The translations under genes were made by a program, and so were the position numbers. Source: a virus. From it: DNA of 21,544 bases. The notes beneath the pieces are model-generated. The model did no database searches. It saw only the letters and a program-made list of their open reading frames with translations, and was not told the origin of the DNA. This document shows, piece by piece, positions 1-21,544 of this stretch; the first letter of the stretch is position 1; each line of letters starts with the position of its first letter. The stretch covers positions 1 through 21,544 of the IMG/VR virus record IMGVR_UViG_3300006903_000171; one strand, 5' to 3'.

Positions 1-608
1 GTGCCTGTACCATTAAACCACTGCCCCGACCGCCGTCCGTCCGTCGTTACATTCAACACCGGCGAAGTTCCACCCGCCGTCGTCTGCATCATCGTCGGCG
101 TTCCCGCCGTTTGATGCGTGCGCGACAGTCCAACAATCACGCCACCGATTGTTGCCAAGTCGCCGTTGTTAATCCCGGACCATACCGCCGTCCAGTCGAT
201 GAAGCGGTTTGTAACTGCAGTCACTGCTGACACATTGCCCACCAAACTCCAGCCGGTTGTGCCGGTTCCAGTAATCTTCGTCCACAACGTATTCCCGCCG
301 ATTCCATCCAACTGCTGCCAGAGCCAGCCGACCGGAGCGGGGACTACACCTTCGGGAGCGCCGTAGCCTGCGAGTGTGCTGCTTTCTTGCAGTAGCGCGA
401 CGGCGGCGTTGAGTGTGACTAGCCCGATATTATACGGGAAGAGCACGCCACTAACGCGTACGAATGGCACACCGTCCGCTGCCGCACGTGCAATCGCCGC
501 ACTAATCGTCTGCTCATTCGTAAAGCCCGTTTGACGAAACCACAACGCGTCGTAGGTTTTGCTGTCTACGACTTGTGTAAGCTGCGAGGGAGTCTGCGGA
601 ATCGCCAT
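1..608 (-). CDS. Tail-spike/tail-fibre-like protein, C-terminus cut by window edge
   Basis: The frame is open from ATG at 608 to the window edge (202 codons) with no stop, so the C-terminal part is missing. The start overlaps the stop of the upstream adaptor-like gene as TAATG, indicating translational coupling. The middle contains a Gly/Thr/Trp-rich stretch of the form P-x-G-W-L-W-Q-Q followed by N-T-L-W-x-K-x-T-G-T-G-T-T-G-W. From memory, such stretches are common in phage tail fibres and spikes just before beta-helical or receptor-binding parts. The N-terminus, with several Gln and Thr, could be the virion-attachment end. Position after the adaptor gene fits a tail component. The call is a family-level inference; no enzymatic motif is visible in the part present. 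Confidence 0.6.
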   Translation of the reverse strand, partial: MAIPQTPSQLTQVVDSKTYDALWFRQTGFTNEQTISAAIARAAADGVPFVRVSGVLFPYNIGLVTLNAAVALLQESSTLAGYGAPEGVVPAPVGWLWQQLDGIGGNTLWTKITGTGTTGWSLVGNVSAVTAVTNRFIDWTAVWSGINNGDLATIGGVIVGLSRTHQTAGTPTMMQTTAGGTSPVLNVTTDGRRSGQWFNGTG

Positions 609-1318
609 TATGTTCCACCATACGCCCACGGATTCTCGGGGCTGAACGCCACCGTCATGCCGTGGTATTGTCTACGGATACTATTCATAAGTCGCTGTCT
701 CGACTGTTCGCCGAGTGCCTGTAGTTGCATGCTTTCTTCCGCATTACCCTTGCCCATTGCATATGCGGCACTAAGTAGAACGAGCGACTGCTCGCTTCCC
801 TCCGGCATTGGCAACGTTGTGCCGTCTGCCAGTTGACTGAAGGCGACGGGACGGAAGTTGTATCGCAATTCGACGAATGTGGTTACTGCACCGAGTGGAT
901 GCAGCCACACTTGATCGCCGAGGAATTGGTAGCTAAACCGCTGTTCAATCCCGGTTGATGCCTGAATCGTTGAGGGGTCGTTGGTCAATGACTGCGCGAC
1001 CATTAGATAGTCGCGTGGGTCTTTGGGGAAGTAGTGGCGTCCATCCGCGATAACCTGCTGCATGCGGTAGAAGCGTTGTGTGAGATCGCCACCAAACGCG
1101 GTCAACTTCAAGTCGATGAAGCCCGGCGTGTGAAGCGGGAGGGGGATTTGTTGGTACTGCGAGTTGATATATGGAGCAACGTCCAACATATCGCTCCACA
1201 AGTCGTCTAGAACGAACTGAATGGCGATGTTGAGATTGGTGTCACTCCACCGCTTCCCGTTCGGATCGTCGAGGTACTCACGCACCATCGTACGTGTTTG
1301 TGCTTTTGTAATCGCCAC
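608..1318 (-). CDS. Head-tail adaptor-like virion protein
   Basis: This 236-residue protein probably joins the head to the tail at the portal vertex. The N-terminal region has the pattern M-V-R-E-Y-L-D-D followed by R-W-S-D-T-N-L-N and a helix with L-D-D-L-W, typical of phage adaptor or head-completion proteins, where a short loop reading W-(S/T)-D is followed by a helix. The start is GTG at 1318, with AAGGGG six bases upstream as ribosome binding site. The stop overlaps the ATG of the tail-like gene. Its place between capsid and tail genes supports the role. The match is to a broad family only, so the exact adaptor type is uncertain. Confidence 0.55.
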   Translation of the reverse strand: MAITKAQTRTMVREYLDDPNGKRWSDTNLNIAIQFVLDDLWSDMLDVAPYINSQYQQIPLPLHTPGFIDLKLTAFGGDLTQRFYRMQQVIADGRHYFPKDPRDYLMVAQSLTNDPSTIQASTGIEQRFSYQFLGDQVWLHPLGAVTTFVELRYNFRPVAFSQLADGTTLPMPEGSEQSLVLLSAAYAMGKGNAEESMQLQALGEQSRQRLMNSIRRQYHGMTVAFSPENPWAYGGT

Positions 1319-1327
1319 GCGCGCCCC

Positions 1328-1597
1328 TTACGGCAATACACACTTTTCCCAGGCTTCGTGACTCAATTGCGCAACCGTGATGCACAATTGCTCTGTTTGC
1401 ACACGGGTTAATTCATGCACCGCTTCAGTCAGCTTTACCGTGTTACTGTCGTGCATTGCCAACTGCGCGGGGATGCCGCTAACTGATTTAACTGTCTTCG
1501 CTGTCGCTGCGCCAAAACCGACAAGGGCGAACGCGGCTGCTATTATCGTCCATTTACCGCCGTTGAGCGCGCCAAACGCGTCGGTGAGGCGCGACAT
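1328..1597 (-). CDS. Small single-span membrane protein
   Basis: This 89-residue protein has one clear membrane segment at about residues 16-34 (rich in Ala, Ile, Val, Gly), preceded by a Lys. A polar, probably helical tail of about 50 residues ends with two cysteines (in Q-L-C-I-T and E-K-C-V). ATG at 1597 directly abuts the stop of the upstream gene (TAA then ATG). The shape, a short cytoplasmic end, one span and a helical tail, resembles inner-membrane spanins or other lysis accessory proteins. No signature confirms that, and a membrane-attached virion assembly role is equally possible. Position in the late operon fits lysis or morphogenesis. Confidence 0.6.
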   Translation of the reverse strand: MSRLTDAFGALNGGKWTIIAAAFALVGFGAATAKTVKSVSGIPAQLAMHDSNTVKLTEAVHELTRVQTEQLCITVAQLSHEAWEKCVLP

Positions 1598-1927
1598 TTA
1601 CTTCTTACTCGACTTCTCCTGCTCAGCAGCCAACGCGGCCATTATCACAGGGGCATCTACTTGCTTACCAACAACACTGGGATGGTTTTTCTCCAAGTGC
1701 TCCCGGATATTCTTCTCCGGCAACGCCCCGTCGAACGTCTGTCCGCACCAGAGACAGGGGAGCGCACGCGACCCCTTTGCCGCCGCCAATACTGCAGCCA
1801 TCGCGCGATTCATCGGGTCGGTTGATTCGAGTTGTTCCACCTCTACGTTTGAGAGGTGGCTGAAATCGGCCATTCCGCGATGCAAATCGCCATTAGGCAA
1901 CTGATACAACCGAGGTGCTTCACTCAT
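1598..1927 (-). CDS. Small C2H2-type zinc-finger-like protein
   Basis: This 109-residue protein has one zinc-finger-like motif: C58-x2-C61, then H77-x4-H82, with hydrophobic residues at finger-like positions. The rest is Ala- and Glu-rich and ends in a Lys tail. The start at 1927 overlaps the end of the upstream gene by eight bases. Single C2H2 fingers in small phage proteins can bind nucleic acid or only stabilise the fold; I cannot tell which. It lies in the virion operon between two unknowns, so a role in packaging or head completion is possible but not shown. Confidence 0.6.
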   Translation of the reverse strand: MSEAPRLYQLPNGDLHRGMADFSHLSNVEVEQLESTDPMNRAMAAVLAAAKGSRALPCLWCGQTFDGALPEKNIREHLEKNHPSVVGKQVDAPVIMAALAAEQEKSSKK

Positions 1928-2441
1928 TTTCCGCCATATCCTTTATCAACCGCTCTACAGTCGTCTCGTCGTGCTTGCCAACGAAGCCCCATAGGGTTGA
2001 CGCGATGTCTTCTGCTCTATCGACTACTTCCTGCTGACGCTGTTTGCGTACTTTCGCATTCTTCTCCACCAACTCCTTCATCCGCTCGCGCCAGGGGTGT
2101 TGAGTATTGTCACACTTGCCTAGTAACTCAAGCACCTTCGACATAATCGAATCGGGCGCGACGGGGACACTTTCTGGATCGTGAATATCCTCGCAAAACC
2201 AGCCGAGGGAGTCGAATGCATCACCAATCTCCCCGCTCTGCACCATCTCCCACCGCTTATCCGACTGCGGCCAGTTGCAGATTAGCGAGTAGCGGCCTTC
2301 GAAATCGCGGTGGCGGGGGTTGTAGACGGCGTTGGGAAACCAACGAATGTCGAGCAGCGAATCCAAGCTTTGCAACTCGGCTCGAATGCGCTGCTCAACA
2401 TCGGGATTCGGCTCTGGACGGTGCCGAATGACCGTTAGCAT
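1920..2441 (-). CDS. Hypothetical protein of the virion operon
   Basis: I do not recognise this 173-residue protein. It is acidic, rich in Trp (about eight) and contains a charged C-terminal helical half with several Glu, Lys and Arg pairs. No signal peptide, membrane span or catalytic motif is visible. ATG at 2441 overlaps the upstream stop as TAATG, and the 3' end overlaps the next gene by eight bases, so it is translated as part of the same coupled set. Position between the capsid and adaptor genes suggests a head-associated or chaperone role, by location only. Confidence 0.65.
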   Translation of the reverse strand: MLTVIRHRPEPNPDVEQRIRAELQSLDSLLDIRWFPNAVYNPRHRDFEGRYSLICNWPQSDKRWEMVQSGEIGDAFDSLGWFCEDIHDPESVPVAPDSIMSKVLELLGKCDNTQHPWRERMKELVEKNAKVRKQRQQEVVDRAEDIASTLWGFVGKHDETTVERLIKDMAENE

Positions 2442-2689
2442 TACGCTGCGACGGTTGCGACGAACCGGATGTGTGTAGGCGGTGGGACTAACTCGCCGGT
2501 CAACACTTCCGGATTGGTTGCGACACCGACCGCACCAGTTGGGATGCTTGCGGACGTAATCGGGAATGGGTTTGCCGCGTCGAGTTGTCCCCGGTCGCGG
2601 TAGTAGTTGAGCGCAGTGATGTTAATCGTCTGCGCACCATTCGCGGTTGTCAGCTTAATCTCTAGAATCCTATCATGTATCTTCGCCAT
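2441..2689 (-). CDS. Small hypothetical protein of the virion operon
   Basis: This 82-residue protein is predominantly beta-type by residue pattern: Thr-, Ile- and Val-rich with short polar turns and no membrane segment. I do not recognise it. The stop is coupled to the next start as TAATG at 2441. A 70-base gap separates it from the holin-like gene upstream and contains a compact hairpin. A small beta protein near the capsid gene could be a decoration or joining protein, but only context suggests that. Confidence 0.55.
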   Translation of the reverse strand: MAKIHDRILEIKLTTANGAQTINITALNYYRDRGQLDAANPFPITSASIPTGAVGVATNPEVLTGELVPPPTHIRFVATVAA

Positions 2690-2714
2690 ACGTGCCTCAG
2701 TCGCTTACATTAGC

Positions 2715-2729
2715 TCGCTCGGCGAGCGA
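2715..2729. other. Short intergenic hairpin
   Basis: A six-base stem (TCGCTC/GAGCGA) with a three-base loop lies in the 70-base gap between the 82-residue gene and the holin-like gene. No T-run follows on either strand, so it is not a convincing intrinsic terminator. It may be an mRNA processing or stability element. Confidence 0.35.
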
Positions 2730-2759
2730 CTTCTGTTGACAAGCGACAGTATTCACTGC

Positions 2760-2957
2760 TTAGCTACTTGCTTCACCTTGGAAGTACGCCGCTAGCTTCG
2801 CGAGCGCGCCTGCGACTACACCACCAACGACAACGGCGATTGCGGCAAGTGGGCCGGAAAGACCGGCGAAGTGGGAAGCGTCGCCGAAGTACATGCCCGC
2901 TGCGGCAACTGCTGCTGCTGCTACACCGTATAGGAAATGCTTGAAAAATGCTGACAT
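2760..2957 (-). CDS. Small two-span membrane protein, holin-like
   Basis: This 65-residue protein has two hydrophobic helices, about residues 8-24 and 36-58, separated by a short turn with Asp, His and Gly, and a short polar C-terminus. Size and topology match class II holins, which form inner-membrane lesions that release endolysin at lysis. The start at 2957 has a strong AGGAG-type ribosome binding site about five bases upstream. The Ala/Gly/Val-rich composition with small-residue repeats favours helix packing in the membrane. No endolysin gene is visible in the window, so holin is a structural guess; a membrane-associated virion protein is the main alternative. Confidence 0.5.
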   Translation of the reverse strand: MSAFFKHFLYGVAAAAVAAAGMYFGDASHFAGLSGPLAAIAVVVGGVVAGALAKLAAYFQGEASS

Positions 2958-2968
2958 TACTTCTCCTG

Positions 2969-3541
2969 TTAGTACGTCTCAATCAATACAGTGGGAAGAC
3001 CTTTGGCGGTGTTGCCAATGCTTGTTAGTGCAGTAACCGCCGTGATTTGTACTTCCACCAGGAAGATGTCGTTTTGTCCACCACCCGGTTGATACATCGT
3101 CCACAAATCGCCGTTCGTCACTTCATTCCCCGCATCGGTTAGTGAAAGAAGCTGAAGCGGCTGTCCGATTGCGACAGGCGATCCGAGGGTTGTTACGTCA
3201 AACCACTGCAGGGTGAGTGCGCCGGTCGCACCTGAAAACAATGCGTATCCGGGCGAGCACTCTAGCTTATACAACTTCCCGCCACGGACACTAAATCGCC
3301 CAACACTCGCCGCACCAATGGTGTTGACGTATGCAGTTGTCGTGTCGAGGAGGACGGATGCTCCACCGAGCGCGCCGGTTAGCTGCGCGACAGATGGGCG
3401 AGAGAAGTCTACTGTGTCGATTTTAAGATGGTCGCCAACACCGATGTTGGCCCCTTGCAGCGCAGACGAGTGCGCGAAGACGAAATCCTTCGTGCCGCTG
3501 AACGTCTGCGTGTCTACTGTACCACTACGAGGAAATGCCAT
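2969..3541 (-). CDS. Putative virion protein (decoration or fibre-like)
   Basis: This 190-residue protein is rich in Gly, Thr, Ala and Val with regular alternation, typical of beta-sandwich virion proteins. It begins M-A-F-P-R-S-G-T and carries a G-G-K-L-Y-K-L-E stretch and a G-G-G-Q-N-D stretch. I do not recognise the family. The ribosome binding site (AAGGAA) lies inside the end of the HNH gene upstream, three bases before this ATG, so the HNH gene appears to have inserted between the capsid gene and this one. That position, directly after the capsid in the original operon, fits a capsid decoration or head-fibre protein. Confidence 0.5.
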   Translation of the reverse strand: MAFPRSGTVDTQTFSGTKDFVFAHSSALQGANIGVGDHLKIDTVDFSRPSVAQLTGALGGASVLLDTTTAYVNTIGAASVGRFSVRGGKLYKLECSPGYALFSGATGALTLQWFDVTTLGSPVAIGQPLQLLSLTDAGNEVTNGDLWTMYQPGGGQNDIFLVEVQITAVTALTSIGNTAKGLPTVLIETY

Positions 3542-3544
3542 TGC

Positions 3545-4060
3545 TTATTCCTTAGTCCCTGCCCCGTCTGTTGAACGTGCAGATGTGGTTATGCGTGAAT
3601 CGGACTTGGGTTGTCTGACTTCTTTGTTCTCTACTCTTTTAATCCAATTGCATGTTGGGCATAGCAACTGAAATGGAGCTGAATCCTGCAAAATGGTGGC
3701 CCAAAGATTTTTCCCAAAATGCTTTAGGCGTCTGCGTTCAGTGTCACCAATCGCAACAATGTGATCTACCTGTAAAACGCGCGCATCGTCAAATCCACAT
3801 CTTACGCACGTGTTCCCAAGCTTTTCAAATGCTGCTGCTTTTGTGGCGTGATACCGTTTTAAATCTGCCTTGCGCTGAATTCTCAAATTGGCTTCTGGGT
3901 TTTGTCGTCGCCACTGACGAGTTTTTTCGCGCCAAATTTCTCGTTGCTCTTCAGTGCCTTTGACGCGTTCAGCCGCCGCCTTCAACTCTTCAGCATGCCG
4001 CTCGCGGTATCTCCGTTGTGCTTCACGCTGTTTTTCGAGTCGATGCTCTTTCGAGTACAT
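3545..4060 (-). CDS. HNH endonuclease, homing-type (downstream of capsid gene)
   Basis: This 171-residue protein is an HNH nuclease of the free-standing phage homing type, a metal-dependent enzyme that nicks or cuts DNA. The first two thirds are a very basic helical DNA-binding arm. The catalytic fold has a zinc knuckle C85-x2-C88 and C134-x2-C137, the catalytic pair D99-H100 and N138. It is AT-richer than its neighbours, has its own promoter at 4094-4122, and sits between the capsid gene and a virion gene. Two relatives occur at 5467-5853 and 19607-19954, sharing the L-G-x-x-C, D-H and C-x-x-C-N-W blocks. Confidence 0.88.
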   Translation of the reverse strand: MYSKEHRLEKQREAQRRYRERHAEELKAAAERVKGTEEQREIWREKTRQWRRQNPEANLRIQRKADLKRYHATKAAAFEKLGNTCVRCGFDDARVLQVDHIVAIGDTERRRLKHFGKNLWATILQDSAPFQLLCPTCNWIKRVENKEVRQPKSDSRITTSARSTDGAGTKE

Positions 4061-4093
4061 CTTTCCGCCTTTCCGCCTGTATTGGCTACCACT

Positions 4094-4122
4094 AGGATAA
4101 CCAGTACAGGACGAAAAGTCAA
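4094..4122 (-). promoter_or_regulatory. Sigma-70-like promoter for the HNH gene
   Basis: On the minus strand, TTGACT (4122-4117) and TATCCT (4099-4094) are separated by 17 bases. The predicted start is about 27 bases before the HNH ATG at 4060. A purine-rich repeat (GGCGGAAA twice) lies between promoter and ATG and supplies the ribosome binding site. Confidence 0.5.
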
Positions 4123-4170
4123 GCGCGGTAGGTGAAAAGCTCGTAAGTTATTGCCAGGATAGCAGATAAC

Positions 4171-5448
4171 TCAGGCAAAAACAGGCGAGTAATTCACCGT
4201 ATCGGTTATTCCCGAGATAACTCCCTGGCTCAACCGATTCAACACGCCGTAGTTCCAGTAGCTTGCAAACACGGCTTCCCACGCATCACGGTTGGACACA
4301 CGCTGCCACTTCGGCGCGTCTTGGAACGAAATCTCGCCGAAGTCCATCAGGTCTACGAAGGCGGTGTCCGGCCCATATACTGCGTACAACCGACCGCGCG
4401 GGCTCCAAGGGTCGTCTACCAACGTTGCATTAGCAACCTGCACGCCGGTAAATCCGCCCTTTAGCTCCATCTGCGGCGCACTGAAGCGCCGGAGACCAAG
4501 TAGAGACTCGCCGTACGCCTGCCAGATACCTGTGCTGGTTAGCAGCAACATGTTCTTGGGAGACTTACGCCAGTCTACGCCTGCACGCGCACGGATCGTG
4601 TTCAACAGCTTCATCACAATCGTTTCGTCAACGGTTGTTGATGTGATCTTATTCGCTGTCCAGCGGGGGTCGTTTAGGCCCTCGAAGGTTGCAAACGCTG
4701 CTTCTACGTCCATGATTGACTTTAGGCCGTGCGGTTCCGCACCGAACGAGGTGTCGTTCGCGTCTACTGCTGCGGGAACGCAAGTAACGATAACGTCGTT
4801 CGCCACCTGACCGGCAACTGCGGTCACGTAGTTGAATGTAGTATTGTCGCCGGAATTGCTGTGCGACAAAATCTGCGTCTTTCCCCGTAGTGCGAACGTT
4901 GTGCCGTTGAGCACAGCGATTGTATCGCCGTCCACGAGGTGGAGATTGCCGGGGCCTGCACCAGTAATCCCATACGGGGCCGATGCAATCACCTGGGTTG
5001 TTGAGTTGACGGTACCGATGACCGCGCGGATACCGAGCGAGTCGCCGTGGAGGATGCGCTCCTGCTCGATTTCCCACTGGTCCATCACGTCTTCTACGAT
5101 CTTCTTGGCAGCACTAATGTAGCTGCCTTTTTCATTGTTGGTCGCTTTCAAAGCCAATCCGTCAATCTGTACCTTTGCGTAAGTACGGGCGACGGAGAGG
5201 CGACCCTGCTTTTCACGCGCGATCTGCGAGACGGGTAGGAAGCCCGCTGCAGACGAAACGAATCCGCCACGCCGTTCAACCTTCACGTCGAAGAACAGGT
5301 CGTTACCTGCGTAGGTAACGTGTTCAGGACCGAGCTTGCGCGCTTGCGCCAAAAGAACAGTATTTATAGGAAAGATTTTCTTGCGGATGGGCAGATACAC
5401 ATTTTTAAGTACCGGCGTAAAATCTTGCAAGATTTGTGGGTCAGCCAA
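4171..5448 (-). CDS. Major capsid protein (HK97-fold type)
   Basis: This 425-residue protein matches phage major capsid proteins in length, composition and order. An N-terminal helical stretch is followed by a region with R-R-G-G and V-A-R-T-Y-A-K, a long helix around E-D-V-M-D-Q-W-E (spine-helix-like), a variable Gly/Thr-rich middle, and a C-terminal A-domain-like part ending in a tyrosine- and valine-rich strand. Such proteins assemble the icosahedral shell. The start is TTG at 5448 with AGGA seven bases upstream; a TAG lies in frame just before, which fixes the start. A weak start codon on a capsid gene is odd and may reflect the HNH insertion immediately upstream (HNH stop at 5467). Confidence 0.85.
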   Translation of the reverse strand: MADPQILQDFTPVLKNVYLPIRKKIFPINTVLLAQARKLGPEHVTYAGNDLFFDVKVERRGGFVSSAAGFLPVSQIAREKQGRLSVARTYAKVQIDGLALKATNNEKGSYISAAKKIVEDVMDQWEIEQERILHGDSLGIRAVIGTVNSTTQVIASAPYGITGAGPGNLHLVDGDTIAVLNGTTFALRGKTQILSHSNSGDNTTFNYVTAVAGQVANDVIVTCVPAAVDANDTSFGAEPHGLKSIMDVEAAFATFEGLNDPRWTANKITSTTVDETIVMKLLNTIRARAGVDWRKSPKNMLLLTSTGIWQAYGESLLGLRRFSAPQMELKGGFTGVQVANATLVDDPWSPRGRLYAVYGPDTAFVDLMDFGEISFQDAPKWQRVSNRDAWEAVFASYWNYGVLNRLSQGVISGITDTVNYSPVFA

Positions 5449-5466
5449 TTGCTTATCCTACCGTTT

Positions 5467-5853
5467 TCAATACTTCCGAGTATTTACCTCGCCGCGCTCA
5501 TGACGTTTGATCCAATTGCAGTTAGCGCAAAGGATTTGATAGTCATTCAGATTTTCGAGAATCGTTCGCAGATGCTTCCATCCACGTGCTTTCCACTCTC
5601 GTGATCCACCACCATTTTTGTGGTCGATCTGAAGGGCTCTAGAATCAGAGAATCCACAACGACAGCATTTTTCGCCTAATCGTTGAAAAATTTCTCTGCG
5701 CCATGCCCAATACTGTCTGTGGTAAGATTCTCTATCGTTGGCTCTAAGCTTATCAATATTTTGAGTACGATAGGCTCTTTGCTTGGCACGAATCTGATCG
5801 TGATTTTCCCGATAGTACTGGCGTTGATACTCTTGCCTAGACGAGACGGCCAT
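5467..5853 (-). CDS. HNH endonuclease, homing-type (upstream of capsid gene)
   Basis: This 128-residue HNH nuclease has a short basic N-terminal helix rich in Arg, Gln and Tyr. The nuclease core has C63-x2-C66, the catalytic pair D77-H78, C109-x2-C112 and N113. The start at 5853 has GAGGG five bases upstream. It is the first gene after the divergent promoter and ends 18 bases before the capsid start, so with the enzyme at 3545-4060 it brackets the capsid gene. AT content is higher than in the capsid gene. A 123-base leader without a convincing gene separates it from the predicted transcription start. Confidence 0.88.
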   Translation of the reverse strand: MAVSSRQEYQRQYYRENHDQIRAKQRAYRTQNIDKLRANDRESYHRQYWAWRREIFQRLGEKCCRCGFSDSRALQIDHKNGGGSREWKARGWKHLRTILENLNDYQILCANCNWIKRHERGEVNTRKY

Positions 5854-5982
5854 TTGGCCCTCGCAGCATTGTCTTGCCCAAAGCGTTAGGAGGGAGCGAG
5901 CCGGATGGGCTTCGGGATCGCGCGCATAGTATTGATAACGGGAGAGCTTGCCAACACGGGAGGCTGCCGCTATTAGGAACTA

Positions 5983-6011
5983 ATCCTAACTACTTGTGGT
6001 CTATTTGTCAA
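5983..6011 (-). promoter_or_regulatory. Sigma-70-like promoter for the virion operon
   Basis: On the minus strand, TTGACA (6011-6006) and TAGGAT (5988-5983) are 17 bases apart. The -35 box lies inside the left arm of the inverted repeat at 6001-6066. It faces the HNH and capsid genes. The region 5854-5982 downstream holds only very short frames and is taken as an untranslated leader. Confidence 0.65.
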
Positions 6012-6066
6012 GGGCTATGCGTCATTTTGACGCATACTGGCTAGAAACTGGTCCCTTGACAAATAG
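6001..6066. repeat. Inverted repeat enclosing a second palindrome (putative operator)
   Basis: A perfect 14-base inverted repeat (CTATTTGTCAAGGG at 6001-6014, its complement at 6053-6066) carries the -35 boxes of both divergent promoters. Outside it, GTGG/CCAC continues the pairing past one bulged base. Between the arms lies a second perfect palindrome, TATGCGTCA (6016-6024) and its complement (6028-6036), around a TTT centre. Paired symmetrical sites between divergent promoters are the usual layout of a phage switch operator. Confidence 0.65.
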
Positions 6067-6084
6067 CCACTAGCGGCTTACTAT
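6056..6084 (+). promoter_or_regulatory. Sigma-70-like promoter for the small-gene operon
   Basis: TTGACA (6056-6061) and TACTAT (6079-6084) are 17 bases apart. The predicted start is near 6091, giving a leader of about 66 bases before the ATG at 6157. The leader ends in an A/T-rich run of AATGA-like units and has no strong ribosome binding site. Confidence 0.7.
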
Positions 6085-6156
6085 TGGGTTACTGGTGGAA
6101 TACTGTCAAAATCGTGCTCAATTTAGTGCTAATGAAATGAAATGGAATGAAACAAA

Positions 6157-6414
6157 ATGAATGATTGTAAGATAGTAACGATTCGCTTCCGCCGCGAGCA
6201 CCACGCTGCTTTTCAGGCCGCTGCCGACCAGCGCGCACTAAGCCTAACCGCTTGGGTCACGCAAGCCTGCTTGTCGTATGAGATGAAAAATACGCGGTTT
6301 GTAAAGGCGAAGCAGGCGGTGCAGCAGCCGTTGTGTACGACGTGTGGGCAGCGGCATGCGGTTGAAGCACCACATGGGAAGATACGACAGGATGCGCCGT
6401 GGCGCAGCAAGTAA
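6157..6414 (+). CDS. Ribbon-helix-helix-like regulator candidate with Cys/His tail
   Basis: This 85-residue protein starts with a short strand pattern (K-I-V-T-I-R-F, residues 5-11), a helix (about 13-26), a turn with S-L-T and a second helix (about 29-43). This is the arrangement of Arc/CopG/HicB-type DNA-binding proteins, which bind palindromic operators as dimers. The C-terminal part has C60-x2-C63-x3-H67, perhaps a metal site. It is the first gene after the divergent promoter with the nested inverted repeats, so it may control both promoters. That link is inference from position and fold pattern. A generic small phage protein remains possible. Confidence 0.55.
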   Translation: MNDCKIVTIRFRREHHAAFQAAADQRALSLTAWVTQACLSYEMKNTRFVKAKQAVQQPLCTTCGQRHAVEAPHGKIRQDAPWRSK

Positions 6415-6453
6415 TTCCACCACAAGAAACATGGATACGAGGAGAAATAGGCC

Positions 6454-6660
6454 GTGGACGACGAAGTGAGATGCCCGCGCTGCTTCGGCTTTGGCTCGCT
6501 GTGGCGTGCGCGTCCGCATCCATGCGGGTTGTGCGAGGGGGAGCGGGTTGTTACGGAGAAGCGTGCATTGGAGTGGCGGCTGGGGCTTTTGAAATTAATT
6601 GGATTCGATCGGGCGACTGTGCTGCGGCATATAGAGCAGAAGGGGCAGCCGCCGTGGTAA
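6454..6660 (+). CDS. Mini zinc-knuckle protein, family 1, copy A
   Basis: This 68-residue protein has two cysteine knuckles, C7-P-R-C10 and C24-x-L-C27, separated by 13 residues and followed by V-V-x5-A-L-E-W-R-L. The first knuckle continues F-G-F-G and the second E-G, close to the CxxCxGxG units of the DnaJ zinc domain but with only two units and no J domain. GTG at 6454 is chosen because the N-terminus M-D-D-E-V-R-C aligns with copies B and C, and AGGAG lies upstream. Function is unknown; zinc binding is inferred from the four cysteines. Confidence 0.75.
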   Translation: MDDEVRCPRCFGFGSLWRARPHPCGLCEGERVVTEKRALEWRLGLLKLIGFDRATVLRHIEQKGQPPW

Positions 6661-6791
6661 TTTGCCAACACGTGTATACTGCTTGGACCACCGAGCCGCG
6701 CCCGCTCTTTACCACTAACCCCGACGATGTTATTTATGTACTCGTCCGGCGGTGCGCGCTCTGTGGTGTTGTGGACGAGGGGCGCGCTTGA
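6654..6791 (+). CDS. Very small Cys-containing protein
   Basis: This 45-residue frame starts at GTG 6654, seven bases inside the end of the upstream zinc-knuckle gene, with an AAGGGG-like site upstream. Its stop overlaps the next start as TTGA. It contains an early C-x-H pair, a central P-R-P-L-F-T-T-N-P-D-D segment, and a late C-A-L-C-G knuckle, so it might bind one metal ion. The coupling on both sides supports a real gene. I do not recognise a family. Confidence 0.5.
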   Translation: MVICQHVYTAWTTEPRPLFTTNPDDVIYVLVRRCALCGVVDEGRA

Positions 6792-7036
6792 TATACTTAC
6801 TCGCAGTCGTCTCCGCCGTGCTTACATCCGTCTTCTGGCGGGTGTATATTCGCGCGACCGACCGGAGTAACGCTAACCAGGCGTTCCTCGGCGACTACGG
6901 GCTGCTGCTTATTGGGACGCTGATTCAGCAGTTGTGGGTTACTCATGGGGATGACGTGCGGATACTGCTGCTGTACGATACGGTAGCGGCGGCGACAACA
7001 TGGGGGATTAATCGGTGGACGCGCGCGACGAAGTAA
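6788..7036 (+). CDS. Small membrane protein with TTG start
   Basis: This 82-residue protein has a hydrophobic N-terminal segment (about residues 2-20), a polar stretch, a second segment at about 36-50 and a weaker third at about 58-72. TTG at 6788 is chosen because GAGGGG lies six bases before it and the codon overlaps the previous stop. The stop TAA overlaps an ATG in the next gene. It is probably an inner-membrane protein with two or three spans. No family is recognised; superinfection exclusion or membrane anchoring would be typical roles but are not shown. Confidence 0.6.
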   Translation: MIYLLAVVSAVLTSVFWRVYIRATDRSNANQAFLGDYGLLLIGTLIQQLWVTHGDDVRILLLYDTVAAATTWGINRWTRATK

Positions 7037-7251
7037 TGAGGTGTCCGCGTTGTGTAGGACGGGGGAGTATTGTGGTTGCTGACCCGCAGGAGCGAGATTG
7101 CTCCCTTTGTGATGGAAAGGGGGAAGTTGCGGTTGTTGATGCACTTAACTGGCGGTTGTTGCATATACTGCCGGGGAATAGCCCGATTATGATTACCCCC
7201 CAGCAGGCGGAGGAAATACGGGTGAAACACTTCGGCCCGGACCCAGCGTAG
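7015..7251 (+). CDS. Mini zinc-knuckle protein, family 1, copy B
   Basis: This 78-residue member is the most DnaJ-like: C10-P-R-C13-V-G-R-G and C29-S-L-C32-D-G-K-G are two full CxxCxGxG units, followed by V-x4-A-L-N-W-R-L. GTG at 7015 is preferred over ATG at 7036 because it aligns with the M-D-x-E-V N-terminus of copies A and C and has GGGGG upstream, although the ATG overlaps the previous stop as TAATG. The C-terminal half is variable and ends in a charged helix. The stop overlaps the next GTG as TAGTG. Confidence 0.75.
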   Translation: MDARDEVMRCPRCVGRGSIVVADPQERDCSLCDGKGEVAVVDALNWRLLHILPGNSPIMITPQQAEEIRVKHFGPDPA

Positions 7252-7496
7252 TGGAAGAAGACGTGAAGTGCCCGCGCTGCTTCGGCTGGGGGTCGCTGTG
7301 GATAGCGGATGATAAAACGCCGTCAGAGAAGTGTGCGCTTTGTGAAGGACGTAGGCGGGTTTCAACCATGATTGCGGTGAAGTGGAGGCTTTTTGCCACT
7401 CTACCCACTAGCAATACCGATCATAGCAAGGCGTGGCTAAATAACACACGGACAAAGCTAAAAGAGGCGCTTGACAAAGAGGGGTTGGTTGATTAG
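7251..7496 (+). CDS. Mini zinc-knuckle protein, family 1, copy C
   Basis: This 81-residue protein has C7-P-R-C10-F-G-W-G and C28-A-L-C31-E-G, followed by V-x4-A-V-K-W-R-L. It is closest to copy A (shared F-G-(F/W)-G-S-L-W after the first knuckle), suggesting recent duplication. The start is GTG at 7251, coupled to the stop of copy B. The last codons overlap the promoter of the tRNA array: its stop TAG forms the first half of the -10 box. The C-terminal helix is Lys/Glu-rich. Confidence 0.75.
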   Translation: MEEDVKCPRCFGWGSLWIADDKTPSEKCALCEGRRRVSTMIAVKWRLFATLPTSNTDHSKAWLNNTRTKLKEALDKEGLVD

Positions 7497-7499
7497 GAT
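7471..7499 (+). promoter_or_regulatory. Promoter of the tRNA array
   Basis: TTGACA (7471-7476) and TAGGAT (7494-7499) are exactly 17 bases apart, the same two hexamers as the virion-operon promoter. The -10 box ends eight bases before the first tRNA (7508), so transcription would begin almost at the tRNA 5' end. It lies inside the end of the zinc-knuckle gene copy C. Confidence 0.7.
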
Positions 7500-7507
7500 T
7501 GGTGTCC

Positions 7508-7580
7508 CGGGATTCGGGCTCAATGGAGAGCCGCCGCGTTTGGGGCGCGGAGATGGCGCGTTCGATTCGCGCAATCCCGA
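7508..7580 (+). tRNA. tRNA-Pro(TGG)
   Basis: Full cloverleaf by eye: acceptor CGGGATT/AATCCCG, D stem GGCT/AGCC, anticodon stem CCGCG/CGCGG with loop TTTGGGG, T stem GCGCG/CGCGC with loop TTCGATT, discriminator A. No encoded CCA. First tRNA of the array. Confidence 0.92.
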
Positions 7581-7586
7581 CTTTGC

Positions 7587-7660
7587 CTATCGTTCGCCAA
7601 GTCGGCCTAAGGCACTCGTTTGCAAAACGAGCATCGGTGGTTCGAATCCACCACGATAGT
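7587..7660 (+). tRNA. tRNA-Cys(GCA)
   Basis: Acceptor CTATCGT/ACGATAG, anticodon stem CTCGT/ACGAG with loop TTGCAAA, T stem GGTGG/CCACC, discriminator T as expected for Cys. No encoded CCA. Confidence 0.92.
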
Positions 7661-7683
7661 CTGCCGTGCAAAGGCTGGATCAA

Positions 7684-7756
7684 CAGGTGCGTGGCCTAGT
7701 TGGCGAGGCATTGGCTTGTGACGCCAAAGAATTGGGTTCGAATCCCAACCACCTGA
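7684..7756 (+). tRNA. tRNA-His(GTG), slightly atypical
   Basis: Anticodon stem TTGGC/GCCAA with loop TTGTGAC and T stem TTGGG/CCCAA are clear. The acceptor CAGGTGC/CCACCTG has a C-C mismatch at its base. The base before position 1 is A and the discriminator is A, so the usual extra 5' G facing C73 of histidine tRNAs is not encoded. Confidence 0.82.
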
Positions 7757-7763
7757 TTACCAC

Positions 7764-7835
7764 GCCGCTTTCGTCCACTGGCTAGGACCGCAGGCTTTCA
7801 ACCTGCAGAAGCGAGATCGAAACTCGCAAGCGGTA
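7764..7835 (+). tRNA. tRNA-Glu(TTC)
   Basis: Acceptor GCCGCTT/AAGCGGT (G-U at the end pair), D stem GTCC/GGAC, anticodon stem GCAGG/CCTGC with loop CTTTCAA, T stem GCGAG/CTCGC with loop ATCGAAA, discriminator A. Confidence 0.9.
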
Positions 7836-7852
7836 TTGTCGCTGTCACATTT

Positions 7853-7923
7853 GTCGCTTTGGCGTAATGGTTGCGCACCAGTCTTCCAAACTGGCGATGC
7901 GAGTTCGATTCTCGCAAGCGACT
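7853..7923 (+). tRNA. tRNA-Gly(TCC)
   Basis: Acceptor GTCGCTT/AAGCGAC, anticodon stem CCAGT/ACTGG with loop CTTCCAA, T stem GCGAG/CTCGC, discriminator T. A 94-base spacer follows that has a small hairpin (7938-7953) and an AT-rich patch, but no gene. Confidence 0.9.
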
Positions 7924-8017
7924 CTGCGGTGTGTTCACGCTCCGTCCCGAGCGCCGTGTTTTGCCTATTGGATTTGAATTTATGGATATTGATTAATGCA
8001 TCGGGTTGGAGCAACTT

Positions 8018-8091
8018 GGCTCGTTAGCGTAGCGGTGCAACGCGCTCGGCCTACACCCGAGAGACCCTAGGTTCGAATCCTAGACGAGTCA
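8018..8091 (+). tRNA. tRNA-Val(TAC), C at position 33
   Basis: Acceptor GGCTCGT/ACGAGTC, D stem GCGT/ACGC, anticodon stem CTCGG/CCGAG with loop CCTACAC, T stem CTAGG/CCTAG, discriminator A. The base before the anticodon is C instead of the near-universal U33. Confidence 0.9.
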
Positions 8092-8107
8092 CTGCCCGAC
8101 GAGTAAC

Positions 8108-8179
8108 GCTCACTTGGCGTATTGGCTGCGCCCTCGACTTTTAATCGAGACGAAGGTGGTTCGATTCCATCAGTGAGCA
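8108..8179 (+). tRNA. tRNA-Lys(TTT)
   Basis: Acceptor GCTCACT/AGTGAGC, anticodon stem CTCGA/TCGAG with loop CTTTTAA, T stem GGTGG/CCATC (one G-U), discriminator A. Confidence 0.92.
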
Positions 8180-8200
8180 CTTCCCGCCGCGTGCGGGCAT

Positions 8201-8274
8201 AGCAGTGGAGCAGGCACGGTTCCTGCGCCAGCCTCATAAGCTGGACTCAGTGGGTTCGACTCCCACCACTGCCA
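8201..8274 (+). tRNA. tRNA-Met(CAT)
   Basis: Anticodon stem CCAGC/GCTGG with loop CTCATAA, T stem GTGGG/CCCAC. The acceptor has six pairs (GCAGTG/CACTGC) plus an A-C mismatch at 1-72, an initiator-like trait, but the anticodon stem lacks the three G-C pairs of initiators. A separate Ile(TAT) tRNA makes a lysidine-type Ile2 less likely. Confidence 0.85.
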
Positions 8275-8280
8275 TTACTC

Positions 8281-8353
8281 GCCGCCTTCGTCTATTCGGT
8301 TAGGATGCTGCGTTCTCAACGCAAGAAGATGGGTTCGAATCCCATAGGCGGTA
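8281..8353 (+). tRNA. tRNA-Glu(CTC)
   Basis: Acceptor GCCGCCT/AGGCGGT (G-U end pair), loop TTCTCAA between CTGCG and CGCAA (outer pair weak), T stem ATGGG/CCCAT, discriminator A. The D arm TTCGTCTA resembles bacterial Glu tRNAs. Confidence 0.87.
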
Positions 8354-8375
8354 CTACTCACTCGTCGAGGTTCGT

Positions 8376-8522
8376 ATGGGGTGGAGAGCACGTCTCCGTC
8401 GCGCGCCGAAGGGGCGGCGGAAGCTTGGAAGTAAGAAGCGGCATATGCAGTGGAAGCTGCGGCATCACCTCCGTGTTAAGCGAGACAAGTCCGCGACAAA
8501 GAAGCGGACGTATTCGATTTAG
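8376..8522 (+). CDS. Very basic 48-residue protein inside the tRNA array
   Basis: The frame starts at ATG 8376 with GAGG five bases upstream and ends at TAG 8522, six bases before tRNA-Leu(CAA). It has about 20 Arg and Lys residues plus several His, is spread with basic clusters (R-R-A-P-K-G-R-R-K, K-K-R-H, K-K-R-T), and has only a couple of acidic residues. Such composition points to nucleic-acid binding, like ribosomal-protein tails. It has no cysteines, unlike most of its neighbours. I know no family for it. The strong start site and clean fit between two tRNAs support a real gene. Confidence 0.6.
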   Translation: MGWRARLRRAPKGRRKLGSKKRHMQWKLRHHLRVKRDKSATKKRTYSI

Positions 8523-8528
8523 TCAACT

Positions 8529-8603
8529 GCTGCCTTAGCCCAACTGGGTAGAGGCATTGCGCTCAAACCGCAATTAGTGTAGGTTCGAATCCTACAGGCA
8601 GCA
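8529..8603 (+). tRNA. tRNA-Leu(CAA) with short variable loop
   Basis: Acceptor GCTGCCT/AGGCAGC, anticodon stem TTGCG/CGCAA with loop CTCAAAC, T stem GTAGG/CCTAC, discriminator A. The variable region is only five bases (8574-8578), whereas bacterial Leu tRNAs normally carry a long variable arm. Confidence 0.85.
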
Positions 8604-8606
8604 CTC

Positions 8607-8680
8607 GCCTACTTGGTGCAATTGGTAGACACACCAGTCTTAGAAACTGGCTCTTGGGGGTTCGAGTCCCTCAGTAGGCA
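8607..8680 (+). tRNA. tRNA-Leu(TAG) with short variable loop
   Basis: Acceptor GCCTACT/AGTAGGC, anticodon stem CCAGT/ACTGG with loop CTTAGAA, T stem GGGGG/CCCTC, discriminator A. The D arm is very Leu-like (AATTGGTAGAC), yet the variable region is five bases (8651-8655). Confidence 0.9.
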
Positions 8681-8682
8681 CT

Positions 8683-8755
8683 GCTCGCTTAGCTCAGTTG
8701 GAAGAGCAATCGCCTCTTAAGCGATAGCGCGTTGGTTCGACCCCAACAGCGAGCA
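8683..8755 (+). tRNA. tRNA-Lys(CTT)
   Basis: Acceptor GCTCGCT/AGCGAGC, anticodon stem ATCGC/GCGAT with loop CTCTTAA, T stem GTTGG/CCAAC, discriminator A. Begins two bases after the Leu(TAG) discriminator. Confidence 0.92.
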
Positions 8756-8762
8756 CTACACC

Positions 8763-8836
8763 CGGCGGCTGGCGCAATTGGTTAGCGCGCTCGCCTGATA
8801 CGCGAGAGGTTCTTGGTTCAACTCCAAGGCTGCCGA
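8763..8836 (+). tRNA. tRNA-Ile(GAT)
   Basis: Acceptor CGGCGGC/GCTGCCG (one G-U), anticodon stem CTCGC/GCGAG with loop CTGATAC, T stem CTTGG/CCAAG, discriminator A. Confidence 0.92.
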
Positions 8837-8846
8837 CTTTTTCTCT

Positions 8847-8972
8847 ATGACTACTTGTGTAATAAGCGGCAACTGCGTCCAATGCGGCGGCGCAGTTGTC
8901 GAGACCACTTGCGGAACGCCCTGCCCGCATTGTAAGTTTAAGTACCCGCTCGGCGATTGCAGCGAGCGGTAG
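8847..8972 (+). CDS. 41-residue cysteine-rich zinc-ribbon-like protein in the tRNA array
   Basis: The frame runs from ATG 8847, ten bases after tRNA-Ile(GAT), to TAG 8972, six bases before tRNA-Thr. It has seven cysteines: C4, then C10-x2-C13-G-G, C22, C26-P-H-C29 and C38. The two C-x2-C knuckles about 12 residues apart form a zinc-ribbon pattern. There is no Shine-Dalgarno; after tRNA 3' processing the mRNA would begin only ten bases before the ATG. It is distinct from the family 1 mini proteins because the C-terminal R-L block is missing. Confidence 0.6.
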   Translation: MTTCVISGNCVQCGGAVVETTCGTPCPHCKFKYPLGDCSER

Positions 8973-8978
8973 ACACAC

Positions 8979-9052
8979 GCCGGGTTAGCTCAGCTAGGGA
9001 GAGCGCGGAGCCTGTAACTCCGATGTCGGGGGTTCGATTCCCTCACTCGGCT
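8979..9052 (+). tRNA. tRNA-Thr(TGT), C at position 33
   Basis: Acceptor GCCGGGT/ACTCGGC, anticodon stem CGGAG/CTCCG with loop CCTGTAA, T stem GGGGG/CCCTC, discriminator T. Position 33 is C instead of U. Confidence 0.88.
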
Positions 9053-9071
9053 CTTGACCACCGAGGCGCGT

Positions 9072-9254
9072 ATGGTAACGTGTCCGCGTTGTAAAGGAAG
9101 TAGTAAGCCGTATGTGCGCCCGTGTAATTTGTGCAACAGTAAGCAAGAGGTTGATGATTTAGTTGGCGCAACGTATAGATTGGGGTTACCGCCGATTGCT
9201 CCATTCTCGAATACAGATAGAGCTTGGTGGGGCACGCAGTGGCTGGGTAAGTAA
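9072..9254 (+). CDS. Mini zinc-knuckle protein, family 1, copy D
   Basis: This 60-residue copy has C4-P-R-C7 and C18-N-L-C21, then V-D-D-L-V-x-A-T-Y-R-L. It is shorter before the first knuckle than copies A-C, and the glycines of the CxxCxGxG units are mostly lost. ATG at 9072 is preferred over TTG at 9054 because GAGG lies five bases before it and the TTG overlaps the trailer of tRNA-Thr. The stop lies one base before tRNA-Tyr. The C-terminus is aromatic (W-W-G-T-Q-W). Confidence 0.7.
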   Translation: MVTCPRCKGSSKPYVRPCNLCNSKQEVDDLVGATYRLGLPPIAPFSNTDRAWWGTQWLGK

Positions 9255-9255
9255 T

Positions 9256-9339
9256 GGTGGAGACGCCTCCTGGGTGAGGCACCTGACTGTAAATCAGGCG
9301 AGGCACGCCTCACTTCGGGTTCGACTCCCGGTTCCACCA
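9256..9339 (+). tRNA. tRNA-Tyr(GTA)
   Basis: 84 bases with acceptor GGTGGAG/TTCCACC, anticodon stem CCTGA/TCAGG with loop CTGTAAA, a long variable arm (GAGGC/GCCTC hairpin), T loop TTCGACT, discriminator A. Confidence 0.92.
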
Positions 9340-9340
9340 C

Positions 9341-9420
9341 TTCGCCCGACAAGCGGCCCGCGAGCGGGATTGTATACAAGCCGCTTCTACCGGAGTTAAC
9401 GCCGATTGTAGATAGGGCGA
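9341..9420 (+). ncRNA. Structured spacer 1 in the tRNA array, unassigned
   Basis: This 80-base spacer between tRNA-Tyr and tRNA-Ser(GCT) can close with TCGCCC (9342-9347) and GGGCGA (9415-9420). Inside it, AAGCGG/CCGCTT (9351-9356/9381-9386) encloses a CCCG-CGAG-CGGG hairpin and the palindrome TTGTATACAA. It has no T loop or anticodon arm, so it is not a tRNA. It may be a degenerate tRNA relic, a processing element or a small RNA. Confidence 0.35.
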
Positions 9421-9424
9421 TTTA

Positions 9425-9508
9425 GGAGCGTTGGCAGAGAGGCTGATCGCGCGCGGTTGCTAACCGCGTTTGCTTAACGCAACGGAGGTTCGAATCCTTC
9501 ACGCTCCG
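9425..9508 (+). tRNA. tRNA-Ser(GCT)
   Basis: 84 bases: acceptor GGAGCGT/ACGCTCC, anticodon stem CGCGG/CCGCG with loop TTGCTAA, long variable arm (TTGC/GCAA hairpin), T stem GGAGG/CCTTC, discriminator G as expected for Ser. Confidence 0.92.
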
Positions 9509-9518
9509 TGTGCCTATT

Positions 9519-9604
9519 GGAAGCTGTCCGGCTGGTCGAGGGCGCAGTCCTGAAAACTGTTGCGGGTTAAACACCCGTCAGGGGTTCGAGTCCCTTAGCT
9601 TCCG
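9519..9604 (+). tRNA. tRNA-Ser(TGA), C at position 33
   Basis: 86 bases: acceptor GGAAGCT/AGCTTCC, anticodon stem GCAGT/ACTGT with loop CCTGAAA (C33 instead of U33), long variable arm (CGGG/CCCG hairpin), T stem AGGGG/CCCTT, discriminator G. Confidence 0.92.
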
Positions 9605-9607
9605 TTT

Positions 9608-9681
9608 GCGATTGTGGCCTAGCGGTTTAAGGCACCCGCCTGTCACGCGGGGGAGCGCGGGTTCGAATCCCGCCAGTCGCG
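9608..9681 (+). tRNA. tRNA-Asp(GTC)
   Basis: Acceptor GCGATTG/CAGTCGC, anticodon stem CCCGC/GCGGG with loop CTGTCAC, T stem GCGGG/CCCGC, discriminator G as expected for Asp. Confidence 0.92.
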
Positions 9682-9684
9682 TAG

Positions 9685-9755
9685 CTCGTCATGCGTGCTG
9701 GAGTGCAACTGCGTTTCTACCGCAGCCGACGCGGGTTCGATTCCTGCTGGCGAGA
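9685..9755 (+). tRNA. tRNA-Arg(TCT)
   Basis: Acceptor CTCGTCA/TGGCGAG (one U-G), anticodon stem CTGCG/CGCAG with loop TTTCTAC, T stem GCGGG/CCTGC, discriminator A. Only one base separates it from the next tRNA. Confidence 0.88.
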
Positions 9756-9756
9756 C

Positions 9757-9830
9757 TGCCGCTTAGCTTACTCGGGTAAAGCAGGGAGCTTATATCTCTC
9801 AGATGGTGGGTTCAAATCCCACAGCGGCGA
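9757..9830 (+). tRNA. tRNA-Ile(TAT)
   Basis: Acceptor TGCCGCT/AGCGGCG (U-G end pair), D stem GCTT/AAGC, anticodon stem GGGAG/CTCTC with loop CTTATAT, T stem GTGGG/CCCAC, discriminator A. The TAT anticodon reads AUA directly; most bacteria use a lysidine-modified CAT tRNA for that codon. Confidence 0.88.
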
Positions 9831-9833
9831 TTG

Positions 9834-9906
9834 CGCTACTTAGCTCAAGTGGTAGAGCGGCGGTTTGAAGCACCGCGCGTGCGTGGTTCGATTCCACGAG
9901 TAGCGA
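9834..9906 (+). tRNA. tRNA-Phe(GAA)
   Basis: Acceptor CGCTACT/AGTAGCG, anticodon stem GCGGT/ACCGC with loop TTGAAGC, T stem CGTGG/CCACG, discriminator A. Confidence 0.92.
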
Positions 9907-9908
9907 CT

Positions 9909-9982
9909 GCCCGGTGGCTCCCTCAACGGTCTAGGCCGACCTAGAGCATCGCCTGCTCGACAGGATACAGGGGGCGAAAGGC
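9909..9982 (+). ncRNA. Structured spacer 2 in the tRNA array, unassigned
   Basis: This segment between tRNA-Phe and tRNA-Arg(ACG) pairs GCTCCCT (9917-9923) with AGGGGGC (9969-9975), and outside it GCC with GGC. Inside are a perfect TCTAGG-CCGA-CCTAGA hairpin (9930-9945) and a CCTG-CTCGA-CAGG hairpin (9952-9964). I could not fold it as a tRNA: no T arm and no 7-base anticodon loop on a sound stem. No ORF is present. Confidence 0.35.
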
Positions 9983-9987
9983 TGCAC

Positions 9988-10061
9988 TCGCCGGTAGCTC
10001 AGTAGGATAGAGCGCCTGACTACGAATCAGGAGGCGGTGGGTTCGATTCCCACCCGGCGGA
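9988..10061 (+). tRNA. tRNA-Arg(ACG)
   Basis: Acceptor TCGCCGG/CCGGCGG (U-G end pair), anticodon stem CCTGA/TCAGG with loop CTACGAA, T stem GTGGG/CCCAC, discriminator A. A34 would need host TadA to become inosine. Confidence 0.92.
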
Positions 10062-10064
10062 CTT

Positions 10065-10138
10065 CTCGCTATAGCTCATTAGGATAGAGCGTCACGTTCC
10101 GAACGTGGAGGCGGTTGGTTCAAATCCAGCTAGCGAGA
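10065..10138 (+). tRNA. tRNA-Arg(CCG)
   Basis: Acceptor CTCGCTA/TAGCGAG, anticodon stem TCACG/CGTGG with loop TTCCGAA, T stem GTTGG/CCAGC with loop TTCAAAT, discriminator A. Confidence 0.9.
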
Positions 10139-10140
10139 CT

Positions 10141-10419
10141 ATGACAAGCCATTCGAATCGGAAGCTGCTCAGTTGGCAACTAGTATTGGTCGAGGCGGCA
10201 GCCGCAATCGTCGCCGCTCGTCCCGCCGACTTCCCCGTCGCAGCCACATCGGCGAACCCGCCGGAGGTTGCGATGGATGTCGCGCAGCACGTTGTACTGC
10301 TGGCGAACGCGATGGCGGCACTAACCATCGCAGGACCAACGCGGAAACAACAGGAGGCGGCGAGTGGTCCCGTGCCCGCTGTGCCGGACGGTAGCGCAGC
10401 TACACCAGCATCTGGTTGA
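10141..10419 (+). CDS. Ala-rich helical hypothetical protein in the tRNA array
   Basis: This 92-residue frame starts at ATG 10141, two bases after the discriminator of tRNA-Arg(CCG), with no Shine-Dalgarno. Processing of the tRNA 3' end would leave a nearly leaderless mRNA beginning CTATG. The protein is rich in Ala and Val with two likely helices (L-V-L-V-E-A-A-A-A-I-V-A and D-V-A-Q-H-V-V-L-L-A-N-A) and a disordered Pro/Ala/Ser tail. It overlaps the next gene by 56 bases, which is unusual, so its last part may be constrained by that gene. I do not recognise it. Confidence 0.5.
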   Translation: MTSHSNRKLLSWQLVLVEAAAAIVAARPADFPVAATSANPPEVAMDVAQHVVLLANAMAALTIAGPTRKQQEAASGPVPAVPDGSAATPASG

Positions 10420-10585
10420 CTTTAGCTGCACGCTCTGCGGCAGTACGGGGGAGGTTGCGGACGATATTCCTCTTCGCCACCGCTTACGTCTCCCCCCGCT
10501 CGATGGCAGCCGCAAGTTTGAATGTTACATGAAGTTTGTGCAGGGCCACGAATACCGCTCGTGGTTCTACGAAGCGAAGCAGTAA
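10364..10585 (+). CDS. Mini zinc-knuckle protein, family 1, copy E
   Basis: This 73-residue copy has C4-P-L-C7 and C22-T-L-C25-G-S-T-G-E-V, then A-D-D-x4-R-H-R-L. Its start is GTG 10364 with a full AGGAGG six bases upstream, the best ribosome binding site in the array. The first knuckle is followed by R-T-V-A instead of Gly-rich turns, so only the second keeps the CxxCxGxG form. The C-terminus is aromatic and charged. The stop lies five bases before tRNA-Gln(CTG). Confidence 0.75.
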   Translation: MVPCPLCRTVAQLHQHLVDFSCTLCGSTGEVADDIPLRHRLRLPPLDGSRKFECYMKFVQGHEYRSWFYEAKQ

Positions 10586-10589
10586 GCAT

Positions 10590-10661
10590 TGCCCTGTCGT
10601 CTAATTGGCAGGACGCTTGTCTCTGACACAAGCGATCTTGGTTCGAATCCAAGTGGGGCAA
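10590..10661 (+). tRNA. tRNA-Gln(CTG)
   Basis: Acceptor TGCCCTG/TGGGGCA (two G-U pairs at the base), anticodon stem CTTGT/ACAAG with loop CTCTGAC, T stem CTTGG/CCAAG, discriminator A. Confidence 0.9.
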
Positions 10662-10663
10662 CT

Positions 10664-10734
10664 TCGCCGAGTTTGACACCGTAGTTTGAAGAGCAGGATA
10701 TGCGGCTGGGCCTTTGGTCCTGCTAACTCGGCGA
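10664..10734 (+). ncRNA. Structured spacer 3 in the tRNA array, unassigned
   Basis: A perfect ten-base terminal stem, TCGCCGAGTT (10664-10673) with its complement (10725-10734), closes the spacer between tRNA-Gln(CTG) and tRNA-Asn. A second perfect stem, AGCAGGA (10692-10698) with TCCTGCT (10718-10724), stacks directly on it. This is the strongest non-tRNA fold in the array. Size (71 bases) and coaxial stacking recall a tRNA, but anticodon and T loops are absent. Confidence 0.5.
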
Positions 10735-10738
10735 TCAA

Positions 10739-10811
10739 TGGGGTATAGCTCAACCGGCGGAGCGCGCGGCTGTTAACCGCGAGGTTGCAGGTTCGAAGCC
10801 TGCTGCCCCAG
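10739..10811 (+). tRNA. tRNA-Asn(GTT)
   Basis: Acceptor TGGGGTA/TGCCCCA, anticodon stem CGCGG/CCGCG with loop CTGTTAA, T stem GCAGG/CCTGC, discriminator G. Confidence 0.92.
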
Positions 10812-10823
10812 TTGTTACACAAC

Positions 10824-10895
10824 GGGCTGCTAGTGATATCGGGAGCACACTGCACTTGCACTGCAGTAGACAGGGTTCGACTCCCTGGCGGTCCA
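10824..10895 (+). tRNA. tRNA-Ala(TGC)
   Basis: Acceptor GGGCTGC/GCGGTCC (two G-U pairs, one of them G3-U70, the mirror site of the usual alanine determinant), anticodon stem CTGCA/TGCAG with loop CTTGCAC, T stem CAGGG/CCCTG, discriminator A. Confidence 0.9.
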
Positions 10896-10898
10896 CTT

Positions 10899-10971
10899 AG
10901 CCTACTAGTCGCAACGGCGCGACGCCCGTCTCCAAAACGGGAAATGCAAGGTTCGATCCCTTGGTGGGCTG
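10899..10971 (+). tRNA. tRNA-Trp(CCA)
   Basis: Acceptor AGCCTAC/GTGGGCT, anticodon stem CCCGT/ACGGG with loop CTCCAAA, T stem CAAGG/CCTTG, discriminator G as expected for Trp. Confidence 0.92.
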
Positions 10972-10996
10972 CTCTCGTCGCTTAACCAGCGACTAC

Positions 10997-11067
10997 TGGG
11001 GTTTCGTCCAGCGGCAGGACTGCTGACTTTGGATCAGCATACCTAGGTTCGAATCCTAGAGCCCCAA
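10997..11067 (+). tRNA. tRNA-Gln(TTG)
   Basis: Acceptor TGGGGTT/AGCCCCA, anticodon stem GCTGA/TCAGC with loop CTTTGGA, T stem CTAGG/CCTAG, discriminator A. The TGGGG 5' end is typical of Gln. Last tRNA of the array. Confidence 0.92.
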
Positions 11068-11089
11068 CTACCTCCCACTCGGCGGGCGC

Positions 11090-11245
11090 ATGCAACGAAT
11101 ATATGATTGGTTGTGGATACATTGCTGCGACCGCAATGCACCAATTCAAAACTTCCTTTGTCGTACACCAATCGGTCGGTGGTTGTGTGCGCGCGCACCA
11201 TCAGGACATAAGAATGAATGGGATGCGTGGGCTGCTTTAAATTAG
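11090..11245 (+). CDS. 51-residue Cys/Trp-rich protein
   Basis: The frame runs from ATG 11090 to TAG 11245, just downstream of the last tRNA. It has four cysteines (C12, C13, C24, C33) with H11 and H40, six Trp, and a basic middle; a single metal site is possible. The only ribosome binding candidate is a weak GGCGGG. Codon-level composition matches the neighbouring genes. I do not recognise a family. The region 11246-11303 after it is short and shows nothing. Confidence 0.5.
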   Translation: MQRIYDWLWIHCCDRNAPIQNFLCRTPIGRWLCARAPSGHKNEWDAWAALN

Positions 11246-11303
11246 CAAGTCAAGAATTGGCGCTACGCATCCGCTTACGAATTAAACGCGCGTCAAACGA
11301 TCA

Positions 11304-11636
11304 ATGAGCGACGATCCGCTGCTAACCCGCCTCCGCTTTCTCCTCACCCCCTACAAAGTTCGTATTAAACTCCTCCCTCTTTCCGACTATTCCATCATCG
11401 GACCGCCCGGCGATTGGTTCGAATTTACGCGTTGCGATGGACGCAAGTTTAGTGCTACACGCGAGGCAATTGAAAACGGTTGCAGCGTGCTGCAGTTGCT
11501 TAATGACGGGCGGGAGGTGCCGGACAATGCACACTTCTGCACATCGTGCGGCGGGTGGATTGATGCGGTTACGTGGCAAGCCGAACACTACATCCACTGC
11601 CTAAGAGCGCAGCATAACCGCATACGCCGCTATTAG
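11304..11636 (+). CDS. Small protein with C-terminal C2H2-like zinc motif
   Basis: This 110-residue protein has a basic, hydrophobic N-terminal half, a compact F-E-F-T-R-C-D-G-R-K-F motif around residue 45, a helix around residues 51-65, and a C-terminal motif C79-x2-C82-G-G followed by H95-x2-H98-C99. That resembles a C2H2 or treble-clef zinc site. There is no clear Shine-Dalgarno before ATG 11304. It is the largest gene between the tRNA array and the terminator. A DNA- or RNA-binding role is plausible from the zinc motif, not shown. Confidence 0.65.
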   Translation: MSDDPLLTRLRFLLTPYKVRIKLLPLSDYSIIGPPGDWFEFTRCDGRKFSATREAIENGCSVLQLLNDGREVPDNAHFCTSCGGWIDAVTWQAEHYIHCLRAQHNRIRRY

Positions 11637-11676
11637 TTACCCCGCAGTCCTCCACCAGTAGTACTCGTCGTGTGTA

Positions 11677-11871
11677 ATGTCGATATTTTACAGAGCTAGG
11701 CAAGAGCGGGTTAAACCGTCGGTTTTTCGCCGGGAGGGCTATACACCACACGCCGATCGCCGCTGCGCCCGCTATGCTAAAAATTTAGCATGTTGCCGCT
11801 GCACGTGTGGGCCAGGCCGCTCCGCCCCGCAAACTACTTGCTTGTGCAAAGTGCTTTACGCGACAAAGTAG
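11677..11871 (+). CDS. 64-residue cysteine-rich ORF, uncertain
   Basis: The frame starts at ATG 11677 and ends ten bases before the two-way terminator. Its second half has seven cysteines (R-C-A-R, then C-C-R-C-T-C-G, then C-L-C), more than chance would give, and many Arg residues. No ribosome binding site is seen. A perfect palindrome, ATGCTAAA/TTTAGCAT (11774-11791), lies within the frame and could instead be a regulatory site. It could be a real mini metal-binding protein or a remnant. Confidence 0.4.
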   Translation: MSIFYRARQERVKPSVFRREGYTPHADRRCARYAKNLACCRCTCGPGRSAPQTTCLCKVLYATK

Positions 11872-11881
11872 ACGGCCGAAA

Positions 11882-11913
11882 GAAATGCCTAACACTTCCG
11901 CGTTAGGCATTTC
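11882..11913. terminator. Two-way intrinsic terminator between convergent operons
   Basis: A perfect 12-base stem, GAAATGCCTAAC (11882-11893) and its complement (11902-11913), with an eight-base loop. It lies exactly between the last plus-strand gene (ends 11871) and the last minus-strand gene (ends 11931). The A/T flanks of the stem give each strand only a short T-run, so efficiency may be moderate. Confidence 0.7.
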
Positions 11914-11930
11914 CGCCTACCGCCTACTGC

Positions 11931-12206
11931 TTACCGCGCGCGTTTCTCATTTCGCGTGCGTGTGAGTTGTCGGTACTCCTCAACACTGCGCGTCAGCATC
12001 GCACGCCGCATGTATCGCCGCGCGACGATGCCTGCATGTCCGCGCACGGTTTCAACGCACATACGACAGACAACGATGTTGTAGTAGATGCGCACGCCCT
12101 GCTTGCCACACGCGGGCATATCTGCTATTGCTTGCGTCACTACTTCACACGACAACAAGCCAAGCCGCACAGCAACGCGACGTGTTTTTTGTTGTTCGCG
12201 CGTCAT
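11931..12206 (-). CDS. Small basic protein with Cys motif, end of MoxR operon
   Basis: This 91-residue protein is strongly basic at both ends. The centre has P-A-C-G-K-Q-G followed by V-V-C-R-M-C-V-E-T and G-H, a possible zinc site (Cys, Cys-x2-Cys, His). ATG 12206 is chosen because it overlaps the stop of the upstream 24-residue frame as ATGA; a GTG nine bases upstream is the alternative. It is the last gene of the minus-strand operon, 18 bases before the terminator. I do not recognise a family. Confidence 0.6.
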   Translation of the reverse strand: MTREQQKTRRVAVRLGLLSCEVVTQAIADMPACGKQGVRIYYNIVVCRMCVETVRGHAGIVARRYMRRAMLTRSVEEYRQLTRTRNEKRAR

Positions 12207-12277
12207 GGCCACCACACGACGAACGCCGCGACGAAACCGAGCAGCGCCCAGATTGGAGAAACGCTACGGGTCCACAT
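12203..12277 (-). CDS. 24-residue single-span membrane peptide
   Basis: From ATG 12277 the frame gives a short polar start followed by an unbroken hydrophobic segment of about 17 residues (W-A-L-L-G-F-V-A-A-F-V-V-W-W), enough to cross a membrane. It overlaps the upstream zinc gene by 14 bases and its stop overlaps the next start as ATGA. The coupling on both sides argues that it is translated. No family is recognised. A chance hydrophobic frame cannot be excluded. Confidence 0.4.
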   Translation of the reverse strand: MWTRSVSPIWALLGFVAAFVVWWP

Positions 12278-12479
12278 GTTGCCAGCCTACCTTTCGCGTT
12301 TGGGTAAGTACAACGCTACGCCGCCGTTTTGGATCGCGGCGGCAACTTGTCCCGTAGCAGGGGACCGCGATACGTAACCGCACGAACAACGCGCGCAGAT
12401 ACGCAACGCGGCCCGTCCCGCCACAGATTGCGCACGTCGCGTACACTTCGCCACGCGCGCGGCATAGCTCGCAACGCAT
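12264..12479 (-). CDS. Mini zinc-knuckle protein, family 1, copy G
   Basis: This 71-residue copy has C3-E-L-C6 and C16-A-I-C19-G-G-T-G-R-V, then A-Y-L-R-A-L-F-V-R-L, and then an extra pair C41-x4-C46. The extra pair is shared with copies F and H but absent from A-E. ATG 12479 overlaps the stop of copy F as TAATG. The C-terminus is Arg-rich. It is the counterpart, in the MoxR operon, of the copies placed among the tRNA genes. Confidence 0.75.
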   Translation of the reverse strand: MRCELCRARGEVYATCAICGGTGRVAYLRALFVRLRIAVPCYGTSCRRDPKRRRSVVLTQTRKVGWQHVDP

Positions 12480-12709
12480 TATTTCACCACTAACGCATGC
12501 ATGCCTAACACGCGTCCATGAACGTCTACGACCCGCTTAATCAATGCGGGTTCGGTGCGCCTGCGACAGACAGGCCCGCGACACACAACGGGAATGCCAA
12601 GACGAAACTGCGTTGCGCGTTCTATCGTGATGCGACCAACGCCGCCGCATAGAGAGCAACCGCGCGCGGCAAGAACGCCGCGCGCGTGTCTGCTTAGTGG
12701 ACACTTCAC
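12479..12709 (-). CDS. Mini zinc-knuckle protein, family 1, copy F (one Cys lost)
   Basis: This 76-residue copy starts at GTG 12709, overlapping the DUF3150-like gene's stop as GTGA. The second knuckle C18-S-L-C21-G-G-V-G-R-I and the R-A-T-Q-F-R-L block are intact, but the first knuckle reads C3-P-L-S6, so its second cysteine is replaced by serine. The extra pair C43-x4-C48 is present and may supply the missing ligand. The C-terminus is a basic, Val-rich segment. Function unknown. Confidence 0.72.
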   Translation of the reverse strand: MKCPLSRHARGVLAARGCSLCGGVGRITIERATQFRLGIPVVCRGPVCRRRTEPALIKRVVDVHGRVLGMHALVVK

Positions 12710-13578
12710 ACGAACGCCCCCGCCAACTTGTTCTCCACCTGCCGCAACGCGTCACGCGCGACATTCGCCGCCTCTTGCCTCGCCCATTCGTCCGCGCGGT
12801 ACGTGTCCGCATGCGCGAGCGACACACGCCGCAGCACATCGTCACACACGCGTTGTAGATCGCTGTCGGGTACGAGCGAAAGCGACGGCGCGCGCTTGGC
12901 AAGCTCTACCACTTTCTCTACTGTTGAGCCGTGGAAAATCTTGTCTTTGGTCGCCATCGTGTCGGCGAAGTGACGCAGCACGTCGCCGAGACGCGTCCAC
13001 AACTCGCGTTGCGCCGCGCCCATTTGTTCCCGCGCCGCATTCGTGTACTCCGCCGTCAACTCCGCCTCTTGCTCCGGGGTGACGTTGGTAATGCGGAAGT
13101 CTCCGCTTGCGACCGGCGCAATGGTCAGGGAGAAAGAGAACAGGTTGCGCACGCTATCCGCGTCGGGAAACTCGCGCGCGTGGTATAGGTCACCGAGACG
13201 TGCGGGCCCACTTGCCAAGTACTCGGGATACTTGCGCACGAATTCGTCATACGCTTCCCCGCACGCCTCACGCCGCTTCCGCATTTCTTCGCGGAAGCTC
13301 AGTAGGTTGCTGGCGGGGAAAATGCGCGTCGCATCGTCCAGCCACGGAAGCGTTAGGTAGTGGAAGGATTGGCGCGCGCGACTGTGTGCGGTATTGATTG
13401 CCGCAAGCGCATCTTTGGGGAGCAACGCTTTGGCAAACTTCCCGCTATCGCTCGCCGTGCTGTGCTTTGTCTGTACCGTTCGTGTTGCCGTGTTGTCGAT
13501 ACGCTGGCCTGTCCATGCGGACAGGTGAAGCGTGGCGCTTAATGCGCGCTGTGATAGGTCAAGAATGTTGTTAAGCAT
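12706..13578 (-). CDS. DUF3150-like protein of the MoxR-VWA module
   Basis: This 290-residue, mostly helical protein begins with a hydrophobic strand and the pattern L-H-L-S-A-W-T-G-Q-R (residues 17-26). As I recall, this is the type of N-terminus seen in DUF3150 proteins, which occur beside MoxR ATPases and VWA proteins in phage genomes. The middle has L-P-W-L-D-D, then a charged helical segment; the C-terminal third is rich in Arg, Asp and Ala. The start at 13578 has GGAGGTGA as a strong ribosome binding site. DUF3150 has no established function; a substrate or adaptor role for the ATPase-VWA pair is inference. Confidence 0.6.
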   Translation of the reverse strand: MLNNILDLSQRALSATLHLSAWTGQRIDNTATRTVQTKHSTASDSGKFAKALLPKDALAAINTAHSRARQSFHYLTLPWLDDATRIFPASNLLSFREEMRKRREACGEAYDEFVRKYPEYLASGPARLGDLYHAREFPDADSVRNLFSFSLTIAPVASGDFRITNVTPEQEAELTAEYTNAAREQMGAAQRELWTRLGDVLRHFADTMATKDKIFHGSTVEKVVELAKRAPSLSLVPDSDLQRVCDDVLRRVSLAHADTYRADEWARQEAANVARDALRQVENKLAGAFV

Positions 13579-13582
13579 TGTG

Positions 13583-13801
13583 TCACCTCCATGTTTGTGT
13601 AACGTAGGGAATGTGAAACGTTAGGCGGCGGTCAGCAGGCATTGTAGGATTGAAGGCAGTATACAAATCGCACGCCTCGCTCCACATCAACCCACAACCA
13701 TTAGTGCAAAATTCGCGCACGTCCGTTTCGCTCTTGAATTGATGGCCAAACACGCGACACTTGACGCGCGCGAGCGTTTCAGCTTTCGAGCGTTTCGGCA
13801 T
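13583..13801 (-). CDS. C-R-x-F-G-H mini protein, family 2, copy 1
   Basis: This 72-residue protein has C15-R-V-F-G-H20 followed by C32-x3-C36-G, a likely single zinc site (Cys, His, Cys, Cys). ATG 13801 is chosen over the longer frame because GAGG lies six bases upstream and the core then starts near residue 10, as in the two other copies at 17532 and 17752. The C-terminal part has F-N-P-T-M-P and a beta-like end, ending T-W-R. It overlaps the upstream gene by 23 bases. I know no family with this signature. Confidence 0.7.
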   Translation of the reverse strand: MPKRSKAETLARVKCRVFGHQFKSETDVREFCTNGCGLMWSEACDLYTAFNPTMPADRRLTFHIPYVTQTWR

Positions 13802-13973
13802 CGGTCGCCTCTCGCACGTAGCGCGCGGTATCGCGTGCGTCAGCCACTGCATTCATTAGCGCCGCGTAGCGCACGTCCGTATGACGTAACTGTAACTCGA
13901 CAGCTTCCCACACTTCAACGATGCGGTCGATGGTGTCGAGTAGGTCGGCGGTTGCTTCGCGTGATGTGAGCAT
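13779..13973 (-). CDS. Small helical protein after the VWA gene
   Basis: This 64-residue protein is acidic and almost wholly helical by pattern (heptad-like L-L-x-x-I-x-x-I-V-E-V-W-E-A-V), suggesting a coiled coil or helical hairpin. ATG 13973 overlaps the VWA gene's stop as TAATG, so its translation is coupled to the VWA protein. A partner or regulator of the ATPase-VWA complex is possible by position only. No family is recognised. Confidence 0.6.
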   Translation of the reverse strand: MLTSREATADLLDTIDRIVEVWEAVELQLRHTDVRYAALMNAVADARDTARYVREATDAETLES

Positions 13974-15178
13974 TAGTCGCCCCCGGTCATTTCGATAACC
14001 TCGCCCCACGGCGGCGCAAAACTGTCGTTATGCCCTTCGATCAACAGCCACAATACCGCGTAGTCGGGCGACTCTTGCTCGCGGGTGAAGTCACTGCAAT
14101 ACCCGTCCGTCAAGTAGATGACCGCGACTACATCTTCCTTCCGGTAGTGGTCAATCACTTCTACGTACGACGTACCACCACCGCCTTTAGGCCGACACTG
14201 CGCGACGTTCTCGATATCCTGTTCGTGCAATTCCGTATCACACCACGCGACGGTAAGCGTTGCGCGTCCCATGCTCGCCGCAGCTTGCAGACAGCCGTTA
14301 ACTTCCGCGACCGCCTTCTGTATCAACGCATCGGTCATGCTACCGCTTGTATCGACAGCAAAGATGATGCGCGCGACGCGCGGCATGCGCGCACTAGGCA
14401 AGTAGACATCGTGCGATGCCATGTAGCGGCGGTTGGGTTGTCTCCATGAATAGTCGTCGCGCGTTACGTCGCTAATGAAACGCGCGAGCAACTCCCGCCA
14501 CGGGAGAACGGGAGCAAGCACGTCGTCAAAGTGACGCTCCATGCCCGCCGGAAGTTTCCCCGCCGCCTTCGCTGCATTCAGCGCCCGCTTGACACGCAGC
14601 TTTGTATCGGCGATCGCCTCTTGCTTCGCTGCCCCGGTCAACGGCTTCCCCTGTTCATCGATCGCATCCATTACGCCGCCGCAACCGTAATCGGGGCCGG
14701 GCTTGCTGCATCCCGGGTTGTGCTGGCCGTTTTGCCCGCCGCATTGCGGACACGGCGGCGGTTGTTTGTACAACCGTTCGGGCGTGTCGTTAATCGGCGG
14801 GATACAACCTTGCGGCAATTTCAACCGCGCAAGCTCCGCGACCAAGTAGTTAACGACGTGATCGCACGCGATATTCCACGCCGACGGGTCGCGCCCCTCG
14901 CGCCGCAAGCAATGCAGGTTGGCGACGTGACAACCTTCGTGGCATAGCACGCCGAGCAACTCCGCGCGCGGGAGTTGCGTGACGAAAGATGGGTTGTAGT
15001 AGAGGCGTTTCCCATCGGTCGCCATCGTGGGAATGTCCCACGCGACTACGCGCTGTAGATGGAGGACAAGCGTTGCGTAGAACGGGAAGTCAAGGATAAG
15101 GTCGGTTACCGCGATTCCTAACGCGTGCTTTGCCTTATCCTCGAATGCTTTTATTTCTGCTTGTGTTGGCGCTTGCAT
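13973..15178 (-). CDS. VWA-like protein with metallopeptidase-like N-terminus
   Basis: This 401-residue protein combines an N-terminal putative metallopeptidase domain and a C-terminal VWA-like domain, as in DUF2201-type proteins that pair with MoxR ATPases. The N-terminal zinc motif is H80-E81-x2-H84 with a further H89. A Cys-rich insert follows (C143-P-Q-C146-G-G, C157, C166). The VWA metal site has D276-T-S278-G-S280, T336 in G-G-G-G-T and D358 in L-T-D-G, all key residues present. ATG 15178 starts one base after the ATPase stop. The pair probably acts as a machine in which the ATPase remodels a target recognised by the VWA domain; the phage target is unknown. Confidence 0.8.
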   Translation of the reverse strand: MQAPTQAEIKAFEDKAKHALGIAVTDLILDFPFYATLVLHLQRVVAWDIPTMATDGKRLYYNPSFVTQLPRAELLGVLCHEGCHVANLHCLRREGRDPSAWNIACDHVVNYLVAELARLKLPQGCIPPINDTPERLYKQPPPCPQCGGQNGQHNPGCSKPGPDYGCGGVMDAIDEQGKPLTGAAKQEAIADTKLRVKRALNAAKAAGKLPAGMERHFDDVLAPVLPWRELLARFISDVTRDDYSWRQPNRRYMASHDVYLPSARMPRVARIIFAVDTSGSMTDALIQKAVAEVNGCLQAAASMGRATLTVAWCDTELHEQDIENVAQCRPKGGGGTSYVEVIDHYRKEDVVAVIYLTDGYCSDFTREQESPDYAVLWLLIEGHNDSFAPPWGEVIEMTGGD

Positions 15179-15179
15179 G

Positions 15180-16202
15180 TTATACCCCCAACGCTTTCGC
15201 GTTCTTCGCTCCCCACTTCGTGAATGCCGCAACCCACTCGGGCGATTCAATCAGCTTCGCGTCACGCGCGGCAACGTCTTTGACGAATAGGACGTTGAAT
15301 TCGACGGGACAGCGGTCGAGGTATTCGAATGTCGGCGCGACGTTCTCCCGCTTGCATCCATGCGCCAGCGCCCCCATGAGCGCATACATCACGTCGGGCT
15401 TTTTGTCGGGGACGGGCGCAGACTTGGGCGATTTGTAAATCACTTCGCGGTCGGGCAGTTCAGTGAACAGTTGATAGAACGCGACAAACTCCGCCGCCGC
15501 TCCCTCGCCCACTTGCGCGCCAATCAATTCCGCGTTGATCATATTCGTGTCCAGCAGCGGTTGCACGCCTTCGAACCATGCGCGCGGCGTGGGGGAACGC
15601 TTCAGCGCCGCCGCCGCTGCCGGGTCGAATGCGTTGATAAGCTCACTACGGAAGCGCGCGAAGCTTGCGAGAATGGGCGAGCCGTTGTTTTGCAGCACGT
15701 GCGCTACCCAATCGTCTACGTCGAAATCGATATGGACGACGCCACCCGTGAAGCGGTCAAGCAGTGGGGACAGGATGCCATTGACGCCCGCGCGGTCACT
15801 ACTGCGATTCGTCGCTGCGATGAATGACACAGTATCGGAAATGCGGCGGTTGTTCACGCGGCGTGCGTGCAGCGCTTGCATCAGGGGCGCTTGCACGGAC
15901 AACGGCGTTTGTCCAAGGTCGTCTAGGAAAACGACGGTTGGCTTATCCGTCTCGCAAATCTCTTTCCATTCCGCGAATGGTAGGAAGTCGGCGGCGGTCC
16001 CGTCGGCGCTGCGGAATGGCAACCCCTTGATGTCGGTCGGATCGCTGATAACGCCGTGAATGATGCGTAGCGCGTAGCCGAGTTGTTCGGCCACCTGATG
16101 GACGATGCTTGTCTTACCAACACCGGGGGAAGCAACCGCGAGCGTAGGACGGCGCGCGGGAATGGTCACGCGCAGTAAGGATGCGAGTTGGGAGAGTTTC
16201 AT
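15180..16202 (-). CDS. MoxR-type AAA+ ATPase
   Basis: This 340-residue protein has the AAA+ set of motifs: Walker A S25-P-G-V-G-K-T-S32, Walker B V-F-L-D94-D95, sensor 1 A-A-T-N132, and an arginine finger candidate in P-L-L-D-R150-F. The order and the L-L-D-R-F pattern match the MoxR group, which are chaperone-like ATPases acting with VWA proteins. ATG 16202 is chosen over the upstream codon at 16253 because AAGGA lies upstream and the ATPase fold begins there. It is followed one base later by its VWA partner. No membrane segment is visible, so it acts in the cytoplasm. Confidence 0.88.
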   Translation of the reverse strand: MKLSQLASLLRVTIPARRPTLAVASPGVGKTSIVHQVAEQLGYALRIIHGVISDPTDIKGLPFRSADGTAADFLPFAEWKEICETDKPTVVFLDDLGQTPLSVQAPLMQALHARRVNNRRISDTVSFIAATNRSSDRAGVNGILSPLLDRFTGGVVHIDFDVDDWVAHVLQNNGSPILASFARFRSELINAFDPAAAAALKRSPTPRAWFEGVQPLLDTNMINAELIGAQVGEGAAAEFVAFYQLFTELPDREVIYKSPKSAPVPDKKPDVMYALMGALAHGCKRENVAPTFEYLDRCPVEFNVLFVKDVAARDAKLIESPEWVAAFTKWGAKNAKALGV

Positions 16203-16219
16203 AATGACGTTCCTTTCGG

Positions 16220-16702
16220 TTAAGCGTTGGGTATCCGCATCTGAAGCCGCCACGCGACTAGCGCAGCGGTTACGTCATCGTCACTAATCGGTTGTTCGCG
16301 CAACGTCTCTACTGCTGCGACCACCTGCTTGTAATTGTCGTCCGCTTCCCACGCGACGATAATGAGTTGTGTTATCTGCGACGGGTCTACGCGGTTTGCT
16401 ATCGCGCGATCCACTGCGCGTCGCATCACGCGCGCATGTTCATAGGCCGCTTCCTTGCGTGCCTCGCCCCGCGTGCGTTCGTAATGCTTCCGCATTGCCA
16501 GCCGTAGGTATCCTTCGCTGATGTGTGCGGCGAGGCTGTACGCGTTGCTGTGTGTAGTAGCGGGCAGTAAATCGCCCCGCTCGCGTAGTGCCTTGATAGT
16601 ACGGCGGGGGGAATACAAGACGACAACTTCGCTCCGCGATTCAATCACGTCGCGCGCTATCCGCATCAGCAACTCGTGTTGTGCTTGGCTTCGCTTCCGC
16701 AT
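16220..16702 (-). CDS. Hypothetical basic helical protein before the ATPase gene
   Basis: This 160-residue protein is basic in its first two thirds and acidic at the C-terminus (S-D-D-D-V). It is strongly helical, with E-V-V-V-L-Y-S-P-R-R as the only strand-like segment. ATG 16702 is chosen because GGAGG lies five bases upstream; it therefore overlaps the preceding zinc gene by 62 bases. It sits 17 bases before the MoxR ATPase gene and belongs to the same operon. No family is recognised. Confidence 0.6.
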   Translation of the reverse strand: MRKRSQAQHELLMRIARDVIESRSEVVVLYSPRRTIKALRERGDLLPATTHSNAYSLAAHISEGYLRLAMRKHYERTRGEARKEAAYEHARVMRRAVDRAIANRVDPSQITQLIIVAWEADDNYKQVVAAVETLREQPISDDDVTAALVAWRLQMRIPNA

Positions 16703-16829
16703 CGTCCCTCCATTCTTTGTGGCAGGCGGTACACAGCCTGACATTGGTCAGTGTTCCGTCATCGTTGATTGTGTGCGCGTAGTGTGCAGCGCCGTACACG
16801 CGACACTTGCTGCATTCGTAGCGGCGCAT
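16641..16829 (-). CDS. Small four-cysteine zinc protein at the head of the MoxR operon
   Basis: This 62-residue protein has C6-x2-C9 and C33-x2-C36 about 24 residues apart, with H16 and H19 between and R-V-Y-G after the first knuckle. The pattern (C-S-K-C, then R-L-C-T-A-C-H-K-E-W) resembles HNH-type or treble-clef zinc folds without the catalytic residues. ATG 16829 overlaps the upstream 33-residue gene's stop as TAATG. The C-terminal tail is charged and disordered. It is not a copy of family 1 because the R-L block is missing. Confidence 0.6.
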   Translation of the reverse strand: MRRYECSKCRVYGAAHYAHTINDDGTLTNVRLCTACHKEWRDDAEAKPSTTRVADADSARRD

Positions 16830-16930
16830 TAGTGCAACCGCACTTGCCGCCGTTTCGGTGGCTTGATGTAGACTGGCGCGGTCCACTTGTCGGCGAGCCG
16901 CTTCAACGCGGCGAGAGTTTGCGCGGTCAC
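16829..16930 (-). CDS. 33-residue basic peptide, first gene of the MoxR operon
   Basis: The frame starts at GTG 16930 with GGAGG five to six bases upstream and ends in TAATG coupling with the next gene. An in-frame ATG at 16942 lacks a ribosome binding site. The peptide has a short helix (A-L-K-R-L-A-D-K-W) and a basic end (K-P-P-K-R-R-Q-V-R-L-H). No family is recognised; the ribosome binding site and coupling are the evidence for translation. It could serve as a leader peptide for the operon. Confidence 0.5.
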   Translation of the reverse strand: MTAQTLAALKRLADKWTAPVYIKPPKRRQVRLH

Positions 16931-17192
16931 GTTTGCCTCCATGTTGTGGGGAATGGATCAACAGCAAGACAGTTGTTCGGTGCAGGTGGAATCCACTTGT
17001 TAGGCAGGTCAACGCGTTGTGTGCGATTGCCGCGAACGTGTCACGGGAGAAACCGCCGCGCGATTTACTGCCTAACGTTTCCTGTAGCTGGCGCGGTTGC
17101 GGTCATCGTGTGTGGACGATACACCGCGCGAGTCTCAGGTTTCGGCGTTGTCCCGCTTCGCTTCCGCTAACGGTCTCGCCACTTCGGTTGTA

Positions 17193-17215
17193 GTCGGTAG
17201 CGTTGCACTACCGAC
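17193..17215. promoter_or_regulatory. Palindrome next to divergent -10-like boxes (putative operator)
   Basis: GTCGGTAG (17193-17200) and its perfect complement (17208-17215) flank a seven-base centre. TATACT begins four bases to the right. The site would cover the -35 position of a plus-strand promoter, the usual place for a repressor or activator. No T-run follows, so it is not a terminator. Confidence 0.4.
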
Positions 17216-17354
17216 CCTTATACTAATTGAAAGAGAGAGGGGCGCGCAAGTGTTGTTAACGCGTTGGGGTGTATAAGGTTACGAGACTAAAAAACGTGCG
17301 TAGAAACCGCCGCGCCAGCAACTTTCATGCCGCACAACTTTCGTACCACTGCGC

Positions 17355-17394
17355 GGCGGCACGATTTTTGCCGCCTAGCAATTCCCGTGCCGCC
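17355..17394 (+). promoter_or_regulatory. Leader with two mutually exclusive hairpins
   Basis: GGCGGCAC (17355-17362) can pair either with TGCCGCC (17369-17375, seven pairs) or with GTGCCGCC (17387-17394, eight pairs). Alternative pairing of this type is seen in attenuators and riboswitch-like leaders. GC-richness raises the chance of coincidence. Confidence 0.25.
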
Positions 17395-17475
17395 GCCGCC
17401 GCCCGATCTTCGGTGTTTCTTCACCTTCGGTTTTCATTCGCCTCCTTCGGCAAACGTTCGGTGTTTCGTTACAAA

Positions 17476-17491
17476 TGCTGAATTTTCAGCA
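17476..17491 (+). terminator. Terminator-like hairpin in the leader of the plus operon
   Basis: TGCTGA and TCAGCA form a six-base stem (seven with the inner A-T) around a short loop, followed by CTTG and six T residues. It lies 40 bases before the first gene at 17532, where it could act as an attenuator or insulate the operon. The stem is short for a strong terminator. Confidence 0.35.
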
Positions 17492-17531
17492 CTTGCTTTT
17501 TTGCCTCCACACCGCGTATCCTGCGAGGAGC

Positions 17532-17762
17532 ATGGAATCGCCTGCCGATTTCCCCGCCAGCGAGGAGCGCACCGCCGCTCTTGTCCGTTGCCGCGTGTTT
17601 GGGCACGAATACTACTCGTCGCATATCAACTCGGATACTCAAGAGCCGTGTCATAGCTGCGGGCTGCCGTGCGAGGAGGCGAAGCGGCGCACGCATAGCA
17701 CGTTTCGTGGGCATAGATATCCAACGCGTGGTGACTGCTTCTACGTGCCATATGAGCGATGA
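17532..17762 (+). CDS. C-R-x-F-G-H mini protein, family 2, copy 2
   Basis: This 76-residue protein has C20-R-V-F-G-H25, then C40-x2-C43-G and a further C47. It shares the R-V-F-G-H block and the following C-x-x-(x)-C-G with the copy in the MoxR operon. ATG 17532 is chosen over 17475, which would place the leader hairpin in the gene; AGGAG precedes it but only one base away, so start efficiency may be low. The C-terminal F-Y-V-P-Y resembles the H-I-P-Y-V end of copy 1. It overlaps the next gene by 11 bases. Confidence 0.65.
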   Translation: MESPADFPASEERTAALVRCRVFGHEYYSSHINSDTQEPCHSCGLPCEEAKRRTHSTFRGHRYPTRGDCFYVPYER

Positions 17763-17964
17763 TGCTACCGCGCTTGACGTGCATTGCCGATTGTTTGGGC
17801 ACTTGTTTACGCGCGACACCAATCGGTTAGAGTTGTGCCGCAATGGCTGCAGAATGTCGTGGAAAGCGTTGGACAATCCACAAATGATTAAGAAGTGGCA
17901 TGCTGTGCTCGTCAATGATACTGACAGCCTAATCATCGAGGAAATGCATGGCCGGAGTGCGTAG
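17752..17964 (+). CDS. C-R-x-F-G-H mini protein, family 2, copy 3
   Basis: This 70-residue protein has C12-R-L-F-G-H17, then C29-x3-C33. As in copy 1, the second pair is C-x3-C within N-G-C and is followed by M-S-W (M-W-S in copy 1). ATG 17752 lies inside the end of copy 2 and gives the same spacing to the core as the other copies. The C-terminal half is helical, then acidic. Adjacent tandem copies suggest local duplication. Function unknown; one metal site per protein is inferred. Confidence 0.68.
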   Translation: MSDDATALDVHCRLFGHLFTRDTNRLELCRNGCRMSWKALDNPQMIKKWHAVLVNDTDSLIIEEMHGRSA

Positions 17965-18334
17965 AGGCGGGAAGAAGAATCGGAAGTGGGGGAGGCAGGC
18001 GGACTCGCCGAGCTTTAAGAAGTACGTGCGCCTACATCCGCCCGACGCGTCGTATAAAAAGATCAAGAAGCGGCCTGGTTACCAGCGCGCGAAGCAGTTG
18101 CGTAGTGTGCTGCATGAGCTTGCCGACGCGACGCGCGTCACCGCCGAAATGGAGGAACGCGTGCAGCCTGACGCACTTCATCGCAATCGTGTATACATTG
18201 AACATGCACAACGTGTGCGCGGGCTGCTGACTCGCTATGCGCGGCAGCATCGGATGAGCATGCGCGCGCCGCGTATCGCCGAGACAGGCAGATGCGGGAA
18301 GCGGGAGTGTGCGGTGTGTAAGAGGACAGTGTGA
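17948..18334 (+). CDS. Highly basic protein with C-terminal three-cysteine motif
   Basis: This 128-residue protein has a Lys/Arg-rich N-terminus (G-G-K-K-N-R-K-W-G-R), a central segment (Y-V-R-L-H-P-P-D-A-S) and K-K-I-K-K-R-P-G-Y, and a C-terminal C116-G-K-R-E-C121-A-V-C124. The charge suggests nucleic-acid binding; the cysteines may hold a metal together with a nearby His or with a partner. ATG 17948 overlaps copy 3 by 17 bases and has GAGGAA seven bases upstream. The stop overlaps the next ATG as TGATG. No family is recognised. Confidence 0.65.
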   Translation: MAGVRRGGKKNRKWGRQADSPSFKKYVRLHPPDASYKKIKKRPGYQRAKQLRSVLHELADATRVTAEMEERVQPDALHRNRVYIEHAQRVRGLLTRYARQHRMSMRAPRIAETGRCGKRECAVCKRTV

Positions 18335-18606
18335 TGAGTTATACTTCTGCTCACTACAGTATTCCTAACAGGTATGCTGTAAAATACGATGTGAAACCGC
18401 ATACGTCGGTTGCGTGTCCAATTTGTCGTTACCGGCCAAAGAAGATTGCGGTTAACTGTGCCATCTGCGGCGGCCTTCGTCGCATCCCGCCAGAACGCGG
18501 GGCGATGCTGAAATTAGGAATGGAGATACCATGCTGGTGCGGCTACTGCGCCCACAACCTGCTGGGAAAGATGCAAGTGTTCATAACCCTGAACACGACG
18601 CCTTGA
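18334..18606 (+). CDS. Mini zinc-knuckle protein, family 1, copy H
   Basis: This 90-residue copy has a longer N-terminus than the others, then C28-P-I-C31 and C42-A-I-C45-G-G, the R-G-A-M-L-K-L block, and a third set C67-x-C69-x2-C72. The third set links it to copies F and G of the MoxR operon (common pattern I-P-C or V-P-C followed by C). ATG 18334 overlaps the preceding stop; GAGG lies upstream. The stop overlaps the next gene as TGATG. It is the only copy in the recombination operon. Confidence 0.75.
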   Translation: MSYTSAHYSIPNRYAVKYDVKPHTSVACPICRYRPKKIAVNCAICGGLRRIPPERGAMLKLGMEIPCWCGYCAHNLLGKMQVFITLNTTP

Positions 18607-18713
18607 TGCAGGCGATCCACTGCGCGGAGTTGGAGGCGCGGCTTGCGGCGGTCTGCGAGGAGCGCGACTGGCTGCGTGCATTCATCATTGCACACTACGT
18701 GGGGAAACCATGA
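18606..18713 (+). CDS. 35-residue acidic helical peptide
   Basis: The frame runs from ATG 18606 (overlapping the previous stop as TGATG) to the stop at 18713, which overlaps the nuclease start as ATGA. The sequence is a single likely helix (A-E-L-E-A-R-L-A-A-V-C-E-E-R) with a hydrophobic end. Tight coupling on both sides supports translation. A longer in-frame start at 18531 would overlap copy H extensively and is less likely. No family is recognised. Confidence 0.5.
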   Translation: MQAIHCAELEARLAAVCEERDWLRAFIIAHYVGKP

Positions 18714-19594
18714 GCCGACTACAGCTACCAATCGTACTAACGCCGACGCGTGCCGAGCTAGGCAGTCGCTGTCACCGCCGACACTTCCTCGCTGACATCT
18801 TGGAGCGCGGGCGCTACCACAGCCCGTCGCTTGCATTCGGCACGGTGTTTCACGCGGGGGCTGCCGAGTGGTGGCGCAGCGCGTCGCATGCAGACGCGGA
18901 ACGCGTGCTGCGAGTAATGCACAGTGGGCTGTCGGGGAGCATGACGGAGAAGACGACGGAGCAACTCGCGACGGGGATGCTTGCGAGCTACGTCAACGAT
19001 GCGACACTCGCTGGGCCGTTTCAATCAATGGGCCCGTGGCAGGTGGTGTCGATTGAAGACCGACTGGAGATGCCGCTTGGGCGCCATCGGTTGAGTTTCC
19101 AGACTGACCGCGTGCTCTTCAACAAAGATCGCGGGCATTTGGTTGTAGTTGATACGAAGACCGCTCAACGATTAGACCCAAGATGGGAGCGGCAGTGGGA
19201 AATGAGTTTGCAGATGAAGCTGTATCGACGGGCGATGCAACGTGTGTATGACATGCCGCTGCTCGACGTGGTGATTGAGGGCGTGTTGAAGGATATCCCC
19301 AGCCGCGTGCGGTACTACACCTGTCCGGAATGGGACGACGCGACACTCGACGAAGCCGAGCGGCAGTTTATCCGCGTTGCGGACGAAGATCGGCGGTTGA
19401 TCGAGTCAGACACGGGGATTCCAATCGACGTGTCGGTGGCGGAGGAGATCGCGGTGAATCAGACGGCGACGAATTATCACGACTGCTTCAGCTACAATGT
19501 CGAATGCCCCTTCCGGCGGTTGTGTATTGCCGAGCCTGCGCAACGTGCGGCGATTTTGCGTGGTGAATATCTTGACATTCCGTCTGAATACTGA
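18710..19594 (+). CDS. PD-(D/E)XK nuclease of the RecB/Cas4 type with four cysteines
   Basis: This 294-residue protein is a RecB-family nuclease, an exonuclease type used in phage recombination or DNA end processing. The core has G-T-V-F-H48, D133 in Q-T-D-R, D148-T-K150 and Q168 in L-Q-M-K-L-Y, the expected catalytic set. C21 near the N-terminus with C259-x6-C266-x5-C272 near the C-terminus has the layout of the 4Fe-4S staple in Cas4 and AddB, though the spacing differs somewhat. The start overlaps the previous stop as ATGA. It lies in one operon with a RecA-like ATPase, suggesting a recombination pair. It is not next to any CRISPR array. Confidence 0.82.
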   Translation: MSRLQLPIVLTPTRAELGSRCHRRHFLADILERGRYHSPSLAFGTVFHAGAAEWWRSASHADAERVLRVMHSGLSGSMTEKTTEQLATGMLASYVNDATLAGPFQSMGPWQVVSIEDRLEMPLGRHRLSFQTDRVLFNKDRGHLVVVDTKTAQRLDPRWERQWEMSLQMKLYRRAMQRVYDMPLLDVVIEGVLKDIPSRVRYYTCPEWDDATLDEAERQFIRVADEDRRLIESDTGIPIDVSVAEEIAVNQTATNYHDCFSYNVECPFRRLCIAEPAQRAAILRGEYLDIPSEY

Positions 19595-19600
19595 TATATT
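19572..19600 (+). promoter_or_regulatory. Strong sigma-70-like promoter inside the nuclease gene end
   Basis: TTGACA (19572-19577) and TATATT (19595-19600) are exactly 17 bases apart. The -10 box directly follows the nuclease stop codon. The predicted start falls at or within a few bases of the HNH ATG at 19607, so the mRNA would be almost leaderless. Confidence 0.65.
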
Positions 19601-19606
19601 TGGTAT

Positions 19607-19954
19607 ATGAAGAAGACTTGGTATAAACGCAACAAAAAGCATGCCTATGCAACTATGAAGGCGTGGAGAAAGCGCAATCGTCGTCGTTGGCTTGCGCTAC
19701 AACGCAAAGCTGGAAGAGCTTATTATGCCAAACTTAAGCGCGCGGCGTACGCTGTACTAGGAAATGCGTGCAAGGCGTGTGGAGAAATAGACACTGTTGT
19801 TTTGCAAATAGATCACGTAGCTGGCGGCGGTACTAAAGAAATGCAACGGCTTGGACACTACAACAAATTTTACCGGGAAGTAGTGGCTAAGCCAAAGAAG
19901 TATCAACTGCTTTGCGCCAATTGCAATTGGCGCAAACGAGCGGAGGGCGAGTGA
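19607..19954 (+). CDS. HNH endonuclease, homing-type (recombination operon)
   Basis: This 115-residue HNH nuclease has a very basic N-terminal arm (about residues 1-45, mostly Lys, Arg and aromatic) and the core C55-x2-C58, D69-H70, C103-x2-C106, N107. It shares Q-I-D-H, G-G-G and L-C-A-N-C-N-W with the copy at 5467-5853. It is AT-richer than its neighbours and has its own promoter. No ribosome binding site precedes ATG 19607; an in-frame ATG at 19655 is an alternative. Its stop overlaps the next GTG as GTGA, so the insertion has kept downstream translation. Confidence 0.87.
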   Translation: MKKTWYKRNKKHAYATMKAWRKRNRRRWLALQRKAGRAYYAKLKRAAYAVLGNACKACGEIDTVVLQIDHVAGGGTKEMQRLGHYNKFYREVVAKPKKYQLLCANCNWRKRAEGE

Positions 19955-20229
19955 GTATTGAAACGGTGGCAGTTGTTTCAGCGAATGGAGAGCGGTATTA
20001 CGTCTATCTCGACCTGCGGGATGGCGAAGTATCCGTTTTCCACGATAGCACGATAGGAAGATTTCCGTCTCGCCCCACACTTTTTAATCCCAAACGTTCG
20101 CTACTATCCGCAATGCTGGCAGCGAAAGCATTGATTGTTGCGCATGCTCACAAAGCAAAACCGCCCGATGAATTGGAGAAGGCGAAGCGTGCGTGGGAGC
20201 TTGCAAATGCTGACCAGCCATCACGTTAA
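19951..20229 (+). CDS. Small hypothetical protein after the HNH gene
   Basis: This 92-residue protein begins with a strand-rich half (T-V-A-V-V-S-A-N-G-E-R-Y-Y-V-Y-L-D-L) containing an N-G turn, followed by a helical, Lys/Ala-rich C-terminus. GTG 19951 is chosen because GGAGGG lies just upstream and it overlaps the HNH stop. No cysteine motif or membrane segment. A 43-base gap without a clear promoter separates it from the ATPase gene. No family is recognised. Confidence 0.62.
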   Translation: MSIETVAVVSANGERYYVYLDLRDGEVSVFHDSTIGRFPSRPTLFNPKRSLLSAMLAAKALIVAHAHKAKPPDELEKAKRAWELANADQPSR

Positions 20230-20272
20230 CGGCCCTTGTCGTTTCCCGCTTACTAGGTTAACTTAGGCATCC

Positions 20273-21091
20273 ATGCAATTCACACACTCTATTTTGGTCA
20301 CCGGCGCAAGCGGGGTTGGGAAGTCTACGCTGATGCGGCGGATGCTGGAAGCGTATGGGAGCGGCGCGGTCGTTTGCGCTCCCGGAAGTGATGAACGCGA
20401 TTCCTACCTTGGGTTAGACGCGCCGCACTACACATTCGGCGAGTTTGACGATGTGACCTTCCAACCGAATTTGAACGAGTGGGCGGCGGACGGCCATCAC
20501 ACGATGTGCCGCTGGCTGCAGCGCGTGTATTTGGAGTGCGCGAAGGATGTGGAGGATGGGAAGCCGCCGCGTTATGCCGTTCTCGCTACGGATACTATCT
20601 CGGCGGTGGGCCGCCTCGGCTTCAACGCGTCGATGGCGAAGTATAAGAAGACCGAGCCGCCTGCTGCCCAGTCACCGGATGGGGCCGCATTTTACACTCA
20701 CCTCCGCATGACGCAGGAGAGTGGCGTTCGCCTAATGCGCGCGATACGTGGATTAGGCGTGCATTGGATCGCCGCCGCACATCCCACGGAGTCGCAGGTT
20801 ACTGAAATGTTGAAGACGCAAGCCGACCCCTCCGCCTCCAAGATCATCCCCGACATACCCGGCGGGTTTAAGAACCAACTGCCGAGTTACTTCAGCACCG
20901 TCCTGCACATGGGGATTATGAATGCGCAGGGCGGGAAGCGCGTGCATTACCTGCAGTGGCGGGGCGATCCGAAGCGGGTGACGAAATCACGCTTTGGTCC
21001 ACTAAGCGACAACGAGTATCTACAAGCCGACTGGCCGACCGTAGATGCGGCAATCCGCGCGGCGGCTTTGCGGGCAGCGGAGGCGAAATGA
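20273..21091 (+). CDS. RecA-like P-loop ATPase (phage recombination type)
   Basis: This 272-residue protein has Walker A G11-A-S-G-V-G-K-S-T19, a Walker B-like strand Y-A-V-L-A-T-D107, and a later strand W-I-A-A-A-H-P-T-E that fits the sensor region of RecA-like NTPases. Length and order match small phage ATPases of the AAA_24/Sak4-like type, which act in single-strand annealing or recombination, but no annealing activity can be read from sequence. It follows the PD-(D/E)XK nuclease in the same direction, which supports a recombination module. A packaging or helicase-loading role is less likely. The stop overlaps the next ATG as ATGA. Confidence 0.72.
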   Translation: MQFTHSILVTGASGVGKSTLMRRMLEAYGSGAVVCAPGSDERDSYLGLDAPHYTFGEFDDVTFQPNLNEWAADGHHTMCRWLQRVYLECAKDVEDGKPPRYAVLATDTISAVGRLGFNASMAKYKKTEPPAAQSPDGAAFYTHLRMTQESGVRLMRAIRGLGVHWIAAAHPTESQVTEMLKTQADPSASKIIPDIPGGFKNQLPSYFSTVLHMGIMNAQGGKRVHYLQWRGDPKRVTKSRFGPLSDNEYLQADWPTVDAAIRAAALRAAEAK

Positions 21092-21375
21092 CCACACGAC
21101 GGAGACGGAAGAAGGGGCCGCGTACACTCTACTTCGCGGTGAAACCGGATAGGAACGACAACCATGAGTTGTATGTGGGAAAGCCGAAGTTGGCTCCACA
21201 GGCTTGCGATCAATGCGGACGCACGCATCTGGAGTGGCAGCCAACGCGAGGCTCGCGATTGTTGCTGAACTCGCTTTGCAATGATGCGGCAGCATCGCTG
21301 GGCTTGCCGACCACCAAGTACGGCTTGTACAAGTTGGTAGTCGCGGTCGAGCCGGTGCAGGTAGACGAGGCGTGA
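21088..21375 (+). CDS. Small basic protein with one Cys-x2-Cys knuckle
   Basis: This 95-residue protein begins with a run of Arg and Lys (M-T-T-R-R-R-R-K-K-G), then a strand-rich part, a C-D-Q-C-G-R-T-H motif (Cys, Cys, His) and a hydrophobic C-terminal part. ATG 21088 overlaps the ATPase stop. The basic start suggests DNA binding, perhaps as a partner of the ATPase. The knuckle is a half-site, so it may need dimerisation or another ligand for metal. No family is recognised. Confidence 0.6.
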   Translation: MTTRRRRKKGPRTLYFAVKPDRNDNHELYVGKPKLAPQACDQCGRTHLEWQPTRGSRLLLNSLCNDAAASLGLPTTKYGLYKLVVAVEPVQVDEA

Positions 21376-21389
21376 GATTCTCCGCCTAG

Positions 21390-21533
21390 TTGAGCGGGGC
21401 GCTCACCTCGTTTACCATAACAAGTGCGGGGAATGGGGAGTACTTCCTCGCATTCGTCTGCGGGCTGCTTGCGCTCCTCAATTACCTCAACTCGCTTTCA
21501 CGTACGCCCACTACGCCCAAGCCGCAGGGGTAG
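21390..21533 (+). CDS. 47-residue single-span membrane protein, weak start
   Basis: The frame starts at TTG 21390 and ends at TAG 21533. The middle is a clear hydrophobic segment (Y-F-L-A-F-V-C-G-L-L-A-L-L), followed by a Pro/Thr-rich tail. There is no Shine-Dalgarno before the TTG, so the start is uncertain. It is the last recognisable gene; only a few bases remain to the window end. A small membrane protein is the best reading. Confidence 0.45.
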   Translation: MSGALTSFTITSAGNGEYFLAFVCGLLALLNYLNSLSRTPTTPKPQG

Positions 21534-21544
21534 TGGGGAAGTAA

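Follow-up and report, generated by a model that had tools for sequence, protein, structure and literature searches.

Many tiny cysteine-rich open reading frames (ORFs) of unassigned function are found in phage genomes. Bacillus anti-TRAP trimerises through its C-terminal helix and prevents TRAP from binding RNA. DnaJ is defined by a J domain and four CxxCxGxG repeats holding two zincs, while a CCHC zinc knuckle reads C-x2-C-x4-H-x4-C; four cysteines are needed for one zinc. Anti-TRAP is described in PMC11255114 as having strands at residues 9-11 and 34-36 and a helix at 38-50. In PMC6483171, bacteriophage Mu Com is described as a phage protein of 62 aa that binds the mom mRNA and has a single CCCC finger at its N-terminus and a disordered tail.

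The stretch of DNA analysed here (the window) is the whole IMG/VR record IMGVR_UViG_3300006903_000171, with a length of 21,544 bases, from an uncultured virus, probably of bacteria. Besides tRNA genes, it encodes a major head protein, a Sak4-like protein and a PD-(D/E)XK nuclease. A second mini protein family and HNH-like ORFs (n = 3) are also multiplied in the window. The window DNA showed no match among 50,697 phage records, and neither did the capsid alignment in genome_contigs, the nuclease in phages or the Sak4-like protein in a viral scan. A first-pass annotation had listed eight related ORFs, all of which proved to be open. They encode 60-91 aa and are located in and around the tRNA block, as follows.

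6454..6660, + strand: copy A, 68 aa, with the four-cysteine (C4) site and conserved tail; GAGGAG upstream of a GTG start.
7015..7251, + strand: copy B, 78 aa; the loop between its cysteine pairs (codons 21, 26 and 27) differs from that in two sister contigs.
7251..7496, + strand: copy C, 81 aa; 1 nt is shared between its start and the stop of B, and no Shine-Dalgarno sequence is seen.
7508..11068, + strand: tRNA array of 28 tRNA genes, in an order largely conserved in relatives.
9072..9254, + strand: copy D; the ATG at 9072 is preceded by GAGG, with an alternative in-frame TTG at 9054.
10364..10585, + strand: copy E, 73 aa; AGGAGG upstream.
12264..12479, - strand: copy F, 71 aa, basic, with an extra C-x4-C; shares 1 nt with the stop of G.
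12479..12709, - strand: copy G, 76 aa, basic, with an extra C-x4-C; the second residue of its first cysteine pair is a serine.
18331..18606, + strand: copy H, 91 aa, basic, with an extra C-x-C-x2-C; the weakest member.

Purine-rich ribosome sites are present at A, E and H, the latter having an ATG start at 18334 and an in-frame GTG at 18331, with the nuclease gene downstream. Given the 1-nt overlap and the lack of a visible Shine-Dalgarno sequence, C is probably translationally coupled to B. With two pairs overlapping by one base each (B/C and G/F), the family is partly duplicated in tandem. Copies A-E are near neutral (net charge -3 to +4), while F-H are basic (+9 to +12). Rfam lists 24 of the 28 tRNA genes in the array. 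D and E are positioned between tRNA genes on the same strand: the TTG of D is the first base after tRNA-Thr and its stop is one base from tRNA-Tyr, meaning that D read from TTG fills this gap except for one base, and the stop codon of E precedes tRNA-Gln(ctg) by 4 bases. C ends 11 bases before a tRNA. The first-pass annotation had suggested a role in RNA, translation or protein folding based on this arrangement. Any such role would be tentative, since placement is the sole tie to tRNA and F, G and H are located outside the array.

All eight copies share a zinc-type four-cysteine site, C-x2-C-x(9-17)-C-x2-C, in which the first pair is incomplete in G; the other seven retain all four cysteines. 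As originally described, C-x-(L/I)-C and an R-L or K-L ending occur in each copy. However, the proposed C-P-x-C is found in only six, with CELC in F and CPLS in G, and the longer C-x-(L/I)-C-x-G also in six, D and E deviating. The additional cysteines reported for F-H are indeed present, as C-x4-C or C-x-C-x2-C. The name 'mini zinc-knuckle' is inexact: since four cysteines are needed for one zinc, the two 'knuckles' are in fact one C4 site. A CCHC zinc knuckle was rejected, as the eight sequences read C-x2-C...C-x2-C. Behind the last cysteine, the tail aligns ungapped in all eight as x5-[VI]-x4-[AGP]-x2-hydrophobic-[RK]-L, with mostly a hydrophobic or aromatic residue at the hydrophobic position.

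The profile recovers its own members. When each copy was left out in turn, the profile of the other seven detected A (E 1.5e-13), B (5.3e-12), C (9.3e-14), D (1.1e-8), E (2e-8), F (2.8e-8), G (8.8e-8) and H (7.7e-5). Over all eight runs, the best residue-shuffled ORF, from ten shuffled sets of all window ORFs, reached an E of 0.033 and the best real non-member 0.017. Because members were initially chosen by their cysteine pattern, the tail behind the last zinc cysteine was examined separately. Its alignment scored 455 versus -636 (sd 56) for shuffled tails, with 0 of 20,000 shuffles reaching this value. A tail-only profile outscored all non-members for just four of the eight copies (A, E, F and G) and did not find H. 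The tail pattern occurs in eight window ORFs versus a mean of 0.01 (maximum 1) in 100 Markov shuffles, the count of eight being by construction as the pattern was derived from these copies. With 20.8 bits when left out, H scores no higher than a generic knuckle of relative G006, to which the full profile gives 23.5 bits; the core of H nevertheless shares 38-39% identity with F and G. Across the copies, identity is 0.42, 0.54 and 0.32 at the first, second and third codon positions, with about 0.27 expected from composition. This conservation of the first two positions above the third indicates that the duplicates are old at the DNA level and have been kept at the protein level. The copies thus form a lineage-specific paralogous family with a conserved C4 cysteine site, maintained by protein-level selection.

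Next, the distribution of the family was analysed, starting from relatives identified by a capsid search (12 loci). For the ORF scans, L001-L005 were left out as pieces of the window, and L018 is part of sister contig G010; G002, G004, G006, G007 and G012 were scanned as whole contigs and G003, G005, G008, G009 and G011 at the fetched locus. At 99.8% identity, sister IMG/VR contigs L006 and L015 belong to the species of the window; both contain copies A-G, and the alignments stop before H is reached. The family profile matches three of the 12 records, i.e. the two sister contigs, in each of which it finds seven copies, and G006, with a single match (E 2e-5). In the ORF scan, G002 and G003 each yielded a single weak ORF (E 0.004) next to the final tRNA, and the anti-TRAP profile adds one more knuckle ORF in G002. 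Generic knuckles, one or two, thus occur in three relatives, and the tail pattern is absent from all 10 related contigs. Four of these (G002, G004, G007 and G012) carry 28-33 tRNAs, the order of which is almost unchanged, and G006 retains three. Six related contigs covering the same tRNA region show no set comparable to A-H, in line with the amplification reported at first. The eight-copy set looks like a local expansion, as it is absent from close relatives whose tRNA block is almost the same.

Scans of viral_contigs with C, with A/B/C and with F/G/H sub-alignments returned the same species only, and the family is confined to one phage species among the contigs scanned. Seven reference phages gave no match at E 1, while the identical query does match the sister contigs; together with the six relatives above, this does not bear out the idea that other tRNA-rich phages carry the family. 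A tblastn search of phages with B listed 26 records at E up to 1 (21 of them Bacteroides), with one place each and a best E of 0.1, and searches of phages with C and with F found none. No account of such a family was found in the open-licence papers searched, which is weak evidence that none is in print. The family is real and narrow in distribution, and is of interest as a set, its individual parts being ordinary.

In sequence, the family is closest to one half of the DnaJ zinc domain and to Bacillus anti-TRAP, although none of the eight copies passes a curated family cut-off. Among solved structures, the eight-copy profile matches anti-TRAP 2bx9 with an E of 0.0036, and B matches the NCBIfam anti-TRAP model (RtpA, NF058604) over residues 8-49 (E 2.8e-5). 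The best scores are below the cut-offs, with 18 of 32 bits in Pfam PF15777 and 24.1 of 65 in NF058604. The anti-TRAP profile also matches 13 of 14 control genomes, above its cut-off in three, and scores a generic knuckle of relative G002 (19.9 bits) above the window copies (13.6). Therefore, this profile alone cannot separate anti-TRAP from any C4 knuckle. AlphaFold2 models were of modest confidence, with a mean pLDDT of 65.6 for C (9 sequences) and 76.4 for F (8 sequences). In the C model, strands are predicted at 4-6 and 36-38 and a helix at 39-48, the latter two corresponding to positions +5 to +7 and from +8 on, counted from the last zinc cysteine; in both models, position +5 is extended or part of a strand and the helix runs from +8. 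With residue 29 as the last zinc cysteine of anti-TRAP by profile alignment, the C model seems, with modest confidence, to reproduce the strand-zinc-strand-helix register of anti-TRAP. Foldseek of the C model returned just five matches, all anti-TRAP chains and non-significant (E 2.5-9.9). For the F model, nothing was found at E 0.001 among the PDB and viral models, and VIA-align of both models gave no Z of 2 or more. The amphipathicity of the tail helix is uneven (Kyte-Doolittle moment 0.17 to 1.05). Both anti-TRAP and the phage proteins are small single-zinc proteins (the zinc being predicted here) with C-x2-C, a loop and C-x2-C-x-G, and in the modest-confidence C model the strand and helix lie equally far behind the last cysteine. 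They differ in that the phage family has eight copies, an R-L helix signature and extra cysteines in F-H.

A comparison with a sister contig revealed 6 differences over 11,663 bases, 5 of which fall within 20 bases (7075-7094) in the loop of B. They change three codons, all non-synonymously (V21R, E26D and R27Q), and the second sister contig carries the same changes. Such clustering was reached in 0 of 200,000 simulations, which assume independent changes and are void if the patch arrived in one event. A separate cluster of 22 differences exists at 1599-1895, and the loop differences are therefore possibly one recombined patch. No donor for the alternative loop was seen: of its 29 bases, the best match within the window shares 17, and no match in the 10 related contigs shares more than 20. 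The variation fits a loop under changing demands, but also a single recombined patch.

As a tentative explanation, the copies may be accessory phage binders of an anti-TRAP-like build, combining a self-association helix with a variable target loop. Zinc binding and fold are predicted: each copy would bind one zinc, with the zinc site as a scaffold, in a fold consisting of a strand, a zinc turn, a second strand and a helix bearing the A-x2-hydrophobic-R-L signature. By analogy with anti-TRAP, the helix would mediate self-association and the loop between the cysteine pairs would select the target. During infection, the proteins would then bind to proteins or RNAs of the host (perhaps of the phage as well) and block or redirect them, the copies having diverged to different targets. 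The near-neutral A-E would mainly bind proteins, while F-H, given their net charge of +9 to +12, may touch nucleic acid. The extra cysteine pair of F-H may also join two chains by making up a second site between them.

Another possibility, though a doubtful one, might be that the copies are RNA-binding translational regulators similar to Mu Com. The C4 finger of each copy would then recognise a hairpin in a phage mRNA (or a tRNA precursor), which it would open or shield. Like Com, as described in PMC6483171, they are tiny phage proteins with a single C4 finger, F-H are basic, and D and E are situated between same-strand tRNA genes. Only A matches the Com PHROG, but at an E of 0.11, which is not significant and amounts to no match. 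Moreover, A-E are near neutral, and the family tail is conserved and predicted to be helical, in contrast to the disordered tail of Com.

It is unlikely that the copies are selfish or near-neutral duplicates, i.e. small ORFs of little or no function that were copied into spacer DNA tolerating them near tRNA genes. In favour of this reading, the set is missing from close relatives, the second mini family and three HNH-like ORFs are multiplied too, and G lost a cysteine. However, codon positions 1 and 2 are conserved well above position 3, ribosome sites and 1-nt overlaps are present, and all four cysteines are retained in seven of the eight.

A role as half-DnaJ co-chaperone mimics, interfering with host DnaK/DnaJ or engaging unfolded proteins, is rather improbable. 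The resemblance to half of a DnaJ zinc domain, already noted in the first-pass annotation, is supported by DnaJ 1exk as the best solved-structure match (E 2e-4), one half of the central zinc domain (PF00684) being matched with C-x2-C...C-x2-C-x-G. Scanning genome_contigs with A/B/C yielded two bacterial loci only, both true DnaJ genes matched in their CPQC...CGEC stretch. However, both loci lack the tail signature, and the PF00684 score is below its cut-off (best 20.6 of 32.7 bits). The phage copies stand alone, with one C4 site followed by a conserved tail, and no J-domain match was found in the eight ORFs (60-91 aa, two cysteine pairs). The phage family TIGR02642 also has a DnaJ-like cysteine stretch, matching four of the eight copies (best E 0.0015), but its model spans 267 positions, of which the cysteine region alone matches, far under the 101.4-bit cut-off.

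It is very unlikely that the copies act in concert with the phage tRNAs to counter host anticodon nucleases or other defences that cut tRNA. Phage tRNAs have been proposed to counter tRNA-cutting defences (PMC10264068), the copies lie in and beside the 28-gene tRNA array, and the loop of B differs between strains. However, the support consists of placement, relatives with the array lack the proteins, and there was no PADLOC match of weight (best E 0.0019). Similarly improbable is a version in which diversifying zinc adaptors of anti-TRAP-like build, with a conserved oligomerising helix and a fast-changing loop, are expressed from gaps in the tRNA array to shield phage tRNAs or disarm tRNA-cutting defences.

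With eight copies in one species, a fixed tail and a variable loop, the family is a natural series for finding binding partners. If the comparison to anti-TRAP is true, the mode of action of a bacterial regulator would be extended to phages.

The window holds three copies of a second mini Cys family, distinct from the eight-copy zinc-protein family and marked by the motif C-R-(V/L)-F-G-H...C-x2-(C/G):

13586-13852, minus strand, family copy with this motif
17475-17762, plus strand, family copy with this motif
17758-17964, plus strand, family copy with this motif

On leave-one-out recovery, the copies gave E values of 4e-13, 4e-4 and 1e-5, with shuffles reaching at best 0.01. A comparison to Pfam returned no match of weight.

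Small ORFs also lie in gaps of the tRNA array:

8376-8522, plus strand, 48-aa ORF, very basic, within the 174 bases that separate tRNA-Glu(ctc) from tRNA-Leu(caa)
8847-8972, plus strand, 41-aa Cys ORF (CVQC...TCGTPCPHC)

The 41-aa ORF fills the tRNA-Ile/tRNA-Thr gap and has a look-alike in the related contig G004 (27585-27881, minus strand; CPRCG...TCGVPCVYC). The 48-aa ORF may be a chance ORF, or a missed tRNA may be hidden there. Array gaps of another relative, G012, contain ORFs similar to three window ORFs judged by eye, from their sequences, to be HNH-endonuclease-like:

3545-4060, minus strand, HNH-endonuclease-like ORF
5467-5853, minus strand, HNH-endonuclease-like ORF
19607-19954, plus strand, HNH-endonuclease-like ORF

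Only three array tRNAs were found in the related contig G006 (loci L041-L043), with other genes in between.

Beyond the array lies an adjoining gene pair:

13973-16253, minus strand, DUF2201 metallopeptidase/VWA gene and AAA (MoxR-like) gene

Neither gene was matched in the 10 related contigs searched; N4 and a further 644 phage records contain relatives of the DUF2201 gene. Finally, the window differs from its sister contig at 22 positions inside 300 bases (1599-1895), an apparent recombination patch.

Follow-up and report, generated by a model that had tools for sequence, protein, structure and literature searches.

The window, as we call the whole stretch of 21,544 nucleotides analysed here, comes from a bacterial virus from soil that belongs to an uncultured lineage with genomes of ~50 kb, and it carries 28 tRNA genes that together serve all 20 amino acids. 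We regard the array as a functional phage tRNA supply, most likely one that takes over for most of the tRNA pool when too few host tRNAs are available, and put the probability of this reading at roughly 0.55. A functional supply is argued from the 28 intact tRNAs, their near-perfect stems, conserved order, identity features and a promoter. Because there is one tRNA per anticodon and all amino acids are covered, replacement of the pool is most likely, rather than the topping up of a few rare codons.

ARAGORN finds exactly 28 tRNAs at 7508-11068 on the + strand, the same genes and isotypes that the initial annotation had placed at 7508-11067. All 28 anticodons differ, and a random draw of 28 anticodons would cover all 20 amino acids with a probability of about 0.002. 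The density is 7.9 tRNAs per kb (28 in 3.56 kb), well within the definition of a cluster (at least 15 tRNAs, at least 2 per kb), and the array takes up about 7% of the ~50-kb genome. The Rfam model RF00005, at its gathering score and with fast filters, accepts 24 tRNAs. tRNA-Pro (33.1 bits, permissive Rfam scan) and tRNA-Arg(tct) (33.2 bits, genome search) lie above the 29-bit cut-off, tRNA-Ser(tga) is claimed by the related tRNA-Sec model in the permissive scan (41.8 bits, E 4.5e-6), and the filtered Rfam scan misses tRNA-Trp. We trained a covariance model (R2) on 43 tRNAs from two related phages, without any window sequence, and ran it with filters off. It finds all 28, 27 of them at E <= 8e-10, among these Trp at 57.8 bits and Pro at 50.5 bits; Ser(tga) is weak (E 0.008) because R2 covers class I only. 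ARAGORN, the Rfam scans and R2 thus bear out the earlier claim of full amino acid coverage, and covariance models accept a tRNA for each of the 20 amino acids. Rfam matches on the minus strand, such as Plastid-ycf2, are mirror images of the tRNAs and were discarded. The features are as follows; each tRNA is found by ARAGORN, RF00005 and R2 unless other support is named.

4171..5448 (-), major capsid protein (phrog_14242, E 2.9e-25), which ties the array to the phage genome and defines the lineage
6001..6066 (no strand), inverted repeat CTATTTGTCAAGGG / CCCTTGACAAATAG around TATGCGTCA-TTT-TGACGCATA, seen in the sequence
6011-5983 (opposite direction), divergent sigma-70-like promoter TTGACA-17-TAGGAT, 10/12
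6056..6084 (+), sigma-70-like promoter TTGACA-17-TACTAT, 5' of the + operon, 10/12
7471..7499 (+), sigma-70-like promoter TTGACA-17-TAGGAT, 8 nt ahead of tRNA-Pro (promoter-motif scoring)
7508..7581 (+), tRNA-Pro(UGG) (ARAGORN, permissive Rfam scan, R2)
7587..7661 (+), tRNA-Cys(GCA)
7684..7756 (+), tRNA-His(GUG), lacking G-1:C73, discriminator A
7764..7835 (+), tRNA-Glu(UUC)
7853..7924 (+), tRNA-Gly(UCC)
8018..8092 (+), tRNA-Val(UAC)
8108..8180 (+), tRNA-Lys(UUU)
8201..8274 (+), tRNA-Met(CAU), A1.C72 mismatch
8281..8354 (+), tRNA-Glu(CUC)
8529..8604 (+), tRNA-Leu(CAA), variable loop 5 nt
8607..8681 (+), tRNA-Leu(UAG), variable loop 5 nt
8683..8756 (+), tRNA-Lys(CUU)
8763..8837 (+), tRNA-Ile(GAU)
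8979..9053 (+), tRNA-Thr(UGU)
9256..9340 (+), tRNA-Tyr(GUA), long variable arm
9425..9508 (+), tRNA-Ser(GCU), long variable arm
9518..9605 (+), tRNA-Ser(UGA), long variable arm (ARAGORN, tRNA-Sec Rfam model, R2)
9607..9682 (+), tRNA-Asp(GUC)
9685..9756 (+), tRNA-Arg(UCU) (ARAGORN, genome Rfam search, R2)
9757..9830 (+), tRNA-Ile(UAU)
9834..9907 (+), tRNA-Phe(GAA)
9988..10062 (+), tRNA-Arg(ACG)
10065..10139 (+), tRNA-Arg(CCG)
10590..10662 (+), tRNA-Gln(CUG)
10739..10811 (+), tRNA-Asn(GUU)
10812..10823 (+), 12-nt Asn-Ala slot, the site of an RNase P RNA in four sister lineages (G002, G004, G007, G012) that is absent in the window
10824..10896 (+), tRNA-Ala(UGC), G3:U70 present
10899..10972 (+), tRNA-Trp(CCA) (ARAGORN, R2)
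10997..11068 (+), tRNA-Gln(UUG)

The array lies in a tailed-phage genome. It lies near the major capsid gene, has phage genes on both sides, and shares its contig with genes for a major head protein, an AAA ATPase, a metallopeptidase/VWA protein, an exonuclease and a Sak4-like protein; relatives encode a terminase and a DNA polymerase. The inverted repeat separates the structural operon (-) from the array operon (+). No host or plasmid genes flank the array, and a search of 72,556 plasmids gave scattered short tRNA matches only. Members of the lineage carry 28-34 tRNAs each at the same genomic place, and array order and place are maintained across five lineages with capsid identities of 65-95%. 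Array content differs among sister phages. One close relative, known from a nearly whole genome, no longer has the array and retains three tRNAs. The capsid gave no match to 50,697 phage records (tblastn), no capsid or portal relatives were found in 84,980 GTDB genomes, and no nucleotide matches to phage records were found; the terminase and polymerase match phages of unrelated hosts at 22-33% identity. Together, the AAA ATPase and the metallopeptidase/VWA protein recall gp24/gp25 of N4, the latter at ~31% identity; the capsid, with no match in those phage records, is not of the N4 type, which speaks against membership of the Schitoviridae (N4-like phages). Zinc-ribbon ORFs between the tRNAs were rejected as partners of the array, as relatives do not conserve them. 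Stable folds are predicted for three of the spacers between the tRNAs (9341-9424, 9908-9987 and 10663-10738), which match no Rfam family.

UUA had been described as the sole codon left unread by standard wobble. It is so only on the assumption that U34 can read any base in a fourfold box; under strict wobble (G-U, U-G, inosine) 15 sense codons, or 20% of codons used, have no reader. UUA itself occurs at 6.8 per 1000 codons in the phage and has no reader in the array. The window holds a single Met(CAU) tRNA, and therefore lacks one of the two Met tRNAs, initiator or elongator. The window accordingly does not encode a complete decoding set, with a reader for every sense codon and both Met tRNAs.

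Codon use bears on the explanation that the tRNAs boost supply for codons commoner in the phage than in its host, which we consider unlikely although it is the strongest of the alternatives. In four sister lineages (G002, G004, G007 and G012) the anticodons do favour the codons that the phage itself uses, more than same-amino-acid anticodons picked at random would (P 0.000-0.03), and jumbo phage XacN1 shows such a tendency relative to its host (PMC5852040). The window anticodons, however, show no such enrichment: they match 0.484 of usage vs 0.511 for anticodons picked at random within each amino acid (P 0.89), evidence against codon supplementation there. Every anticodon occurs once, and Trp, Met, Cys and His, which hardly call for a supplement, are also covered. 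A broad set without duplicates that shows no match to the phage's own codons points to pool replacement rather than to codon supplementation.

Identity features are largely those of bacterial tRNAs. Discriminators are of the bacterial type (G in Ser, Asn, Asp and Trp; U in Gly, Cys and Thr; A in most others), and tRNA-Ala keeps the bacterial identity pair G3:U70; tRNA-His lacks the canonical identity pair G-1:C73. The Met tRNA has an A1.C72 mismatch, a hallmark of initiators, together with elongator-like D and anticodon stems; this mismatch, seen in the covariance frame, argues against the plain elongator suggested by the ARAGORN frame. A long variable arm is usual for Leu tRNAs, and both window Leu tRNAs are without it. 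Such Leu tRNAs are not unique to the window, being found also in KVP40, phiCB2047-B, Gilson and Rctr197k.

These short-loop Leu tRNAs, and a C33 in a Tyr-like gene of G004, would suit a more specific anti-defence role, in which only a few tRNAs matter at once as insensitive substitutes for cut isoacceptors and the array is a library against many nucleases. The variable array content of sister phages fits as well, phage tRNAs are known to act against retron-linked nucleases (PMC11555353), and a role of this kind has been proposed in mycobacteriophages with anticodon-loop changes (PMC10264068). Against this, the anticodon loops here are mostly ordinary, and coverage of all 20 amino acids is not required; we regard the library as improbable, more so than codon supplementation.

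The stems carry strong evidence of maintenance. In the acceptor, anticodon and T stems 473 of 476 pairs are standard, vs 253 expected when the 3' letters are reshuffled, and between the window and G002 there are 152 double changes that preserve pairs vs 7 broken pairs. Judged from this comparison, the stems are maintained by compensatory changes between lineages. Selfish or decaying freight, an array acquired from a host or plasmid that drifts and brings no benefit, would account for the relative with three tRNAs but is close to refuted by this stem-pairing analysis, with compensatory changes and near-perfect stems despite strong sequence divergence, conserved order and discriminators, and a promoter.

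The promoter before tRNA-Pro recurs at that position in two relatives (12/12 in G012 and 11/12 in G007); none is evident there in G002 and G004. From these features we infer a course of expression, processing and charging that begins with host RNA polymerase, which would transcribe the array from the sigma-70-like promoter as one long precursor. The 5' ends would be cleaved by RNase P, which, judging from the window, would be that of the host. Host enzymes would trim the 3' ends after the discriminator and the host CCA enzyme would then add CCA, which is needed because the array encodes none; host synthetases would charge the products. Host tRNAs could run short during infection because defences cut them or because host RNA as a whole decays. 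It is established that phage tRNAs can rescue infection from defences that cut tRNAs (PMC11555353), and such rescue has been proposed for tRNA-rich phages generally (PMC10264068). The earlier proposal that the phage can decode its own mRNA gains from a conserved 20-amino-acid array that has its own promoter and is not codon-tuned, and loses its claim to completeness, which needs four-way wobble at U34. Nor does independence from the host extend to CCA addition, charging or, judging from the window, 5' trimming. Also counted against pool replacement are the UUA gap, the single Met(CAU), the tRNA-His without its identity pair, the codon match of the sister phages, and the loss of the array in a close relative, by which it is not indispensable.

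RNase P trims the 5' ends of tRNAs. In the four sister lineages in which the gap after Asn is occupied, an RNase P RNA gene lies inside the array on the same strand, and such a gene recurs among tRNA-rich phages of up to 735 kb. The RNA is present in G002, G003, G004, G007, G012 and G015; an RNase P RNA covariance model (R1) gives no credible match in L001 and L010. Like the bacterial and archaeal RNase P RNAs of Rfam clan CL00002, the sister-phage RNA carries a P4 helix with a bulged U and the universally conserved blocks; unlike them, it is only about 220-250 nt and scores under the Rfam gathering threshold. In the 21,544-nt window, R1 with filters off gave no credible match (best E 0.23), and a motif search and a paired-motif regex were also negative. 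The location inside sister arrays fits bulk tRNA production, and in most sister phages the host RNase P is probably aided by the phage RNA. The scanned subset of relatives' proteins yielded no recognisable tRNA repair enzyme or synthetase. We found no literature description of RNase P RNA in tRNA-rich phages, and consider it quite probable that a catalytic RNase P RNA of their own is a widespread, undescribed trait of these phages, from the ~50-kb soil lineage to a 735-kb megaphage, located within the array in the small lineage and making tRNA maturation phage-supplied. The window would then represent an array without the RNA, and one relative the loss of both.

The initial annotation called a complete set exceptional, which is apt for a ~50-kb genome; larger phages with complete sets are already known (PMC5852040, PMC6409571). 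XacN1 has 56 tRNAs for all 20 amino acids (PMC5852040), likewise clustered. In contrast to the window, its genome is 385 kb, its tRNAs lie in long terminal repeats, CCA is encoded in 28/28 of its tRNAs analysed here, its Leu tRNAs have long variable arms, and it has more than one Met(CAU) tRNA. Morgado and Vicente (2019) defined phage clusters by at least 15 tRNAs and at least 2 per kb and found all 20 isotypes in 8/228, all of them in genomes of 72-617 kb (PMC6409571) vs about 50 kb in the window lineage. Vibrio phage KVP40 and Streptomyces phage Gilson also have large tRNA sets with some short-variable-loop Leu tRNAs, and each has one Met(CAU) with a 1:72 mismatch; they differ in genome size (128-245 kb) and in having more than one Met(CAU) tRNA. 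Gilson tRNAs mostly lack CCA, with CT after the discriminator in 17/35. Searches of the array stretch of KVP40 and of Gilson at 64-84 kb gave no convincing RNase P RNA match. Mycobacterial tRNA array units are dense and form a putative anti-defence system (PMC5966550, PMC12803027). Unlike the window array, which sits among phage genes near the capsid gene, these units are chromosome- or plasmid-borne besides phage-borne.

The purpose of phage tRNAs has been in question for half a century. A ~50-kb genome that devotes ~7% of its length to a near-minimal 20-amino-acid set and the close relatives with an added RNase P RNA or without the array together provide a natural series for weighing codon tuning against pool replacement. 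Viruses would join the carriers of this ancient ribozyme if the phage RNase P RNA proves active. Going by their gene content, small phages with such arrays seem equipped for supplying much of their own tRNA pool.

The tRNA array reported in the initial annotation is confirmed. ARAGORN identifies exactly 28 tRNAs on the plus strand of the window, which is a complete IMG/VR record of 21,544 bases, and its calls (7508-11068) match the earlier list. With fast filters, the Rfam general tRNA model accepts 24 of the 28; further Rfam searches place the Pro and Arg(tct) tRNAs above the cut-off as well and assign Ser(tga) to the related tRNA-Sec model. Because Rfam scans of the window had not reported the Trp tRNA, we trained a covariance model on 43 class I tRNAs taken from two related phages, excluding the window sequence, and ran it with filters off. 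This model, the kind of check that the initial annotation had proposed, recovers all 28 tRNAs with no isotype lost, 27 of them at E ≤ 8e-10. Trp scores 57.8 bits and Pro 50.5 bits, and Ser(tga) is found at E 0.008 by a model trained on class I tRNAs. In the acceptor, anticodon and T stems, 473 of 476 pairs are standard, versus 253 when the 3' letters are dealt anew. The array is unusually compact, and tRNA arrays as a kind are already known. Features of the window other than tRNAs are as follows.

4171-5448, minus strand: major head protein gene (phrog_14242)
6056-6084: second promoter, facing the small ORFs ahead of the array
Ending 8 nt 5' of tRNA-Pro, plus strand: sigma-70-like promoter, TTGACA-17-TAGGAT
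6454-6660, 7015-7251, 7251-7496, 8847-8972, 9054-9254, 10364-10585, 12264-12479 and 18331-18606: small zinc-ribbon-like ORFs (CxxC pairs, DnaJ-like)

Neither a near nucleotide match to the window nor a tblastn match to the major head protein was present in 50,697 phage records, and 84,980 bacterial and archaeal genomes yielded no relative. IMG/VR holds 12 relatives of the head protein, 8 of which are accompanied by tRNAs. Seven loci (L001, L010, L002, L003, L004, L007 and L012) carry 28-33 tRNAs each by ARAGORN, in nearly shared order and place; L001 and L010 are near-copies of the window. The covariance model finds three more genes in L004, for Glu(ttc), Gly(gcc) and Lys(ttt), and a cloverleaf with C33 occupies the Tyr slot; counting these four genes, whose anticodons were read by eye, L004 has about 34 tRNA genes and also covers 20 amino acids. 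The Tyr(GUA)-like tRNA (L004:6113-6205, minus strand), in which C33 replaces the near-universal U33, was missed by ARAGORN. Also missed was a 99-nt tRNA-like gene scoring 58 bits (L003:7962-8060 and L002:7934-8032, both minus strand), which has an enlarged variable region or insert and is apparently Leu(UAA).

The DNA polymerase gene of G006, a relative of 49,497 bp, lies partly at each contig end (residues 57-479 at one, 503-906 at the other); the genome is therefore circularly permuted and about 49.6 kb long. The genomes of sister phages G012, G007 and G004 span 47.5-51.1 kb with little missing, and genes for terminase, DNA polymerase and primase/helicase are present in relatives. The window encodes a homologue of N4 gp25 (13973-15250). 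PHROGs and many phage records label it 'HNH endonuclease', but its match is to a metallopeptidase/VWA family (Pfam DUF2201), and it is paired with an AAA ATPase of the MoxR type.

The promoter preceding tRNA-Pro has counterparts at the equivalent place in G012 (12 of 12 positions) and G007 (11 of 12); none was found ahead of the arrays of G002 and G004. The promoter at 6056-6084 sits in an inverted repeat, where another promoter is directed at the structural genes. These sigma-70-like promoters point to a host that is probably a bacterium. The zinc-ribbon-like ORFs are scattered ahead of and among the window tRNAs, and the family was not seen as such in relatives. A further short ORF, between tRNA-Glu(CUC) and tRNA-Leu(CAA) at 8377-8523, encodes a very basic peptide (MGWRARLRRAPKGRRKLGSKKRHMQWKLRHH...).

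How completely the set decodes depends on the wobble rules. The earlier statement that UUA is the only unread codon holds only under four-way U34 reading, where UUA (6.8 per 1000) is the sole gap. Under strict wobble, 15 sense codons lack a reader, amounting to 20% of codons used in the window, and cmo5U-type reading leaves eight. Sister phage G012, with 33 tRNAs including Leu(taa), has no gaps under four-way reading. A 1:72 mismatch is a hallmark of bacterial initiator tRNAs, and the sole window Met(CAU) tRNA (8201-8274) carries an A1.C72 mismatch. Among the tRNAs of the window phage, G002, G004 and G012, such mismatches are confined to Met(CAU) (three A.C and one C.U); KVP40, Gilson and Rctr197k, phages with tRNA arrays, also have one mismatched CAU tRNA apiece. 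Across these Met(CAU) tRNAs the mismatch is A.C, C.U, U.U or U.C, and it is otherwise almost never seen in these arrays. The window tRNA lacks the three G:C pairs in its anticodon stem, as do most of the mismatched tRNAs, and position 11:24 of this tRNA is elongator-like. Whether this single tRNA is an initiator or an elongator, one Met function is missing from the window set.

The stems have changed in a manner that preserves pairing: between the window and G002, 152 double changes remain paired, 22 single changes are paired and 7 pairs are broken, and comparisons between other lineages look similar. Discriminator bases conform to bacterial identity rules for nearly all isotypes, and every Ala tRNA listed in the lineage keeps G3:U70. 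The tRNA-His of the window (7684-7756), G002 and G004 lacks the canonical G-1:C73 and has a 7:66 mismatch; that of G007 and G012 has C73. Ordinary bacterial tRNA-Leu has a long variable arm. Both window Leu tRNAs (8529-8681) have 5-nt variable loops, as do Leu tRNAs of KVP40, phiCB2047-B, Gilson and Rctr197k.

None of the 28 window tRNAs encodes CCA, and several neighbours are only 1-3 bases apart. CT directly follows the discriminator in 20 of the 28 and TT in 6, a pattern shared by the relatives; the Streptomyces phage Gilson likewise has CT in 17 of 35 tRNAs. We suggest that R-C-U may take the role of RCC (from RCCA) in base pairing to a GGU loop of RNase P RNA.

The sister arrays themselves contain an RNase P RNA gene, directly after Asn and on the same strand.

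L007:4885-5106 and L012:4540-4749, minus strand: RNase P RNA gene, sister arrays
L002:6054-6319 and L004:4964-5218, minus strand: RNase P RNA gene, sister arrays (homologous sequence in the same slot)
L066:2041-2272 and L080:9995-10229, plus strand: RNase P RNA gene, other contigs

The L007 element matches RNaseP_arch (E 9e-14 when the array was scanned and 3e-15 when searched by itself) and the L012 element matches RNaseP-T (E 0.001), both below the gathering score; a homologue in L075 gives a full-length RNaseP_bact_a match (E 3e-8). The P4 helix (AG, bulged U, UCGCG with CGCGGCU) does not vary among the 11 sequences aligned, and compensatory changes occur in the helix that follows. The motif pair GAGGAAGTTCGCG ... 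CAGAANCGCGGCTAT is present in 13 contigs of IMG/VR, with lengths of 10-306 kb; blastn matches to the RNA were obtained in 735-kb (LR756501) and 635-kb metagenomic phage records. Six of the seven pattern-found contigs outside the lineage carry 13-74 tRNAs; L072, a phage contig of 40,569 bp, has an RNase P RNA of 187 bits and no tRNAs over threshold. The feature belongs to the sister arrays and is absent from the window: a covariance model of the phage RNAs finds no credible RNase P RNA there, in L001 or L010, or in G006, which lacks the array. The part of the literature on phage tRNAs and RNase P that was covered, mostly titles and abstracts, yielded no description of an RNase P RNA encoded by a phage, and the text of the huge-phage paper does not mention RNase P. 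A tRNA array together with an RNase P RNA in a phage of about 50 kb, as in these relatives, would appear to be a new combination.

The 28 window anticodons are all distinct, and a random draw of 28 anticodons would cover all 20 amino acids with P 0.002. Codons matched by Watson-Crick pairing make up 0.484 of window usage versus 0.511 for random same-amino-acid choices (P 0.89), so the set is broad but not tuned; sister sets are broad and also modestly tuned to their own codon use. G006, whose capsid protein is 90% identical, retains only Gln, Ser and Gly tRNAs; its genome is nearly whole, and other protein genes occupy the place of the rest of the array (L006:4602-7529). The broad, untuned window set and the loss of the array in G006 therefore lead us to favour, at slightly better than even odds (about 0.55), the reading that the array replaces a depleted tRNA pool and would be useful in some hosts.
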